Origin: Demequina sp. | GTDB lineage: Bacteria > Actinomycetota > Actinomycetes > Actinomycetales > Demequinaceae | Direction of reading: 5' to 3' | Assembly (NCBI GenBank): GCA_024707205.1 | Contig: JANQAD010000001.1 | Coordinates: forward strand, 1,577,979-1,641,978 | DNA length: 64,000 bases | Shown: piece after piece, positions 1-64,000 of the stretch | Numbering within the stretch: position 1 is the first letter of the stretch | How the letters are laid out: every line of letters starts with the position of its first letter | Notes under the pieces: generated by a model | What the model was told of the DNA's origin: nothing | Seen by the model: only the letters and a program-made list of their open reading frames with translations | Database searches by the model: none | Position numbers and translations under genes: made by a program

Positions 1-759
1 GTCGCGTCCCTCGTCTCGCTGCCGCTCGACGAGCTTGACAGGGCGATGGACGTGATCCGCGTGGCGATGACACATCAGCGGGGCATCATCGGCGTCCACC
101 TCGAGGGCCCGTTCCTCGCTCCCCAGCGCCGTGGCGCCCACGACCCGGCCGCGCTCGCGGAGCCGACCCCGGAGCTGGTCGGCGACATCCTCGACATCGT
201 CGGTGACGATCTCCGCCAGATCACCATCGCCCCCGAACTGCCGGGCGCGATGGATGCCATTCGCGCCTTCACCGCGGCCGGTGCCGTGGTGGCCGTGGGC
301 CACACGATGGCAGACGCGGAGACGACGACGGCCGCGTTCGAGGCCGGCGCTTCCCTGCTCACCCACGGCTTCAACGCGATGGCCGGCATCGGCGCCCGCG
401 AGATCGGACCCGTCGGCGCCGCCATCGCCGATCCTCTGGCACACATCGAGCTCATCGCGGACGGCATCCACGTGAGCCCAACGCTCATTCGCACCCTCTT
501 CTCCGTGGTGCCTGACCGCATCGTGCTCGTGACCGACGCCATGGCGGCCGCGGGATCGGCTTCGGGCCGCTACCGCCTAGGCTCCCTCGACGTCGAGGTG
601 ACGGACGACGGCCGTGCGGTGCTTGCGGGCACCGATACCCTCGCGGGATCCACGCTCACGCTCGACAGGGCGGTGGAGGTGTGTGTCGCGGCGGGGGTGC
701 CGCGCGCGCAGGCGGAGACGGCGGCCAGCACCACGCCGCGACGGCTGCTCGGCGTCTAG
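1..759 (+). CDS. nagA: N-acetylglucosamine-6-phosphate deacetylase, 5' end missing
   Basis: The reading frame is open from the first base, so the N-terminus lies outside the window; about 252 residues remain of a family usually near 380. The enzyme removes acetate from GlcNAc-6-phosphate in the cytoplasm, feeding amino-sugar recycling. Visible family motifs, in order: HLEGPF with the metal-binding Glu (residue 35 from the window edge), GHT, a THxFNAM block read here as THGFNAM, ADGIHV, and LVTDAM carrying the catalytic Asp. The order and spacing fit NagA. The Gly where most homologues have Leu in THLFNAM is a minor deviation. It ends four bases from the convergent purU stop. Confidence 0.93.
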   Translation, partial: VASLVSLPLDELDRAMDVIRVAMTHQRGIIGVHLEGPFLAPQRRGAHDPAALAEPTPELVGDILDIVGDDLRQITIAPELPGAMDAIRAFTAAGAVVAVGHTMADAETTTAAFEAGASLLTHGFNAMAGIGAREIGPVGAAIADPLAHIELIADGIHVSPTLIRTLFSVVPDRIVLVTDAMAAAGSASGRYRLGSLDVEVTDDGRAVLAGTDTLAGSTLTLDRAVEVCVAAGVPRAQAETAASTTPRRLLGV

Positions 760-763
760 CAGG

Positions 764-1627
764 CTATTTGAAGACGATGGTGCGGTGGCCGTCGATGAGC
801 ACGCGGTGCTCAGCGTGCCAGCGCACGGCTCGGGCAAGCGCGCGTCTCTCCACGTCTGCGCCGATCGCCGTCAGCGCCTCCGGCGTATGGGCGTGGTCCA
901 CCCGCTCAACGTCCTGCTCAATGATGGGGCCCTCGTCGAGGTCGCTCGTGACGTAGTGCGCCGTGGCGCCGATGAGCTTGACGCCGCGATCATGCGCCTG
1001 GAAGTACGGCCGGGCTCCCTTGAACGATGGCAGGAATGAGTGGTGGATGTTGATCGCCCGCCCGCGCAGCGCCGCGGCGAGCTCGGGTGACAGGATCTGC
1101 ATGTAGCGCGCAAGCACCACGAGCTCAACGTCGAGCTCCTCGACCATCGCGAGCAGCGCGGCCTCGGCGTCTGCCTTCGTGTCCGGCGTCACGGGGATGT
1201 GGACGAACGGCTTGCCGTAGAACCTGGCGAGGTCCTCAAGGGCGGAGTGATTGCCCACCACCGCGACCACATCGATGGGCAGCGTGCCGGCGCGCTCTCG
1301 GAACAGCAGGTCGTTGATGCAGTGCTCCGCTTTCGACACGAGCACCAGCGTGCGCATCTTGCGGCCGGCGGTGTCGAGGTTCCACGTCATGCCGAATCGC
1401 TCCGCGATGGGAGCGAGCGCGGCCCTCAGCGTGTCCTCAGAGGCCCCGGCCTCAAGTTCTACCCGCATGAAGAACTGACCCGTGTCTGCGGCCCCGAACT
1501 GCTGTGACTCTGTGATGTTGCCGCCGAGCCCAGCGATCGCTCCGGACACCGCGTGAACGATGCCGGGGCCGTCGGGGCATGACAGGCTGAGCACGTACGC
1601 CGCTGGTGCCGCTGCATGTGGTGTCAC
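764..1627 (-). CDS. purU: Formyltetrahydrofolate deformylase
   Basis: This enzyme hydrolyses 10-formyl-tetrahydrofolate to formate and tetrahydrofolate, balancing one-carbon pools for purine synthesis. The N-terminal part (about residues 10-85) is an ACT domain beginning LSCPDGPGIVHAVS. The C-terminal formyltransferase fold carries NIHHSFLPSF, and then TSDLDEGPII with the catalytic Asp. Length near 287 residues matches the family. A GTG start at 1627 is chosen because GGAGG sits five bases upstream; an in-frame ATG at 1639 would add four residues. The gene lies a few kilobases from glyA and folD, which work on the same cofactor pool, but on the other strand. Confidence 0.93.
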   Translation of the reverse strand: MTPHAAAPAAYVLSLSCPDGPGIVHAVSGAIAGLGGNITESQQFGAADTGQFFMRVELEAGASEDTLRAALAPIAERFGMTWNLDTAGRKMRTLVLVSKAEHCINDLLFRERAGTLPIDVVAVVGNHSALEDLARFYGKPFVHIPVTPDTKADAEAALLAMVEELDVELVVLARYMQILSPELAAALRGRAINIHHSFLPSFKGARPYFQAHDRGVKLIGATAHYVTSDLDEGPIIEQDVERVDHAHTPEALTAIGADVERRALARAVRWHAEHRVLIDGHRTIVFK

Positions 1628-1655
1628 CGCGTCCTCCATTCGCCAGCCAATCCTA
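1628..1655 (-). promoter_or_regulatory. purU -10 element and Shine-Dalgarno
   Basis: On the minus strand TAGGAT (1655-1650) is followed about 12 bases later by GGAGG (1636-1632), five bases before a GTG. An ATG at 1639 overlaps this GGAGG and so is a less likely start. This spacing decides the GTG at 1627 as the start of purU. Confidence 0.5.
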
Positions 1656-1660
1656 GAGGG

Positions 1661-2527
1661 CTAGATGACCGGCGGACGTCCCAGCTTGGTCATGGTCCAC
1701 ACCGCGCGCCACGACAGCGGCCGACGCCGTCCCGCCTCCTCGCGGAAACCCTCCTTGGCGCCAGCGCACCAGGCGGTCAAATCAGACGGGTGGCGAGCGT
1801 GCCGTACAACGGTCACCGCGGACCAGTTGGCCACGTAGCCGATGCCGAGCAGCAGCGGGAGGTTGCGCCGCGCGAGCCACACGCGGTTGCGCGAGTCGTG
1901 GCGAAGGTGATCCGGGTGCCGGTCGCGGGACGTGAGCGGGTGTTCGGCCGCGAGGCTCGCGTCGTAGGCGACGCGGAAGCCTGCGTCCCATGCCCGCCAC
2001 GCGAGTTCTATGCCCTCGTGGGCGTACCGAAAGCGACCCGCCCACCCGTCGGTGGCCGCGAGCGCCGACCGCCGCACCGCGACCGCGCCCTCGACCACCG
2101 TGACCACAGGTGATGAGCGCTCGGGGTTCTTGTCGGCGAGCCGGGGGACCCAGCGTCGGGCCGTGACGCCGTTCGCGGACCGAATGCGGATCTGCACCAC
2201 GCCGAGCCCTGGGTCGGCGGCGAACTCCCTCCCAAGCGCTGCGAGCGTCTTCGGTTCGGGGAGGGTCGCGTCGTCGTCGAGGAAGAACAGGAGATCCGCC
2301 GTCGCCGCTGCGAAGCCTCTGTTGCGGCCGCCGGGCGCCCCTACGTTCTCGCTCACCGCGACCCCGATGACCCCCGTGGGGAGATTGGCTGGCTCCCAGC
2401 CGTTTCCCACCACGATCACCTCGAGATCCGCGTCCTGCTGGGCCATGACGGAAGCGAGCGCACGGCTCAGGGCCTCCGGTCGATCGCCCTGAGTGACGAT
2501 CACCACCGACCACGCGGGGAACGTCAC
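1661..2527 (-). CDS. Family 2 glycosyltransferase
   Basis: A 288-residue GT-A enzyme. It opens with the nucleotide-binding strand WSVVIVTQGDRPEAL; GAPGGRNRG and FFLDDDATL (the metal-binding acidic motif) follow near residues 65-90, then an acceptor region with HEGIELAWRAW. Such enzymes transfer a sugar from a nucleotide sugar to an envelope polymer or lipid. No strong membrane anchor is obvious, though a short hydrophobic stretch occurs near residues 225-240. It starts with GTG three bases after the TagD-like gene and is third in an operon with CDP-alcohol phosphotransferase and cytidylyltransferase genes. This suggests a role in a glycerol-phosphate or similar envelope polymer. Donor and acceptor are not predictable. 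Confidence 0.85.
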   Translation of the reverse strand: MTFPAWSVVIVTQGDRPEALSRALASVMAQQDADLEVIVVGNGWEPANLPTGVIGVAVSENVGAPGGRNRGFAAATADLLFFLDDDATLPEPKTLAALGREFAADPGLGVVQIRIRSANGVTARRWVPRLADKNPERSSPVVTVVEGAVAVRRSALAATDGWAGRFRYAHEGIELAWRAWDAGFRVAYDASLAAEHPLTSRDRHPDHLRHDSRNRVWLARRNLPLLLGIGYVANWSAVTVVRHARHPSDLTAWCAGAKEGFREEAGRRRPLSWRAVWTMTKLGRPPVI

Positions 2528-2530
2528 AGG

Positions 2531-2932
2531 CTAGCCCTCGTCATCCCTGATAGCCGTGATGATCTCGGTCGTGGAGACGCCCTCAGTGCGCGGCAGGTAC
2601 ACGACCCGCGCCACGTCCGCGAGGTCATCGAACGCACCCTGCCAGTCGGCGCCCATCACCAGGATGTCCGCCCCGTGCTCGACCACGTAGTCCCGCTTCG
2701 CCTCGAGCGATTCCTCGAGGAACACTTCGTCCACGCACGCGAGGCTCGCGACGATCGCGAGCCGGTGGTCCTGCGGGTAGACGGGCAGGCGGCCCTTCTT
2801 CCTTTCGTTGAGTTCGTCGGAGGACACACCCACGGTCAGATGGTCGCCGAGGTCGTGGGCTCGCAGCAGGAGGTTCACGTGGCCGATGTGCAGCACGTCG
2901 AAGGTGCCGAACGTGATGACCTTGCGGGTCAT
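2531..2932 (-). CDS. tagD: Glycerol-3-phosphate cytidylyltransferase-like enzyme
   Basis: A 133-residue nucleotidyltransferase of the TagD/cytidylyltransferase family, which makes CDP-glycerol (or another CDP-alcohol) from CTP. The HxGH signature is at residues 15-18 (HIGH) and the second signature RTEGVSTTE at 115-123, both essential for CTP binding in the family. The length matches TagD (about 130). Its ATG overlaps the stop of the CDP-alcohol phosphotransferase gene (ATGA), implying translational coupling, and the glycosyltransferase follows after three bases. The neighbouring enzyme would use the CDP-alcohol product. Glycerol-3-phosphate as substrate is a family-based inference. Confidence 0.87.
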   Translation of the reverse strand: MTRKVITFGTFDVLHIGHVNLLLRAHDLGDHLTVGVSSDELNERKKGRLPVYPQDHRLAIVASLACVDEVFLEESLEAKRDYVVEHGADILVMGADWQGAFDDLADVARVVYLPRTEGVSTTEIITAIRDDEG

Positions 2933-3729
2933 GGCGCGAGCCGCGGCGAGGTGAGCGCGGAGGCAATGTGGCCAACGATGACGATCGGCGTCACGATGAG
3001 CAGTGCGACCATGAGCCAGGCAAGCGCCGACGGCACCCAGATCGCGACGATGAAGCCCACGAGATACAGGTGCGCCTGCTCCACCGAGTGGTACACCCGG
3101 TGAATAGGCACCCGTCTCGCCGCGGCACGCAGCGTGCGCACCGCGCCGGGTGCGGGCTCCCGTGACGCCGCGGAGTCCGGCAGCCGCGGCAGTCCTGCGG
3201 ACGCGCGCGCAACCGCGACGGCGTCGTTCACCGACTTGTTGATGAGGACCAGCACCGCGAGCGCAAGACCTGCGGCTGCCCAGCGTCCAGCATCCTCCGG
3301 GTTGGCGAGCGCAAGGCCGACGCCGAGGCAGGCGGGCAGGGAAGCCTCCGTCACCGAGTGGGCAAGGTGGTCAAGGAACACGCCGCGCGCAGACGCCGTC
3401 CTGCGCCACCGCGCGACCTCGCCATCGGCGGCGTCGAGGAGCATCTGGAGGTGTGCGAACAGCACGGCAAGGAGCGCGCCCCACACCGAACCGAGCAGCA
3501 GACTCGCGGAGGCGGCAAGGCCAGTGGCGATCACCAAGGTCGTGACAGCGTCGGCGCTCATGCCCCATCGAATGGCGAGTGCGGCGACGTGCGAGGAGTA
3601 GCGTCGCCACAGGAGGTCGGCGCTCCAATGCTCAGCGTTGGCGCGCTCGCGAATCGCGGCGGGTTGGCCGTCGCGCCTCACCTCCGCCGCGGCTACGCGA
3701 AAACGGCCACGCCGCGGTGCCTGGTCCAT
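2929..3729 (-). CDS. CDP-alcohol phosphatidyltransferase family membrane protein
   Basis: A 266-residue integral membrane enzyme with several hydrophobic segments (about 60-100, 125-160, 225-255). The family signature D-x2-D-G-x2-A-R-x8-G-x3-D-x3-D appears as D99, D102, G103, A106, R107, G116 and D120, but the last Asp, usually the catalytic base, is His124. I believe some actinobacterial subfamilies carry this change, so it is not necessarily inactivating. A minus-strand TACGAT (3743-3738) eight bases before the ATG is a plausible -10. First gene of an operon with tagD-like and GT2 genes; it probably joins an alcohol-phosphate head group to a lipid or sugar. Substrate unknown. Confidence 0.82.
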   Translation of the reverse strand: MDQAPRRGRFRVAAAEVRRDGQPAAIRERANAEHWSADLLWRRYSSHVAALAIRWGMSADAVTTLVIATGLAASASLLLGSVWGALLAVLFAHLQMLLDAADGEVARWRRTASARGVFLDHLAHSVTEASLPACLGVGLALANPEDAGRWAAAGLALAVLVLINKSVNDAVAVARASAGLPRLPDSAASREPAPGAVRTLRAAARRVPIHRVYHSVEQAHLYLVGFIVAIWVPSALAWLMVALLIVTPIVIVGHIASALTSPRLAP

Positions 3730-3824
3730 GCCGCCTCATCGTAGCCCGCAATCGAAGGGCACGATTCGGTCACGTCGCGCCGAGCCTGGCTCCCTACGCT
3801 GTTTGCGTCTGCCACGATGGACCC

Positions 3825-4351
3825 ATGGCCGATGAGCAGCTCCGCATCGACGTCGTGACCCCCGCGGACGCGGGGAGCTCCTCACGGTGCGCCGCGCCGC
3901 TTTCGTCACCGAGGCGCAGATCTTCAACGACCCCAACATTCCCGCGCTCACGCAGACGCTGGAAGAGCTCGTGGTGGACCTGCAGTCCGGCGACGTCGTC
4001 ACGCTTGGCGCGTGGAGCGGGCCTCGCCTGGTTGGCTCGATCCGCGTGGGCATCGAGGACGACAAGGCGACCATTGGGCGCCTTGCGGTGGTCCCGGACC
4101 TGCAGGGCAAGGGAATCGGCACGCAACTGCTGTTCGCCGTGCTCGGCTACCTCCCGGAGAACACCAAAGAGGTGTGGGTCTTCACGGGGCAGAACTCCAA
4201 GCACAACATCGCGCTGTACAACAGGGCGGGGTACGAGCACCAGTTTGACCAGGTGGCGGGCGATCTCACGTATGCCTACCTGCGCAAGGTTCTCGAGGCG
4301 GGCGCCATCGTCGACGACGACGATGACGTCGCGGTGCGCGGCGACAACTAG
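3825..4351 (+). CDS. GNAT-family acetyltransferase (apparent 1-base frame break)
   Basis: About 175 residues when read across a break near 3873, where a run of four G needs one more base. Before the break the frame gives MADEQLRIDVVTPADAG; after it LLTVRRAAFVTEAQ and the acetyl-CoA site LQGKGIGTQLL (the Q/RxxGxG/A motif), then ALYNRAGYE typical of the GNAT C-terminus. It transfers an acyl group from acyl-CoA to an amine of unknown identity. Its stop overlaps that of the convergent methyltransferase gene by CTAG. I treat the break as a sequencing indel, because both halves keep coding character and align to one domain. Confidence 0.75.
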
Positions 4352-5271
4352 CCGCTGGTCGTGTCCTTCAGCACTGCCATGGTGCTGACGCCGGCATCAA
4401 CGCGGCGGAACTCCGGCCAGCGCGCAGTCCATCCCTCGAGGATCTCCTGCTCCGTATCGCGGTGAATGTCATCGAGGGCGACGACCGCCCCCGGCCGCAA
4501 GGCCCCTCGAAGCACCTCGAGTGCCGGTCGGCGCGCGAAGGGTCCAGTCGCCTCGGGAGGCCCGTCCACGAGCAGGAGGTCGATGCCGGCAAGGCCCTCA
4601 AGGGCGGTCTCGTCGTACCACGGGGCATCCTCGCCGCGGTCCGCAAGTGGGGCCAAGCGGACCTCGGCGACGTCCGTCAACGAGTGCAGGGCAAGCTGCC
4701 TGCGGGTGGCCTCCGCGTAGTCGCTGTCGTGGTCGATGGACACGATGCGTCCGCCGGTCTGCTTCAGCTGCTGCGCGATCCAAACGGTGGAGGTGCCGGA
4801 GCCGAGCTCGACCACAAACTGGGGTCGCTCGCGCCGGATGAGGTCCCTGAGCTCGCCGAGAGCACGAGCGTCAAGGGCGAAGCCTCCCGACGGGGGCAGC
4901 AGCGGGTGATCGCCTGACCGAGGAAGCACCTGCAGGAGGGCCTCAACCTGCTTCGTCTGCTCGCGGAGGTCTTTCGTGATCTCCCAACGGAGCTGTTCCT
5001 TGGTTCGCGACACGTGCCTCGACAGCGCCTCGATCTCACGCTTGAGAGACTCGCCGGACGCCTGCTTGCGTTCCACCCGCGCGAGCCGGCTGCTCGCGCC
5101 GCGGGCGGTGTCCCACGCGCCGAACGCCAGCAGGGAGGCGAGGCCAGCGAGCACGGCCGTCGCGCCCATCGCCAACTCGAGGTTCTCGGCCGCCGCCGCC
5201 CCAACGGCCACCGCCACGATGATCGCCGTAGCGCCCCAAACCGCTGCCTTGCGGCGACCGAACCGAGCCAC
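4348..5271 (-). CDS. Membrane-anchored class I SAM-dependent methyltransferase
   Basis: About 307 residues starting at GTG, with GGGAG upstream. Two hydrophobic segments (about 13-30 and 35-50) are followed by a charged, helical, probably coiled-coil region (65-115), then a Rossmann methyltransferase domain. Motif I is [11 protein letters not shown], acidic motif II IVSIDHD, and a later acidic strand [10 protein letters not shown] and [10 protein letters not shown] are typical of O-methyltransferase-type folds. The protein is likely tethered to the inner face of the membrane. The substrate is unknown. It ends in a CTAG overlap with the GNAT gene and begins 211 bases from glyA, divergently. 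Confidence 0.75.
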
Positions 5272-5352
5272 GGCATCTCCCTCATTGGATACTCAGTGCA
5301 CTGGTCGCACACCCTACCGCTTGGCCCCAGTTGCGTTGGTAGACTTGGCGCA

Positions 5353-5424
5353 GTCGCGACTGGCGCACGTGGTGTCACCACGAGGGAGCGGCAACCTTAG
5401 GACTGTTGGTCGTTCGCCTGGGCC
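5353..5424 (+). ncRNA. ZTP (pfl) riboswitch upstream of glyA
   Basis: The leader carries the hallmark conserved blocks of the pfl motif: CGACTGGCG at 5357-5365, a short hairpin GTGGT-GTC-ACCAC (5369-5381), GAGGGAGCGGC, and then after a variable linker the block TCGCCTGGGC (5414-5423). ZTP riboswitches bind ZMP/ZTP, which accumulate when 10-formyl-tetrahydrofolate is low, and switch on folate genes. This agrees with the downstream glyA-folD pair. The expression platform between 5425 and 5475 is GC-rich without a U tract, so control of translation or of a non-canonical terminator is more likely than a classical intrinsic terminator. Confidence 0.85.
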
Positions 5425-5482
5425 AAGGTCACCGGAAACCGCCGGCGGCCGCGTGCCGCCCGCCCAACAGGTAAGGAACGCC

Positions 5483-6774
5483 ATGAGCACCGATTCCAGC
5501 GCCACCGCAGCCGTCATGAACGCGACGCTGCAGGACTTTGACCCAGACATCGCCCAGGTTCTCGATCGTGAGCTGAACCGTCAGCGCACGTACCTCGAGA
5601 TGATCGCCTCCGAGAACTTTGTGCCGCGCTCCGTGCTGCAGGCGCAGGGCTCCGTCCTCACCAACAAGTACGCGGAGGGCTACCCGGGCCGCCGCTACTA
5701 CGGCGGCTGCGAGGAGGTCGACGTAGCGGAGTCGATCGCCATCGAGCGGGCGAAGGCCCTGTTCGGCGCCGCGTATGCGAACGTCCAGCCCCACCCGGTG
5801 CCACCGCCAATGCGGCTGTGCTGCACGCGCTCATCAACCCCGGCGACAAGATCATGGGCCTGTCTCTCGCCCACGGCGGCCACCTGACGCACGGAATGAA
5901 GCTCAACTTCTCGGGCAAGCTCTACGAGGTCGCCGCGTACGGCCTCGACGAGGCCACGTACCGCGTGGAGATGGAGACGGTTCGCAAGATCGCGCTCGAG
6001 GAGCGCCCGGACGTCATCATCGCGGGCTGGTCGGCCTACCCCCGCCACCTCGACTTCGCCGCCTTCCGCTCCATCGCAGACGAGGTCGGCGCCAAGCTGT
6101 GGACGGACATGGCGCACTTCGCGGGACTTGTCGCCGCTGGCCTGCACCCCTCGCCGGTTCCCCACTCCGACGTGGTCTCAACCACCGTCCACAAGACGCT
6201 CGGCGGCCCGCGCTCCGGCCTCATCGTGTCGCGCGACGAGGAATACGCGAAGAAGCTCAACTCCGCCGTCTTCCCCGGCCAGCAGGGCGGCCCGCTCATG
6301 CACGTCATCGCCGCCAAGGCGGTGGCGCTCAAGGCCGCCGCTCAGCCCGAGTTCAAGGAGCGCATGGAGCGCGTCCTCGAGGGTGCCCGCATCCTCGCCG
6401 ATCGCCTCACGGCGCCCGACGCTGTGGCCGCGGGCGTCAACGTGGTCACGGGCGGCACGGACGTCCACCTGGTGCTGGCCGACCTCCGCAACTCGCCGCT
6501 CTCCGGCCAGGACGCAGAGGACCTGCTGCACGAGGTCGGCATCACCGTGAACCGCAACGCGGTGCCTTTCGACCCCCGCCCCCCGATGGTCACCTCCGGC
6601 CTGCGCATCGGCACGCCCGCGTTGGCTTCGCGCGGCTTCGGTGCCGAGGAGTTCACCGAGGTCGCCGACGTCATCGCCACGGCCCTCAAGGGCGGTGCCG
6701 ACGTGGACGCTCTGCGTGCGCGTGTGGCCAAGCTGGCCGACGACTTCCCGCTCTACGACGGCCTGCAGCAGTAG
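5483..6774 (+). CDS. glyA: Serine hydroxymethyltransferase (apparent 1-base frame break)
   Basis: A PLP enzyme converting serine and tetrahydrofolate to glycine and 5,10-methylene-tetrahydrofolate. Read across a missing base near 5795 it is about 430 residues, the normal size. The first part gives [17 protein letters not shown] and GCEEVDVAE; the frame breaks inside the conserved PHSGA motif (read as PHP) and resumes at [14 protein letters not shown]. The PLP-lysine motif is [14 protein letters not shown]. The start ATG has AAGGAA seven bases upstream. The gene is essential in most bacteria, so a sequencing indel is more likely than a pseudogene. folD follows nine bases after the stop, under the same riboswitch. 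Confidence 0.94.
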
Positions 6775-6783
6775 GCGACCACC

Positions 6784-7665
6784 ATGGTGGCGCAGGTATT
6801 GGATGGCCGGGCCACAGCGTCGGCCATCAAGGGCGAACTGACGGCCCGGGTGGCGGCGCTGCGCGAGCGCGGTGTGGTGCCCGGCCTTGGCACGCTGCTG
6901 GTGGGCTCCGATCCGGGGTCTATCTGGTACGTCAACGGCAAGCACGCGGACTGCGCGGAGGTTGGCATCGCGTCGATTCGCGAGGATCTGCCGGAGACGG
7001 CCACGCAGGAGGAGATCGAGGCGGCGATTGCGCGGCTGAACGCCAACCCGGAGTGCACGGGGTTCATCGTGCAGCTGCCGTTGCCGCAAGGGATCGACAC
7101 CAACAGGGTGCTCGAGCTCGTTGACCCGGACAAGGACGCCGACGGCCTGCACCCCACCAACCTCGGCCGACTGGTGCTGCGCATGAGCGAGGAGATCACC
7201 TCGTCGCTGCCGTGCACGCCCAAGGGCATCATCGAGCTCATCGAGCGGCACGGCGTCTCGCTGCGCGGCAAGGAGGTCGTGGTGATCGGCCGCGGTACGA
7301 CGGTGGGGCGCTCCATCGGGCTGCTCCTCACGCGCCGCGCGGTCAACGCGACCGTGACGCTGTGCCATACCGGGACCGCGGACCTCGCCTCACACACGCG
7401 CGCTGCGGACGTGATCGTGGCCGCCGCCGGCGTGCCCGGGCTCGTGACTGGGGACATGGTCAAGGACGGCGCAGTGCTCATCGACGTGGGCGTCTCCCGC
7501 ATCACCGACCCGGAGACCGGCAAGTCTCGCGTAGCTGGGGACATCGCGCCGGAGGCTCTCGAGAAGGCGTCCTGGTACTCGCCCAATCCCGGCGGCGTTG
7601 GGCCCATGACGAGGGCGATGCTGCTGTCGAACGTGGTGGAGTCAGCCGAGCGCTCACTGACGTAA
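6784..7665 (+). CDS. folD: Bifunctional methylenetetrahydrofolate dehydrogenase / cyclohydrolase
   Basis: A 293-residue cytoplasmic enzyme that interconverts 5,10-methylene-, methenyl- and 10-formyl-tetrahydrofolate with NADP. The catalytic lysine motif is YVNGKHADC, and [10 protein letters not shown] and DKDADGLHP line the folate site. The NADP-binding loop is [11 protein letters not shown], and [12 protein letters not shown] is near the C-terminus. Length is typical (280-300). It is nine bases downstream of glyA, in one ZTP-controlled operon: GlyA makes methylene-THF and FolD turns it into formyl-THF, the compound whose shortage the riboswitch senses. Confidence 0.96.
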
Positions 7666-7704
7666 CCCGGCGCCGCGCCGGCACAAGGTGTCGGCGGCCC
7701 CGGT

Positions 7705-7716
7705 TAGGCTCGTTCC
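7705..7716 (+). promoter_or_regulatory. Leaderless-type promoter of xthA
   Basis: TAGGCT at 7705-7710 lies six bases before the ATG at 7717 and no Shine-Dalgarno is visible. Transcription probably starts at or next to the ATG. Confidence 0.5.
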
Positions 7717-8517
7717 ATGCGAATTGCCACCGTGAACGTCAATGGCGTGAGGGCCGCCCTGCGCAAGGGAATGCTCGAGTGGTTGGAGACCGCCAAGCCC
7801 GATGTCGTGTGCATGCAGGAGGTGCGGGCGCCCGACGACGTTGTCCGGGAGGCGTTCGCCGGCGAGTGGCATGTGGCCCACCAGGAGAGCGAGCAGAAGG
7901 GCCGGTCTGGCGTCGCGATCCTGTCACGCACGCCCCTTGAAGACATCAAGGTGGCTGTCGACGTGTTCGGGCCCGCAGGCGCGGAGGCGACCCACACCGG
8001 CCGGTGGGTAGAGGGCACGGTGGCGAGCCCCGCGGGGCCGGTGCGCGTGATCTCCACCTATGTGCACTCCGGTGGGGTGGGCACGCCCAAGCAGCAGGAC
8101 AAGTACTGGTTTCTGGACCTCGTGACCCTGCGCCTCGCAGAGCTCTCCCAGGCGCACGAGCTCGCGGTCGCGATGGGAGACGTCAACATCGCCCACACCG
8201 AGCGCGACCTGCGCAACTGGAAGGGCAACCTCAAGACGGCCGGCTTCCTGCCGGAGGAGCGCGCTTACCTCGACTCGTGGTTCGGCGCCGGTTGGGTGGA
8301 CGTGCACCGCACGCTCTCGGGAGACATCGACGGCCCGTACACGTGGTGGTCGCAGCGCGGAAAGGCGTTCGACAACGACGCCGGCTGGCGCATCGACTAC
8401 CAGATCGCGAGCGCCAAGCTCGCGGCGCTCGCGACCACCGCCCGGGTTGACCGGCAGGCGTCGTGGGACACGCGCTGGACGGACCACGCCCCGCTAGTCG
8501 TTGACTACAGCCTCTAG
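7717..8517 (+). CDS. xthA: Exodeoxyribonuclease III (AP endonuclease)
   Basis: A 266-residue member of the exonuclease III/Endo-EEP family, which cleaves DNA at abasic sites and trims 3' ends in base-excision repair. It begins MRIATVNVNGVRAALRKG. The metal-binding Glu is in CMQEVRAP, VISTYVHSG and GDVNIAHTERDLRNWKGN contain further catalytic residues, and the terminal DH of the active site is in WTDHAPLVVDY. The size fits the family (250-280). No ribosome-binding site precedes it; the -10 six bases upstream suggests leaderless expression. Its TAG overlaps the TAG of the convergent galactokinase-like gene by CTAG. Confidence 0.93.
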   Translation: MRIATVNVNGVRAALRKGMLEWLETAKPDVVCMQEVRAPDDVVREAFAGEWHVAHQESEQKGRSGVAILSRTPLEDIKVAVDVFGPAGAEATHTGRWVEGTVASPAGPVRVISTYVHSGGVGTPKQQDKYWFLDLVTLRLAELSQAHELAVAMGDVNIAHTERDLRNWKGNLKTAGFLPEERAYLDSWFGAGWVDVHRTLSGDIDGPYTWWSQRGKAFDNDAGWRIDYQIASAKLAALATTARVDRQASWDTRWTDHAPLVVDYSL

Positions 8518-9743
8518 ATCATGCTGAAGGTGGGCGCCTGGTGCCCCGCGGCCACCATCGCCTCGGAGATCAGCCGCGCGGTGCTGTCCGCCTGAGCCCT
8601 GCGAATGAGCGCAACGGCCGCGCCGCCAAACCCTCCCTCGACGAGCCGCGCGCCGAGGGCGCCGGCCCTGAACGCGCCGTCGACCACGGCGTCGAGCTCC
8701 GGGTTCGAGAGCTCGTAGTCGATCTCCATCGAGGCGTGCGAGCGGTAGAGGGCCTTGCCGATTGTCACAAATCGCTCGTGGGCCGGGTCGGTGCCGGAGA
8801 GTTCCGCGCACACGATGCGCACCCGCTCGATCTCGGTGACGACGTGACGCGCGCGTCGGCGCAGGAGTGGGTCCTCGATGGTCTCGAGGCGCTTCAAGGC
8901 GTGCGGCGCGTCCGCAATGGAACGCAGCCGAGGCACCCCTAGCGCGGCGCTCGCCGCGGCGACCTGGTCCCAGCGTGACGCGTACTCCGCGAGCGTGAGG
9001 GTATTGGGTTTGCCCGTGTCGATGAGCAGCAGCGCGAGCCCGTATTCGGGGAAGTACAAGGGCTGATACGTCACGCGTGGCGGGGTCTCATAGAAGTCGA
9101 GCAGCATCGCCTGGCCAAGGGGGCAGCGGAGGATGGTGTGCTGAACCATCCCCGCCGTCGGGACCCCGGAGAAGCCCATCTCGGCGTCGACGCATACCGC
9201 CGCGAGCCGAACCCTGCCCTGGCCGGTGTCGAGGCCAAGCCCCCACAGATCCTGGATGAGGAGGGCGACTGCCGCGAGCACGGAAACGCCCTGGGCGAGA
9301 CCAGAATGCTCCGGCACGCAGGTGGTGATCGCGATGTCCACGCCGCGACCGCTGTGGCCGCGCTCGGCGAGGGCCCACAGGATGCCGAGAGTCTTGACGC
9401 CGAAGTCGCCGGGGAGGCTCGGCCGCGCGTCATCGAGGACGCCGACCAGTTCCCGCCGCTCGCCGCCGGAGGTAAGCCACACGACGCGCACCACGTCATC
9501 GGTCCGTGCGGCACCCGCGGCGTACGTGGCCTGGCGGGTGGTGGTTGTGAGCGAGACGCCCCCGCTGTAATCCGTGTGCTCGCCGACTATCGTCACCCGG
9601 CCGGGCGCGGAGGACACGGCCGCGGCGTCGTACCCGAAGGCCTGGGCGAAGAGCGCGCGAGCGTTGGCGCCACCCTCCTCTGGCGTCCACACGGGACTCC
9701 AGACGGGACCCTCAGCGGCTGTCCGTTCCGACACATTTGTCAT
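8514..9743 (-). CDS. Galactokinase-like GHMP-family protein with degenerate active site
   Basis: About 409 residues, the size of galactokinase, which phosphorylates galactose in the Leloir pathway. The N-terminal sugar signature is APGRVTIVGEHTDYSGG and the C-terminal GHMP motif is ARLVEGGFGGAAVAL. Two key sites are unusual. The ATP loop normally P-x3-GLSSSAAL reads PEHSGLAQGVSVLAA, losing the serines that hold phosphate. The catalytic Asp of the IMDQ motif is missing, because the segment reads GVPTAGMVQHTIL. It may be an altered or inactive kinase, a regulator or a sugar-binding protein. ATG at 9743 is used; an upstream extension to 9815 lacks coding character. The gene ends in CTAG shared with xthA. 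Confidence 0.72.
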   Translation of the reverse strand: MTNVSERTAAEGPVWSPVWTPEEGGANARALFAQAFGYDAAAVSSAPGRVTIVGEHTDYSGGVSLTTTTRQATYAAGAARTDDVVRVVWLTSGGERRELVGVLDDARPSLPGDFGVKTLGILWALAERGHSGRGVDIAITTCVPEHSGLAQGVSVLAAVALLIQDLWGLGLDTGQGRVRLAAVCVDAEMGFSGVPTAGMVQHTILRCPLGQAMLLDFYETPPRVTYQPLYFPEYGLALLLIDTGKPNTLTLAEYASRWDQVAAASAALGVPRLRSIADAPHALKRLETIEDPLLRRRARHVVTEIERVRIVCAELSGTDPAHERFVTIGKALYRSHASMEIDYELSNPELDAVVDGAFRAGALGARLVEGGFGGAAVALIRRAQADSTARLISEAMVAAGHQAPTFSMI

Positions 9744-9833
9744 TCTGCCAGCACAATCCCTGCGCGCTTGGTGGCGGAGCGGGGTCGTACGATGGCAACG
9801 AGGCCCCAGGGCCATCCCGCACCAGGAGGAAAC

Positions 9834-10370
9834 ATGCCCCGCACGCCAGCCAACAGTGCTTCAGAACCCGAAGAGCCGGCCGTCGCCGCTGCCCCTGAAG
9901 TCATCGTCGAGGAGACCGTCATCTACGTGCCCGCGCCGTCGTACCTTGACCGCGTTCGCGCCAATCGCATGGGACCGCTTGCCGCCGCGCTCGTGATTGG
10001 CGGCCTGGTGGGACTGCTGCTGTCGATGCTGGTCCCGAACCCTTCGAACGTGTGGGCGCTCATGCTCCTCGGCACGCTCGTGGCGGCCGCCGTCGGGTTC
10101 GGGGTGCGCTACCTGTCACTGACTCGCGGGTGGACGGCGTGGGTGCCCGCCCTCGTCGGCACCGTGTTTGGCGTTCACCTGATGGCGGTGACAGGCACCG
10201 TGAACGGCATCGCGTTCGACGGGCTCCCGGACTTCCTGAAGATCTCGGGCCCCGGCTTCGATGACGCGCTGCTCGCGGCGTTCGCGACGCCCGCCGTGTC
10301 GATGGGAACGATCCTCGCGGGACTCATCGCGGCGATCATCGCAGGCTGGGGCCCGCGCGACGACGCCTGA
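9834..10370 (+). CDS. Hypothetical membrane protein
   Basis: A 178-residue protein preceded by a strong AGGAGG (9823-9828). About 45 polar, proline- and glutamate-rich N-terminal residues are followed by four probable membrane segments (about 48-66, 72-90, 95-116 and 150-170). I recognise no catalytic motif and no named family. It is transcribed divergently from the galactokinase-like gene and convergently with mrp. A similar layout (charged N-tail plus TM helices) recurs in the gene at 11638, on the other side of mrp. Confidence 0.7.
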   Translation: MPRTPANSASEPEEPAVAAAPEVIVEETVIYVPAPSYLDRVRANRMGPLAAALVIGGLVGLLLSMLVPNPSNVWALMLLGTLVAAAVGFGVRYLSLTRGWTAWVPALVGTVFGVHLMAVTGTVNGIAFDGLPDFLKISGPGFDDALLAAFATPAVSMGTILAGLIAAIIAGWGPRDDA

Positions 10371-10388
10371 GCGGGCCCGACGCTGGGG

Positions 10389-11513
10389 CTAGCTCCGTAC
10401 GGGCGTCACGCCGAGGCTGCGGCCGGCGAGGCCACGCTGCCTGCTCGCGAGCGACCTGGCGATGCGGCGCAACTCGACGGCCGCTGGGCTCTCGGGGTCC
10501 CGGATCACGGCCGGCACGCCCTCGTCGCCGGCCTCGCGCGCAGCGATGTCGAGGGGGATCTGACCCAGGAGCGGCACCGGTGTTCCCAGGGTCGCGCTGA
10601 GGCGCTCGGAGACGCGCTCGCCGCCGCCCTCGCCGAACAGGTGCAGGCGAGTGCCGTCCGGCTGATCCAGCCACGCCATGTTCTCGATCACGCCAACAAC
10701 GTTCTGGGAGGTCTGCGTGGCGATCGCGCCCGCGCGCTCCGCGACCCCCGAGGCCGCGGCCTGCGGCGTGGTCACGACGACGATCTCCGCGTGCGGAAGC
10801 AGTTGCGCCACCGAGATCGCAATGTCGCCGGTACCAGGGGGAAGGTCCAGCAGCAGGATGTCGAGGTCCCCCCAGAACACGTCCGCGAGGAACTGCTCCA
10901 CGGCGCGGTGCAGCATCGGCCCGCGCCAGACCACCGGCTGTCCCTCCGGCACGAACATGCCGATCGAGACGGCCTTCACCTCGTGGGCGATGGGCGGCAG
11001 CAGCATGTCGTCGATGCGCGTGGGCTGGCCCTTCACGCCGAGCATCCCAGGGATGGAGAAGCCAAAGATGTCCGCGTCCAGCACGCCCACCTTGAGCCCG
11101 TCCGCGGCCATCGCCGCCGCCAGGTTCGCGGTGACGGTTGACTTGCCAACGCCCCCCTTGCCCGACGCTATGGCATAGACCCGCGTCAGGTTTCCTGGTT
11201 GCGTGAAGGCGATGACCGGATCCGGCTTGCCGCCGCGCAGCTTGGAGCGCAGCCCGAGGCGCTGCTCCTCGCTCATGACTCCCAGCTCGATGCGCACGGA
11301 CTCGACGCCGTCTGCGCGCAGCGCCGCATTCTCCACGTCCGTGGTGATGCGCTCGCGCATCGGGCAGCCCTGGGTGGTCAGGTCAATGCCGATGATCGCC
11401 GTTGCGCCGTCGATGTCGACTGAACGCACCATGCCGATCTCCGTGATGGGGCGACGAATCTCCGGGTCTATGACCTTGGACAGCTCGTCGCGCACGAGAT
11501 CGGCTGTTGGCAT
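10389..11513 (-). CDS. mrp: Mrp/NBP35-type iron-sulfur carrier P-loop ATPase
   Basis: A 374-residue protein with an N-terminal DUF59/MIP18 domain (about 5-85, including TTQGCPMRER) and a P-loop domain. The deviant Walker A is GKGGVGKS at 118-125, and Walker B-like segments are VGVLDADIFG and LLLDLPPGTGD. Family members carry or transfer Fe-S clusters in the cytoplasm. The CxxC pair near the C-terminus of many Mrp proteins is replaced by WLDQPDGTRLHLFG, as I recall for actinobacterial members. One copy of the dispersed CCGACGCT motif lies inside the Walker A codons (11162-11169), and another lies just past the stop (10377-10384). Confidence 0.92.
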   Translation of the reverse strand: MPTADLVRDELSKVIDPEIRRPITEIGMVRSVDIDGATAIIGIDLTTQGCPMRERITTDVENAALRADGVESVRIELGVMSEEQRLGLRSKLRGGKPDPVIAFTQPGNLTRVYAIASGKGGVGKSTVTANLAAAMAADGLKVGVLDADIFGFSIPGMLGVKGQPTRIDDMLLPPIAHEVKAVSIGMFVPEGQPVVWRGPMLHRAVEQFLADVFWGDLDILLLDLPPGTGDIAISVAQLLPHAEIVVVTTPQAAASGVAERAGAIATQTSQNVVGVIENMAWLDQPDGTRLHLFGEGGGERVSERLSATLGTPVPLLGQIPLDIAAREAGDEGVPAVIRDPESPAAVELRRIARSLASRQRGLAGRSLGVTPVRS

Positions 11514-11637
11514 ATGTCAATCGTAGGCGGTAGTGCGAAGGCCCTTCGCCGCGGGTTTGTCACTCTGGGTTGCCCTCGCCGACCGTGCTCGCTAGCCTCG
11601 GCTCGCGCAGACAGCGCAGAGATCAAAGGAGATCACA

Positions 11638-12222
11638 GTGACGGACAGCCCTGAGGCAGCAGGCGCACCCGCCGAGACCGTTCCCCCTGCGGAGGCGAGC
11701 GTCGAGGCACAACCCACCCAAGCGTCGGACCTGGGCGCCGCCGTCGAAGGCGACGCGGCCTTCGACCGCCCCACAGCTCCTCTGCCGCCATCGAACCTTG
11801 CCGTTGGCCTCGTGGCCGGAGTTGGGCTGGGTCTTGTCGCCGCCATGATCTACGCGGCGGTGGCGATCTTCGGCGATCGTGAGTTCCTCGCGCTCGGGCT
11901 GCTGATCGGCTTCGCGGTGGCGTTCGGCTTCCACCGCTTTGGCCACACTCGCGGCATCGTGCCCGGCATCATCGCGGCGGTGGTCGCGCTCGTGCTCTAC
12001 TTCCTGGCGATCTACGTCGAGGGGGCGGGCGCTATCGCCAGGGAGAATGGGGTCGGATTCATGGACGCACTGCGCTTCGTCATCGAGAACAACGCCGAGT
12101 TCCTCAAGTTCTACTTCTCCGACGCGCTCTCTTACGTGTTCCTCATCGTGAGCGTTGGCGCGGCGTTCTTCTACGCCTACGACGCGAAGTCCCAGAGGTT
12201 CGATCGCGCCCACGGGCGCTAG
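11638..12222 (+). CDS. Hypothetical membrane protein with acidic Ala/Pro-rich N-terminus
   Basis: About 194 residues beginning at GTG behind AAAGGAG. The first 55 residues are rich in Ala, Pro and Glu, then four hydrophobic segments follow (about 57-80, 85-102, 108-128, 163-181). The tail is short and basic. No enzyme motif was recognised. It is convergent with the DUF1003 gene, four bases from that stop. It could be a small envelope or accessory protein; function unknown. Confidence 0.68.
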   Translation: MTDSPEAAGAPAETVPPAEASVEAQPTQASDLGAAVEGDAAFDRPTAPLPPSNLAVGLVAGVGLGLVAAMIYAAVAIFGDREFLALGLLIGFAVAFGFHRFGHTRGIVPGIIAAVVALVLYFLAIYVEGAGAIARENGVGFMDALRFVIENNAEFLKFYFSDALSYVFLIVSVGAAFFYAYDAKSQRFDRAHGR

Positions 12223-12225
12223 CGG

Positions 12226-12753
12226 TTACTTGCTTGACCGGGAGGCCGGCCGTGACTCACTGTCGCGGTCGGCCTCTTCGTCTTCCTTGAGCTCTTCCAG
12301 CAGCGCGCGCAGCTCGCCGCGCACGAAGTCGCGAGTGGCGACCTCATTGAGGGCCTGGCGCAGGGCGGCCACCTCGCGGGCGAGGTACTCGGTGTCCGCG
12401 AGCGAGCGCTCGGCCCGCTGCCGGTCCTGCTCGGCGGCGACCCGGTCGCGGTCCGCCTGACGGTTCTGCGCGAGCAGGATCAGCGGGGCGGCGTAGGAGG
12501 CCTGGAGCGAGAGCATGAGCGTCAGCGCGACGAAGCCCCACTCGTCGAAGCGCAGGTTGACGGGCGCGAGCGTGTTCCACAGGATCCACGCCACCACGAA
12601 CAGCGTCAGCCAGACGATGAAGCTGGGCGTGCCGAGGAAACGCGCGATCGACTCTGCCCATTCGCCCTCGCGTTCGGGATTGCGGCGCGCCCGACGCCGG
12701 ATCCGCAGCGAGCTCTTCTCTCCCTTGGGGCGGTCGAGATCGCGCTCAGCCAC
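12226..12753 (-). CDS. DUF1003 family membrane protein
   Basis: About 175 residues starting with GTG, whose Shine-Dalgarno GAGGAGG lies inside the end of the upstream gene; the two genes overlap by eight bases. A basic N-terminus (SSLRIRRRARRNPER) precedes FLGTPSFIVWLT, two closely spaced TM segments (about 45-65 and 72-95), NRQADRDRVAAEQDRQ and a long charged, coiled-coil C-terminus. This is the DUF1003 architecture; its biochemical role is unknown. Coupling with the MgtE-N/CBS protein suggests the two act together, perhaps in cation sensing. That is inference from context only. Confidence 0.85.
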   Translation of the reverse strand: MAERDLDRPKGEKSSLRIRRRARRNPEREGEWAESIARFLGTPSFIVWLTLFVVAWILWNTLAPVNLRFDEWGFVALTLMLSLQASYAAPLILLAQNRQADRDRVAAEQDRQRAERSLADTEYLAREVAALRQALNEVATRDFVRGELRALLEELKEDEEADRDSESRPASRSSK

Positions 12754-14044
12754 GGCTCGCCTCCTCGGCGCGCTCTGCCGACGCCACGTCATCGTCCTCG
12801 AGGTGCTCTCGCCAGTCGCTCGGGAGCAGGTGGTCGAGCACGTCGTCGATCGAGATCGCGCCGCGGAGGTGATGCTGCTCGTCGACCACCGGCAGGGCGA
12901 GGATGTCGTACGCCGCCATGCGGCGCGCCACGGCGGCGAGATCGTCGTCCAGATCGAGCGGCTCGATCGCGCTGTCAACGAAGTTGCCGACGGACTCGTG
13001 CGGCGGCTCGCGCAGCAGTCGCTGAATGTGGACGAGCCCCAGGTAGCGGCCCGTTGGCACCTCGAGCGGGGGACGCACCACAAACACCATCGAGGCGAGC
13101 GCTGGCGCGAGCTCCTGGCGCCGCACCATGGCGAGGCACTGCGCGATCGACGCCTCGGGCCCCACGATGATCGGCTCGGTGGTCATGAGGCCGCCCGCAG
13201 AGTCGTCCGCGAAGCCGAGCAGCTGGCGCACCTGGGCTGCGTCCTCGGGATCCATCAGCTCCAGGAGCTCTTGCGCCCTGTTGACCGGCAGGTCGCCCAG
13301 CAGGTCAGCGGCGTCGTCCGGCTCCATGGCCTCGAGAACGTCGGCCGCGCGGTCCGCCTGCAGCGTGTTGAGCAGCGCGATCTGGTCTTCCTCTGGCAAC
13401 TCCTCGAGCACGTCGGCGAGCCGCTCGTCGTCAAGCGCGGCGGCGATCTCGGCCGAGCGCGACGGCGCCATCTCCATGAGCGCGGCCGCGAGGTCGGCAG
13501 GCTTGTGGTCCACGAACTGCTGGATGATCATCGCGGCGCCCTGGTTCTTGTCGCGCTGAGCCAGCCCCGTGACCTGGTCCACGTCCACGACAACGGCCTC
13601 GCCGCGTCGGCTGAATCCGAGCACCCCCTTGCGGCGTTCCGCTTTGCGCACGTAGAGCTTGGTCACGACCCATTGCTTGGTGCGGTCCGGCTCGATCGCG
13701 ATGTCCTCGATGTAGGCCGTGGACTTGTCCTCCTTGAGGCGCACGGAGCGCTCGAACAGCTCCGCCATGGCAAGGGTCTCCGAGGTGCGCGCCTGGAACC
13801 GTCGCAAGTTGACGACGCCGTTGCAGATGACCTGGCCCGGCGCGATCGACGTCACACGGGTCAGTGGCATGAACACACGTCGGCGCCCAGGAACCTCTAC
13901 GACAAGGCCCGTCGCGACCGGCTTGGCACCGCGTCTCATGAGGATCACGACATCGCGTACGCGGCCCACGGCGTCGCCGATGGGGTCGAACACGGACGTG
14001 TTCACCAGGCGCGCAACATACACACGCTCGCTCGTCGTGCTCAT
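12746..14044 (-). CDS. Soluble MgtE N-domain / CBS-domain protein
   Basis: A 432-residue protein. The N-terminal part (about 1-160) has PRC-barrel-like strands (VYVARLVNTSVFDPIGDAVG, AYIEDIAIEPDR). Next come the helical MgtE N-domain repeats of magnesium transporters (ALDDERLADVLEELPEEDQ, MEPDDAADLLGDLP, LGFADDSAGGLMTTE) and a CBS pair ending DILALPVVDEQHHLRGAIS. The transmembrane channel of MgtE is absent, so this is probably a cytoplasmic sensor module and not a transporter. The -10 is six bases upstream of the ATG, and the DUF1003 gene overlaps its 3' end. Magnesium or nucleotide binding is plausible from the family but not shown. Confidence 0.85.
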   Translation of the reverse strand: MSTTSERVYVARLVNTSVFDPIGDAVGRVRDVVILMRRGAKPVATGLVVEVPGRRRVFMPLTRVTSIAPGQVICNGVVNLRRFQARTSETLAMAELFERSVRLKEDKSTAYIEDIAIEPDRTKQWVVTKLYVRKAERRKGVLGFSRRGEAVVVDVDQVTGLAQRDKNQGAAMIIQQFVDHKPADLAAALMEMAPSRSAEIAAALDDERLADVLEELPEEDQIALLNTLQADRAADVLEAMEPDDAADLLGDLPVNRAQELLELMDPEDAAQVRQLLGFADDSAGGLMTTEPIIVGPEASIAQCLAMVRRQELAPALASMVFVVRPPLEVPTGRYLGLVHIQRLLREPPHESVGNFVDSAIEPLDLDDDLAAVARRMAAYDILALPVVDEQHHLRGAISIDDVLDHLLPSDWREHLEDDDVASAERAEEASRG

Positions 14045-14056
14045 GGGTCAAGGGTA
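14045..14056 (-). promoter_or_regulatory. Leaderless-type promoter of the MgtE-N/CBS gene
   Basis: On the minus strand TACCCT (14056-14051) lies six bases before the ATG at 14044, with no Shine-Dalgarno between. Confidence 0.45.
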
Positions 14057-14108
14057 ATGCGGTGCCACGGTGGTCCCGGTTAGGCGCGCACCGTCATCCA
14101 GACCCGCA

Positions 14109-14139
14109 CGGGCGCCGCCATGGAGGTGGACGGCGCCCG
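14109..14139 (-). terminator. GC-rich hairpin after the PLP decarboxylase gene
   Basis: CGGGCGCCG (14109-14117) and CGGCGCCCG (14131-14139) form a perfect nine-pair stem with a 13-base loop, 17 bases after the decarboxylase stop. There is no clear U tract, as is common in high-GC actinomycete terminators. Confidence 0.6.
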
Positions 14140-14155
14140 CGCGCTTGCAGGGGGC

Positions 14156-15609
14156 TCAGCCTCGCAACTGTCCCCACACCCTGAGCACGGCCGACGCGCT
14201 GGCGGCTACGTCGTCCGCGGTGGTGGCGGCGTCGCTCACCGAGATGCGCATGGCCTTCCGGCCATGCCACAGGGTCCCGCCCGCCCACATGGTGCCTTCG
14301 GCCTGGACTCCGGCGATGACGGCGTCGGTGATCGCGTCGTCGCCGAAAGCGATGAGGGCTTGGTTGAGGGTCACGGGAGCGAGAACCTCGGCCCCGCCGT
14401 CGTGGAGGAGCCGGGCGAACTCCGCAGCGTGATCGCTCGTGCGGTCGATGAGGTCCGCGACCCCGTCCCGGCCGAGGGCCGCGAGCAGCGCCCAGGTCTC
14501 CACGCCGCGAGCCTTTTGCGACATGTGGGGCGTGAGGTGGATGAGCGGCCGTGCCTCGTCGGTCTTGAGGTAGGGCGCCTCGATCTTCATCGCGCGGCGC
14601 AGGTCCTCGTCGCGGCGAACGATCACGATGCCGGAGTCGTATGGCGCGTTGAGCCACTTGTGCGCGTCTGTTGCCCATGAATCGGCGAGCTGAACGCCCT
14701 CGACGAGGTGGCGTCGGGCAGGCGACGCGGCCGCCCACAGGCCAAAGGCGCCGTCCACGTGAACCCAGCCGCCGCGTTCGCGAATACCAGGGATGATGTC
14801 GGCAAACGGGTCGCTCGCGCCCGTGTTGACGTTGCCCGCCTGGAGCAGCACAAGGGTCAAGCCGTCGGTGTCGGTGGGGAACTCGTTGGCGATGACGGCG
14901 CCGTTCTCGTCCGTGGGAACGCGGTCCACCTGTCCGGGACCGAAGCCAGCCATCCGCAGCGACTTGAGCGCGGAGGCGTGCACCTCGTCGCCGACGATGA
15001 CCCGGATGCGCGGGGCGCCGAAGAGGCCGTTCTCGTTGACGTCCCAGCCCGCGCGGGCGAGGAGGGCGTCGCGTGCGGCGACGATCCCGGTAAAGTTCGC
15101 GAGCGTCGCGCCCGTGGTGAAGGTCGCGACCGCGCCCTCAGGCATGCCGAGCAGGTCGAGCACCCAGCCGCCGCAACCTCGTCGAGGACGGCGGCGGAGG
15201 GGGACGTGATCGCGAGGCCCGGGTTCTGGTCCCATGCGGTCGCGAGGATTGCGGCGCCCGCGGCTGCCGGCTCGACGCCGCCGTTGACGAAGCCGAAGAA
15301 GCGGCCGTGGTTCTGGACCACGGTGGCGGGGGAGCCGAAGGCGTCGAGCTCGGCGAGCACCTCGCGGGCGGGGATGGGCACGTCCTGGAGGGGGCGGCGG
15401 AACACGTCGAGTGCCTCGACTGCATCCCGCGTTGGCGCGATGGGCCTGAACGGCGCGTTCGCGATGAAGGAGCCCGCGCGGCGCGCGGCCTCGGTGGTGA
15501 TGGCGATGCGCTCGCGGATGCGGGCGTTCGAGGCCGGGTTGGTGTGAACTCGGTCAAGGGCGGCGGTGCTGCCGTGTTCGGTGCTACTGGTTTCTGTCGT
15601 GGTGCTCAT
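14156..15609 (-). CDS. PLP-dependent amino-acid decarboxylase (apparent 1-base frame break)
   Basis: Group II (aromatic/DABA-type) decarboxylase family, about 484 residues when a missing base near 15167 is allowed for. The N-terminal frame runs through VVQNHGRFFGFVNGG to AVLDEVAA; after the break the other frame continues GWVLDLLGMPEGAVATFTTG, a normal alignment. The PLP-binding lysine lies in TDAHKWLNAPYDSG. The substrate amino acid cannot be fixed from the sequence. It is transcribed divergently from a MocR-type regulator, with three GTGCCAG elements between them, so control by that regulator is likely. A GC hairpin follows the stop. Confidence 0.82.
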
Positions 15610-15645
15610 GCGGCGAGTCTGCTCCCAACTGGCCCCTGACATCTA

Positions 15646-15700
15646 GTGCCAGATTTGAGGACACTGGCACTTGTTCGCCGGTGCCAGTTTGCGGTGAGAT
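15646..15700. promoter_or_regulatory. Candidate MocR operator in the divergent intergenic region
   Basis: GTGCCAG occurs at 15646-15652 and 15681-15687, and its inverse CTGGCAC at 15664-15670: two direct copies flanking one inverted copy within 42 bases. The right copy lies eight bases before a possible -10 (TGAGAT, 15695-15700) of the regulator gene. Such direct-plus-inverted layouts are usual for MocR-type regulators. Confidence 0.6.
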
Positions 15701-15706
15701 GGACCC

Positions 15707-17104
15707 ATGCGCACCACTGCAGATCAGCTCGCGGCCGTCCTCGATCACTGGCAGTCGGGCACGGGCCCGCTGTACCAGCAGCTCGCAGGAGCCATCGTGT
15801 CCCTTGCCGAGTCCGGCTCCCTCGAGTACGGCACGCGCCTGCCGAGCGAGCGCTCGCTCGCCGACTGCCTGCACCTGTCCCGCAACACCGTCACCGCCGC
15901 GTACCAGCAGCTTCGCGACGAGGAATGGCTCGACGTGCGCCCGGGCGCCGCGCCGACGCTGGGGTCGCGTGCGCGCGGCATCGAGGGCTTGAGCGCGCAG
16001 GACCGCTTTGCCAAGATCCTGCACGCCGGACCCGGCCCCATCGTCGGACTGTCGGGAGCGTGTCCGCAGCCGGCGCCCATAGTCATGGACGCACTCCGCA
16101 ACCCCGCGGCAGACCTCGACTCTATGGTGCTGAACGGCAACGGCTACGCATCGCTCGGGGATCCCGAGCTCATCGCCGCGATCATGGACCTGCTGCGCCG
16201 GGACGGCATCAACGCGCAGCCAAACGAGATAGTCGTCACGGCGGGCGGCCAGCAGGCGGTGTGGCTCGCGGTCACGGCGCTCGCCGGGCCGTCGTCGCCT
16301 GTGGCGGTCGAGGCCGTCACGTACCCGGGAGTCTTCGACGCGATCAGCGCGTCCGGCTCGCGGACCCTCGGCCTGCCGATGGGACCGGACGGACTGGACA
16401 CCGTAGCGTCGGCCAAACTGCTGCGCGCTGCGCGGCCCGAGGTGCTCTACATGAGCACCTTCCAGAACCCCACGGGCACCGCACTGGAGCCGGAAGACGC
16501 GCTGCGCCTCATCGCCGCCGCGGACGAGTGCGGCACCACGATCATCGACGACCGGATCATGGCCGACCTCCCTCTCGACGGTCGCAAGCGCCCTCCGCTC
16601 GCGGCGCTGCGGCCAGACTCGTGCATCATCACGATCGGCGGCCTCTCGAAGACCTTCTGGGGCGGGCTACGCATTGGCTGGCTGCACACCAACCCGACGC
16701 TCGCCGAGCGACTGCGCCACCGCAAGGCCGCGATGGACTTAGGGAGCCCGTCGTTCTTCCAGCACCTCGCGACGCGTTTCATCCGTGACCACTACGACTC
16801 GGTGGTCGCGTGGCGCACCGAGCAGCTGCGCGCCTCGCTCGACGCGACGGTCGCGGCCCTCGCCGAGCACGCGCCCACGTGGGAGTACTGCCTGCCCGCT
16901 GGCGGCCCGTCGCTGTGGGTCAAGGTTCCCGGCGTGAACGAGGATCGCTTCGCGGACCGAGCGGCAGCTGCCGGGGCGCCGGTGGCGCCGGGGTCTGCGT
17001 TCGAGGTGCTTCCGGGTGCGGGTGCCGGGCGGTTCCGACTCCCGTACTACCTGCCGCCAGAGGACATGCGGTTGGGCGTCAAGATCCTGGCGGCGGCGGC
17101 TTAG
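15707..17104 (+). CDS. MocR-type regulator (GntR winged helix fused to aminotransferase fold)
   Basis: A 465-residue protein. The N-terminal GntR-type DNA-binding domain (about 15-85) includes YGTRLPSERSLADCLHLSRNTV, best seen at LPSERSLADCLHLSRNTVT. A linker leads to a class I aminotransferase domain with the PLP lysine in GGLSKTFWGGLRIGW and the substrate pocket STFQNPTGTA. MocR proteins bind PLP and control nearby genes of vitamin B6 or amine metabolism. The divergent PLP decarboxylase is the natural target. Repeated GTGCCAG sites in the spacer support direct control and self-control. The ATG is only six bases beyond a -10-like sequence. Confidence 0.9.
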   Translation: MRTTADQLAAVLDHWQSGTGPLYQQLAGAIVSLAESGSLEYGTRLPSERSLADCLHLSRNTVTAAYQQLRDEEWLDVRPGAAPTLGSRARGIEGLSAQDRFAKILHAGPGPIVGLSGACPQPAPIVMDALRNPAADLDSMVLNGNGYASLGDPELIAAIMDLLRRDGINAQPNEIVVTAGGQQAVWLAVTALAGPSSPVAVEAVTYPGVFDAISASGSRTLGLPMGPDGLDTVASAKLLRAARPEVLYMSTFQNPTGTALEPEDALRLIAAADECGTTIIDDRIMADLPLDGRKRPPLAALRPDSCIITIGGLSKTFWGGLRIGWLHTNPTLAERLRHRKAAMDLGSPSFFQHLATRFIRDHYDSVVAWRTEQLRASLDATVAALAEHAPTWEYCLPAGGPSLWVKVPGVNEDRFADRAAAAGAPVAPGSAFEVLPGAGAGRFRLPYYLPPEDMRLGVKILAAAA

Positions 17105-17140
17105 GTCGTGGGGGCTATGCCGGCCCGACGCTGGTTTGGC

Positions 17141-17560
17141 TCACGCGCCAGGGCTCGCGACGCACAGGCCGATGGACTGGCACGCCCGGATCATCGCCTT
17201 GTCGTAGGTGACGACCTCGGAGAGTGTTTCGCGGGCCGCGTCGGCGCTCGCAACGTGGATGGCGTCGAGAGCACGCAAGCCCAGACGAGCGCCAATGTCG
17301 GCTGCTCTGCTGCACAGGTCCGACGTCAGGGGCAAGCTGAGGACCGCAACTCCCGGAAGCGCTAGCCACCCTCGGCTCGCCAGTGCGCGTTCTGCCAGCG
17401 CTACACCGGCACGCGAGAGGGCGATTGCTACCTCGGTAATCGCCACAGCGCTTGTGACTGCCGGTTCTGGGTGACTGTCAACGAAGGTCGCGAGTGCCGT
17501 TGACTCCGCCTCCAATACGCCTAACTTGACCAGAGCGCTGGCATCGAAATACCTCGTCAT
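17141..17560 (-). CDS. vapC: PIN-domain toxin (VapC-type)
   Basis: A 139-residue PIN-domain ribonuclease. The acidic active-site residues are visible as D6 (RYFDASALVK), E43 (AITEVAIAL), D99 (LRALDAIHVASA) and D120 (VVTYDKAMI), the full PIN set. VapC toxins cleave tRNA or rRNA when not bound by their antitoxin. Its start overlaps the antitoxin stop by four bases (ATGA), giving the usual antitoxin-first operon. The A+T content appears higher than in flanking genes, consistent with a mobile module. The RNA target is unknown. Confidence 0.9.
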   Translation of the reverse strand: MTRYFDASALVKLGVLEAESTALATFVDSHPEPAVTSAVAITEVAIALSRAGVALAERALASRGWLALPGVAVLSLPLTSDLCSRAADIGARLGLRALDAIHVASADAARETLSEVVTYDKAMIRACQSIGLCVASPGA

Positions 17561-17853
17561 GGCTCGTCGTAGTAGCTGGCTCGGTCCTCCATCAGGTAGT
17601 CGCTGGCACTCTTCTCGCCCGGCGCAACTGGCGGTGCGGGTTGCCAGGTGGGATCGATGCGCGGCGGGTTGAAAGGGTCGACACCCTGGGCGATGAGCTC
17701 CTGGTACATCGCCTGCTCGAACACAGACAGCGGACTGATGCGTGCGACGGGCCGGCCGTCGCGAGTAACGATCACGCCGGAAGTTTCGGCGGGCAAGTAG
17801 TCGAGGACCTTTGCCGTCTCCCGCGAGAGCGTGCGCATGGTGATAGTAGCCAT
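17557..17853 (-). CDS. vapB: Antitoxin of the VapBC-type module (Phd/YefM-like)
   Basis: About 98 residues from the ATG at 17853. The N-terminal half (MATITMRTLSRETAKVLDYL, VIVTRDGRPVARISPLS) is typical of Phd/YefM DNA-binding antitoxins; the C-terminal half is proline-rich and acidic (PAPPVAPGEK, ASYYDEP) and would wrap the toxin. An in-frame ATG at 17883 exists, but a palindromic operator lies across the region, so I use the inner start, which opens with the family-typical sequence. The module sits between a MocR regulator and the secreted peptide/lipoprotein pair. Confidence 0.85.
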   Translation of the reverse strand: MATITMRTLSRETAKVLDYLPAETSGVIVTRDGRPVARISPLSVFEQAMYQELIAQGVDPFNPPRIDPTWQPAPPVAPGEKSASDYLMEDRASYYDEP

Positions 17854-17882
17854 GTCTGACAGTTTACACCTTGTGTCAGACA
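17853..17882. promoter_or_regulatory. Palindromic operator at the antitoxin start
   Basis: TGTCTGACA (17853-17861) and its exact reverse complement TGTCAGACA (17874-17882) are separated by 12 bases. On the minus strand TAAACT lies between the arms and fits a -10. Antitoxin autorepression through this site is likely. Confidence 0.65.
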
Positions 17883-17976
17883 CCCAGCAGTGGACTGTGG
17901 ATGACTGCTACGCCCTCAGCCGCGCCATCAGTAGTAGTTCGCGCGTCGTCCTCGACGCTCACGCCTCTCTTCGCGG

Positions 17977-18606
17977 TTACTCCGACGGTGAGTCGCTGGG
18001 AGTGCACATCGTGAATCCTGGATCGGTTCCGTGATCACGGATGTCATCGCTCGCGATGAGGTTGATCTCATACCCAGTGGCATCCTCATCCACGTCGTAG
18101 CCCCGATCGATGAGGCACTGGCGTACGTCGGGATTGTCGTAACCCTCATAGAGGATCTCTTGGCTCCTAGGTTGGTCCATGTAGGCGGACTGTGCGTATG
18201 CGATGAACTTCGTGCTGCACTCGTCCATCACGGCCCCGGCGGCAACGTCATCCATACCTTCGGGCTGGACCGCGACGTACCCAGGCATAGTCATCGAACT
18301 GCCAACTTGGACTTGTTCCATGCCCACGTCGGTAACACGAAAGCCAGCGTCGGCGAGGCAGTCCTCAACCCGTGAGTTCAGATCGACGATTTGCTCGATC
18401 GTGACCGCACCGTTCGTGAGCGCCTGCTCCAAGACATCGACTTGCTCCGCAGCTGCGCCGTTGGTCCTAGCCCACTCGAGTTGCTGTTCAATCGCCACTC
18501 GGTTCAGCGAGGGCGTCGGATCTGGCGCGGTAGCAGAGCAAGCGGCGGTGCACGTCGCTACTGCCATCAACCCAATCGCGACTCGTAGAAAGCGCGCGAT
18601 ACCCAC
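17977..18606 (-). CDS. Putative lipoprotein
   Basis: About 209 residues. An N-terminal signal MGIARFLRVAIGLMAVA is followed by a lipobox ending TAAC (Cys about residue 23), so the protein is probably exported and lipid-anchored. The mature part is acidic with several Cys (EDCLADAGF, VMDECSTKF, VRQCLIDRGYD, FTMCTPS) and no recognised enzyme motif. It begins with GTG two bases before the stop of the secreted-peptide gene ends, so the two are co-expressed. It could be a partner or an immunity protein for that peptide; this is inference. The last 45 residues include GYDVDEDATGYEINLI. Confidence 0.72.
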   Translation of the reverse strand: MGIARFLRVAIGLMAVATCTAACSATAPDPTPSLNRVAIEQQLEWARTNGAAAEQVDVLEQALTNGAVTIEQIVDLNSRVEDCLADAGFRVTDVGMEQVQVGSSMTMPGYVAVQPEGMDDVAAGAVMDECSTKFIAYAQSAYMDQPRSQEILYEGYDNPDVRQCLIDRGYDVDEDATGYEINLIASDDIRDHGTDPGFTMCTPSDSPSE

Positions 18607-18607
18607 C

Positions 18608-18975
18608 CTAGATCGGCAGGATCTTCGACGTCGGGTTGCCCAAGTACGACCAGTAATGTTGGGACTGGTTCATCGTCGCGGAGTACGGTCGCGTATGCGT
18701 TCCCGATCCCGTCCCGTAATAGACGGTGGTGCTCCAACCGTAGGCTCCGCCTCCGACGTAGGTTTTTGCGCGCATACCGACGTCGCCGCAGGTGCCGTCG
18801 CTCGTAGTGCTGCTGTGTGAGGTAGTCGAGCCGTTGGAGTTCGTGATGGGCTCGTTGCCGTTGAGGCAAGTGATGTACCCCGACCCTGCGGTTGCGGGCG
18901 CTGCGACGCCCAGGGCGCCGCCACTGCGACCAGCGCGACGATGAGTGCGCCAGTGATTCTCTGCTTCACGGTCAT
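18608..18975 (-). CDS. Small secreted Gly/Ser/Thr/Tyr-rich protein (apparent 1-base frame break)
   Basis: The ATG at 18975 has GGAGG eight bases upstream. The frame opens with a clear signal peptide (MTVKQRITGALIVALVAVAA). If one base is added near 18918 it continues ALGVAAPATAG and a mature chain of about 90 residues: SGYITCLNGNEPITNS, TTSDGTCGDVGMRAKTYV, GGGAYGWSTTVYYG, MNQSQHYWSYLGNP, ending KILPI. The mature form has two Cys and many Gly, Ser, Thr and Tyr. Without the correction the frame gives low-complexity arginine- and proline-rich sequence. No family is recognised; it loosely recalls lactococcin-972-size secreted peptides, without their signature. It is followed directly by a lipoprotein gene. 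Confidence 0.6.
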
Positions 18976-19067
18976 GAGATTCCTCCTGTGACGACCGGGA
19001 GGCGTCGTTGCCTCCTCCGCCACCGTACGAGTACGTCCGAAAGGGGACAAGCCCCCATTTACGGGGG
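18976..19067 (-). promoter_or_regulatory. Structured leader of the secreted-peptide gene
   Basis: Upstream of the peptide start are a perfect hairpin GGAGGC-GTCGTT-GCCTCC (18998-19015), a palindrome CGTAC-GA-GTACG (19024-19035), and CCCCC/GGGGG arms (about 19052-19067). The hairpin could mask the ribosome-binding region and the palindrome could be an operator. No factor is identified. Confidence 0.4.
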
Positions 19068-19162
19068 TAGTGGGAAGTGGTAGGCCATGCGACGAGCTTC
19101 GCTCTCCCGGGGGAGGTTCTGCGAGCCGTTGCGCGGCCGCCGGGTGACGGTGGATCCCGCGA

Positions 19163-20559
19163 CTATCGCGCGGGATGACGCAGCCGCGCCATCCAGGCGA
19201 CCACAGCGTCGGGCTCGCGGGGCAGCGCCGCGGAGAGGTTCTCCGCGCCATCCGCCGTCACCAGCACGTCGTCCTCGATGCGCACGCCGATGCCGCGCAA
19301 CTCCTCGGGCACAAGGGTGTCGTTGGGCTTGAAGTACAGCCCTGGCTCGATCGTGAAGACCATGCCAGGCACCAGCTCGCCCTCCATGTACAGCTCGCGC
19401 TTCGCGGCCGCGCAGTCGTGGACGTCCAGCCCAAGGTGGTGCGACGTCGAGTGCACCATCCAGCGTCGGTAGAGCCGCGCATCCTCATCCTCGGCGGGCG
19501 GCACGATGCCCCACTCGTTCAGCCGTCGCTCGATGACCTCCATGGCCGCATTGTGCACGTCGATGAACTTCGCACCCGGCCGGGTGACCGCGAAACCCGC
19601 GTCCGCCGCCTCGAGAACCACCTGGTAAACCTTCTGTTGCACAGAAGTGAACTCGCCGTCGATGGGCAGCACGCGCGTGATGTCGGCCGTGTACAGGCTC
19701 TCGACCTCGACGCCGGCGTCCAGCAGCAACAGGTCGCCGCGCCTCACCTGGCCGTCGTTGCGGATCCAGTGCAGCGTGGTCGCGTGGGGGCCCGACGCTG
19801 CGATCGTTTCGTACCCAACGGCGTTCCCCTCCTCCCGGGCATGGCCGTCGAAGCTGGCCTCTACGACGCGCTCGCCGCGCTTGTGCTCGATCGCGCGCGG
19901 CAGCTCGCGGACCACCCGCTCGAAGCCTGCGATGGTCGCATCGACGGCGTCGCGGAGCTGCTGGATCTCGTAGGCGTCCTTGACCATGCGCATCTCGCTC
20001 AGGACGCGCTGCACGGCCTTCGTGGGGTGGTTGTGCAGGCGCAAGCCCGCAGGCAGGTCCGTGAGCGGGGCCGTCCTGAGACCGGTCATCGCAGCGAACT
20101 CGGCCAGCCCCGGCCGTCGGCCGATCAAAACTCGCCCGAGCGCGGGTCCGCGTAGAAGCCCTCGTCCCCCGCGCCGGCTGGAGGGATCAGGTACAGCGTG
20201 GAGGCATGGCCGCCGGCGCCGTTGTTGAGCGCAGCGTCGGGCTCCATGACGAGCACCGCACCGGGCTCGAAGTCCGCGCCGAGCCCCGTCAGGTAAGCGA
20301 AGTCGCTCAGCGGCCGGAAGCGGTAATCCGTGTCGTTGGCGCGCACCTTGAGGTCGCCCGCGGGCGCCACGATGCGCACCCCGGGGAACTTCGCGGACAG
20401 CCGGGCGCGGCGCTCGGCGGCGTACGGGGCAGCAGCCGTGAGCGTGCTCGCCACGTCCGTCGGCTCCGCCCAGCCGCTCGCTATGAAGTTCTTGAACTCT
20501 TCGGACGAGGGCCGCGTGGAGCGCGCCTCGTTCTTCTTCTTGGGAGTCTCATCAGTCAC
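19163..20559 (-). CDS. pepP: Xaa-Pro aminopeptidase P (apparent 1-base frame break)
   Basis: A cytoplasmic metallopeptidase that removes N-terminal residues before proline; about 465 residues if one G is restored near 20127. The first part (from GTG 20559) holds the creatinase/AMP N domain with FRPLSDFAYLTGL and stops artificially at RSGEF. With one more base it reads GEFWIGRRPGLAE, the usual PepP sequence. The pita-bread metal ligands are in LLLDAGVEVESLYTADITR (two Asp), HHLGLDVHD (His), FTIEPGLYF (Glu) and IGVRIEDDVLVT (Glu). All five ligands are present. It is divergent from the PHP gene. Confidence 0.92.
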
Positions 20560-20580
20560 TCGCCCATCGTCGCACGCGCC

Positions 20581-20592
20581 TAGGCTGGCCGC
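20581..20592 (+). promoter_or_regulatory. Leaderless-type promoter of the PHP gene
   Basis: TAGGCT at 20581-20586 lies six bases before the GTG at 20593; no Shine-Dalgarno is present. Confidence 0.5.
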
Positions 20593-21417
20593 GTGCGCAT
20601 CGACCTCCACACCCACTCGACCGTCAGCGACGGCACCGAGCCGCCCGCGGAGGTCATGCGCGCCGCTGCCGCGGCGGGTCTGGACGTGGTCGCCCTCACG
20701 GATCACGACGCGGTGACAGGCTGGGACGAGGCGAGCGCCACTGCGGGGGAGGTGGGCGTGGCCTTTGTCCCTGGTATCGAGGTGAGTTGCCGCCACAGCG
20801 GCATCTCGATCCACCTGCTCGGGTACTGGCCGGATCGCGATTCGGCGGCCTTCCAGGGCATGATCGCTCAGACGCGTGAGGCCCGCGTAGACCGCGCCCG
20901 CAAGATCGTCACCCGCATCAATGCCGACTACCCGCTCACGTGGGAAGAGGTGCTGGTCCATGCCACGGCGTCGGACACCGTTGGCCGGCCGCACATCGCC
21001 GACGCGATGGTCGCGCGCGGACACTTCGCTACCAGGGACGATGCCTTCGCCGAGGTATTGGCGGGCAACTCCCGCTACTACGTGCCGCACTACGCGCCCG
21101 ACGTCCTGGACGCCATCGCGACCCTGCGCGCGTGCGGCGGTGTGGCCGTGTTCGCCCACCCGGGAGCGGACGCGCGGGGGCGCGTGGTCCCGGATGCGGT
21201 GATCGTCGAGATGGCCGACGCTGGGTTGGCAGGTCTCGAGGTTGACCACCGTGACCACTCACCCGAGCAGCGCGAGCGCCTCTCGGCGCTCGCGGCCCGG
21301 CTGGATCTGATCCGCACTGGCTCCTCGGACTATCACGGAGCGGGCAAGCTCAACCGGCTGGGCGAGAACCTGACCTCGCGGGAATCATTCGCCGCTCTCG
21401 AGGCGCAGCGGGGCTAG
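20593..21417 (+). CDS. PHP-domain phosphoesterase
   Basis: A 274-residue PHP protein. The metal-binding motifs are MRIDLHTHSTVSDG (HxH), VALTDHDAVTGW (DHD), FVPGIEVSCRH (E), FAHPGAD (H), EVDHRDHSP and GSSDYHGAG (DxH). Relatives include RNase AM/YciV-type 5'-3' exonucleases and nucleoside 3',5'-bisphosphate phosphatases, and this length and motif set match that group. I cannot choose between oligoribonucleotide and pAp-type substrates from sequence alone. Its TAG overlaps the convergent helicase TAG by CTAG. Confidence 0.88.
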   Translation: MRIDLHTHSTVSDGTEPPAEVMRAAAAAGLDVVALTDHDAVTGWDEASATAGEVGVAFVPGIEVSCRHSGISIHLLGYWPDRDSAAFQGMIAQTREARVDRARKIVTRINADYPLTWEEVLVHATASDTVGRPHIADAMVARGHFATRDDAFAEVLAGNSRYYVPHYAPDVLDAIATLRACGGVAVFAHPGADARGRVVPDAVIVEMADAGLAGLEVDHRDHSPEQRERLSALAARLDLIRTGSSDYHGAGKLNRLGENLTSRESFAALEAQRG

Positions 21418-22973
21418 GACTCCGAGGTCGGAGCCGCGCCGCCACCGGAGCGGCGGCGACGACGGTTGCGGTTCGCCTTGGGGGCCTCGCCAGACGCTGC
21501 GGCCGGCTTCCCGCCCTGCTGGCCGGAGCGCGGTGCACCGCCAGAGCGCTGACCACCGCCGGAGCCGCCGCGACCACCCGAGCCGCCAGAGCGTCGGGCA
21601 CCATCACGCCCGCCGTCACGTCCACCGTGACCCCCATGCCCACCACCGGAGCCGTGCTTGTGCCCGGTCTCGCCGAGGTCCTCAAGCGTCTCCGCCTCAA
21701 GGCCCTCGCGGGTGCGCGCGGACTGCGGCAAGCGGCCCTTGGTGCCCGCGGGGATGTTCAAGTCCGAGAACAGGTGCGGCGACGAGGAGTAGGTCTCGAT
21801 GGGCTCGGGGAAGCCGAGGTCGAGGGCCTTGTCGATGAGGCCCCAGCGCGGCATGTCGTCCCAGTCGACGAACGTCACGGCGATGCCGGTCTTGCCCGCG
21901 CGGCCCGTGCGGCCGATGCGGTGCAGGTAGATCTTCTCGTCCTCGGGGCACTGGTAGTTCACCACGTGGGTGACGTCATCGACGTCGATGCCGCGCGCGG
22001 CCACGTCGGTCGCCACGAGGATGTCGATCTTGCCGTTGCGGAACGCGCGCAGCGCCTGCTCGCGAGCGCCCTGGCCAAGGTCGCCGTGGATCGCGCCGGC
22101 CGCGAAGCCGCGGTCGCGGAGCTCGTCGCTGACCTTGGCCGCCGTGCGCTTGGTGCGCGCGAAGACCACGGTAAGGCCGCGGCCCTCCGCCTGCAGCAGG
22201 CGCGCGAGCACCTCGACCTTGTCCAGCGCGTGGGCCCGGTAGACGAACTGGGCGGTCGCCTTGACGGTGGCGCCGTCATCATCGGGATCGGCGGCGCGAA
22301 TGTGCGTCGGCTGGGTCATGTAGCGGCGCGCGAGCGCAACAACGGCGCCGGGCATCGTCGCGGAGAAGAGCATCGTGTGGCGGGAGGCGGGGGTCGCCGC
22401 GAGCAGCTTCTCCACGTCGGGAAGGAAGCCGAGGTCGAGCATCTCGTCGGCCTCATCGAGCACCACGGTGCGCACAAAGCGCAGGTCGAGGTGGCCCTGG
22501 TTGAGGAGGTCGATCATGCGCCCAGGGGTGCCGACGATGACGTCGACGCCCTTGTTGAGCTGCTCGATTTGCGGCTCGTACGCGCGGCCGCCGTAGATCT
22601 GCGCGATGCGCACGGAGCGCAGTTTGGACGCGGTGGCGAGGTCGCCGGCCACCTGCACCGCGAGTTCGCGGGTTGGGGCCACGACGAGCGCCTGCGGCTT
22701 GCCGGTGGCGTCGCCAAGCACGTCGTAGCCGTCCTCGCCGGGAGCGACGACGGCGTTGAGCAGCGGCACGCCGAAGCCGAGCGTCTTGCCCGTTCCCGTC
22801 TTGGCCTGGCCGATGATGTCGTGCCCGCTGAGCGCGACCGGGAGGGTCATCGCCTGGATGGGGAAGGGGCTGGTAATTCCCGCATTGGCGAGCGCCTCGG
22901 CGATCAGCGGGTTGATGGGGAAGTCTGCGAAGTTGCGGTCGGCAACGTGCACGCTTGAGTGCGTTTCGGTCAT
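21414..22973 (-). CDS. DEAD-box RNA helicase with RGG-like C-terminal tail
   Basis: A 519-residue ATP-dependent RNA helicase. It has a Q motif around FPIQAMTLP, motif I AKTGTGKT, VGTPGRM, VLDEADEML, SATMPG, motif V ARGIDVDDVTHVVNY and motif VI HRIGRTGRAG. From about residue 430 the chain is rich in Gly, Arg and Ser (GGHGGRDGGRDGARR, GGSGGRGGSGGG) and ends with a basic RNRRRRRSGGG, a disordered RNA-binding tail. It resembles RhlE/CsdA-type helicases of ribosome assembly or RNA decay. The 156-base upstream region is long for this window and may hold a 5' leader. Confidence 0.93.
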   Translation of the reverse strand: MTETHSSVHVADRNFADFPINPLIAEALANAGITSPFPIQAMTLPVALSGHDIIGQAKTGTGKTLGFGVPLLNAVVAPGEDGYDVLGDATGKPQALVVAPTRELAVQVAGDLATASKLRSVRIAQIYGGRAYEPQIEQLNKGVDVIVGTPGRMIDLLNQGHLDLRFVRTVVLDEADEMLDLGFLPDVEKLLAATPASRHTMLFSATMPGAVVALARRYMTQPTHIRAADPDDDGATVKATAQFVYRAHALDKVEVLARLLQAEGRGLTVVFARTKRTAAKVSDELRDRGFAAGAIHGDLGQGAREQALRAFRNGKIDILVATDVAARGIDVDDVTHVVNYQCPEDEKIYLHRIGRTGRAGKTGIAVTFVDWDDMPRWGLIDKALDLGFPEPIETYSSSPHLFSDLNIPAGTKGRLPQSARTREGLEAETLEDLGETGHKHGSGGGHGGHGGRDGGRDGARRSGGSGGRGGSGGGQRSGGAPRSGQQGGKPAAASGEAPKANRNRRRRRSGGGAAPTSES

Positions 22974-23116
22974 GAAGCATCCAAAGATGTTGTGGGCGCG
23001 GGGGGCGCCGATTCGGCGGGCAGCCGATCGCGCTCATCCTCGTTGCGACGCTTTCGCCGCGCTTCACATGACGACCGGTCAACCTAGGTCGTAGCCATTC
23101 TACCTGGTGCGCCCCC

Positions 23117-23129
23117 TACCCTTGGGAGC
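23117..23129 (+). promoter_or_regulatory. Probable promoter of gntK
   Basis: TACCCT at 23117-23122 lies seven bases before the ATG at 23130, the leaderless arrangement seen at several genes here. GGGAG just before the ATG is too close to act as a normal Shine-Dalgarno. Confidence 0.4.
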
Positions 23130-23645
23130 ATGCACGTAGTGGTCATGGGAGTGACGGGTTCCGGCAAGACGACCGTGGGCCTGCGGCTCGCGGCTGAGAT
23201 CCGCGCCCAGTTCGCGGACGGCGATGAGTTTCATTCGCCCGACGCTGTTGCCAAGATGGCGACCAACGTCCCCTTGACGGACGACGACAGGCTGCCGTGG
23301 CTCGAGCGGGTTGGCGAGTGGCTCGCGGCGGGTGATGACCGCGTCATCGCGTGCTCGGCGCTCAGGCGCTCATACAGGGACATCATCAGGGCCTTCGCGC
23401 CGACGGCGGTGTTCATCGAGCTCTGGGCCGACCAGGGGCTGCTCGAGGACCGGGTGCGCACGCGATCGGCAGCCACGGGCCACTTCGCGGGGGCGGGGCT
23501 ACTCGACTCGCAGTTCGCGACTTTCGAGAAGCTTCAGCCCGACGAGCTCGGCGGAAGCATCGACGTTGGCCGCCACACGCCCGAGGGCGCCGTGCTCATG
23601 GCGCGCGCCGTTCTCGACGCGGCCAAGGAAAGCGGCGCGTCGTAG
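23130..23645 (+). CDS. gntK: Gluconokinase
   Basis: A 171-residue P-loop kinase of the GntK family, which phosphorylates gluconate to 6-phosphogluconate for the pentose phosphate pathway. Walker A is GVTGSGKTT at residues 7-15, followed by FADGDEFHSPDAVAKM, LTDDDRLPWLERV and ACSALRRSYRDIIR, all conserved in gluconokinases, with LLDSQFATFEKL near the C-terminus. The length is typical (160-180). One copy of the dispersed CCGACGCT motif lies in the HSPDAV codons. A repeat-rich spacer follows. Confidence 0.93.
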   Translation: MHVVVMGVTGSGKTTVGLRLAAEIRAQFADGDEFHSPDAVAKMATNVPLTDDDRLPWLERVGEWLAAGDDRVIACSALRRSYRDIIRAFAPTAVFIELWADQGLLEDRVRTRSAATGHFAGAGLLDSQFATFEKLQPDELGGSIDVGRHTPEGAVLMARAVLDAAKESGAS

Positions 23646-23657
23646 CGGCCGCTCCAT

Positions 23658-23857
23658 GTACGCACATGGGCGCTGGATTGCGCGGCTGCCTGGCGGGGAT
23701 ACGCACATGAGCGTCGGATCCTCGCCCGAAAATGACGGTCATGTGCGTACGGCGCGAGGGCGCGCTGCGAGAGTCGCGCTCATGTGCGTACGCCAGCGCA
23801 AAGCGCCACTGCGCCCAACGTCGGCGCTACGCCCCACTGTGCCCAACGTCGGCGCTA
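23658..23857. repeat. Intergenic cluster of inverted and tandem repeats
   Basis: GTACGCACATG is at 23658-23668, a one-mismatch copy ATACGCACATG at 23699-23709, and inverted copies CATGTGCGTAC at 23740-23750 and 23781-23791. Then CCCAACGTCGGCGCTA, within a nearly perfect 22-base unit, is repeated in tandem at 23808-23829 and 23836-23857; the second copy ends on the stop of the DUF3107 gene. The two direct and two inverted copies could fold into long hairpins. No transposase is nearby. Confidence 0.85.
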
Positions 23858-24073
23858 AGCGCCGAACCCAACCCGGCGTCGTTCCTCTTCGCCGATCTCG
23901 ACGTAGCCGATAGCGCCCGCTGGCACGATCACGCGGCGACCCTTGACATCGGTGAGGTCGAGCGCGGCGCCAACCATCGCGTCGGCCACCTTCTTCTCGA
24001 TGTCCGCGGACGTGAGATCCGTCTCAATGACGACCTCGCGCGACACGTTCTGCACGCCGATACGGATCTCCAC
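23855..24073 (-). CDS. DUF3107 family small protein
   Basis: A 72-residue protein starting with GTG after GGAGG (CCAGGAGGCAAGC leader). The chain begins VEIRIGVQNVSREVVIETD, has LTSADIEKKVADAM, and ends VIVPAGAIGYVEIGEEERRRVGFGA in part. This matches the actinobacterial DUF3107 family, a compact basic/acidic protein of unknown biochemical role, in Mycobacterium next to genes of RNA and stress metabolism. It overlaps the last repeat of the preceding intergenic cluster and diverges from the DUF3152 gene. Confidence 0.85.
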   Translation of the reverse strand: MEIRIGVQNVSREVVIETDLTSADIEKKVADAMVGAALDLTDVKGRRVIVPAGAIGYVEIGEEERRRVGFGA

Positions 24074-24121
24074 GCTTGCCTCCTGGGCTCTGGTCACGAG
24101 TACTGCGTCTATCGTAGGCAC

Positions 24122-25009
24122 ATGGCTCGCGGTCCCTTCCGGCTGTTCGCGGGCAGGAGAATCACTCTCACCGGTGTGCTCGTGACCATCGCGACCGTCT
24201 TTGTCGCGTTCGGTGTGGGAATCGCCGCGGGCTGGGCGACGAGCCTCATCGCGAGCAACCTCAGCGCCACGGAGCCCACGGACACGGGAACCGCGTCCGC
24301 CTCCCCGTCTCCGACCCCCTCCATGACTCCCTCCGGTGACGTGTCCGTTCCCCCGATGACGCCCGTGACGCGCGAGATCGACGACGACGACAAGGCCGCG
24401 GGCCTGCGCACCCTCGACTTCCCGTACCAGGCGGACGGCACCTTCACGCCGGTCCCCGTCAAGACGGAGGCGACACCGCCTGCAGACGGCCTCGCGCAGT
24501 ACGTGCGCATCGATGTGGAGGACGGGCTCGCGATGATCGATGGAACGCTCTCGACGTTCGTGATGAGTGCCCTCAACGATCCGCAGGGCTGGGGCAAGGA
24601 CGGGCCGACCACGTACCTGCAGACCGACGGCGCACCGGACGTCCGAATCATCTTCGCGAGCCCGTACACGGCGGCCGCCCTGTGCCCAACGCCGCACGAG
24701 CCGGCGAGCCTCACGCCTGCGGCCAGCCCATCGCCATCGCCGTCGCTGACGCCGCCGACCGGGTTCGCCGTGCAGTGCGCCGAGCAGGGCGCGATCGTGG
24801 TGAGCGTCTACAACTGGATTCAGGGGCTCGAGGCGTTCGGTGAGGACCGCACGGCCGCCCGGGTCTACTTCCTCAACCACGGCCTTGGCCACGTTCTGGG
24901 CAAGCCTGACACCACGTGCTCCAAGGGAGTCGCGGACGTCATGGTGAATCAGGCTGAGCTGCCCGCCAAGTGCACGGCCAATCCCTGGCCCTTCCCCGCG
25001 ACCAACTGA
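24122..25009 (+). CDS. DUF3152 family exported protein
   Basis: About 295 residues: an N-terminal TM anchor (about 15-40), a Ser/Pro/Thr-rich linker (SASPSPTPSMTPS), then an extracellular domain with VRIDVEDGLAMIDGTLSTFV, LNDPQGWGKDG and VYFLNHGLGHVLGKPD. DUF3152 domains resemble zinc metallopeptidases with a HExxH helix. Here the corresponding segment is HGLGH: both His are kept but the catalytic Glu is Gly. A second proline-rich insertion (SPSPSPSLTPP) lies inside the domain and two Cys near the end may pair. Probably a surface protein, and possibly without peptidase activity. Confidence 0.78.
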   Translation: MARGPFRLFAGRRITLTGVLVTIATVFVAFGVGIAAGWATSLIASNLSATEPTDTGTASASPSPTPSMTPSGDVSVPPMTPVTREIDDDDKAAGLRTLDFPYQADGTFTPVPVKTEATPPADGLAQYVRIDVEDGLAMIDGTLSTFVMSALNDPQGWGKDGPTTYLQTDGAPDVRIIFASPYTAAALCPTPHEPASLTPAASPSPSPSLTPPTGFAVQCAEQGAIVVSVYNWIQGLEAFGEDRTAARVYFLNHGLGHVLGKPDTTCSKGVADVMVNQAELPAKCTANPWPFPATN

Positions 25010-25060
25010 GTTTCCCTGCAGCGCGGCGACAGGGCGCGTGTCGGTCCCGTCTGGTCGAAT

Positions 25061-28000
25061 GTGCGTGTGACCTCGCTGCTTCAACCGCCCGCGCCGCGCG
25101 CGCTGCCGCAACCCGACCAGGGCCAGCGGCGCGCGCTGGACGCGATCGCGGCCGGTCACGCCCTCGTCACCGGAGGTCCGGGCACCGGCAAGTCGACAGT
25201 CGCGGTGTGGGCGATCGTGGAGGCTGTCGAGCGCGGCATCGCCCCCGAGCGCACCGTGCTCATCGCGCCGACTCGCGTAGCCGCCTCCGGGCTGCGCGAC
25301 CGCGTCTCGCTCGCCGTCAAGCGACCCACCGGCGTGCCGCTCGTGCGCACGGCCGCCTCGTTGGCCTTCGAGATCCTCACGACCTCAGCGCAGCTGGCGG
25401 ATCGCCCGGCCCCCAGCCTCATCACCGGCGCGGAACAGGACGTGATCCTGCGGGACATGATGGAGCTGCACATCGAGAGCGGGGACATCGACTGGGGCGG
25501 GCTGCCCGCGGAGTCGCTGCGCATGCCGGCCTTCCGCGATGAGCTGCGCTCGGTGCTGATGCGCGCTGCCGAGGCGGACCTCACCGCCGCGGAGCTGGCG
25601 GAATTGGGACAGCGGGCGGGGATCGTGGCCTGGGAGGCCGCGGCCGCCATCTACCAGGAGTATCTGGATGTGATGACCCTGCGATCCTCCCCGGGCGACC
25701 AGGGGCAGCGCTTTGACGCCGGCTCCATCGCGGCAAGGGCGGCCGACGCTGTGGCCCAGTGGGGGCACGGCGCGCCTCCGCGGTGGGATCTGGTTGTCGT
25801 CGACGACTACCAGGACGCGACGGCCGCCACGACGTCGCTGCTCGCGGAGCTGCGCCGTGGCGGGGCGCGCGTGGCACTCATCGGCAATGCGGACCAGGGC
25901 GTTCAGGGCTACCGCGGGGGGCTGCCCGGGGGGCTCGAGCGCGCCGCCGCGAGCGGCGCTTTCCCTGCGGTCATCGAGCTGGACGTGGACCACCGGCAGT
26001 CGGCGCTCGCCGGGGTAACGTCCGCCGTGGCGCAGCGGATCGGCGTGAAGGGCGCTGGCAGCGCGCGAGCGGCGGCCCGCGCGGCCGCGAACGTGGACCC
26101 CGCCGCGGTGAGCGTCATGGTGCTCCCACACCGGTATGCGCAGTCTCGCGCGATCGCCCCGCAGCTGCGGCACGCTCGCCACCGCGAAGGGATCGAGTGG
26201 CGAGACATGGCGGTCATCGCGAGGTCGCGCGCCCAACTGCGGGCGCTCCGCTCCGACCTGCTCGCCGCCGACGTCCCGTGTGAGTCGCTCGGCGACGGCG
26301 TTGCGCTGCAGCACGAGAGCGCGGTTGCGCCGCTGCTGACCCTGTTGCGCGTCGCGGAGGGCGAGGCATGGACCGAGGAGCTCGCGACCGAGGTCGCGCT
26401 GTCTCGGGTCGTCGGCCTCGATCCCGTTGGGCTTCGCAGGGTGCGCCGTGCGCTCGTGAAGGAGGACCGCGAGGGCGGCGGCGTGGCCACGGCGAGTGAG
26501 CTGGTCGTCGATGCGCTCGCGCTCCCATCCAGGCTCGCGACGCTGCGGGGCCCCGAGGCCCTCGCGCTGACGAAGGCCGCGGGGGCCGTGACGGCCGCGA
26601 GGGCGCGGGCGGCCGCGCCGGACGCGACCGTGGGCGCGGTCGTCTGGGCGGCCTGGGAGGCGCTCGGCGTTGCCGAGTCGTGGAGGGCGGCCGCGCTCGC
26701 GGGCTCCGCCCGCGACGACGCAGACCTCGACGCGATCATCGCCCTGCTGCGCGCGGCGCAGAACTTCGACGAGCGGCTTCCCGGTTCCACGGTGACCGCG
26801 TTCCTCGACTACCTCGAGGGTCAGGAGTTCGCCGTCGACTCGCTCGGGGCGCGCGGCGGAAGCGGCGACGCGGTGGCATTCCGCACCCCAGCGTCGGCCG
26901 CCGGCGAGCAGTGGGAACTGGTGGTGGTTTCTGGGCTCGAGGAGGGCGTGTGGCCCGATCTGCGCCTGCGGGACTCCGTGCTCGGCGCGCAGCGGCTCGC
27001 CGAGGTGCTCGCCGAGGGCTGGGACGGCGCCGCGACGCGCGCCCTTCCCCAGCGTGACCTGCGTCAGGCGCGACGGGACGTGCTCGATGACGAGACGCGC
27101 GCGTTCCTCGTCGCGGTCTCGCGGGCGCGCACCAGGCTGGTGCTCACCGGGATCGAAGACGGCGATACGCGCCCGTCTCGCTACCTGTCCGTGGTGGAGG
27201 CGGCGGCGGGGGTCGAGCGGCAGGATTCGGTGTCGGCGTCGGTCGCCGATCTGCGCGGGGCCGTGGTCGCGTTGCGCCGGTCGCCGGTGAGCGAGCAGTC
27301 GGCGACCGCGCTCGCCCTGCTCGCGGACGGCGGGGAGGCGGGGGCGGACCCGGCGCAGTGGCACGGTGTGCCGGAGCCGAGCACCGAGCAGCCGTTCTGG
27401 GATGAGGACGCGACGGTGAGGGTCTCTCCCTCGCGGATCGACGCGGTAGCCACGTGCCCCCTGCGCTGGGCGCTCGAGAGCTCCGGCGGGCGCGCATCCA
27501 GCTCCGACGCGCAGAACACCGGGCTGCTGATCCACGAGATCGCCGCCGAGCACCCGAACGGGGGCCTCGCGGAGTTGCGCGCGGCGCTCGCCGAGCGGCT
27601 GTCGCCAGGCTCCACGTGGCTCGAGAGGCGCGCCTATCAGGACGCGCAGGCCATGGTGGACCGGCTCGCTGGCTATCTCGGCGGCAACCGACCGGAGCGG
27701 GTCGACGTGGAGCAGCCGTTCCGGGTGGAGCTCGGCCGCGCCCTCGTGAGCGGCATCGCGGACCGCGTGGAGGTGGACGGCGAGACCGCGCGCATCGTGG
27801 ACCTCAAGACCGGGGCGAAGGTCACCGCGGCGCAGGGGGAGGAGCACGGCCAGCTCATGCTCTACCAGCTCGCCGCGAACCACGGCGGGTTCGAAGGGGT
27901 GAGCGGAGCGTCGGGCGCCGCGCTGGTGTTCGTGGGAAAGGACGCGGCGAAGGAGGGGTCGGTGGTGCGGCAGGCGCCCATCGACGACGACGTCGCGATG

Positions 28001-28135
28001 GCGCGACTCGGCGACGCCGTGGAGACGATGACGGGCGCCACCTTCTTGGCCATCATCAACGACATGTGCCCCGGCTGTCCCGTGAGGCGATCGTGCCCGG
28101 CGCAGCCCCAAGGAGACCAGGTGGGGGAGCGATGA
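25061..28135 (+). CDS. adnA: AdnA-type subunit of the AdnAB helicase-nuclease
   Basis: About 1024 residues, first partner of the actinobacterial double-strand-break resection motor. Walker A is GGPGTGKS (38-45) and Walker B VVVDDYQD (near 248). The C-terminal RecB-like nuclease has IVDLKTG (D914, K916). Four Cys form the iron-sulfur staple seen in AddB/AdnA: C799 (ATCPLRW), then C1003, C1006 and C1012 (CPGCPVRRSC). The final codons overlap the adnB start by ATGA, so the subunits are made together. GTG at 25061 or 25067 is the start; no clear Shine-Dalgarno. Size and order match Mycobacterium AdnA. Confidence 0.93.
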   Translation: MRVTSLLQPPAPRALPQPDQGQRRALDAIAAGHALVTGGPGTGKSTVAVWAIVEAVERGIAPERTVLIAPTRVAASGLRDRVSLAVKRPTGVPLVRTAASLAFEILTTSAQLADRPAPSLITGAEQDVILRDMMELHIESGDIDWGGLPAESLRMPAFRDELRSVLMRAAEADLTAAELAELGQRAGIVAWEAAAAIYQEYLDVMTLRSSPGDQGQRFDAGSIAARAADAVAQWGHGAPPRWDLVVVDDYQDATAATTSLLAELRRGGARVALIGNADQGVQGYRGGLPGGLERAAASGAFPAVIELDVDHRQSALAGVTSAVAQRIGVKGAGSARAAARAAANVDPAAVSVMVLPHRYAQSRAIAPQLRHARHREGIEWRDMAVIARSRAQLRALRSDLLAADVPCESLGDGVALQHESAVAPLLTLLRVAEGEAWTEELATEVALSRVVGLDPVGLRRVRRALVKEDREGGGVATASELVVDALALPSRLATLRGPEALALTKAAGAVTAARARAAAPDATVGAVVWAAWEALGVAESWRAAALAGSARDDADLDAIIALLRAAQNFDERLPGSTVTAFLDYLEGQEFAVDSLGARGGSGDAVAFRTPASAAGEQWELVVVSGLEEGVWPDLRLRDSVLGAQRLAEVLAEGWDGAATRALPQRDLRQARRDVLDDETRAFLVAVSRARTRLVLTGIEDGDTRPSRYLSVVEAAAGVERQDSVSASVADLRGAVVALRRSPVSEQSATALALLADGGEAGADPAQWHGVPEPSTEQPFWDEDATVRVSPSRIDAVATCPLRWALESSGGRASSSDAQNTGLLIHEIAAEHPNGGLAELRAALAERLSPGSTWLERRAYQDAQAMVDRLAGYLGGNRPERVDVEQPFRVELGRALVSGIADRVEVDGETARIVDLKTGAKVTAAQGEEHGQLMLYQLAANHGGFEGVSGASGAALVFVGKDAAKEGSVVRQAPIDDDVAMARLGDAVETMTGATFLAIINDMCPGCPVRRSCPAQPQGDQVGER

Positions 28136-31100
28136 CGGGCACGGACGGCGTCGTCGTCGGCGAGGCGCGGCCGCTCGCGGAGCTGTATCGGCTCGTGACG
28201 GGCCGAGCGGAGCCGACGCCGGAGCAAGGGGCGATCATCGCGTCGGGCACCGCCCCGCATCTCGTGGTGGCTGGCGCGGGGTCTGGCAAGACGGAGACCC
28301 TGTCGCTGCGCATCGTGTACCTGCTCGACCACGCCCGCGAGCTGTTCGGCAGGGACATCGGCCCGGACGAGATCCTGTGCCTCACCTTCACTCGCAAGGC
28401 GGCGGCGGAGATCGCCAAGCGCACCCAGGAGCACATCGCGCGCGTGTGGGGCGATGCCGACGAGGCCGAGCGGCCCGCGCCCGTCGTCGCCACCTACAAC
28501 GCATACGCGGCGAACCTCGTGAGCGAGCACGGCCTGCGCGTGGGCGCGGACCCGGACTCCACTCTGCTCACCGACGCGTCGCTGTGGCAGCTCGCGAGCA
28601 AGACAGTCGAGGAGTGGGAGCCGTGGCTCGAGACGGGCGCCGCGATCTCGACGCTCGTGGGCGAGCTGCCGTCGTTCGCGGCGCAGATCCGCGACCACGC
28701 GCTCACGCCGCTCGCGCTGCGCGACCACCTCACCGAGATGATCGCCGCGATCGAGGCGCTGCCCAAGAAGGTGGGCGACGCCGTTCCAGGGCAGATGACG
28801 CAGGTGCTGCGCGGGAAGATCTCCGCCCTGTGGAAGCTGCGCGACCTCGCGGACCTCGCGGACGCCTACGACCGCCGCAAGCTCGCCGCGTCCGCCGTCG
28901 ACTTCTCCGACCAGGTGTCGCTCGCGTGCCGGCTCGCGACCCTGCCTGCGGTCCAGACCGCAGAGCGGTCCCGGTACGTGGCGGTGCTGCTCGATGAGTT
29001 CCAGGACACGTCACCGCCCCAACTGCGCCTGTTCGCGGACCTCCTCGGCGACAGCGTGTGCGTGATGGCGGTCGGCGACCCCAACCAGGCCATCTACGGC
29101 TTCCGCGGGGCGTCCGCGGCCGCCCTCGCGGACTTTGTGCAGACCTTCGGTGGGCCCGGCGCTGTGGTTCAGTCCTCGCTGAGCGTCTCCTGGCGCAACG
29201 AGGCCTCGGTGCTCGCGGCCGCGAACCTCGTTGCCGCGCCTTTGCGTGAGCGCGCCCAGGTCGCGGTCGCCCAGCTGCGTTCGCGCGGCGAACATCTTGG
29301 CGCCGCTGAGCCGGAGCGCCCGGCCCCTGGCGTCGAGGCACACATGGCCGTGGATCTGTACGCGGAGGCGGAGCGCGCCGCAGAGTGGATCCTCGAGCGC
29401 CGCTCAGAGCTGGGCGCGGGAGCCACCGCCGCCGTCCTGTGCCGCCGCAAGGCCCTCTTCGGTCCGGTCGTGGAGGCACTTCGGGAGGCCGGGATCGCCT
29501 ACGAGGTCGTTGGGCTCGGCGGGCTGCTCGACACCCCCGTGGTCGCGGACCTGCTCGCGCTGCTCGAAGTGGCGCACGACCCCTCGCGCGGCGACTCCCT
29601 CATGCGGCTCCTCACGTCGTCCCGCGTGAACCTCGGACCCCGCGACCTCGCCGCCCTCAACGACTGGGCGGAGGTCCTCGCGGGACCAAGGGGCACGAGG
29701 GAAGAGGCTTCGAGCATCGTGGACGCGCTCGCGAGCCTGCCCCCGGCGGCGTGGGTGTCGCACGAGGACCGCTCACTGAGCGACGCTGCGCGGTCGCGGC
29801 TCGAGCGGCTCGACGCCGCGGTGCAGGCGATCAGGGCGCACGCGTACCTGCCGCTCACCGAGCTCGTGGTGTTCGCCGAGCGCGTGTGGCAGCTCGACAT
29901 CGAGGCCGCCCTCGCGGACGCGACGGGCCGCGCTCGGCGCGACGTTGACGCGTTCCTCGACGCCGTCCGCACCTTCTCCGCCTCCGCGGAGCGGCCCACG
30001 CTGGGCGCGCTGCTCGGCTGGCTCGCCGCGGCGCGGTCGGAGGAGGGCGGGCTCGAGGCTCCCGTGAAGGACCCAGAGCCGGGCGCCGTGCAGGTCATGA
30101 CGGTGCACGCGGCCAAGGGCCTCGAGTGGGACATCGTCGTCGTGCCTGGCATGTCCGCCGAACGGTTCCCCTATGTGTCCCGCTCCGGCGGCGAATACGT
30201 GGACTCCGGGTGGCTCTCCGGCTCGGCCTCGCTCCCATGGGAGCTGCGGCTCGACGCCCCGCGGCTGCCTCGCTGGGAGTGGCAAGGGGCGCGGGACCAC
30301 ACGGAGCTGGCGGACTCGATCGCCGAGTTCCGCTCGAAGGCGGGCGCGCACGCCCTCGACGAGGAGCGGCGGCTGTTCTACGTGGCCCTCACGCGAGCAC
30401 GCAGCCACGTGCTGCTGAGCGGTTCGTGGTTCGGAACGGGCAAGCGGGCCGTGTCGGTGTCGCCCTTCATCACCGAGCTCCTCGCCGCGGGGATCGTTAC
30501 CGACGTTGGCTGGGCGCCAGAGCCGGAGGCCGACGCGGTCGCGGCCCCGCGCGACTACCCACCCGGGCTGTGGCCCAGGGTGCCGTCCACGTCGGACCGG
30601 GAGCGCAGGGGACTCGCCGCCAAGGTCGAGGCGGCACGGGGAACCCAAGCCGAGTGGGCGTCGCTGCCGCACGGTGAGATCATCGCGGCGATGCTCGCGG
30701 AGCGGGCGCAGCGTCGGGCAGCCAATGCCGTGGTGACGCTTCCCTCCCACCTGTCCACGTCCGCGCTCGTGGCGCTGCGGAGGGACCGCGGCGCGTTCGC
30801 GGCCGCCGTGCGCAGGCCCATGCCGGTAGAGCCGACGGCCGCCGCCCACCGGGGCAGCGCCCTCCACGCCTGGATCGAGTCGCAGTTCGGCAAGGTGCCG
30901 CTTCTCGGAGCGGACGACTGGGGGCCCGGGGAGGAGGAGGGCGACCTCGCGCGGCTCAAGGAGGTGTGGCTCGCGTCGGAGTGGGCGGAGCGCATCCCGA
31001 GTGACATCGAGGTCGACGTCGAGGTGCCGATCGGCGCCGTCACGATTCGCTCGCGCATCGACGCCGTGTTCCCGCCTGGGCGCGGCCTGGACAGGGTGAC

Positions 31101-31317
31101 GGTGGTCGACTGGAAGTCCGGCAGGCCCCCGAGCGATGCCGAGGAGAAGGCCGCTCGAGAGGTGCAGCTCGCGGTCTATCGCCTGGCGTGGGCGGACTGG
31201 AAGGGGCTCGACGTTCAGGACGTGGACGCGGCGTTCTACTACGTCGCGACGGATCAGACCGTGAGGCCGCAGAAGCTGTTGACGCGCGCCGAACTTGAAG
31301 GGCTGATCGGGGGCTAG
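28132..31317 (+). CDS. adnB: AdnB-type subunit of the AdnAB helicase-nuclease
   Basis: 1061 residues. The UvrD-like motor has Walker A AGAGSGKT (47-54), ARxxTRKAA-type motif LTFTRKAAAEI, LLDEFQD (D288, E289), GDPNQAIYGFRG, VMTVHAAKGLEWD and VALTRARSHV. The C-terminal nuclease domain carries VVDWKSG (D993, K995) and lacks the Fe-S Cys set of its partner, as expected for AdnB. The complex unwinds and trims DNA ends to start homologous recombination. Coupled to adnA by ATGA; its TAG overlaps the convergent phosphotransferase stop by CTAG. Confidence 0.94.
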   Translation: MTGTDGVVVGEARPLAELYRLVTGRAEPTPEQGAIIASGTAPHLVVAGAGSGKTETLSLRIVYLLDHARELFGRDIGPDEILCLTFTRKAAAEIAKRTQEHIARVWGDADEAERPAPVVATYNAYAANLVSEHGLRVGADPDSTLLTDASLWQLASKTVEEWEPWLETGAAISTLVGELPSFAAQIRDHALTPLALRDHLTEMIAAIEALPKKVGDAVPGQMTQVLRGKISALWKLRDLADLADAYDRRKLAASAVDFSDQVSLACRLATLPAVQTAERSRYVAVLLDEFQDTSPPQLRLFADLLGDSVCVMAVGDPNQAIYGFRGASAAALADFVQTFGGPGAVVQSSLSVSWRNEASVLAAANLVAAPLRERAQVAVAQLRSRGEHLGAAEPERPAPGVEAHMAVDLYAEAERAAEWILERRSELGAGATAAVLCRRKALFGPVVEALREAGIAYEVVGLGGLLDTPVVADLLALLEVAHDPSRGDSLMRLLTSSRVNLGPRDLAALNDWAEVLAGPRGTREEASSIVDALASLPPAAWVSHEDRSLSDAARSRLERLDAAVQAIRAHAYLPLTELVVFAERVWQLDIEAALADATGRARRDVDAFLDAVRTFSASAERPTLGALLGWLAAARSEEGGLEAPVKDPEPGAVQVMTVHAAKGLEWDIVVVPGMSAERFPYVSRSGGEYVDSGWLSGSASLPWELRLDAPRLPRWEWQGARDHTELADSIAEFRSKAGAHALDEERRLFYVALTRARSHVLLSGSWFGTGKRAVSVSPFITELLAAGIVTDVGWAPEPEADAVAAPRDYPPGLWPRVPSTSDRERRGLAAKVEAARGTQAEWASLPHGEIIAAMLAERAQRRAANAVVTLPSHLSTSALVALRRDRGAFAAAVRRPMPVEPTAAAHRGSALHAWIESQFGKVPLLGADDWGPGEEEGDLARLKEVWLASEWAERIPSDIEVDVEVPIGAVTIRSRIDAVFPPGRGLDRVTVVDWKSGRPPSDAEEKAAREVQLAVYRLAWADWKGLDVQDVDAAFYYVATDQTVRPQKLLTRAELEGLIGG

Positions 31318-32246
31318 GCCTGATCCTGGTCGTCGAACAGGAGCGCCTCGAGGTCGAGCATCATCCCCTCGCCGTCCTCGATCACCCCGGGATTGTCGGT
31401 GCGCACGCCGTACATGAGCCAGCGCAAGAGTGCGAGCTCGGACGCAAGGCGCGCGCGGTCAAGGAGATGCGGATCCCGCAACTCGCGGCGGCCGAGCGTG
31501 TACGCCTCGAAGATGGAGTCGAGCACGTCTTGCGGCGCGGCGGCGGCGAGCCACGAGAGGTCGTCGGCCGGGTCCGCGACGCGAGCGTCCATCCAGTCGA
31601 CGATGCCGCTGACCTGGCCTTCCGTCACCAGCAGTTGGTGCTCGCCCATGTCGCCATGGACGACGGTCGGCTCGAAGCGCCACCACGACACGTTCTCCAG
31701 CTGGCGCTCCCACCGGTCGGCGAGGCGTGGCGGTACGCGGCCCGTCTGGATCCCCGCATCGAGCTCGGCAAGCCTGCGCTCGCGGTACTCCTCCGCCGAG
31801 TAGGTGGGCAGCCCCTGCTCCTCGATGAGGGTGGTCGGCAGCTCGTGGATCTGCGCCAGGGTGGCGCCGATGCTCTCCGCGAGGCCGGGCCCTGGCTCCA
31901 CGCCCGCGAGCACGAGCGGCGATCCGCGGACCTCGCTGTAGACGATCACGCGGCCCTCGTCCGCGCCGAGCTGCGCGGATCCGCGTGGCTGCGGCACCTC
32001 GAAGCGAATGAGCCCGTTCTCGCGCGCGTGCCCCAGCGCCGTGAGCAGCGCCTGCTCCGCCTCAAGCGCGGCGCCCGCGGCTGGCCGGCGAGGGGCGCGA
32101 ACGATCCACCGAGCGCCCGTCGCGTCCTTGACGACAACCACATCGAAGTCGCTGTCGGCGTGGGGGCTGCGAAGCACGTCGTAGACGTCAAGCCCCGGCA
32201 CGGCGACGGACGCAAGCGCGGCAAGAGCGAGCGGTGAACGTGGCAC
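31314..32246 (-). CDS. Aminoglycoside/macrolide phosphotransferase-like kinase
   Basis: About 310 residues from GTG. The fold of APH/MPH kinases is recognisable: N-lobe with VVVVKDATGARWIVRAP (ATP-binding Lys region), then VVHGDMGEHQLL and IVDWMDARVADPADDLSW. The catalytic Asp of HGD and the Mg-binding Asp of the second motif are present, but the usual Asn of HGDxxxxN is Gln. The gene sits between adnB and nudC, so a housekeeping small-molecule or sugar kinase is as likely as resistance. Resistance activity should not be assumed. It diverges from nudC, with 84 bases between. Confidence 0.78.
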   Translation of the reverse strand: MPRSPLALAALASVAVPGLDVYDVLRSPHADSDFDVVVVKDATGARWIVRAPRRPAAGAALEAEQALLTALGHARENGLIRFEVPQPRGSAQLGADEGRVIVYSEVRGSPLVLAGVEPGPGLAESIGATLAQIHELPTTLIEEQGLPTYSAEEYRERRLAELDAGIQTGRVPPRLADRWERQLENVSWWRFEPTVVHGDMGEHQLLVTEGQVSGIVDWMDARVADPADDLSWLAAAAPQDVLDSIFEAYTLGRRELRDPHLLDRARLASELALLRWLMYGVRTDNPGVIEDGEGMMLDLEALLFDDQDQA

Positions 32247-32318
32247 GGTTTCACGCTACGGCCAAACAAGGGCCGACGCCACGCTCCACGCCGCGCCCCG
32301 GTCACGCCGCGTGGGGCT

Positions 32319-32330
32319 TAGGTTTGGGTT
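32319..32330 (+). promoter_or_regulatory. Leaderless-type promoter of nudC
   Basis: TAGGTT at 32319-32324 lies exactly six bases before the GTG at 32331, with no Shine-Dalgarno. Confidence 0.5.
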
Positions 32331-33215
32331 GTGCCCCTTCCGTGGATGCTCACCGAGCCGCTGATCGTCGACAGGGCCGCCGAGAGGCGCGACTTGGACA
32401 TGGCCCATGCGTATGCCGTGGTGGTCAGGGATGGGGCCGTGCTCGCCGCGGGCGGGCGGCTTGTGGAGCTGCCGCCGAGCGCCCGGCCCGAGGCGTCGCT
32501 GACGGTCTATCTCGGTGCCGACTCCGGCCGCGACATCGTTGCCGTCGTGCCTACCGACCCTGCGTTCGGCGCTGCGGACGACGGCATCGGATCCGAGCGG
32601 TTGATGGGGCTGCGCGACCTTCTGCGCGCGTTCGCCGAGCGCGGCGACGAAGGCGCCGCACGAGACCGCGAGCTCGCCTCCACCGCGGTGGCGATCGCCA
32701 CGTGGCATGCGAATCATCTGCGCTGTTCGGTGTGTGGGGCACCCACGGTGCCTACCCGCGGCGGGTGGGTGCGCCGCTGCGACGTCGATGGGCGCGAGCA
32801 CTATCCGCGAACCGATCCCGCAGTCATCGTCGCGATCACCGATCCTTTCGACCGCCTGCTCGTTGCGCACGCGTCGTACTGGAGTGAGCGCAGGTACTCG
32901 CATCTGGCCGGGTACGTCGAGCCGGGCGAGAGCCTCGAGCAGGCGGCTCGCCGCGAGGTGGGGGAGGAGGCGGGACTCGTCTTGGCGAGCCTCACCTACG
33001 TGGCGTCCCAGCCGTGGCCGTTCCCGGCGTCGATCATGGTGGGCTTCAGGGCGACCGTGGAGGACTCTGCGCTGCGCCTCGACAACGACGAGATCACCGA
33101 CGCGCGCTGGGTCACGCGTGAGGAGCTGCCTGGATTGGTGCGGGATGGCGAGGTCATTCTCCCTCCGGGAGGTTCCATCGCGCGCTGGATGCTCGACGAC
33201 TGGCTAGGAGCCTGA
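32331..33215 (+). CDS. nudC: NAD(H) pyrophosphatase, Nudix family
   Basis: A 294-residue NudC that splits NADH (and removes NAD caps from RNA in studied homologues). The zinc ribbon is C132, C135 (CSVCGAPT) and C150, with H157 in DGREHYPR as the likely fourth ligand. The Nudix box runs G194 to L216 (GYVEPGESLEQAAR followed by REVGEEAGL), and the NADH-specific SQPWPFP is at 226-232. All are hallmarks of NudC. It starts with GTG and appears leaderless. The adnAB-nudC-uvrD2 neighbourhood is also found in mycobacteria. Confidence 0.95.
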   Translation: MPLPWMLTEPLIVDRAAERRDLDMAHAYAVVVRDGAVLAAGGRLVELPPSARPEASLTVYLGADSGRDIVAVVPTDPAFGAADDGIGSERLMGLRDLLRAFAERGDEGAARDRELASTAVAIATWHANHLRCSVCGAPTVPTRGGWVRRCDVDGREHYPRTDPAVIVAITDPFDRLLVAHASYWSERRYSHLAGYVEPGESLEQAARREVGEEAGLVLASLTYVASQPWPFPASIMVGFRATVEDSALRLDNDEITDARWVTREELPGLVRDGEVILPPGGSIARWMLDDWLGA

Positions 33216-33235
33216 CCCAGGCCCCCGCCCCTGCG

Positions 33236-33433
33236 GTTTAGGCAACCTGCGCATACCAAACTGGCGAAAGTGCCGCCATTTAGGCAGACCAGTACTACTT
33301 CGCGTGCTTTGGACGGGCGTGGCACGCTGCCAGGTCTAGGGGACAGCGTGTTGCCCTGCGGACACCCAAGGTATGCGTGAGTTGCCTAAACGCCGCCTCG
33401 GTGGCGCTCCAGGTATGCGTGAGCTGCCTAAAC
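33236..33433. repeat. Repeats upstream of uvrD2
   Basis: Units of about 22 bases, GGTATGCGTGAG followed by TTGCCTAAAC or CTGCCTAAAC, lie at 33370-33391 and 33412-33433. An inverted relative, GTTTAGGCAACCTGCG then CATACC, is at 33236-33257, and a half copy TTTAGGCAG is near 33280. Direct copies are 42 bases apart. The 265-base spacer holds no other gene. The units flank the probable promoter region of uvrD2. Confidence 0.8.
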
Positions 33434-33480
33434 CGCGGGGCTGTGGACAGGGCGACCTTGTGTCGGCGGGGGCTGACACA

Positions 33481-35500
33481 ATGCATCTGATGTCCGCCGA
33501 CGAGATCCTCGACGCGCTCGACCCAGAGCAGCGCGAGGTAGCTACCGCCCTGCACGGTCCCGTGTGCGTGCTCGCGGGCGCGGGCACGGGAAAGACTCGC
33601 GCCATCACGCATCGCATCGCCTACGGGGTGCGCGTGAATGCCTATAACCCGCACTCGGTCCTCGCCGTGACCTTCACCGCCCGTGCGGCCGGAGAGATGC
33701 GGCAGCGCCTACGCGGGCTCGGCGCGGGCGGCGTCCAGGCGCGGACCTTCCACGCGGCCGCCCTGCGACAACTGAGCTACTTCTGGCCAGAGGTGGTCGG
33801 GGGCCAGCTACCGCAGATCCTGGAGCACAAGGCGCAGCTCGTGGGGCGTGCCGCAGCAGGGATCGGCCTGCGGGTGGACCGCCTCACGGTTCGCGACCTC
33901 GCGAGCGAGATCGAGTGGGCCAAGGTCTCGCTCGTGGACCCCGACGACTACCAGCGCAAGATCGCGGACATCGGCCGCCCCCTCCCCGCTGGTCTCACGG
34001 CGCAGCAGGTGGCCGACGCCATGCGCGCCTACGAGCAGGCGAAGACCGACGCCGTGGTCCTGGATTTCGAGGACATCCTCCTGCTGCTCGCAGACATGAT
34101 CGGCCGTCACGCCGAGGTCGGCGAGCAGATCCGTCGCCAGTACAAGCACTTCGTTGTGGACGAATACCAGGATGTTTCCCCGCTCCAGCAGTTCGTGCTG
34201 GACCAGTGGCTCGGCGGGCGCCGCGAGCTGTGCGTGGTGGGCGACCCCGCTCAGACCATCTACTCGTTCGCCGGCGCGAGCCCCAGGCACCTGCTGGACT
34301 TCCGCAGGGAACACCCCGACGCGACGGTGGTGCGGCTTGTCAGGGACTATCGCTCCACCCCGCAGGTCGTCACCCTCGCCAACGCCCTCACGAAGACGAG
34401 GGCTGGAGCGTCGAACGACAGCGCATTCTCCTCCGTGGAGCTCGTGGCGCAGCGCCCCAACGGGCCCGCGCCCGTCTACACCGCGTATGACGATGACATT
34501 GCGGAGGCCAATGGCGTGGCCTCGCGCATCGAGGCGCTCACCGCTCAAGGAGTTCCGGCACGCGAGATCGCCGTCCTCTATCGCACGAACAGCCAGTCGG
34601 AGGCTCTCGAGGAGGCGCTCGCGCAGCGCGGCATCGGCTACCTGGTGCGCGGCGGTCAGCGCTTCTTCGATCGCGACGAGGTCAAGCGCGCGATCATCCT
34701 GCTCAGGGGCGCCGCCGTCGGCGCGGCTTCCTCAACGGGGCCCGACGCTGGCTTGGGTGAGGCCGTCCGTTCCGTCCTGCTTGACGCGGGTTGGGCAGAG
34801 CAGCCCCCCGCGGCGCGGGGGCGGTTCGCGAGCGCTGGGACTCGCTCCAGGCCCTCGCCGAGTTGGCCGACGATGTGGACGCCGACGCGGGGGAGGCGCG
34901 ACCCTCCGGGAGTTCGTCGAGCACCTCGCGGAGCGCGCGCAGGCGCAGCACGCTCCGTCTGTGGACGGGGTGACGCTGACGACGATGCACGCCGCGAAGG
35001 GACTCGAGTGGGACGCGGTGTTCATCGTCGGCTGTTCGGAGGGTCTGTTGCCGATCTCGCTCGCCGACTCTGCCGACGCGGTCGAGGAGGAGAAGCGCCT
35101 GCTGTACGTCGCGATCACGCGCGCTCGCGAGCATCTCGCGCTGAGCTATGCGCGCGCTCGCAGAGAGGGAGGCAAGGCCACGCGCAAGCGCACGCGCTTC
35201 CTCGAGTCACAGTGGCCGGACGCGCGCCCCACCACGGTGAAGCGGCAGCCCGTGTCCGCGGCCCTTGGCGAGCTCGACGCCGGGCAAGTGAGGCTCTTCG
35301 AGGAACTCAAGGACTGGCGACTCGGCATCGCGAAGTCCACGTCGAAGCCCGCGTTCACCGTGCTCGTCGACGTGTCGTTGGTGCAGATCGCCCGCGACCG
35401 GCCGCGCACGCTGGGCGACCTCGCGCGGGTGAACGGGATTGGGGCGTCGAAGCTCGAGTCGTATGGCGCGGACATCCTGGAGATCGTGGGCAGGCACTAG
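33481..35500 (+). CDS. uvrD2: UvrD2-type DNA helicase with HRDC domain (two apparent 1-base frame breaks)
   Basis: An SF1A helicase of about 673 residues. Walker A is LAGAGTGKT, motif II VVDEYQDVSP, then GDPAQTIYSFAG; after the breaks motif V is TTMHAAKGLEWDAVF and motif VI VAITRAREHLALS. The HRDC domain occupies the C-terminus (LFEELKDWRLGIAKS to LARVNGIGASKLESYG). Two bases are missing, near 34819 and 34897: the middle segment VRERWDSLQALAELADD lies in a third frame. The tetracysteine linker described for mycobacterial UvrD2 is not visible between helicase and HRDC. The ATG at 33481 or 33490 is the start. It ends in CTAG shared with the ThiF-like gene. Confidence 0.9.
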
Positions 35501-36438
35501 CCGACGGGCGCGGGCCACAGCGCCCGCCTGGCGGCGAGCTCGTCGCCTATGGGCCCAAACGCGCCGCATCCGCACTCCCGCTGGGGCTCGAGCTCCTCGA
35601 CGGTCAGGGCGCCATCGGCGTCGACGCGCTCCGCGACACCCGCATCGCCCCCGTCGAGCCATCGCCACACCCTTGAGGCGACCCGTGCGGCGCACGTGAT
35701 CGTGGCGAGCCGGGACGCTGCGGGGCGCCTTCCAGCGGTCCCCGCGCCGCCGAGCTGCAGGGTGAGGAACGGCCATGCGGGATCGGCGCGCGTCAGCGCA
35801 ATGCCCCTGCACGTGGCGCACGCGGTGGCGCCGGGGACCACCACGTGGGAGACCCAGACGCTCTCGCCGCTGCACACGATGAGCACGTGCGGCACGTCGT
35901 CTCGCATCCACGCGGCCGTCTGGACGGGATCCGGCGCCCCCACGCACAGCTCGACCCCGAGGCGCTCGCCGCCGCCACCGACGCGCACGTCGAGGCCCCT
36001 GGACGACAGCGTGGCCGCAGCCGCGCCCGCACACGTCACAGCGCCTGTAGATAACACAGCACCGCCCGCGGCATACGTGTGCGCGGGCTCCACCAGCACA
36101 GGGGCCTCGTCGCGGAGACCAACGTCGAGGCCGAGCCCGGCCAACACCGCGGCGATCTCCATGCCGAGCGCTCCCGCCCCGTGCACGGCGACCGCGGCCG
36201 CCCTTGGCGGCCGCGCGGCTGGCTCCCACGCCCCTGCCGCGGTGAGGAGGGATACCACCTGGGGGAAGCGTCGGGCCTCCGCGGGCGAGACGGGCCTGCC
36301 GCCCTCAAGCGACTCGAGGAAGGCGCGTTCCCTGACGCCGAGATCCCGCAGCACCGTGGGGCGCGCTATCCCCACTTGGTACTCGATCCCGTTGGCCGAG
36401 GGGCGGGCGAGCACGGGGCAGGTCGCGGGCAGTCGCAT
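35497..36438 (-). CDS. ThiF/E1-like Rossmann protein with zinc-type cysteines
   Basis: 313 residues. About residues 80-110 form a Rossmann strand-loop (AVAVHGAGALGMEIAAVLAG) with a degenerate GxGxxG. The later part has CATCRGIAL and ECGCGAFG, a CxxC...CxC arrangement that suggests a bound zinc as in E1-like/ThiF enzymes and the leader-binding partner of TOMM cyclodehydratases. No YcaO, ubiquitin-like or thiazole-forming partner lies in the window. The usual adenylation Asp/Arg residues cannot be placed with confidence, so enzymatic activity is unproven. It is convergent with uvrD2. Confidence 0.68.
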   Translation of the reverse strand: MRLPATCPVLARPSANGIEYQVGIARPTVLRDLGVRERAFLESLEGGRPVSPAEARRFPQVVSLLTAAGAWEPAARPPRAAAVAVHGAGALGMEIAAVLAGLGLDVGLRDEAPVLVEPAHTYAAGGAVLSTGAVTCAGAAAATLSSRGLDVRVGGGGERLGVELCVGAPDPVQTAAWMRDDVPHVLIVCSGESVWVSHVVVPGATACATCRGIALTRADPAWPFLTLQLGGAGTAGRRPAASRLATITCAARVASRVWRWLDGGDAGVAERVDADGALTVEELEPQRECGCGAFGPIGDELAARRALWPAPVG

Positions 36439-36494
36439 GCCCTAACCGTGCCAGGTGCCGAGAGCTACCCTGCCGTTATCCACAGGGCGACACA

Positions 36495-36528
36495 AAGCGG
36501 CCGCCCTCTCGAGAGAGGACGGCCGCTT
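36495..36528. terminator. Long hairpin downstream of the DUF5679 gene
   Basis: AAGCGGCCG (36495-36503) and CGGCCGCTT (36520-36528) pair perfectly, and the loop itself pairs through CCTCTC/GAGAGG. It lies 13 bases past the DUF5679 stop on the minus strand and about 57 bases upstream of the ThiF-like start. Confidence 0.75.
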
Positions 36529-36540
36529 CAGTGAGCTTGC

Positions 36541-36702
36541 TTAGGCCTTGCCGAGGATGCGGTTGAGCTTGGTGCCGCACACGGGGCACTCGGCCTTCGC
36601 CATTCGGCGACCGTTCTCGGAGATGACGACCTTGCCGGTGGCCTCGCGCTTGGCCTTGCACTTCACGCAGTAGAACTCGCCAGAGTACGTCTCGTCAGCC
36701 AT
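36541..36702 (-). CDS. DUF5679 small zinc-ribbon protein
   Basis: A 53-residue protein. It reads MADETYSGEFYCVKCKAKRE, then ATGKVVISENGRRMAKAE, then CPVCGTKLNRILGKA. Two CxxC pairs (C12, C15 and C39, C42) make a zinc ribbon of about 30 residues between pairs, as in the actinobacterial DUF5679 family. The upstream sequence has GGAGAG before the ATG. Such small ribbons often bind RNA, ribosomes or RNA polymerase, but its role is not known. A strong hairpin terminator follows. Confidence 0.88.
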   Translation of the reverse strand: MADETYSGEFYCVKCKAKREATGKVVISENGRRMAKAECPVCGTKLNRILGKA

Positions 36703-36823
36703 GTGGCTCTCCTTTGATTTGTGCGTGCCTCAGCACGCGCTTGTTGGCCACACGGGCCTCTTGCGATAAAGCCTAGACGGGCTTGAGCACGATTTCGCGC
36801 CAATTGGGCCTCGTCGTGTCGGA

Positions 36824-38157
36824 TCAGTTTTCTGGGGCGTCGTCGGACGCCGGTCCCGGTTCGCCCTCGAGCATGCGCTGGAGCTCCGCATCGACGTCGT
36901 CCTCGCGCCCGCGAGAGTCGATCCAGGCCTGCCAATCGGCCAGCTGATCCGGCCGCGGCGGAAGGTCCGGGTGGGACCAGATGGCGTCGCGCGCGTCCGG
37001 CCCGACGGAGCGGGTGAGAGCGCCCCACATCGCGGAAGCGTCGCGGAGGCGTCGCGGCCGCAGATCGAGGCCCAGCAGGTTCGCGAAGGCGTCCTCTGCA
37101 GGGCCACCGGCCGCGCGGCGGCGGCGCATCATCTCCCGCAGCGCGCCGATCGCGGGCAGGTGCGGCGCGGCGGCCACGGTCGTGACCTCGTCGACCCAAC
37201 CCTCGATGAGGGCGAGCCACGTCTCGATCTGCTCGAGCGTGGCCGCCTGGTCCTCGGTGTGGTGGCTCGCGAAGATTCCGCGAGTGAGAGCCTGCTGGAG
37301 CGCCGCCGGGTCCCCGGCCCCAGCGTCGGACACCGCGCGATCTAGCGCCTCAAGATCGATGGTGATGCCGCTCGCATAGCGCTCGATGGCCGCGTGGAGT
37401 TGGCCAGCGAGCCACGGCGCGGCGGCGAAGAGGCGAACGTGGGCCGCCTCGCGCAGCGCGACGAAGTCGAGCACTTCGGCCGCCGGCACGTCGAGCCCCG
37501 CCGCGAATCCCTCGATGACACTGGGGACCAGCGCCACGCGGGGCTGCGGCAGCAGCGGGATGCCGAGGTCGGTGCCCCCAAACGCCTCGAGCGCGGCCTG
37601 TCCCGCCGCTTGGCCCATGTGCATCCCGCACACGGTGGGCGGCACGGACCCGAGCAGCGGGCCCATCTCTCCCTCGGCCTCCGCATGCAGCACGGAGCCC
37701 AGCGCGGCGGACACGCTCACGGCGACCGGACCGGCGAGCACCCGCCAGGTCGGCAGAGTCGCCTCAACCCACTCGGCGCGGCTCCCACGTGCGGCTCGCG
37801 GCGTGACGGGTCGAAGTCCGTCGCCGCATCCAGCCACAGTTCCGCTTTGCTCACGGCCTGTCGATACTCGCTGGCCTTGGCCGCGCTGACCGTGGGGTCG
37901 CCTCCCTGCGCCGCGACCCCGCGCGCGACGTCGTGCGCAAGGGTCCAGTTGACGTCCTCGCCCTGGGACTGGGTCATGAGCGAGCGGATCTGGCCGAGCA
38001 CGTGATCGAGCATGGCGGGGGACGCCGCGAGACCTGAGGCCTCCGCGATCTGCTGTGGGTCAAGCCCCATGCGCTCAAGCTCCTCGAGCGCGCGCTCTGC
38101 ATCCTCGCCAAAGAGCTCCCTGAGCAGGCGCATCCACGGGGTGTCGTCGTCGGTCAC
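36824..38157 (-). CDS. DUF2342 zinc-metalloprotease-like protein (apparent 1-base frame break)
   Basis: About 444 residues once a base is restored near 37808. The first frame starts MTDDDTPWMRLLRELFGED and continues to DAATDFDP; the second continues VTPRAARGSRAEWVEATLP through GPLLGSVPPTVCGMHMGQAAG to the C-terminus. This is the DUF2342 'zinc-dependent metalloprotease' or F420-associated family found next to the PDZ-Lon and UPF0182 genes in mycobacteria. The expected HExxH helix reads LREAAHVRLF (His kept, first His and Glu order changed), so peptidase activity is doubtful. It is divergent from the PDZ-Lon gene. Confidence 0.82.
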
Positions 38158-38265
38158 TCGGCCTCCATTGCGTGCGGCGAACGTTCACCAACGTAACGCT
38201 CGGCGCGACCGTTCAGTAGGCGCGTTCGCTATGAGCATGGGAGTGCATCGGCGATGATTGTCCTC

Positions 38266-39370
38266 GTGAGTGACGATCTGGTGACGCCGGGAGCGCCGAA
38301 CGACCTGGAAGAGCCCCTTCGACGCGCAGGCCGCTCGCAGGGCGTCCGTGCTGTCCGTCGCGGGTCTCGCGGTGTCCATCCTCATCGCGGTGCTCACGGT
38401 GATGCCGCCGCGTTCGCGATCGGCGGCCCTGGGCCCACGTTCGACACCCTTGGCGAGAAGGACGGCAAGCCGCTCGTCAGCATCGACGGCGCGCCCACCT
38501 ATGACTCCAGCGGGGAGCTGCGCCTTACGACCGTTTCAGTGGCCGACGCTGGGGGCACGCCGTTCACGATGGGCCGGGTTCTCTCGGCGTGGTTCTCGCA
38601 GAAGGAGTACACGGTTCCGCGCGAGCTGGTATTCGGCACCCCAGAGGAGCAGGACGCGGTCAACGAGCAGTCGCGCACCGATTGGATCACCTCGCAGGAG
38701 AGCGCGACGGTCGCAGCGCTCGAGGAGCTCGGCCACCCGGTGCCCGCCGAGATCACCGTCGCCGAGGTTCCGGACGACTCGAATGCAGCTGGCCACCTGC
38801 AGGAGAACGACATCATCGTGGCAATCGACGGGACGGACATCGAGACCTACGAGGACCTCAGCACCGCGATGGGAGCGAAGAGCCCCGGCGACCCGATCAC
38901 GGTGACCGTGGTGCGCAAGGGTGCGCGCGTCGACGAGACGTTCGACACCACCGACGACGGCGACGGCAACGCGATCATGGGCATCTACGTGGACCCGACC
39001 TTCGACCTGCCCATCGACGTCACCGTCGCGATCGACAAGGTGGGCGGACCAAGCGCCGGCCTGATGTTCTCGCTCGGCATCATGGACAAGCTGACCCCGG
39101 AGGACGAGCTCGACGGCGCGAAGGTCGCCGGCACGGGAACCATCAGCGCCGCAGGCGATGTTGGCCCCATCGGCGGCATCCGCATGAAGATGTGGGGCGC
39201 GCTAGACGCCGGGTCGCGGTACTTCCCTTGCGCCCGTGGAGAACTGCAAGGAGGTCAAGGGCAACATTCCCGAGGGCCTGAGCGTTTTCTCAGTCGATAC
39301 CCTCGACGACGCTTACCAAGCCATCATGGCGATCGGCAAGGGTGACACCTCGTCCCTGCCTACCTGCTAG
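38266..39370 (+). CDS. PDZ domain plus Lon-type serine protease, membrane anchored (three apparent frame breaks)
   Basis: About 367 residues across breaks near 38316 (one C too many), 38408 (one base missing) and 39226 (one C too many). The corrected N-terminus reads MSDDLVTPGAPNDLEEPFDA, then a TM anchor LSVAGLAVSILIAVLTVMPP. A PDZ-like domain holds LQENDIIVAIDGTD. The Lon protease part has GGPSAGLMFSLGIMD (catalytic Ser) and IGGIRMKMWGALDAG (catalytic Lys). After the last break the tail LAPVENCKEVKGNIPEG ends at 39370. It belongs to the mycobacterial Rv3194c-like family: an extracytoplasmic Lon/PDZ protease. GTG at 38266 is preferred over ATG 38254. Confidence 0.85.
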
Positions 39371-39415
39371 ATATGGCACCCTGAAGTCCCAGACCGCCGC
39401 AAAGGATGTGCCCCG

Positions 39416-42344
39416 TTGACGTTTGACGCCGACCGCAGCGCCGCCTCGCCGCGCCCAGTTCCCGCGCGCAGGCGCTCGCCCGTGGCCGTCACTGCCGTGG
39501 CCGCAGGCATCACGATCGTCCTCGCGATCGCCGTGGCGAACGTGTGGACGGAGTGGCAGTGGTACTCGCAGGTCGGGTATCTCGAGGTGTGGCGCACGCA
39601 GTGGGTCGCCCGCCTCGTGACCTTCCTGGTATTCGCCCTGCTCGCGGGGGGCGCCGTCTGGCTGACGCTGTGGTTCGCGCGGCGCGTCCGCCCCGAGCGC
39701 GGAGCGCGGCCGGCACTCGACCGCTACCGCGACCAGGTGCGCCCGCTCGAGCGCGCGGTCATGTGGATCGCCCCGATCTTCGTTGGCGCGATCGCAGGAG
39801 TCGCGATGTCCTCGCGGTGGCAGGAGCTGCTCGCGTGGCTCAATGCGACCGACTTCGGAAATAAGGACCCGCAGTTCGGTCTCGACGCGTCGTTCTATGT
39901 GTTCACCCTTCCTGTGCTCCACGCGCTCGTCGCGTTCTCGCTGACGATCCTGATCCTGTGCACCGCGCTCGCGGCGTTCGTGCACCTGCTGTACGGCGGA
40001 ATCTCCGGCGGCGGGCGATCGTTCGTGGCCTCGCGCGGTGCGCGCATCCAGCTCGCCGTCATGGGCGCGCTGGTCATGGTCGCCATCGCGGCAAGCTACT
40101 GGATTGGGCGGTATAGCCTGCTCAACAAGGAGGGGGAGAAGTTCTACGGCGCCTCGTACACCGACGTCAACGCCGTCCTCCCTTCGCGCGGAATCCTCGT
40201 GGGGATCGCTCTCATCGTTGCCGTCGTCTTCCTGCTGGTGATCTGGCGTCCCGATTGGCGCATCCCGGCGGTCGGCGTCGGCCTGATGCTCGTGGCGGTC
40301 ATCGCGATCGGCGGCGTCTACCCCGCGATCGTGCAGCGTTTCCAGGTCACGCCGAACGCGCCCGAGCGGGAGGCGCCGTACATCAAGCGCAACATCGAAG
40401 CCACCCGTTACGCCTACGGGCTCGACAAGGTCGAGGTGAAGCAGTACAACGCGAAGACCGAGGCCGACGCCAACCTGCTGCGCGCGGACGCGGACACGAC
40501 GACGCAGATCCGCCTCCTCGACCCCAACATCGTCGCCCCCGCCTTCCAGCAGCTGCAGCAGAACAAGCAGTACTACAACTTCGGCGACACGCTCCAGGTG
40601 GATCGGTACCGGGTTGGCAGCGACATCCGCGACACCGTGATCGCCGTCCGCGAGCTCAACCTGGACGGCCTGAGCGACGCGAACCGCAACTGGGTCAACG
40701 ACACCACCGTCTACACGCACGGCTTCGGCGTCGTCGCCGCCTTCGGCAACCGCGTCAACCCCGATGGGCAGCCCACCTTCTGGGAGGGCGGCATCCCTTC
40801 CCAAGGCGACATGGGCGAGTACGAGCCGCGCGTCTACTTCGGTCAGAAGCTACCGCTCTACTCGATCGTCGGCGCGCCCGCAGGCACGCCGCCCTGGGAG
40901 CTGGACTACCCGGACGACAGCTCAGCGACGGGCCAGGCCAACACCACCTTCACGGGTGACGGCGGCCCCAAGATCGGCAGCCTGTTCGCGAAGGTCATGT
41001 ACGCGATCCGGTTCGGCGAGGAGCAGATCCTCTTCTCGGACCGCGTGACGAGCGACTCTCAGGTGCTGTACTACCGCGATCCGCAGGAGCGTGTGCAGAA
41101 GGTGGCGCCGTATCTGGCGCTCGACCAGACGACCTACCCGGCCGTCGTCGACGGCCGGATTGTGTGGGTCGTGGATGGCTACACGACTACGTCGCAGTTC
41201 CCGTACTCGGCCGCGGTGCCGCAGAGCGGAATCTTCTATGGCACCGCAGCGGCAGCAGCGTCGGGCGTATCGCCCTCCTCGCTGAACTACGTACGCAACT
41301 CCGTGAAGGCGACCGTGGACGCCTACAGCGGCGAGGTGACCCTGTACGCGTGGGACCCCGAGGACCCGATCCTGCAGACGTGGGGAGAAGGTCTTCCCCG
41401 CCTCCTACAAGCCGATCTCCGACATCAGCGCCGACCTGATGAGCCACCTGCGGTATCCCGAGGATCTGTTCGCCATCCAGCGCTACCAGCTGCAGGCTTA
41501 TCACGTCACGGACCCCGTCTCGTTCTTCTCCGGCGCGGACTTCTGGAAGATCCCCGCGGACCCCACCGCCGAGGCGCAGAACCAGCCCCCGTACTACCTC
41601 AGCCTGCAGATGCCGGACCAGGACGCGCCGTCGTTCACGCTCACGGGCAACTTCATCCAGGGTGGAACCAACCCGCGGAACATTCTCACCGGCTACATGG
41701 CGGTGGATTCAGAGACCGGCAACACGGCCGGCAAGGTCGCCGAGGACTACGGCAAGCTGCGCGTGCTCGAGATGCCCCGCGACACGACCATCCCCGGCCC
41801 CGGCCAGGTGCAGAACAACTTCTCCACCGATCCGGAGGCACAGCAGGTGCTGAACCTGCTGCGGCAGGGAGACTCAACTGTCATCAACGGCAACCTGCTG
41901 ACGCTTCCCGTTGGCGGCGGCCTGCTCTACGTGCAGCCCGTGTACGCGCAAGCGAAGTCGGGCACCAAGCTGCCGCTGCTGCAGAAGGTGTTCGTGGCGT
42001 TCGGCGACGAGGTGGGCTTCGCCGACACGCTCCAGGGCGCGCTCGACCAGGTGTTCGGGGCGGGGGCGTCGGACGGCACGGACGACGGCAATGGCCCCGA
42101 CGACGACAATGGCTCCGGCACGAACGAGCCGAGCACGCCCGGTCAGCAGGAGGCCCAGCAGGCGCTCGACACGGCCCTCACCAAGGCGCAGCAGGCCATC
42201 AAGGACGGCCAGGATGCGCTCGCGAAGGGTGACTTCGCCGCCTACGGCCAGGCCCAGGAGCGGTTGGCGGCCGCGCTCGAGGATGCCGTGACGGCGTCGC
42301 GGAGGCTCGCGGGCGAATCCGCGACGGCGAGCCCGGACGCCTAA
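39416..42344 (+). CDS. UPF0182 family large membrane protein (apparent 1-base frame break)
   Basis: About 975 residues; one extra G near 41383 breaks the frame between ILQTW and EKVFPASYKPISDI. The start is TTG with AAGGA upstream. The N-terminal third has seven or so TM segments (from about 25 to 300), followed by a large exported domain with NIEATRYAYGLDKV, LDPNIVAPAFQQLQQ, PFSGADFW-like SFFSGADFWKIP and LVLYQPVYAQ-like YVQPVYAQAKSG. The extreme C-terminus is acidic and low complexity with helical Ala/Gln/Lys repeats. Homologous to mycobacterial Rv3193c; function unknown. Its TAA overlaps the convergent DUF4328 stop. Confidence 0.9.
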
Positions 42345-43069
42345 GCGCCGGTCGGGCTCGGCTCCGCGTGGCGGGCCGTCGCCTTCCGGATGATGACGGC
42401 GAGGAAGACCCAGGAAACCGTGAGGAGCGCCGCCATGCTCCACGAGAGCGGCGCCATCGTGTCGAGCACCTCGGGGTGCACCAGCTTGCCGCTCTCGAGG
42501 TCGATTGCGCGGAACTGCGCCGTGACCACGAGAGGCTGGATCACCCACGTGAGGCAGAACGGGATCCACCAGCCGAGTAGCAGGCCAACGCCCACGAGGC
42601 GACGCGTGATCGCCCGCATGCCGAGATAGGGCAGCACGAAGTCGGCGACGGGAATGAACCAGCCCCACCACTCGACGGCCGGAGGGCCGCCTGGAGTCTC
42701 GCCGAGTGCGGTGCGGTTGGAGCGCAGCCGCGACATCCACAGCGCAAGAAAGACGAACGACGCGATCGCGATCACGTTGCCGAGCAAGCCGAGAGCCAAT
42801 GAGCCGACGTCGAAGCTCGCGTTGTCCGGATCCGCCAGGGTGTCCTTGAGTTGTTGAATCGTGTGCGGGGTGAGTGCGGCGGAGATCACCGAGAGCGCCG
42901 TGTATGAGCCTGTGAGCACGATCGCGGCGGTCGCGAAGCCGCCGAGGGGCAGCGTCGGGGCTGCTGCGAGGGGGAAGCCGTAGGGAGCGGGCGGGGGCGG
43001 CACCGCGGGCTGTGCGCCGTCCGGAACGAGGATCCCGGGAGGGGGCGTGTACTGGCTGTCGTCGGTCAT
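42341..43069 (-). CDS. DUF4328 family membrane protein
   Basis: A 242-residue protein: a proline-rich N-terminus (YTPPPGILVPDG, PPPPAPYGFP), then five or so hydrophobic segments (about 42-65, 90-110, 130-150, 165-185, 205-228) with LWMSRLRSNRTALG and EWWGWFIPVADFVLPY, characteristic of DUF4328 membrane proteins. No catalytic motif is visible. The gene starts with ATG six bases after TAGGGT, again a leaderless layout, and is divergent from tRNA-fMet. The function is unknown. Confidence 0.8.
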   Translation of the reverse strand: MTDDSQYTPPPGILVPDGAQPAVPPPPAPYGFPLAAAPTLPLGGFATAAIVLTGSYTALSVISAALTPHTIQQLKDTLADPDNASFDVGSLALGLLGNVIAIASFVFLALWMSRLRSNRTALGETPGGPPAVEWWGWFIPVADFVLPYLGMRAITRRLVGVGLLLGWWIPFCLTWVIQPLVVTAQFRAIDLESGKLVHPEVLDTMAPLSWSMAALLTVSWVFLAVIIRKATARHAEPSPTGA

Positions 43070-43081
43070 GGAACCACCCTA
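43070..43081 (-). promoter_or_regulatory. Leaderless-type promoter of the DUF4328 gene
   Basis: On the minus strand TAGGGT (43081-43076) is six bases before the ATG at 43069. Confidence 0.45.
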
Positions 43082-43093
43082 ACCAAGGGGGAT

Positions 43094-43122
43094 TTGGCCG
43101 GGTACGTGGCGTCGGGTAAACT
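43094..43122 (+). promoter_or_regulatory. Promoter of tRNA-fMet
   Basis: TTGGCC (43094-43099) and TAAACT (43117-43122) are 17 bases apart, matching SigA -35 and -10 spacing, 13 bases before the tRNA 5' end. Confidence 0.65.
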
Positions 43123-43135
43123 TAACTCTTGCCGA

Positions 43136-43209
43136 CGCGGGGTGGAGCAGCTCGGTAGCTCGCCGGGCTCATAACCCGGAGGTCGCAGGTTCAAATCCTG
43201 TCCCCGCTA
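43136..43209 (+). tRNA. Initiator tRNA-fMet (CAT anticodon)
   Basis: The 74 bases fold as a full cloverleaf with CAT anticodon in GGGCTCATAACCC, the three G-C pairs of initiator tRNAs in the anticodon stem, an unpaired C1-U72 end typical of initiators, and the T loop GTTCAAATC. CCA is not encoded. The IS481-type element begins four bases past the 3' end, so the whole gene is intact. Confidence 0.95.
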
Positions 43210-43261
43210 CGAATGTGATGTGTCGGGACATCGTTGACAGATGTCTCGGGGCATCGTTGAC

Positions 43262-43288
43262 AGGCCCCTCCTTCGGGAGGGGCCTTTG
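43262..43288. terminator. TTCG-loop hairpin at the left end of the IS
   Basis: AGGCCCCTCC (43262-43271) and GGAGGGGCCT (43276-43285) form a ten-pair stem with a TTCG loop, followed by TTTGT. It separates the transposase stop from the IS end, and reading from the left it now lies 53 bases past the tRNA, whose own terminator has been displaced. Confidence 0.75.
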
Positions 43289-44452
43289 TCATTTCTTGGG
43301 GTGGTAGTCCAGGTCGGGGTTGAGGGTGTGTTCGGCGATGATTTCGCCGGTTTCGTGGTCGATGACGAGGGTGTCGTTTCCTGCGACGAGGAGCACGATG
43401 CGGCGGTGGCGGTGGGGGCGGCCGATGGCGAGGTGGCGGAGTTTCCCGGCCCAGCGCAGGGTGATCACGCCGACGGTGTCGACGGTGTCGTGGCGCACTC
43501 TCCAGGACCGTCCTAGGGCTTCGATGCGGGGTGTGTCTTTGGGGAGGGCGGTGTAGGCCTCGTGGGGGGTGCGGCGGTTCAGGGAGCGGTGGGGACGGTC
43601 AACGTTGTAGGTGCTGCGGAAGTGGTTCAGGAGTTCGTTGAGGCTGGTCAGGTCGGCAGCGTCGGGTCTGGCTCGCAGCCACTGTTTCAGGGTTTGGTGG
43701 AACCGTTCGATCTTGCCCTGGGTTTGGGGGTGGCCGGGGTGTCCGTTCTTCTGGACGATTCCTAGGGCGGCGATGACGTGTTCGAAGTGGTTCGGTCCGC
43801 CTTTGCCGTGGGCGAAGCGGGTGGTGAAGATCAGACCGTTGTCGGTCAGTGTTGATGCTGGTAATCCGTGGTCGCGGCCTGCTTGGAGGAAGGTTTCGGT
43901 CACGATGGGGGCGGTGACGATGGGGTGAGCGGACAGGTGTGTCACGAACCGGGAGTGGTCATCGAGCCAGGTGATGATCTCGATTTTGCGGGAGCCGGAC
44001 AGGTGCCAGTGGGTCATGTCGGACTGCCAGCAGCTGTTGGGGGAGGGTGCTTCGAATCGGGTCCATGACGAGCGTGGTCGCTTGTGAGGTTCGGGGGTGA
44101 CACGGTCGTGGGAGTGCAGGATCCGGTAGATCGTCGACGACGATGGTGGGGTCAGTCCGGAGCGGGTCAGGCGGTCACGAATCGACTCCGCGCCGGCGTC
44201 GAGACCCTCGCGGCCAAGGTCATCGCGCACGGAGACGATCTGTTCGCGTAGCTCGTCACTGAGTCGACCTGCCGGTGTGTGGGGTGCGCGGGACTGGGGT
44301 TCAAGTGCCGCCAGCCCACCCTCGCGATATCGCGCCAGGAGCCGATGAATCCACTGCCGCGTCACCCCGAAGCGCCGTGCCGCATCCGCGACCGACAGGC
44401 CACCCTCCACGATCGCGACCACGATGACCCGGTTCTTGTCTGCATCCGCCAT
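43289..44452 (-). CDS. IS481-family DDE transposase
   Basis: 387 residues. The N-terminal helix-turn-helix (about 1-60) reads LSVADAARRFGVTRQWIHRL and leads to a second HTH region. The catalytic DDE residues are in NSCWQSDMTHWHLSG (D near 143), STLTDNGLIF (D near 202) and QGKIERFHQTLKQW (E near 247). A region near the end has VGVITLRWAGKLRHLAIG. All catalytic residues are present and the frame is intact, so the element may still be active. One copy of the dispersed motif (43658) lies in the codons for PDAAD. Confidence 0.95.
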   Translation of the reverse strand: MADADKNRVIVVAIVEGGLSVADAARRFGVTRQWIHRLLARYREGGLAALEPQSRAPHTPAGRLSDELREQIVSVRDDLGREGLDAGAESIRDRLTRSGLTPPSSSTIYRILHSHDRVTPEPHKRPRSSWTRFEAPSPNSCWQSDMTHWHLSGSRKIEIITWLDDHSRFVTHLSAHPIVTAPIVTETFLQAGRDHGLPASTLTDNGLIFTTRFAHGKGGPNHFEHVIAALGIVQKNGHPGHPQTQGKIERFHQTLKQWLRARPDAADLTSLNELLNHFRSTYNVDRPHRSLNRRTPHEAYTALPKDTPRIEALGRSWRVRHDTVDTVGVITLRWAGKLRHLAIGRPHRHRRIVLLVAGNDTLVIDHETGEIIAEHTLNPDLDYHPKK

Positions 44453-44544
44453 GGCCCATCGTCGAGGCAGGCCGGGTGTAAACGATGCCCCGACACATGT
44501 GTAAACGATCAGCTGACATCAGACACTGTCCCCGCTACGAACGC

Positions 44545-44580
44545 AAGCGAGGCCCTCACCGGAAGGTGAGGGCCTCGCTT
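44545..44580. terminator. Former terminator of tRNA-fMet, now between IS and MMPL gene
   Basis: AAGCGAGGCCCTCACC (44545-44560) and GGTGAGGGCCTCGCTT (44565-44580) form a perfect 16-pair stem with a GGAA loop. It originally followed the tRNA four bases after the CGAA tail and now lies beyond the IS. It can also terminate the MMPL gene from the other side, 19 bases past its stop. Confidence 0.85.
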
Positions 44581-44598
44581 CGTCTATCCGGCGCCGCG

Positions 44599-47031
44599 CT
44601 AGCCCGGCCGGACCACGGGCTCGAGTCCGGCGACTGGGTGCTCGCGCTCGAGCGCCGAACCCTCCACATCAACATTCGGCAGGATCCTGTCGAGCCACTT
44701 CGGCAGCCACCACGCGCCGTCGCCCACGAGGTGCAGCACGCTCGGCATGATGACCATTCGCACCACGAACGCGTCGAACAGCACTCCCGCCGCGAGCCCG
44801 AATCCCATGGGGCGGATCATCGCGATGTCGGAGAAGATGAACCCGCCGAACACGGAGATCATGATGATCGCCGCGGCGGTGACGACGGCCCGGCCGTGGC
44901 GCAGTCCGGCCACGACGGCCTCGCGCGCCGGCAACCCGTGCACGTACGCCTCTCGCATGCCCGACGCTATGAACAGCTGGTAGTCCATCGCGAGTCCGAA
45001 CAGGATGCCGGTGAGCATGATCGGCAGGAAGCTGAGGATGGGCCCTGGGTCGTGGACACCGGAGATGGTGCCACCCCATCCCCACTGGTACACCGCCGTC
45101 ACGGCGCCAAGGGCCGCGAAGAGACTCAGCACAAAGCCCGCCGTGGCGATGACGGGAACCAGGATCGATCGGAAGACCAGGATGAGAATCAGGATCGAGA
45201 GGCCCACGACGACGACCAGGTAGACCGGCAGCGCGTCGGCGAGCTTCTCCGAGATGTCGATGTTGCCGCTGGCCTCTCCCGCAACGCCGATGACGGTGCC
45301 GTCTGCAAGCGGCGACGCATCACGTAGCGAGTGCACGAGCGTCTCCGTGGACTCGGAGGATGGCCCCTCGGCGGGAATCACCTGGAAGGCGAGGAAGTCG
45401 TTGTCCGCTGAGGTGGCCACGGGTACCACTGCGACCACGTCGTCATACGCCATGATCGCGTCGCTGACCTTCACCTGGGCGGCGAGTAGTTCGTCGTCAG
45501 AGACGGGGGAGGGCAGTGTGGCGGTCACGAGCAGCGGGCCGTTGATGCCCTCGCCGAAGTCCTCGTTGATGGTGGTGTACGCCTTGTACTGCGTCGAGTC
45601 CGCGGGCTCCTGGCTGCCGTCGGGCAGGCCGAGCCGCATCGAGGCCGCGGGGATCGCGACGATGCCGAGCGCGACCACGGCCGTGCTCAGTGCGAGCACC
45701 GCCCGGCCGGTCCCCATGGCCTTGACGGGGGTCTCCTCGTGCTCGGGGGCGCCAACCGTGGCGCGCGCCTTCTTGCCGAGCGTCCGCATGCCGATGAGGC
45801 CCAGGAGCGCCGGCGTGAGCGTGATCGCGATCAGCACGGCCACGGCCACGCAGAACGCGGCGACCGTGCCCATGATCCCCATGAACGGGATGCCCGTGAT
45901 GTTGAGCGCGAGCAGCGCGATGAGCACGGTGGAACCGGCGAAGACCACGGCGTTGCCCGCGGTTCCGTTTGCCAGCCCGACGGACTCGGTCACCTCCATG
46001 CCGCGCTTCAGTTGGGTGCGGTGTCGGTTCACGATGAAGAGCGAATAGTCGATGCCGACGGCGAGGCCGAGCATCACGCCGAGCACGGGTGTCACGGACT
46101 GCATGTCGACGACGCCAGAGAACGCGAGGGCGGTCGCGACCCCGATGCCCACGCCGACGCCGGACGTCACGATGGGAAGCAAAGCGGGCAGCAGCGCGCG
46201 CATCATGACGATGAGCACCACGAGCGCGAGCGCAACGCCGATGATCTCGCCGGCGCCGAGGATGCCCTCGGGCCCGGAGACGAATTCGGCGGAGAAGTAC
46301 GCGTTGACCCCGGCGGGAACCGCCGCCTCGATGCCCGCGACCACGGCGTCCTTGTCATCCTGCGGCACGCCGTGAACCTCGGTGTCGAACTGCACTACCC
46401 CGAGCGCCGTTGCGCCATCTTCGGAGACCGTGGTGAGGGCCGCGGCGTTGGCGGCGAGCTGCTCGCCGGCCGCGAGCTTCGCCTCCGCGGCATCCAGCTG
46501 CGCGGTGGTGTCGTCGAGGGCCTGCTGCTGGGCGGCGAACTGGTCGGCCATGGCGTCGTGCAGCCCTGCGGCCTTCGCCTGCGCTATCCCCTCGTCAAGC
46601 TGCGCTTGGCCCTGGGCAACTTGGTCGCGCCCCTGGGAGAGCTGGTCCTTGGAGTCCTCGAGCTGCTGAGCCTGCTGCTCGCGCTGCGCCTGCGTGGCGA
46701 AGGGATCGACAACGCCGGTGACGTGCTCGACGCTCGTGGCAGTGGCCAGCGCGGCCGTGACCGCGGTCTGCTGGTCGGGTGTGAACGTCGAGCCGTCTGC
46801 GGTGGTGAACACCACGCGCGCGCTGCCGCCGTCGAGTCCGCTGATCTCCTTGTTCATCTCCTCCGTGACGCGCTGCGTCTCCGTTCCGGGGATGGAGAAG
46901 GTGTCGGCGAGCTTTCCGCCGAAGGCGAGGTACGCGCCCGCCGCCGCGACGAGCGCGAGCACCCAGACGATGATGGCGATGAAGGGGCGGGCTGCGGATC
47001 CGCGACCGATGCGGAACAGGAGATGTGCCAC
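44599..47031 (-). CDS. MMPL/RND-family membrane transporter
   Basis: 810 residues starting with GTG. The layout is one TM segment (about 15-35), a large exported domain with a long Gln/Ala-rich coiled coil (QREQQAQQLEDSKDQLSQ and following), TM segments 2-6 with the family motif GIDYSLFIVNRHR, a second exported domain, and TM 7-12 with AMDYQLFIASGMRE. This is the 12-TM MMPL plan of exporters driven by the proton gradient, used for lipids, drugs or peptides. The divergent TetR gene and its operator suggest ligand-induced expression. Substrate unknown. Confidence 0.9.
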   Translation of the reverse strand: MAHLLFRIGRGSAARPFIAIIVWVLALVAAAGAYLAFGGKLADTFSIPGTETQRVTEEMNKEISGLDGGSARVVFTTADGSTFTPDQQTAVTAALATATSVEHVTGVVDPFATQAQREQQAQQLEDSKDQLSQGRDQVAQGQAQLDEGIAQAKAAGLHDAMADQFAAQQQALDDTTAQLDAAEAKLAAGEQLAANAAALTTVSEDGATALGVVQFDTEVHGVPQDDKDAVVAGIEAAVPAGVNAYFSAEFVSGPEGILGAGEIIGVALALVVLIVMMRALLPALLPIVTSGVGVGIGVATALAFSGVVDMQSVTPVLGVMLGLAVGIDYSLFIVNRHRTQLKRGMEVTESVGLANGTAGNAVVFAGSTVLIALLALNITGIPFMGIMGTVAAFCVAVAVLIAITLTPALLGLIGMRTLGKKARATVGAPEHEETPVKAMGTGRAVLALSTAVVALGIVAIPAASMRLGLPDGSQEPADSTQYKAYTTINEDFGEGINGPLLVTATLPSPVSDDELLAAQVKVSDAIMAYDDVVAVVPVATSADNDFLAFQVIPAEGPSSESTETLVHSLRDASPLADGTVIGVAGEASGNIDISEKLADALPVYLVVVVGLSILILILVFRSILVPVIATAGFVLSLFAALGAVTAVYQWGWGGTISGVHDPGPILSFLPIMLTGILFGLAMDYQLFIASGMREAYVHGLPAREAVVAGLRHGRAVVTAAAIIMISVFGGFIFSDIAMIRPMGFGLAAGVLFDAFVVRMVIMPSVLHLVGDGAWWLPKWLDRILPNVDVEGSALEREHPVAGLEPVVRPG

Positions 47032-47094
47032 GTGGAGAGCCTTTCGGGCTGAAGTTCATAGGGGAAGTGGCGACGCTGCCGGATTCCAGTGTAG

Positions 47095-47115
47095 GCGCAA
47101 GATGCCCATTTGCGC
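47095..47115. promoter_or_regulatory. Candidate TetR operator between MMPL and TetR genes
   Basis: GCGCAA (47095-47100) and TTGCGC (47110-47115) are inverted with nine bases between. On the minus strand TACACT, a likely -10 for the MMPL gene, lies just past the arm. This fits repression of both divergent genes. Confidence 0.5.
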
Positions 47116-47134
47116 GACAGATGTTGAATAAGTC

Positions 47135-47716
47135 ATGGCGATGGGCCACAATGTGACCGTGGACCCCCGAATAGCCAAGACGCGAGCACGCCTCCAGAAC
47201 GCGCTCTTCGAACTCGCGCGGGAGCGCGGGATAGAGGCCGTGTCCGTCACCGACATCGTGCAGCGGGCCGCCGTGAACCGGACCACGTTCTACTTGCACT
47301 ACTCGGACAAGGAGACGCTCCTCGCCGACGCGCTTGACGGCGTCGCGGAGCGTGCGGGCGCGAGCATCCGCGACATCGACATCGAGGCCCACGAGCCGCC
47401 CGCGGCGCTCACCGACTTCCTCGTTCACGTCGACGAGCACGCGGATCTCTACCGTCGCGTCTTCAACGAGCCGGGCTACTCGGTGGCACTGTCGCGACTG
47501 CGCGATCGGCTGGGGCAGGCGATCCAGCTGCACATCGACGAAGTGGGCGAGCAGCCCGTACGGGACGTCCCCACGCGGTTCGTCATCGCGAGCATCGTCG
47601 GCTCGATCCTGGGCATGATCAGCGAATGGCTCAACCAGGAGCCGCATGCCGACGCAACCGAAGCGGCACTGTGGATCTGGACCATAGCCCGCCCGCCGTC
47701 GGGCCCCCAGACCTAG
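47135..47716 (+). CDS. TetR-family transcriptional regulator
   Basis: A 193-residue repressor. The N-terminal HTH is recognisable as RLQNALFELARERGIEAVSV, then TDIVQRAAVNRTTFYLHYSDKE in part (VNRTTFYLHY is the recognition helix). The C-terminal helices form the variable ligand-binding domain. The gene diverges from the MMPL transporter with a 103-base spacer that holds an inverted repeat, the usual arrangement of a repressor with the exporter it controls. Its TAG overlaps the convergent DUF2252 stop by CTAG. ATG at 47135 is used; an inner GTG at 47156 is possible. Confidence 0.88.
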   Translation: MAMGHNVTVDPRIAKTRARLQNALFELARERGIEAVSVTDIVQRAAVNRTTFYLHYSDKETLLADALDGVAERAGASIRDIDIEAHEPPAALTDFLVHVDEHADLYRRVFNEPGYSVALSRLRDRLGQAIQLHIDEVGEQPVRDVPTRFVIASIVGSILGMISEWLNQEPHADATEAALWIWTIARPPSGPQT

Positions 47717-49113
47717 CCAACCGCGGCGGCGAACGCCGCGTGATCAGCAACCGTGAGATCCGCGTAGGCCACCGCGAAGTCTCCCACCGCCTCGGCAAAC
47801 TCGACGCCCGTGCCGAGGTACGCCGAGATCGCGATGCGGTCGCCGCCGCGCGCGTGGGCCCTGGCGAGCGTCCACGCGCACAGTCGCCCGTAATTGGTGA
47901 GCGCCGCCGGATCAAAGTCCCCCGTCTCCACCGAGTACTTCCAGTCGCGCAGCTGCCGCACGTAGTAGTCGACGTAGGCGTCCTCGCGGTGCGTGCGCTG
48001 CCAGCCGAGCAGCACGTCCGACGCTGCCTGCATGATGCGCTGCCCGGCGACGACCCTCTGGCCTTGGTTCTCGTACTCGGACTCGCCAAGATAGTCAGCG
48101 AGCACGGAGCGAGTGGCCTCCTTCGCCTGCAGCAGCAAGGGCTCGAGGCCGTCGTGGGCCTCCATGAGCATGACCCACGCGCGCAGTCCAACGGAGCCGA
48201 CGCCAACGACCTTGCGGGCGGCGTGGGTGAGCGTGAAGTTCTCGATGAGCAGCCGCCGCTCCGGTGCGAGCGACTCCGAGTACTGGCCGACGAGCGTGCG
48301 CATCCACCCGTAGAGATCCTCGATGTCCTGCAGCTGGTCGAGCTCCTCCGCGGGGACAAGCAGCGGCGGGTCCGGCACAAAGCGGGGGTGCCCGTCGACC
48401 TCCTCCGTGAGCTTGGCGAGAGCATGCAGCGCGGTGCGCTTCCTCGCCGTCTTCATGCTCCTGGTGAGCGCCTTCACCACCTTCTTCTTGGCGCTGTCTG
48501 CGATCAGCTGCAGCTGCTCGTCCGCATCGATGCGCGAGTACCAGACGGCCAGCATGGGCTGGGAGGCGAACTGGTTCATCGCCATCTGGTAGGCGCGCGT
48601 GGTCGACACCGCGGTCTCCCTGGCCTCCGCGTCGGAGTGACCGTTGTCTCGCGACGCGACCACCATCGACGCCGCCAAGCGCTTCACGTCCCACTCGAAT
48701 GGCCCGGGCAGGGTCTCGTCGAAGTCGTTGAGGTCGAAGACGAGCCGACGCTCGGGAGAGCCGTAGGCGCCGAAGTTCGCCAGGTGCGCGTCGCCGCACA
48801 GCTGGGTCGTGAGGGCGCTGTGGGGAAGCGCGGCGAGGTCGTCGGCCATCACGAGCGCGGTTCCGCGGAAGAAGGTGAACGGAGACTCGAGCATGCGCTC
48901 ATGGCGCACAGGGACGAGCTCCTGAACCCGCGTCTCCTCCTGCTTCAGGAGCAGCGCGACGGGTTCCCGGCGGCGGGAGGAAGCAAGCCTCGCGTGCGAA
49001 GCGAGCGGGGCGCGGTCGCGCGCCGCGAGGCCCGCCGCTACGGACGCGTCACGCGTGGGGGAGAAGTCCGGCAGCCGGCTCGTGGGCACGAGTCGCATGC
49101 TACTCGCGCCCAC
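47713..49113 (-). CDS. DUF2252 family protein
   Basis: About 466 residues. Characteristic DUF2252 motifs are visible: SPFTFFRGTALVMADDL, TQLCGDAHLANFGAYGSPER, VFDLNDFDETLPGPFEWDV and LRDWKYSVETGDFD. These resemble a kinase-like fold with HxD-type acidic residues (GDAHLxNFG, DxNDFDE), as in the actinobacterial DUF2252/choline-kinase-like group. Substrate unknown. GTG at 49113 or ATG at 49098 could be the start. It ends in CTAG shared with the TetR gene and is on the same strand as the ABC cluster. Confidence 0.85.
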   Translation of the reverse strand: MGASSMRLVPTSRLPDFSPTRDASVAAGLAARDRAPLASHARLASSRRREPVALLLKQEETRVQELVPVRHERMLESPFTFFRGTALVMADDLAALPHSALTTQLCGDAHLANFGAYGSPERRLVFDLNDFDETLPGPFEWDVKRLAASMVVASRDNGHSDAEARETAVSTTRAYQMAMNQFASQPMLAVWYSRIDADEQLQLIADSAKKKVVKALTRSMKTARKRTALHALAKLTEEVDGHPRFVPDPPLLVPAEELDQLQDIEDLYGWMRTLVGQYSESLAPERRLLIENFTLTHAARKVVGVGSVGLRAWVMLMEAHDGLEPLLLQAKEATRSVLADYLGESEYENQGQRVVAGQRIMQAASDVLLGWQRTHREDAYVDYYVRQLRDWKYSVETGDFDPAALTNYGRLCAWTLARAHARGGDRIAISAYLGTGVEFAEAVGDFAVAYADLTVADHAAFAAAVG

Positions 49114-49119
49114 GCGTCT

Positions 49120-49869
49120 CTAGACGATGCGGCCCTGGTGCTCGGAACCCGTGGCGCGTGAGCCGGTGCCCACGAAGGTGGGGTCGTCCTCGGCGACGAG
49201 GTGGCCGTCGGCGAGGCGCACCGTCGCGTCCGCGATGTCCATGAGCGACTGGTCGTGCGTGGAGATCAGCGCGGTCATGCCTTGGCTGGCGATGACCTCG
49301 CGCAGGAGGCCCATGATCGCGGTGCCCGTGTCGGCATCCAGCTGGCCGGTCGGCTCGTCCGCGATGAGCAGCTGCGGATCGTTCGCGAGGGCCCGCGCGA
49401 TCGCGACGCGCTGCTGCTGTCCGCCGGAGAGTTCGGAGGGCCGCTGGTTCATGTGCTTGGAGAGGCCGACGAGGTCGAGCAGCTCCGCGACCCGCTTGTC
49501 GCGCACGGACGTCTTCGCATTGCGCAGCCGCATCGGCAGACCCACGTTCTCGGCCGCGGAGAGCATCGGTACCAGGCCAAACGTCTGGAAGACGAAGGCG
49601 ACCGTGTCCCTGCGAAGCCCCGTGCGCGCCCGCTCCGAGAGCTTCGTGACCGTGATGTCGTTGACGATGATCGTGCCTGCGGTGGGGCGGTCCAGGCCGC
49701 CGATGCAGTTCAGCAACGTCGTCTTGCCGGACCCCGAGCGGCCAACGAGAGCCACGAGCTTGCCCCGGCCAACCTCAAAGCTCACCGCATCGAGCGCGGT
49801 GACCTTCCCCGTGCCGGAGCCGTAGGTCTTGGTGACCTCCTGCACGGTCACCATGGGCGTGTCAGTCAT
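49120..49869 (-). CDS. ABC transporter ATP-binding protein (MacB/LolD-type)
   Basis: A 249-residue ATPase with Walker [15 protein letters not shown]-loop [14 protein letters not shown], signature [15 protein letters not shown], Walker [13 protein letters not shown] and switch His in [10 protein letters not shown]. The family pairs with FtsX-like permeases that use mechanical energy on exported substrates. It overlaps the previous ATPase gene by eight bases, and that gene is only ten bases after the first FtsX permease. This is a single operon of two ATPases and two permeases. Substrate unknown. Confidence 0.9.
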
Positions 49870-51289
49870 CGCTGTTCTCCTTCGGCAGCCACGGCGCGCG
49901 CGGCGGGGGCCCGACGGCGGGCCAGGGGGCGGCGTCGGCGTTGCGGGCGCCTCGTCCTCCTGTGTCGGCGGTGCGTAGGGGTCCTGTGCCTCCGGCTCTG
50001 CCTCTGGGGGGCTTGGGGGGAGCGGCGACCCGCGGCACGTACGGGACCTCGTCCTCGCCCTGGAGCGGCGGCGCATACGCGGAGAGGTCCGCATAGGGGC
50101 TCGGGCGGTAGGTGGGCTCGGCGCCAGGCTCGGGCTCGGGCAGGGCCTCAGCCTCAGCCTCAGCCTCAGCCTCAGCCTCATGTGTCGGCTCGGGTTCTGG
50201 TGCCGATACGACCGGGATGGCGCCCGTGACGGCCGGGGGCTTCGAGGGGCTCTCCACCACGTGGCGCTCAGACGCGTCCTGGGGAGGTCCTGCGATCGGC
50301 TCCGCGGGCGCCTGGGCAACCGGAGCGGGAGGCTCGTGGCGCACCTTCTTGACGGACCCGTCGGGCCAAACGCCGATGTGGTCATTCTCGAGCTCGAGGC
50401 GCACGCGGTCCTTGAGGCCGAGCGATGTGCGGTAGTCGCGCGGCAGCTGCATGCGGCCCGCGCGGTCCAGCACGGCGTACTCCTCGTGGATGGTCTGGGT
50501 CACGCCCTCCGAGTCCACGTGGGTGCGGCGCACAACCTCCGTGGCGGTGCGGCCGTCCCTGATGGCTACGGTGCGCTGCACCTGCGAGCTCACGGCGTGG
50601 TCGTGGGTCACGACGACCACGGTTGCGCCGAGGTCCCTGTTCGCGGCGCGAAGGGCCTCGAAGACGTCGTCTCCTGTGGCGGAGTCAAGCTCGCCCGTGG
50701 GCTCGTCGGCGAAGATCACCTCTGGGTTGTTCGCGAGCGCAACGGCAATGGCCACACGCTGCTGCTCGCCGCCGGAGAGCTGGCCGGGGCGCCGAGCAGC
50801 CTTGTCCTGCATGCCCATCGCCGCGAGCAACTCCATCGCGTGCTCGGCCCGCTTCTTGCCGCCTACGCCGGCGAACGCCATGGGCAGCATGACGTTCTCC
50901 TTGGCGCTGAGGTAGGCGAGCAGGTTGCGGCCCGTCTGCTGCCACACGAAGCCGACGACGGAGCGGCGGTACGTGAGCCGGTCGCTGTGCGTCATGCGCA
51001 GCAGGTCCCAGCCGGCGACGCGCGCTGCGCCCGCGGTGGGGACGTCGAGCCCGGAGAGCACGTTGAGCAGCGTCGACTTCCCTGAGCCGGACTGACCGAC
51101 GATCGCGATCATCTCGCCCTTGTCCACGAGCAGGTCGAGGCCTTGGAGGGCCTGCACCTCGATGTTCTCCACCTGATAGATGCGCACCAGGTTGTCGCAC
51201 ACGATGAGCGCGTCGGCACCGTACTCGACGGTGGGTGCCGTCAGCGTCTCTGCGGTCAGGTTTTCGGTTGTCAGATCTTGTGATGTCAC
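49862..51289 (-). CDS. ABC transporter ATPase fused to an AbrB-like domain and a long proline-rich tail
   Basis: About 475 residues from a GTG with GAGGGAGGC upstream. The ABC domain (about 15-245) has VGQSGSGKSTLLNVLSGL (Walker A), LSGGEQQRVAIAVAL and VIFADEPTGELDSATG. Near residues 265-310 is YAVLDRAGRMQLPRDYRTSLGL and VRLELENDHIGVWPD, with the swapped-hairpin look of SpoVT/AbrB DNA-binding domains. The remaining 150 residues are Pro-, Glu- and Ala-rich, with (Glu-Ala) repeats encoded by six GAGGCT hexamers. This fusion is unusual for a transporter ATPase. It could be a scaffold or a regulator. Confidence 0.82.
   Translation of the reverse strand: MTSQDLTTENLTAETLTAPTVEYGADALIVCDNLVRIYQVENIEVQALQGLDLLVDKGEMIAIVGQSGSGKSTLLNVLSGLDVPTAGAARVAGWDLLRMTHSDRLTYRRSVVGFVWQQTGRNLLAYLSAKENVMLPMAFAGVGGKKRAEHAMELLAAMGMQDKAARRPGQLSGGEQQRVAIAVALANNPEVIFADEPTGELDSATGDDVFEALRAANRDLGATVVVVTHDHAVSSQVQRTVAIRDGRTATEVVRRTHVDSEGVTQTIHEEYAVLDRAGRMQLPRDYRTSLGLKDRVRLELENDHIGVWPDGSVKKVRHEPPAPVAQAPAEPIAGPPQDASERHVVESPSKPPAVTGAIPVVSAPEPEPTHEAEAEAEAEAEALPEPEPGAEPTYRPSPYADLSAYAPPLQGEDEVPYVPRVAAPPKPPRGRAGGTGPLRTADTGGRGARNADAAPWPAVGPPPRAPWLPKENSDD
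50145..50180. repeat. Six-copy hexanucleotide tandem repeat in the ABC-AbrB gene
   Basis: GCCTCA is repeated six times in perfect register on the + strand (50145-50180). On the coding strand it encodes alternating Ala and Glu codons (GCT GAG). Being six bases long it can change copy number without a frameshift. Confidence 0.9.
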
Positions 51290-51299
51290 AGTGCCTCCC

Positions 51300-54146
51300 T
51301 CATCGGGACTCTCCCCAGCGAAGCACTTCGCTGAGCTTGTTGCGGCGGTGCGCGAGCACCTCGACGGCAACCGCGAAGAACAGCAGCACGAGGATGCCGC
51401 CTCCCACGATTGCGAGGAACGTCCAGTTTGCGGTCAGCGGCGGGTCGCTCAGGCCGCCGGACAGCAGCTTGAGCCCGAGCGTGTCGGCCAGGAGCCACAT
51501 GATGCCGACGCCTGCGATGGCACCACCGAACACCGCGGACAGGGTCAGGGGAGCGAGCTCCGAGAGTGCGAGCCACCAGCCGTAACCGGTGCCCATGCCC
51601 TGGGTGCGCAGCATCGACAGCGCGCGGCCACGCTCGCGAACCCCGCGCAGCACGGTCACGAGGAGCGCGACTGCGGCGAGCAGGCCAACGGCGATGACCG
51701 CGATGAAGATCGCGCGCTCCACCCCGCCGATCAGGGCGGAGTCCTGCATTGACGTGAGCCACGCATCCCGCGTGGTCACGCTGCTCTGGTCGATCCCGGC
51801 GAGGTTGGTGACGGCCTCGGCCGCGCCATCGCCGGAGACGAGGGCCACGTTGGTGAGCACGGGCTCGTCGAACGAGCTCGCCAAGAGCTGTTCGAGCGGC
51901 ATCATGAGGTACGGCGGACCCTCCGTCCAGCCGTCCGGGGTGACTGTTGCCACGCCAACGACGTCGAACGGCACGTAGACGCGCCCAACATAGACGGTTG
52001 AGGTGTCGTGAACGTCGACGTCGATGATCGACTGCGAGGCCAGCGCCGGGATCTCATCGCCTGGTGCCACGGTTCCGGCCTCGTCGTACATCTTCTGCAG
52101 CGAGGAGACATCCTCCACCCCCGACATCCGCAGGATCTCTGGGTAGTTCTTGTCCATCGCAATGAGGTTGCCGTCCGCGTACTCGGAGCCGAGCAGGATC
52201 GTGGCCTCCTCCTTGATGAGGCCGCGAGAGACGACGAGGCCCTGCGCTTCGAGCGCCTGAGCCTGTTCCTCCGTCACCTCGGAGTCGATGCGGACGTCCG
52301 CGCCCACGCGCTCCCACGACGCCTGCTCCTGGCCGGCGTGGACGGTCGACACGAGCAGGCCTCCCGACACGGCGATCGCGATGGCGAGAGTCAGCCCAAG
52401 AAGGGGAAGCACGGGGATGCGCTCGCGCGACTTCGCGAGGGAGATCACACCCGCAACGCCGCGCGTGCGCTTGGCGAAGAACTGGATGACGGCCATCGGG
52501 ATCGGGTAGACGCGCACCACGATGACCACGACCGCGAGCGCGATGAGCACGGGCGCCGCGGCGAGGAACGGGTCGATGCCGTGCGTGACGGTCTGGAGGA
52601 CGCTCCGGCCGCGGAGGCTGACCACGGCCGCGACGGCGACGACGATCGTGAGCGCCTCGAGCGTGAGCCGGCGCGCACCGCGGGCCTTGGCCACTTTGGC
52701 GCGGTCCTGGCGGTTGGCCGCCTCGCGGCGACCGGTCCACATGCCGCGTGCCTGGAGCGAGCCGAGCACGGGGGAGCTCAACGCCGCGACGAGCGCGACC
52801 ACCCGCAGCAGGCCGCTCGAGAGCTCCGCGTTTGGTGCGACAGCGACCGTCACCCCCATGCCGATGGCGAGGCCCACCGCAGTCACGAGCACCGACTCGA
52901 GCAGCAGGCGAAGACCGATCGCGGCCACGGATGCGCCGCGCGCGCGCTCGAGCGCCAGGTCGTTCTGCCGTCGCGTGAGCACGAGCGAGGCCATGAGCGC
53001 GATGACGACGGCGGCGACGGACACGACTCCCGCGATGATGACGGACATCTGCGCGAGCGCCGCCCGGGCGCGCGCCGGATACTCGGAGAGCGCCTCGTCG
53101 AGTCCGGTCTTGACGACGACATTCACGCCCTCGATGTCGTCTCCAGTGAGCTGCTTCGCGTCGGTGGACAGCCCCTTGACCTCCTTGGCGACCGATCCGG
53201 CGAGGCTCAACGTGAGCGCGTCTGGGTCGACCTGGATGCGCACGGTGCCCGCGAACGGGGTGCGGAGAGCGCTCGTCACGCCTTGGAACGTCTCCGCGGA
53301 CACCATCACGGTGCCGCGGCGCAGGTTCACCCCGCCGCCACCTTCGGCGAGGGTGGGATCGGTGAACTCGGGGAAGTGCTCCCAGACCGCGGCGTCGGGG
53401 TCTTTGGGCTCCACGATCCCCACGATCTCGAGGATGAGGCTCTCGCCAACCGAGGTCGTCACCTGGACGCGGTTGCCGATCCCAAGGTCGAGAGCGTCGG
53501 CCACCTCCTGGCTGATGGCGATCTCGGTTGGCGGCACCACGGCGCCAGGGGCGGTCGAGTCCTGAGGGTTGGGGGGAGGGCCGGGCAGCTCGCCATCGAC
53601 GAGGGTGACCTCCGCGTCGTCGGAGTACCCGAACTGGAAGACGTCTCCGACGCGGGGATCCTTGGTGAGGTCACCGCCATCCTTCTCCTGGGCGGCAATC
53701 GCCTCCGGCGTCGCTGACCAGCCCAAGGGCACCCCGGATGACAGGACCCACGAGTCAAAGTCCTTGACCACCGACTTGGTGTGCGGCGGAAGGTTGTCCA
53801 CGACCGTCTGGCCGAGCCCAGCGAAGGCCTCCACGGGGACGCCGCGAATCGAGCTGACGTTGTCGCCGCCCGGGTTGCCGACCGGCACCGTGACGTATAT
53901 GTCTGCTGAGGGTCCTGCCGCCGTCACCGCGTCCGCGGCGCCGTCGTCGATGGTGCGGCTGACCAGCTCCGGTCCCGCGAGGGCGAGCACGGTCGCGAGC
54001 GCGACGATGAGCGCGGAGCTGACGACGAGCCAGCGGTCGCGCCACATTCGGCGGCGAACCAGCAGACCGAGCCCGCCGAGCAGTCCGTTACCGCCGCTCG
54101 GTGGTCCGGCCGCGGGCGCTACGTCGATCATCATGGAGTCGCTCAT
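51300..54146 (-). CDS. FtsX-like ABC transporter permease
   Basis: 948 residues. One TM segment (about 40-62) precedes a long exported domain (about 65-360), then two groups of TM segments (about 370-620) interrupted by another exported part, and a final three-TM FtsX-like block (about 825-935) ending LRGVRERGRALSMLRTQGMG, the FtsX cytoplasmic loop, and RWGESR. Coupled by ATGA to the second permease and ten bases from the ATPase gene. Such permeases do not usually transport through a channel but move exported proteins or lipids. Substrate unknown. Confidence 0.87.
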   Translation of the reverse strand: MSDSMMIDVAPAAGPPSGGNGLLGGLGLLVRRRMWRDRWLVVSSALIVALATVLALAGPELVSRTIDDGAADAVTAAGPSADIYVTVPVGNPGGDNVSSIRGVPVEAFAGLGQTVVDNLPPHTKSVVKDFDSWVLSSGVPLGWSATPEAIAAQEKDGGDLTKDPRVGDVFQFGYSDDAEVTLVDGELPGPPPNPQDSTAPGAVVPPTEIAISQEVADALDLGIGNRVQVTTSVGESLILEIVGIVEPKDPDAAVWEHFPEFTDPTLAEGGGGVNLRRGTVMVSAETFQGVTSALRTPFAGTVRIQVDPDALTLSLAGSVAKEVKGLSTDAKQLTGDDIEGVNVVVKTGLDEALSEYPARARAALAQMSVIIAGVVSVAAVVIALMASLVLTRRQNDLALERARGASVAAIGLRLLLESVLVTAVGLAIGMGVTVAVAPNAELSSGLLRVVALVAALSSPVLGSLQARGMWTGRREAANRQDRAKVAKARGARRLTLEALTIVVAVAAVVSLRGRSVLQTVTHGIDPFLAAAPVLIALAVVVIVVRVYPIPMAVIQFFAKRTRGVAGVISLAKSRERIPVLPLLGLTLAIAIAVSGGLLVSTVHAGQEQASWERVGADVRIDSEVTEEQAQALEAQGLVVSRGLIKEEATILLGSEYADGNLIAMDKNYPEILRMSGVEDVSSLQKMYDEAGTVAPGDEIPALASQSIIDVDVHDTSTVYVGRVYVPFDVVGVATVTPDGWTEGPPYLMMPLEQLLASSFDEPVLTNVALVSGDGAAEAVTNLAGIDQSSVTTRDAWLTSMQDSALIGGVERAIFIAVIAVGLLAAVALLVTVLRGVRERGRALSMLRTQGMGTGYGWWLALSELAPLTLSAVFGGAIAGVGIMWLLADTLGLKLLSGGLSDPPLTANWTFLAIVGGGILVLLFFAVAVEVLAHRRNKLSEVLRWGESR

Positions 54147-57100
54147 CGCTCATCTCCAAGCCGCAGCATCTCGGCGGGCTTGATGCGCCGCAGCATCAGG
54201 CTGACGATGACGACGGACACCGCGAGGACCACCGCGACCTCGAGCGCGAGCAGTCCGACGGCGTCCCACGGGATCGCCACGACGACGGCTGGGAGCGGGG
54301 GCTTTCCGTCGGGTCCAACCGACACCAGCGGGGCTACCAGGTACGACAGCGCGATGCCGAGGCCCACACCGAACAGCAGGCCGAGGAACGACAGCAGCGC
54401 GTTCTCGGTGGCGACGATCCGCAGCAACTGCGCCCGCAACACGCCGATGGCGCGCATCTGCGCGAGCTCGATCTCCCTCGCGCGCACGGTCACGATCGCG
54501 TGGACGGCGAAGCCGAGAGCGGCGAGCACGACGGCGGCGCCGGTAACGAGCCACAGCGCGGCGATGATCGCGACGCGCAGCGGATCCGTCTTGAGTTCCG
54601 CCGCGAGTCCGGCCTGCGTGGTCACGGTCGCGCCCTCCGGCGCGTCCGCGATATACGCCGCGGGGTCCGTGTCGCCCAAGTCCGTCCACCACTCGCTCGG
54701 CGTGATCACGTTGCCTCCCGACTGGATCACCGCCACCTGGAGGTCCGCGATGTTGGCGACGATCGCGGCCTTGCCGAGCGTGTCGCCCGCGAGCGCCGGA
54801 ACGCGATCGGCGATGTACGCGGACACGCGCGTGTTCTCCACCTCGAACGTGACATCGGTGTCCGGCTCGAGGTTCGAGTCGTTGAGCGCCGTGCCGTTCG
54901 CGACGACCCGCACGGGGGTCGCGCGCTCCGCGGCGGTCAGCACGAGCCCAACCGGCGCCCGCACCACGGAGCTCGACGTCGTGATGACGCGCATGTGAAT
55001 CTGGTCGCCGTCGGGCTGGAGCGTGTCCACGCCGACCCCGTTGTTGCTCGCCGTCCAGTCGAGCTGCGCCGGGACGTCGAGCGCCGTCGAGTCCTCGACG
55101 CTCGGGACGCCCGGAACGGGCACCACGAGCGTGGGCGTCACGGCGGAGAGGTTGTCGATGGAGACCACGAACGCGAGCGGCTGGGTGTCGTCGATGACGG
55201 CTCCCTCGCCCCCGTCGAGCGAAATCCACGTGGCCTGCACGGCAACGAGGTACATCGGCTCGGAGTAGTTATCAAGATCCGCCGATGTGGCGACGGTGCC
55301 CGCGAGGTGGTGCTCCTCGCCGTCGAGCTTGATCTGGCCCATGGGGATGGTCTGGTAGTCGCCGTGGTCGTTGCGGATCACAGCGCGCAGCACGAGCTGC
55401 ACGTCGCCGACGTTCTGTGAGGTCCGCGCGACCACGTCCATGGTCAGCTGCTGCGGCTTGCCCGGGATCTCGATCGGGTCGGTCTCCGCGGGGGCGTCGC
55501 CGCCCAGCGTCGAGGGCACGCGCGCTCCTGCGATCTCGTTGAGCCGGCCAACGCCGTACGTCTTGAGGCCCGCGTTGTCCGTGGCCACGAGCGTGACCGC
55601 CGCGCCCTGGAAGTCGTCTCGCCGGAATCCCTCTGGCGTCTGGCCCAGTTTCGCCGGTTCGTTGACTACGGCCGACGCTGTGGCCGGGTCGTCGCCGATC
55701 TGCACTTGGGAGCGCTCGCCGAGCCACGGCCCGTCAACATGGGTCACGATCGCGTCCGGCGGGTGGCGGTACAGCGCCTGGTCGTCCTGGGATTGGTGCC
55801 AGGTGCCCAGGAAGGTGACGGCGAAGGTGCCGATCGACACCGCGAGGGTGAGCAGCAGGATGGCAGAGATCGCTCTCGCCGAGCGGCGGCCGACCTCCCA
55901 CGCGGCGAGCGGCATCACGGCCTTGCGACCCCTCGCGGCCACCGCCTCGAGAACCTTTGAGGCAGGCGGGATGAGCCTCACGGCCACGAGCGCACCCGCG
56001 AGCAGCGCGAGCGCCGGGCCCGCGGCGAGCAGCGGGTCCACCTTCGCCACGCCGCCGCCGGCAAGAACGGGGGAGCGATAGTTCTTGAGCTGCCAGTACG
56101 CGAGCGCTGCCAAGGCGAGAACCGCGATGTCGAGCCCAGAGCGCTGGAAAGCCGCGCGTCGGCCGGGCCGTGAGCGGGCCTGTTCCGCGTCGACGAATGT
56201 GCCTTGGCGCCGCATGAGCGGGGCGACGAGCACGGTGATCAGGATCACGCCGACGATGCCGGCGACCACCCAGGTGCGCGGTGGAATACCAGGGTCCACG
56301 TCCATGCCGGCGTCCTGCATAACCGGTGTCTGCGCGAGGCCGAGATAGGTGAGGCGGGCGAGAGGGGCGGCGACGAGGGTCGTGATCGCGCCCAGCACCA
56401 CGGCCTCGATGAGTCCCAAGCGGAACAGCTGCCTTCCGGAGCCGCCACGCGCGACCATCAGGTGCTGCTCGGCGTAGCGGCGCTCGGCCATGAGCCGCGC
56501 CGTCTGGCTAAGAGCTGCGATGGCGAGCACCAGGAGGAGCAGGCCCGTCACGAGGACGCTCGACCGGGTGACCGCGAGCGAGCCGGCGACCCCGCCAAGC
56601 GTGGTGTCGAGGTTCGATGAGACAGCCACAGAGTCCGCCGCGTCCCCGATGTTGCGAACCGTCTTGGTCTCGAGGCCGTCGGTCCGTGCGAGCACCTCGC
56701 TTACCTCGCTGAGCGAGGTCGCAGAGAAGTCGGGCGTGTAGGTGACGGCGACCTGGTCGAGCGGCGCCGTCTCGACGTCTTCGTGGGTCGTGAAGAGCGG
56801 TCCGTACCCGTCCGTGGTCACGCGGCCTGCGGTGAACGGGACGATCGTGCTCGGGTTGTGGGTGGCGCCGAGGTAGCGGTCGAACTGCCACGCCGGGTCC
56901 TCGATGTCGGCGACCGTGTAGGTGCCGACGATGAGGTAGTCGTGCAGGTCCTCTGACGTCGAGTAGGGGGCGAGGGTGACGGTGTCGCCCACCTTCGCGT
57001 CGATGTCATACAGCAGCGAGGGCGGGACGAGCACCTGGACCGGACCGCCGTTGGCGGGCTCGGGCGCCCTTCCCGTCCGAATGGTGACGAGGTCCTCAAG

Positions 57101-57469
57101 CGTGTCCGCGTAGCCGAGGTATGCGAAGGCGATGGGGCGGTCCTCGCGCGGGACTGCGAGATAGGCGCCTTGGGCGTGAACGGTGCGCGAGTACGGGACG
57201 TCGCCGAACACGCCCTCCGCGGTCTCGTCCGTGCCCTCCAGGATGTCGTCGAGGCTGCCGTTCGGCACCACGGTGATGCTGAGCGACATGTCCTCGGGCG
57301 CGGCGTCCATGAGGGCGGCGCGGGCGGCGAAGGTCTCGGTCGCGGCGGACAGGAGATAGAGGGTCGCGAGCAGAGTGGCGGCGAGGATGGACACCGCGAG
57401 GACCACCGCGAGAAAGGCCCATTGAATGCGTGAGCGCCGTGCAGCAAGGCGAACTCGCCAGGGTCTCAC
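54143..57469 (-). CDS. FtsX-like ABC transporter permease, larger partner
   Basis: 1108 residues from a GTG start. The N-terminal TM (about 18-42) is followed by an exported domain with DAAPEDMSLSITVVPNG, then a central FtsX-like block (AERRYAEQHLMVARGGS near 330-350 is the cytoplasmic loop), more exported sequence, and a C-terminal three-TM block with VTVRAREIELAQMRAIGVLR and RIKPAEMLRLGDER. Upstream of the start lies a 118-base spacer. It is first in the operon, so the order is two permeases, the ATPase-AbrB fusion, then the second ATPase, each gene overlapping or within ten bases. Confidence 0.87.
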   Translation of the reverse strand: MRPWRVRLAARRSRIQWAFLAVVLAVSILAATLLATLYLLSAATETFAARAALMDAAPEDMSLSITVVPNGSLDDILEGTDETAEGVFGDVPYSRTVHAQGAYLAVPREDRPIAFAYLGYADTLEDLVTIRTGRAPEPANGGPVQVLVPPSLLYDIDAKVGDTVTLAPYSTSEDLHDYLIVGTYTVADIEDPAWQFDRYLGATHNPSTIVPFTAGRVTTDGYGPLFTTHEDVETAPLDQVAVTYTPDFSATSLSEVSEVLARTDGLETKTVRNIGDAADSVAVSSNLDTTLGGVAGSLAVTRSSVLVTGLLLLVLAIAALSQTARLMAERRYAEQHLMVARGGSGRQLFRLGLIEAVVLGAITTLVAAPLARLTYLGLAQTPVMQDAGMDVDPGIPPRTWVVAGIVGVILITVLVAPLMRRQGTFVDAEQARSRPGRRAAFQRSGLDIAVLALAALAYWQLKNYRSPVLAGGGVAKVDPLLAAGPALALLAGALVAVRLIPPASKVLEAVAARGRKAVMPLAAWEVGRRSARAISAILLLTLAVSIGTFAVTFLGTWHQSQDDQALYRHPPDAIVTHVDGPWLGERSQVQIGDDPATASAVVNEPAKLGQTPEGFRRDDFQGAAVTLVATDNAGLKTYGVGRLNEIAGARVPSTLGGDAPAETDPIEIPGKPQQLTMDVVARTSQNVGDVQLVLRAVIRNDHGDYQTIPMGQIKLDGEEHHLAGTVATSADLDNYSEPMYLVAVQATWISLDGGEGAVIDDTQPLAFVVSIDNLSAVTPTLVVPVPGVPSVEDSTALDVPAQLDWTASNNGVGVDTLQPDGDQIHMRVITTSSSVVRAPVGLVLTAAERATPVRVVANGTALNDSNLEPDTDVTFEVENTRVSAYIADRVPALAGDTLGKAAIVANIADLQVAVIQSGGNVITPSEWWTDLGDTDPAAYIADAPEGATVTTQAGLAAELKTDPLRVAIIAALWLVTGAAVVLAALGFAVHAIVTVRAREIELAQMRAIGVLRAQLLRIVATENALLSFLGLLFGVGLGIALSYLVAPLVSVGPDGKPPLPAVVVAIPWDAVGLLALEVAVVLAVSVVIVSLMLRRIKPAEMLRLGDER

Positions 57470-57586
57470 GCGCTCAACACTCCTTCGCGTTGCGGCTGCG
57501 ACCCGGAGGGGCCGCGCGGAGTTCCATCCTCGCGTGCCCCGAAGGAGCTTCCGACCCTCCGGCTGGGCCGTTATCGAATCGTTATG

Positions 57587-58077
57587 CTAGCGCGCCAACC
57601 AGTCGTCGGCGGAGTCGAGCTCCTGCGCCAGCCCCTTGACCACGGCCTCGACGACGACCTTCTCGACCATCCCGCCCACGAGCGGAATGGACACCTTCAC
57701 CTCGCCGGTGGCGAGGAACTCCGTGGTGTCTCCGTACGGCGCGAGTCCCACCGCTCCCGCCGCATGCCCGGGCGCTCCCTGAATCTCCACCGCGAACGTG
57801 CCGACCCTGTCGGCGCCAGACGGGGCTCCCACACTTCCGTGTAGCGCACGTGAAGGTCGCGGCCAACGAAGGAGCGGAACTCGGCGGGGATGGTCTCGGA
57901 GGCGACGACGCGCCTGATCGACACCGTGAAGGCGCCGTCCGCGGTGCCGTCGACCCATGACTCACCGTCTCCGGTGCCGATCCCCGCCGAACGCTGCGCA
58001 ACGAACTCCGGATCGGCGAACATCCCCACCACCCGGTCAAGACTTGCGGCGAATACATGCCGATGTGTGAACTGCAT
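57587..58077 (-). CDS. DUF2505 (SRPBCC-like) protein (apparent 1-base frame break)
   Basis: About 163 residues after restoring one C near 57824. The first frame begins MQFTHRHVFAASLDRVVGMF and runs to YTEVWEP; the second continues SGADRVGTFAVEIQGAP, GLAPYGDTTEFLATGEV and SIPLVGGMVEKVV to AQELDSADDWLAR. This is the polyketide-cyclase/START-like DUF2505 family of actinobacteria: a helix-grip fold binding hydrophobic ligands. It is transcribed divergently from the PdtaS-like kinase gene, with 48 bases between. Ligand unknown. Confidence 0.85.
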
Positions 58078-58113
58078 TGCACCTCCCGCGCCAGGCTACC
58101 CTGCGCGGCGCTT

Positions 58114-58125
58114 TACGCTTAAGGG
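58114..58125 (+). promoter_or_regulatory. Leaderless-type promoter of the sensor-kinase gene
   Basis: TACGCT at 58114-58119 lies six bases before the GTG at 58126. GGGG just before GTG is not a usable Shine-Dalgarno. Confidence 0.45.
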
Positions 58126-59574
58126 GTGGCCACCCTGCGAGAGACCGCCGAACGATACGGGCCCCTCACAGATGAGGAGGCCGAGTGGCTTGCGTCGCTG
58201 GTCGCGGACTGGCAGATCGTCGCCGACCTTTCCTTCGCTGACCTCATCCTGTGGCGCTCCGTGGACGAGGGCTTCGTCGCCGTAGCGCAGTGCCGTCCCT
58301 CAACTGGACCCACCGTCCACCTTGACGATGTCGTGGGCTCAACCGCAGCGTCGGGCCGTATCGCCCACCTGCAGCGGGCGCTCGACGAGGGCGGAATCGT
58401 CGCCTCGCGGGAGCCGCGCTGGGACGAGACGTACGCCGTCAGGGAGGACGCGCTGCCCGTGGTGATGAACGGGCGCCCCATCGCGGTACTGACGCGAGAG
58501 GTGTCGCAGGCCGTGTCGCGCTCGTCGAGCAGGCTCGAGCTCAACTACAAGGGCGCCGCGGACGACATCCTGCGGATGATCACGCGCGGCGAGTACCCCA
58601 TGCATACCTCGGTCACGGGGCCGCGGCGGGGCGCGCCGCGCGTGGGCGACGGCGTGCTGCGGCTCGACGCCTCGGGCCACGTGGCGTATGCCTCGCCGAA
58701 CGCGCTGTCCTGCTTCCACCGGCTCGGCGTGCACGGCTCGCTCATGAACCGATCGCTGCCGCAGGTGACGAGCGAACTCGTCACGGACAAGGGACTCGTC
58801 AACGAGACGCTCGCCATGGTGGTGATGGGACGCGCGGCGTGGCGCACCGACCTCGAGGCGAACGGCGCCTGCCTGTCCCTGAGGGCGCTGCCCGTGCTGG
58901 ACCGCGGGGCCCGCGTTGGCGCGCTGCTGCTATGCCGCGACGTGACGGAGCTGCGCCGCCGCGAGCGCGAGCTCATCACCAAGGACGCGACGATTCGCGA
59001 GATCCACCACCGCGTCAAGAACAACCTGCAGACGGTCGCGGCGCTGCTGAGGCTGCAGTCGCGGCGCGTGGAGGCCCCGGAGGCGAAGGAGGCGCTCGCG
59101 GAGGCGATGCGCCGCGTCTCCACCATCGCCCTGGTCCACGAGACGCTCTCGGGGACGCTCGATGAGCTCGTCAACTTCGATGACCTCGCGGCGCGGGCGA
59201 TGCGGATGGCCGCGGAGGTCGCCTCGCCTGGCGTGCAGGTGCAGATTGTGCGTGAGGGCGACTTTGGGCTGATCCCCGCCCAATACGCGTCAAGCCTCGC
59301 TCTCGTCATGACCGAGCTCATCACCAACGCCGTTGAGCACGGCTTCGAGGGTCGCGAGCGAGGCACCATCACGGTGACCGCTCGGCGCGACGGCGACCAG
59401 GTGCACGTCACGATCGCCGACGACGGGGTGGGGCTCACGCACGAGCCGACGGGCCTTGGCTCGTCGATTGTGCGCACGCTCGTGGAGAACGAGCTTGGCG
59501 GTCAGATCACGTGGGCGGGAGCGCCGACGGGGTCGACAGTGGAGCTGTCGGCGCACGTCAGCGACGGGCGCTAG
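58126..59574 (+). CDS. pdtaS: PdtaS-like sensor histidine kinase
   Basis: 482 residues. The N-terminal part (about 10-150) resembles the GAF-like H_kinase_N domain and the middle a PAS domain (about 165-285). The kinase core is HisKA_2, with the phospho-His region EIHHRVKNNLQTVAALLRLQ (H294/H295), N box LITNAVEHGF and G1 box IADDGVGLTHE. The domain order, RVKNNLQ signature and length match mycobacterial PdtaS, whose partner PdtaR is an antitermination regulator. The convergent neighbour is a WhiB1-like gene, as in Mycobacterium (Rv3220c-Rv3219). No response regulator lies beside it. It senses soluble signals in the cytosol. Confidence 0.88.
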   Translation: MATLRETAERYGPLTDEEAEWLASLVADWQIVADLSFADLILWRSVDEGFVAVAQCRPSTGPTVHLDDVVGSTAASGRIAHLQRALDEGGIVASREPRWDETYAVREDALPVVMNGRPIAVLTREVSQAVSRSSSRLELNYKGAADDILRMITRGEYPMHTSVTGPRRGAPRVGDGVLRLDASGHVAYASPNALSCFHRLGVHGSLMNRSLPQVTSELVTDKGLVNETLAMVVMGRAAWRTDLEANGACLSLRALPVLDRGARVGALLLCRDVTELRRRERELITKDATIREIHHRVKNNLQTVAALLRLQSRRVEAPEAKEALAEAMRRVSTIALVHETLSGTLDELVNFDDLAARAMRMAAEVASPGVQVQIVREGDFGLIPAQYASSLALVMTELITNAVEHGFEGRERGTITVTARRDGDQVHVTIADDGVGLTHEPTGLGSSIVRTLVENELGGQITWAGAPTGSTVELSAHVSDGR

Positions 59575-59610
59575 GCCGGGGTCATCCTGCGCGAAGTCGC
59601 AGGACCTCGC

Positions 59611-59865
59611 CTACTTGGCGGCGCGGCGAGCCCGGGCGGCGCGGCGCTTGAGAGAGCGGCGCTCGTCCTCGGAAAGGCCACCCCACACACCAGAGTCCTG
59701 GTTGTGCTCCATGGCCCACTGCAGGCAGGTCTCGCGGACGCTGCAGGAGTTGCAGACGGCCTTGGCCCGCTCAATCTGCACGAGCGCAGGCCCCGTATTA
59801 CCGACCGGGAAGAACAGTTCGGGGTCGTCAACGTCAAGGCAAGCAGCGCGGTCGCGCCAATCCAT
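59611..59865 (-). CDS. whiB1: WhiB1-like iron-sulfur transcription factor
   Basis: An 84-residue protein. The four cluster Cys are C9, C38, C41 and C47 (AVCNSCSVRETC), the turn is SGVWGGLSEDERR, and the basic tail KRRAARARRAAK can contact DNA. The sequence MDWRDRAACLDVDDPELFFP is close to mycobacterial WhiB1, an essential NO-sensitive regulator that binds the sigma-A region 4. The Shine-Dalgarno AGGAGA is part of a palindrome (59870-59882). The gene is convergent with the PdtaS-like kinase. The upstream 160 bases are shared with the divergent membrane-protein gene. Confidence 0.94.
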   Translation of the reverse strand: MDWRDRAACLDVDDPELFFPVGNTGPALVQIERAKAVCNSCSVRETCLQWAMEHNQDSGVWGGLSEDERRSLKRRAARARRAAK

Positions 59866-59869
59866 GGGG

Positions 59870-60013
59870 TCTCCTTAGGAGATTGAGCAAGGCGCGGCAC
59901 AGCCAGGGCCGGTCAGACTGGGGCTGCGTTCGCGCACTCGCGATTGCACTTCATCTAGGTTCTCACAGGTTACGAACGTGTGACAAGGGTTCTCTTTTGT
60001 GTGTTGTCTCACA
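59870..60013. promoter_or_regulatory. WhiB1 upstream region: palindromic RBS and TCTCACA/TGTGACA elements
   Basis: TCTCCT-T-AGGAGA (59870-59882) pairs with itself across the Shine-Dalgarno. Further up, TCTCACA (59961-59967) and TGTGACA (59979-59985) form an imperfect inverted pair, and another TCTCACA is at 60007-60013. These resemble half-sites for a CRP-like or similar regulator, but none is identified. The -10 elements are not obvious. Confidence 0.4.
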
Positions 60014-60026
60014 AGTCGCACTCGGT

Positions 60027-60473
60027 ATGTTTAACGCTGTGCCCGGCCAATTTGCTCCCCGATCGGCCGCGCGGACGGTTGCCGCGGCCGTCGTGGCCGT
60101 TGAGTGCGGTGTCATCGCGCTTGGGGCGCTCGCGTACGTGGCGCTCGGCATAGTCGGTGACGACTCCGGCACGCAGGCTTCCCTCGCGCTAGCGGGGGTC
60201 GGCGCGCTTGCCGCGGCGGGCCTGTTCGTTCTGGCGAGAGGGCTGTGGCATGCCCGACGCTGGGCCGTCTCTCCCTCCATCACCTGGCAGCTTCTCCAAG
60301 GGTTTGTTGGCGCGTACCTCATCACGGCGGGCCAGCCGGCGTACGGTGCGGCCGCGCTTGGGGTCGCGGTGATTGGCCTCGTTGCGCTCATGGCCCTCGC
60401 CCGCGGTGCGGGCTCAGCCGGGCAGGACCTGGACGGCGAGCGCGGCGCCGTCGACGATCGCGACGCACCGTAG
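60027..60473 (+). CDS. Hypothetical small membrane protein
   Basis: About 148 residues from ATG 60027 (or GTG 60039). Four hydrophobic segments are visible: about 17-43, 50-68, 84-100 and 105-125, with WHARRWAVSPSITWQLLQGF between. No motif identifies it. The last 60 bases overlap the predicted C-terminus of the FtsK-like gene on the other strand. No Shine-Dalgarno is seen. It is divergent from whiB1 across a region with repeated TCTCACA elements, so the two may share control. The dispersed motif occurs in the codons for ARRW (60254). Confidence 0.7.
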   Translation: MFNAVPGQFAPRSAARTVAAAVVAVECGVIALGALAYVALGIVGDDSGTQASLALAGVGALAAAGLFVLARGLWHARRWAVSPSITWQLLQGFVGAYLITAGQPAYGAAALGVAVIGLVALMALARGAGSAGQDLDGERGAVDDRDAP

Positions 60474-63290
60474 CCGCACCGGCGCGGGCTCGATGAGCCC
60501 AATCGCGCGGTCCCCTACTCACCTCCCGCAGGGTCTTCGCCGTGGGCTTGACGCACACGACGGTCCGGGGGTCGGCTGACCGGGCATGCCGAGCGCGAAC
60601 CCGGTGTCTGCGATCAGGGGCTCGTGCCCGCTCGCCATCGCCACCCTGCGGGCCACGATGTCGCGCTCGTCGCCGGGCGGGCCGATCACCGCGGCCGGCG
60701 CCTGAGGCAACACGATGGGGCGCGCCTGATCACCCCCGATCCCCAGCGCCGCCTGCGGGAGCGGTCCCGCGACTGATTCAGGCAGTTCCTCTACCGGCGC
60801 GGTTGGCGTGAAGGGAGCGGGCACCGAGAGCTGGGTCTCCGCCCATCCGTCTGCCCTGCGTACGCGAGCGCGACCGGCCGCCCGGGGGATCCCGCGAAGC
60901 TCGCTCGGCACGCCCCATGCGGCGTCGTCCTCAACCGGCAGTCCGGTGAGGATTGCCACGAGCCCCGCGCCCGCGACGAGGCGGTGGTTGGCCCACGCGG
61001 GCGGCACGACGAGGGCGGCGGCCCCGCGGCGCAGACACGCGAGGAGCAGGTCGATTGCCTCCGGCTCCGCCGTCGACGCGGCCGCGAGGGTCCGTTCTGC
61101 GTCGTCGAGTAGTACGAGCGCACGTGGCTGATCGGCCGCGAGGGCGAGCGTCCTGGCCGCACGGCGCGGGTCCGGCGGAACCCACATGGGTGTGAAGCCG
61201 CCCTCCGCCGCACGCGCGGCCACGGCGAGCAGCACGGCCGTTCGCCCGGAACGGGGTGGGCCGGCGATGACGAGCGGGCCGGCCGCCGGGTCCCACGTCA
61301 CCGACTCGCGAGCGCGCCGCTCGGGGAGATCCGCCACGCCGAGGACGAAGCCCTCGCCGGCCGAGGGCGCTAGGCGCTCCGGGAGTGGTGGCAGCCACAG
61401 GGCGGCCGTCTTGGCCGCTCCGGGAGACCCGGAGTGACGCCGCGCCGCGGCATCGACCAACTGCAGCCCCCGTGACGCCCCGGCCTCGGCCAGCCGCACG
61501 GAGGGCGGCGGTTCCGCTGAAGGCAGCGCAACCTGAACTGAGTCGGGAGGGCCAGCGCCGCGCGATAGCACCGCTCGCCCTGGCAGCGAGGGAGGGATCG
61601 CGGCGGCCACAGGTGAACCGACGAGGTCGCGGGACTCCGCCTCGGTGGCAGTCCTCAGGGCGAGGGTCGTCGAGATATTCGCCCGCACGTCCGCGCTCAC
61701 CGCGCCCGCCGGTCGCTGAGTCGCGAGCACCAGGTGGATCCCGAGCGAGCGTCCCTGGGCCGCGAGCCGGGTGAGATGCGGCATGAAGTCCCTGTCGATC
61801 GCCGCCATTTCCTGAAACTCGTCGATCACCACCACGAGCCGGGGCGGTGGCGAGGCCCACTCCTCATAGGAGCGCACGCCCGCACCTGCGGCGGCCCGCT
61901 TGCGGTCGCCGAGCTCGGCCGCGAGCGCGAGCAGGCAACGCCGCGCGAGGTGCGGCTCGAGGTCGGTCAGCACGGACGTCACGTGAGGCAGCGCGGCGCA
62001 CGGGCCAAGGCCCGCCCCGCCCTTGAAGTCGATGAGGGCGAACGTGACGGCCGCGGGGGAGTGGTCGTGAGCGAGCGAGCCGATGATGGTCCGCAGCGCC
62101 TCCGACTTTCCTGAGCCGGTGGTGCCCGCGACGAGGATGTGCGGGCCGTCGGCGACGAGGTCGAGGCTCACGGGCCCGTGCTCGCCAACGCCGAGCCGCG
62201 CCCTGAGCCCTCCGGGCGGAGGCGCGGGAAGCTCCGCCCACGTCACGGTGGCGGGGATCGCGGCGTCGGCCGCGGAGCTCGCGATGCGTCGGGCGGCGGC
62301 GTCGGCGAGTTCGGCGCTCACCAAGGGCAGCGGAGCGGACACGGTGGCGCCATGGGCGGTCATCACGAGCCGCCCGGCCCGTTCCGCGAACACCACCTCG
62401 GCCCACGAGGGCGGCTCCTCGCCGTCGGCGATCCACCGCACCTCCCGCTGCGAGTCGGGCAGGTGCGCCATCCACTCCTCCCATTGGGGTGAGCCGCGAG
62501 GCGGACGGCCCGTCGCGAGCGTGACCGCCCGCATGAGCCCGCGCGGCCCGATCACGCACGCGGGGCCGTCCGGGAGCGGACCAAGCGCGAGCGTGCCCGT
62601 GACGTCGAGCAAGGGCGGGACCGGCGCACGACGCCTTCCGCGCAGCAGCGACACGCCCACGGCAACCCCGGGCACCGCGAGCGCGACGAGCGCGAGCGGC
62701 CAGTGACCCGTCGCGACCGCGAAGATGGCCATCGATGCCCCGCCCGTGAGCCACGTGGCCGCTCCGCGCAGCGCGGGCAGGCGGGTCTCGGTTGCCGCCT
62801 CGCCCGCGAGTGGGTCGCGCAGCACGATCGCGGTGGCGCCGAGCTCAAGAAGCTTCCCCGGCGCGATGGCCGCGCGGCCGCGAACGCGCGCCCCGCCCAC
62901 CCTGATGCCGTTGCGCGAGCCGCCGTCGTGCACCCGCGAGCCCGCGAGGCGCGCATGATCCTCACTGACCGTGACGTCCGTGAGCCGCAGGGTCGCCTGC
63001 TCGCCCCGCCCGATGCTCAGCCCCTCGCTCACCGTCGCGATCGCCCCCGCGTCCGGCCCGCCAACCACGGCGAGGTGGGCGCCCGGCCGGGGACGAGCGT
63101 CGGGCCCAGGGGCGCGCGTGAGGCGAGCGAACGCGACAAGGGGAGCGAGGCCCGCCGCGTGGTCCGGCATCAGCCGGGCGGGGCCGCACCAGGGCCGCTC
63201 GGGCAACTCGACCCCGACTGCGCGCGCGAAGGCGACGACCTCGCTCACGGGCGCGCCGTGCCTCACCTCAAGCTCGAGCCCCTCCGCCAT
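60414..63290 (-). CDS. FHA-domain FtsK/SpoIIIE-type ATPase (two apparent frame breaks near the 3' end)
   Basis: About 958 residues. An FHA domain (about 80-145; SIGRGEQATLRLTDVTVSED then VHDGGSRNGIRVGG) precedes two TM segments (about 170-205). The FtsK/EccC ATPase follows, with Walker A GTTGSGKSE (near 389-396) and Walker B VVVIDEFQEM (near 485-492). A second P-loop domain GPPRSGRTAV (near 676) has Arg for the usual Lys. The uncorrected frame stops at 60519; with one base added near 60568 and one removed near 60513 it continues TVVCVKPTAKTLREV to RCVAIVDGAALAVQVLPG and ends at 60414. Type VII-type EccC proteins look like this, but no ESX partner is in the window. Confidence 0.8.
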
Positions 63291-63352
63291 GATCCGCACC
63301 CGCCAAGCATGGCGAGCGCGGCCCGACGCTGGGGCGGCCCTGTGGATAACGG

Positions 63353-64000
63353 CTAGTTGGACTTGGGCGAGATCGAGATCTGGCGAGCCGTTGCCACGCG
63401 ACCCTCGGAGTCCGCGACGGAGTAGAAGGCGCTCACGCCCACCGGGCCGTCCGCGGGCGTGAAGGTCACCTTCCCGTCGACGACGGCGAATGTGCCCTTG
63501 TCCGTGGCCAGCTCCTGCTGCACGCCCGCCGTGTCGGGATCCAGGTCGATGCTCGCCACATCGAAGGTGGCCGGGGCGTACACCTTGTCGTTCGCGAGGA
63601 TGTCGATCGTGGCGCTGCCGTCCGCAGCGGCGAACGCAAAGTCGTTCTCCGCGATGGGCCCGAACTCGCTGAAGTCCACTCCCTGGCCAACGTGCAGCGA
63701 CCAGTTCGAGACGAGGTCGCATGACGGCCCCGGGCACTTCTGCGTGAACCCGACGCCGTCGGGCGGCTGGGCGATCGACGACGCGGGCTGCATCACCCAG
63801 AAGTGCGATCCGTCGCCGCCCGCGTCGTAGAAGTGGGTGAGCCAGTCATCGAAGACGAGCATGCGGTTGTCGAGGTCAACCCACCCGTACTCGCCGATGT
63901 AGTACGGCTTGTTGGCGTCCGCGGCGATCGCGCCCTGCGTGTCGATCCACCACGAGCCCCAGTCCTGCCAGTCGCTCGTCGGCTCGGTCGGCTCCCAGTG
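63353..64000 (-). CDS. Secreted glycoside hydrolase (GH5-like) with Ig-like C-terminal domain, N-terminus outside window
   Basis: The frame is open to the right edge, so only the last 215 residues are present. The first part, HWEPTEPTSDWQDWGSWW and later NKPYYIGEYGWVD, resembles the end of a GH5-like (mannanase/cellulase) barrel, where the Glu of IGEYG would be the catalytic nucleophile. It is followed by FDDWLTHFYDAGGDGSHFW and an Ig/cadherin-like domain (FGPIAENDFAFAAADGSA to ISISPKSN). The protein is probably exported for polysaccharide breakdown. The family assignment beyond a TIM-barrel hydrolase is tentative without the N-terminus. Confidence 0.68.
   Translation of the reverse strand, partial: HWEPTEPTSDWQDWGSWWIDTQGAIAADANKPYYIGEYGWVDLDNRMLVFDDWLTHFYDAGGDGSHFWVMQPASSIAQPPDGVGFTQKCPGPSCDLVSNWSLHVGQGVDFSEFGPIAENDFAFAAADGSATIDILANDKVYAPATFDVASIDLDPDTAGVQQELATDKGTFAVVDGKVTFTPADGPVGVSAFYSVADSEGRVATARQISISPKSN

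Follow-up and report, generated by a model that had tools for sequence, protein, structure and literature searches.

A putative DNA uptake sequence with several dialects in the Gram-positive genus Demequina

Motif copies in the window

The window, which is the whole stretch of 64,000 nucleotides of a Demequina genome analysed here, contains genes for metabolic enzymes, peptidases, helicases and a transposase, as well as a gene pair (25067-31317) with UvrD-helicase and PD-(D/E)XK nuclease domains, for which we infer the name AdnAB. Dispersed among these genes are 40 exact copies of the 8-mer CCGACGCT (18 forward and 22 reverse), which span positions 2152-63330. The first-pass annotation had counted at least 37 copies (17 forward and 20 inverted) and considered them enriched over base composition; this is borne out when the window is modelled as a third-order Markov chain: 6.2 copies are expected, and CCGACGCT ranks first among all 8-mers for over-representation (z 13.5). 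The copies are as follows, each being an exact match to CCGACGCT, with the coding state taken from gene calls and scored coding segments.

2152..2159, -, in glycosyltransferase gene 1661-2527
3547..3554, -, coding
6416..6423, +, in glyA (serine hydroxymethyltransferase)
6816..6823, -, coding
10377..10384, +, non-coding
11162..11169, +, in NUBPL/ParA-type ATPase gene 10389-11513
11721..11728, -, coding
15953..15960, +, in GntR plus aminotransferase-domain gene 15707-17104
16405..16412, -, in the same gene 15707-17104
16694..16701, +, in the same gene 15707-17104
17125..17132, +, non-coding
18346..18353, -, coding
19205..19212, -, in M24 peptidase gene
19462..19469, -, in the same M24 peptidase gene
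19792..19799, +, in the same M24 peptidase gene, opposite orientation
20233..20240, -, coding state unsure (two coding masks disagree)
21215..21222, +, in PHP-domain gene
21590..21597, -, in DEAD-box helicase gene
23239..23246, +, coding
23710..23717, -, non-coding
25743..25750, +, in AdnB-like helicase-nuclease gene
26890..26897, -, in AdnB-like helicase-nuclease gene
27907..27914, -, in AdnB-like helicase-nuclease gene
30710..30717, -, in AdnA-like helicase-nuclease gene
34742..34749, +, inside UvrD-like ORF 33373-35676 (D. iriomotensis homologue), scored non-coding by the gene caller
36267..36274, -, coding
37322..37329, -, in zincin-like peptidase gene
38543..38550, +, in PDZ-domain gene
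41257..41264, -, inside ORF 39416-42232 (PRK00068 family), missed as coding by the first gene calls
42951..42958, -, coding
43658..43665, -, inside transposase gene 43289-44452 (rve domain)
44961..44968, +, in MMPL-family gene
48018..48025, +, in DUF2252 gene
48745..48752, +, in the same DUF2252 gene
53493..53500, -, coding
55672..55679, +, coding
58347..58354, -, in PdtaS-like histidine kinase gene
60254..60261, +, coding
63096..63103, -, in FHA plus FtsK/EccC-like gene
63323..63330, +, non-coding

Copies are present in all reading frames, where several had been reported, and the copy described as lying inside an IS is that at 43658 in the transposase gene. The earlier figure of at least four intergenic copies is about right: five to six are scored non-coding, one of which (34742) lies inside an ORF. 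The only repeats common to the window and the other genome stretches examined were short matches (73-81% identity over 79-120 bases).

Abundance and consensus of the word

CCGACGCT also ranked first in 464 kb sampled from the genome (328 copies versus 59.1 expected under a fourth-order model), corresponding to about one copy per 1.4 kb. Longer forms are more extreme in this sample, with 185 copies of GCCCGACGCT (5.4 expected) and 53 of GGCCCGACGCTG (0.5 expected). The whole-genome count that the first-pass annotation had proposed gave 1,062 copies of the 9-mer CCGACGCTG (528 + 534) in 2.54 Mb, and the reversed word, used as a control, gave 50 (29 + 21). That annotation had also stated that counts no higher than those of codon-preserving shuffles would refute the motif. 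The excess stands against such shuffles: 247 coding copies were observed versus 34.8 ± 4.9 (z 43), and 236 versus 33.8 ± 5.5 (z 37) when stricter coding segments were used.

In the 464-kb sample the consensus proved wider than first described, running over approximately 11-12 bases, namely G, C/G, CCGACGCTG and then a preferred G at +10 and +11, around the core GNCCGACGCTG. The word is rigid: 210 perfect 9-mers were found in 464 kb, and the 24 single-substitution variants at positions 1-8 occur at 0.24-2.4 times the expected number, the ninth position being looser. Flanks are nearly free beyond approximately 12 bases: apart from T being weakly favoured at about +16 to +18, no clear A/T tracts are seen, and any flank periodicity like that of the Haemophilus uptake signal sequence (USS) is weak at best. 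Unlike HIP1-like repeat words, which are palindromic, the word is no palindrome (CCGACGCT/AGCGTCGG).

Genomic distribution

Of the 328 sampled copies, 168 are forward, and no replication polarity was detected among them, the best-case replichore split being 55% (p 0.42) in a test whose 95% line lies at a split of about 58%. The absence of strand bias noted previously holds in the window (18 versus 22) and genome-wide (528 versus 534), and no bias relative to replication was detected in this genome. Strand totals are near-equal in other species also, although such totals do not decide polarity. Spacing is slightly even (coefficient of variation, 0.874; simulated 95% range, 0.881-1.074), and the largest gap between sampled copies is 5.9 kb.

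Using scored coding segments, we found 1.80 copies per kb in non-coding DNA and 0.58 in coding DNA, an approximately 3-fold difference in which the non-coding class, defined by our own gene scoring, may include some split coding sequence. These segments replaced earlier gene calls that had lost frame-split genes, such as ORF 39416-42232, and the contrast grew on replacement (the earlier calls had given 1.38 per kb for intergenic and 0.61 for coding DNA). An inverted mate lies within 60 bases of 27 of the 85 non-coding copies, compared with 10 of 85 for a control word (24/82 versus 9/82 under the earlier calls); no such excess was found in coding DNA (28 versus 32 of 243). Non-coding DNA is also richer in pooled A species (0.81 versus 0.35 per kb) and pooled B species (0.61 versus 0.41), where the letters denote dialects, but this excess is absent in G003.

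Genes of low GC3, which we used as a proxy for newly acquired DNA, are not depleted of the motif, and the transposase gene carries a copy. Passages of PMC7811141 describe uptake sequences as scarce in newly acquired DNA. These two observations do not help an uptake reading and, if anything, speak against it.

Dialects across the genus

Comparison with related genomes, another check put forward at the outset, revealed sister words on a common core. The threshold was set at double the peak density seen in 22 genomes from other families, and 31 of 37 Demequina genomes exceed it for at least one of three words: GGACGATGC in 13 genomes, GGCCGATGC in 16 and CCGACGCTG in 3, with G021 carrying two dialects, GGACGATGC and GGCCGATGC. 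According to whole-genome counts and an unbiased k-mer ranking, GGACGATGC and GGCCGATGC reach densities similar to or higher than that of CCGACGCTG here. Six genomes are below the threshold for all three words, among which G032 passes with GCCGACGCT. De novo k-mer ranking yielded no dialect word for several species, including G001, G005, G012, G018 and G027, some of which are represented by little sequence. Against codon shuffles, the excess persists with z 28.8 for the pooled A species, 19.7 for the pooled B species, 14.1 for G003 and 6.2 for G011. The B word is itself slightly over-represented in the coding DNA of A species (29 versus 15.7, z 4.1). By counts and reversed-word controls, the enrichment is confined to the genus when set against the 22 other-family genomes. 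The two GGMCGATGC words were also counted in 245 further genomes of the class, where they never rise above about 130 per Mb.

In-place replacement of one dialect by another was seen at about four orthologous positions. Among 167 sites of A species aligned to B species, 6 are identical, 18 are changed exactly at the dialect base, 4 carry other single changes and 139 are more divergent. A facing A served as the main control, since the control words offered few aligned sites (0 to 51 against B species); here, 94 of 187 sites are identical, 3 are changed at the dialect base, 19 carry other single changes and 71 are more divergent. No in-place switching to C words was observed, with 3 identical sites and 1 single change among 43 for A facing C, and 0 and 3, respectively, among 42 for B facing C.

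The dialects require at least seven changes on a quick tree of pilus genes (PilB, PilT and a C-terminal piece of PilC), which is not a core-genome tree and has long branches for G000 and G018. Labels were given to 22 of its 26 rows, with G021 labelled A in spite of its two dialects and G017, which is under the later threshold, labelled B. The dialects of Neisseriaceae and Pasteurellaceae are described as following phylogeny in passages of PMC12616744.

Pilus and competence genes

A type IV pilus locus is represented in the genome by homologues of PilB, PilC, pilins and PilD and by a second ATPase interpreted as PilT; the genome also has other T2SSE genes outside this locus, and homologues of ComEA, ComEC and DprA. 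PilB was found in all 24 same-genus relatives searched, including all four of the six below-threshold genomes that were searched, and matches to PilT, PilC, pilin and PilD in all 23 same-genus pilus neighbourhoods examined besides its own. A full single-frame ComEC match is present in 23 of the 24 relatives and absent from G005 (85% complete). In the assembly of the genome itself, comEC, pilC and mltG each fall into more than one frame. The glyA gene of the window is interrupted likewise, and the splits may well reflect assembly indels rather than gene loss.

The first-pass annotation had suggested looking for competence genes and a binding protein. The former are present; for the latter, we found candidate pilins. 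The pilus-locus pilin matches the ComP_DUS Pfam model below the curated cut-off. A small orphan pilin outside the locus (genome 1017893-1018306) has no ComP_DUS match and is, on weak grounds, a candidate receptor. Within the sequence examined, a likely orthologue of the orphan pilin occurs in one other species, G004, and in 6 of 24 species its best match is the pilus-locus pilin; the identity of the receptor is therefore a guess.

Interpretation of the motif

Our preferred reading, with a probability of about 0.7, is a putative DNA uptake sequence that evolved independently in Demequina, the motif being its local dialect; this function is deduced from sequence. Copy number, rigidity, the absence of detectable polarity, the non-coding excess with its inverted pairs, the slightly even spacing, the dialects and their in-place switching at some orthologous sites, and the pilus and com genes are together best fitted by the uptake signal that the first-pass annotation had proposed. 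A minor pilin on the pilus would bind the local word on free DNA, and the pilus would pull the bound DNA to ComEA and ComEC; single strands would then recombine, aided by DprA and RecA. Because word-bearing DNA would be taken up more often, molecular drive of the kind proposed for Haemophilus could spread the word; an altered receptor would found a new dialect and hinder exchange between species.

The main rival is a Chi-like hotspot that regulates the AdnAB helicase-nuclease, each dialect reflecting a changed AdnAB reader. Chi sites (RecBCD, AddAB) are likewise short and over-represented, and the helicase-nuclease gene pair lies in the window itself. However, Chi sites are usually biased in orientation with replication, and no such bias was detected in this genome (p 0.42). 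Three dialects with several changes in one genus are also hard to fit to a conserved enzyme, and a polar signal needs neither a peak in non-coding DNA nor inverted pairs. We regard this explanation as unlikely. FtsK orienting sequences (KOPS) are polar towards the terminus, a polarity that was not found in this genome. Both the Chi-like and the FtsK-type readings are less likely than an uptake sequence, because no polarity was found and the word differs between sister species.

A role as the binding site for a chromosome-organising protein (nucleoid-associated, SMC-related or other) with a specificity that has drifted from species to species is improbable. The slightly even spacing, the use of both strands and the 8-mer density would suit such a protein. 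However, chromosome-organising proteins usually bind loose sites, whereas the 9-mer is rigid at all but its last position, and one that serves about 1,000 sites would not be expected to change its word repeatedly within a genus. A biased mutation, repair or methylation process acting apart from uptake, such as a methyltransferase that creates or protects the site, finds a precedent in the HIP1-like over-represented words of cyanobacteria; it seems very improbable for a non-palindromic word with a consensus of approximately 11-12 bases and a one-base difference between sister species, and restriction words are generally avoided rather than enriched. The peptides PDAV, SVG, PTL and AASG often occur at coding copies, but an origin in chance, in base composition or codon usage, or in a protein motif or repeat family has a negligible claim. 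It is rejected by the codon-preserving shuffles and reversed-word controls, by flanks that are nearly free outside about 12 bases and by the enrichment of non-coding DNA.

Comparison with known systems

The putative uptake sequence resembles the DNA uptake sequence (DUS) of Neisseriaceae in being one short word with hundreds to thousands of copies on both strands, in having dialects one or a few bases apart around a fixed core, in the presence of type IV pilus and ComEA/ComEC genes, and in the occurrence of family genomes with no clear word. Two dialects share one genome in Simonsiella, as in G021. Inverted DUS pairs outside genes are known, and one cited title mentions terminators. The Demequina word is nevertheless unrelated, belongs to another phylum and a Gram-positive lineage, and its dialects have switched several times according to the pilus-gene tree; the DUS has the ComP receptor, whereas here uptake is read from sequence and the receptor side consists of candidate pilins. 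Passages of Frye et al. 2013 give 943 to 5,918 DUS per genome, compared with up to about 2,000 copies among these Demequina species.

The USS of Pasteurellaceae (Haemophilus influenzae) is reported to share a nine-base core, a relatively even spread, relative scarcity in coding sequence and dialects within the family, but its word is unrelated and the clear flanking A/T tracts are missing here. Micrococcus luteus, also of the Actinobacteria, is naturally transformable and has comEA and comEC; it uses Tad/Flp pili, in contrast to the PilB-PilT-PilC-pilin-PilD locus of Demequina, and the review passages on its transformation mention no uptake sequence. No actinobacterial DNA uptake sequence was found in the literature searched, in agreement with the first-pass statement that no such motif was known in this group.

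Conclusions

Demequina are environmental bacteria. Sequence-specific uptake has been placed in two Gram-negative families in passages of PMC7811141 and PMC5031613, one of which suggests a link between uptake codes and mucosal life. It seems reasonably probable that self-recognising DNA uptake arose independently a third time in Demequina, a Gram-positive genus, where at least three dialects (CCGACGCTG, GGACGATGC and GGCCGATGC) share a core, have switched repeatedly and perhaps form a species barrier. If this is true, uptake codes arise repeatedly, even in cells with no Gram-negative outer membrane, and their link with mucosal life would have to be reconsidered. Such a code could also provide a practical way to transform Demequina. 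Switches of dialect inside a single genus would serve as natural replicates for finding the receptor and testing molecular drive, and would allow one to ask whether dialect change helps to start new species.

A rigid word enriched throughout the genome

The source genome of the window is a single contig of 2,538,242 bases, of which the window (G+C content, 69.6%) represents bases 1577979-1641978. The genus Demequina belongs to the Demequinaceae (Micrococcales, Actinomycetota), and a helicase encoded in the window was compared with named genomes in a search covering close relatives only, possibly excluding the source genome itself. The best match was Demequina iriomotensis (78%), followed by an assembly of Demequina lutea (76%); in Cellulosimicrobium, Oerskovia, Sanguibacter and other genera, the identity was at most 70%. 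The source genome is assigned to Demequina on the basis of this single protein, and the genus code of the whole-genome comparison groups it with 36 of the genomes searched.

The window contains 40 copies of the 8-mer CCGACGCT (18 forward and 22 reverse), whereas a third-order Markov model predicts 6.2; it is the top-ranked 8-mer. It again ranks first in a 464-kb sample consisting of the window and 20 stretches of 20 kb spread across the genome, where 328 copies were found versus 59.1 expected from a fourth-order model. Under the latter model, GCCCGACGCT (185 copies versus 5.4) and GGCCCGACGCTG (53 copies versus 0.5) are also in large excess. In the entire genome, CCGACGCTG is present in 528 and 534 copies on the two strands, corresponding to one copy per 2.4 kb, versus 29 and 21 copies of the reversed word used as a control.

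The 9-mer is a rigid word: in the 464-kb sample, which contains 210 perfect copies, the 24 single-substitution variants at positions 1-8 occur at only 0.24-2.4 times the expectation. Position 9 is less strict (A, T and C at 10.1, 2.75 and 2.16 times the expectation, respectively). In the same sample, the upstream consensus is G at position -2 (87%) and C (63%) or G (22%) at position -1, and downstream, positions +10 and +11 favour G and position +12 favours C.

A protein motif or sequence composition as the source of the excess is ruled out by codon shuffling and by the variety of frames and peptides. When synonymous codons were shuffled within 476 genes (100 shuffles), 34.8 ± 4.9 copies were left versus the 247 coding copies seen (z = 43); with stricter coding segments, these values were 33.8 ± 5.5 versus 236, with a maximum of 48 in 100 shuffles. 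The coding copies occupy every frame and encode various peptides (PDAV, 22; SVG, 18; PTL, 18; AASG, 11; and many others).

Distribution on the chromosome

The forward strand carries 168 of the 328 sampled copies. No replication polarity was found in this genome when any origin was allowed and the terminus was placed opposite: the best split was 55%, which was matched by 42% of permutations. The dialect words described below are likewise split nearly equally between strands in whole-genome counts, but such totals in the other genomes carry no information on polarity. The gaps between copies are slightly more even than random (coefficient of variation, 0.874, against a simulated 95% range of 0.881-1.074; a value this low arose in 1.7% of simulations), with a largest gap of 5,854 bases in the sample.

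The word is denser in non-coding DNA (1.80 per kb) than in coding DNA (0.58 per kb), according to gene calls made with our own script, in which the non-coding set is impure because some genes are split in the assembly. By earlier, cruder gene calls, the intergenic density is lowest between divergent gene pairs (0.77) and 1.60-1.69 elsewhere. An inverted mate within 60 bases (at most one mismatch) accompanies 27 of the 85 non-coding copies versus 10 of 85 for the unreversed-complement control; in coding DNA, the corresponding numbers are 28 and 32 of 243. Some of the inverted pairs resemble plain hairpins. Among genes, the excess of the word is similar in every GC3 class, at 6.5 to 8.1 times the expectation.

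Dialects across the genus

An unbiased k-mer ranking of sampled stretches from same-genus genomes raised distinct but related words, GGACGATGC (dialect A), GGCCGATGC (dialect B), GCCGACGCT and GCCCGACGC; several of the samples were small, and some raised no word. We then counted these words in 37 whole genomes of the genus and 22 genomes from other families of the order (hereafter, outside genomes; G-numbers denote individual genomes). GGACGATGC is present in 929-1,700 copies in 13 genus genomes, 49-275 in the remaining 24 and 36-203 in the outside genomes, and GGCCGATGC in up to 2,018 copies in the genus and 72-252 outside. The dialect C word, CCGACGCTG, amounts to 1,062 copies in the source genome, 404 in G003, 363 in G011, 245 in G032 and 207 in G027, versus 33-236 outside. 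GCCGACGCT is found in 622 copies in G003, 436 in the source genome and 353 in G032.

With a threshold of twice the top density among the 22 outside genomes (genome sizes rounded), 12 of the 37 genomes were classified as A only, 15 as B only, 1 as both A and B (G021) and 3 as C. The other six (G001, G005, G012, G017, G027 and G032) fall below it for all three dialect words, among which G032 would pass by GCCGACGCT (~141 per Mb versus at most ~52 outside). The A and B genomes contain >180 and up to ~750 copies per Mb of a single word. Both dialects are dense in G021 (1,294 copies of GGACGATGC and 664 of GGCCGATGC), where a dialect change is possibly under way. Among 245 class genomes besides the source genome, none contained GGMCGATGC at more than ~130 per Mb (the top was G220, with 300 copies in 2.3 Mb), and in many of them it occurs at 2-4 times the reversed control.

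Codon shuffling gave an excess of GGACGATGC in the pooled A species (118 versus 22.2; z = 28.8), of GGCCGATGC in the pooled B species (115 versus 18.6; z = 19.7), of GCCGACGCT in G003 (32 versus 4.7) and of GCCCGACGC in G011 (30 versus 11.4). Small excesses were also seen for the B word in the A species (29 versus 15.7) and for GCCGACGCT in G012 (9 versus 1.3), and no word was in excess by this shuffle in G001.

Dialect switching at orthologous sites

We compared homologous sites in aligned 20-kb pilus neighbourhoods of eight A and seven B species.

State of dialect-word sites in the compared species, counted as site pairs (identical; dialect base only; other single change; more divergent)
GGACGATGC, A versus B species (n = 167): 6; 18; 4; 139
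GGACGATGC, A versus A species (n = 187): 94; 3; 19; 71
GGCCGATGC, B versus A species (n = 163): 16; 18; 20; 109
GGCCGATGC, B versus B species (n = 139): 32; 0; 17; 90

At 15 of the 35 A sites, one or more B species carry the switched form, and these cases derive from about four homologous places, so that the site pairs are not independent. Against the three C species, 3 of 43 site pairs of the A word are identical and 1 differs by a single change, and 0 of 42 site pairs of the B word are identical and 3 differ by a single change. Because most sites are not common to the species compared, the turnover of dialect sites is fast.

On a quick tree built from PilB, PilT and part of PilC (22 of its 26 rows labelled; G021 labelled A and G017 labelled B), the three dialects require at least 7 changes versus a shuffled mean of 9.5 (11 of 200 shuffles as low). 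The three C species do not group together, and the tree contains two long branches, one of which is the source genome.

Pilus and competence genes

The source genome encodes PilB (2290504-2291658; E = 1e-141), a neighbouring second ATPase taken as PilT and, at the same locus, PilC, PilD, a pilin of the major type and other proteins that are N-methylated or pilin-like. ComEA (SLBB and HHH domains) followed by ComEC, and DprA (E = 2.6e-63), are also present; ComEA and DprA were searched for in this genome only. PilB was found in all 24 same-genus relatives searched (70-79% identity) and, among 14 genomes of other families, in G037 and G040 (63-68%) and four more (41-44%). ComEC is not genus-specific because it is present in 13 of the 14 other genomes as well as in 23 of the 24 relatives.

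In the source genome, comEC, pilC and mltG each lie in two frames. In the window, glyA is also split (serine hydroxymethyltransferase positions 1-93 in the ORF at 4976-5887 and 104-399 in that at 5818-6774); a ZTP riboswitch (5346-5430) lies upstream of glyA. Assembly indel errors are the likelier cause of these four splits, because glyA and mltG have, to our knowledge, no tie to competence.

The pilus-locus pilin matches the Pfam model ComP_DUS weakly (E = 2e-4; 22.6 bits, below the cut-off of 27.3), which may reflect general pilin similarity. An orphan type IV pilin of 138 amino acids with two cysteines near the C-terminus is encoded outside the locus (1017893-1018306; 1465-1881 of stretch L204) and is only a candidate receptor. 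It showed no match to ComP_DUS in Pfam. Matches to it were found in all 36 searched genomes of the same genus (by the genus code of the whole-genome comparison) and in 9 of 22 others, where they are mostly weaker. Of the 24 relatives whose pilus locus was placed, 6 have the pilin of that locus as their best match. The flanking frames appear by eye to encode a GNAT acetyltransferase-like protein and a VOC-type protein.

Other features of the window and a second dispersed word

A second dispersed word, GGTTTAGGCA, is unrelated to the uptake-like word and occurs 13 times in the 464-kb sample versus 0.1 expected. It forms small clusters, some with steps of ~42 bases, is often followed by CGCATACC or AGTCCTG, and may represent a small repeat family; it is also present in the stretches L066, L067 and L073. 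Its sites and other features of the window are as follows.

25067-31317: adjacent genes for AdnB-like and AdnA-like proteins, each with UvrD helicase and PD-(D/E)XK nuclease domains; four motif copies within
33279 (+): GGTTTAGGCA
33424 (-): GGTTTAGGCA
43136-44452: tRNA-Met gene (43136-43210) adjoining an rve-type transposase gene (43289-44452) with one motif copy
60519-63737: one protein combining an FHA-like segment with FtsK/EccC-like ATPase segments, scoring far under the curated cut-offs of type VII secretion models

Comparison with known uptake sequences

No report of an uptake-sequence motif in Actinobacteria was found among the listed titles and abstracts of open-licence papers, which is not proof of absence, and a search of the same literature for the five words themselves gave no paper. 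Frye et al. (2013) describe eight dialects in the Neisseriaceae, one genome with two dialects and five genomes of the family without any. The dialect pattern of Demequina is parallel, with several dialects, some genomes without any and one two-dialect genome (G021, corresponding to Simonsiella in the Neisseriaceae).

Mora et al. (2020; PMC7811141) describe strong uptake preferences in species of two families, an even spread of uptake sequences as predicted by molecular drive, and their rarity in coding and newly acquired sequences. The Demequina word agrees with this picture in its weakly even spread and its scarcity in coding sequences; proxies for newly acquired DNA (GC3 classes and the transposase copy) show no scarcity. 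Each of the genomic hallmarks of uptake sequences that we examined was either found or undecided. Judging from these genomic patterns, the word, which we do not class as a proven member, likely works like an uptake sequence in Demequina.
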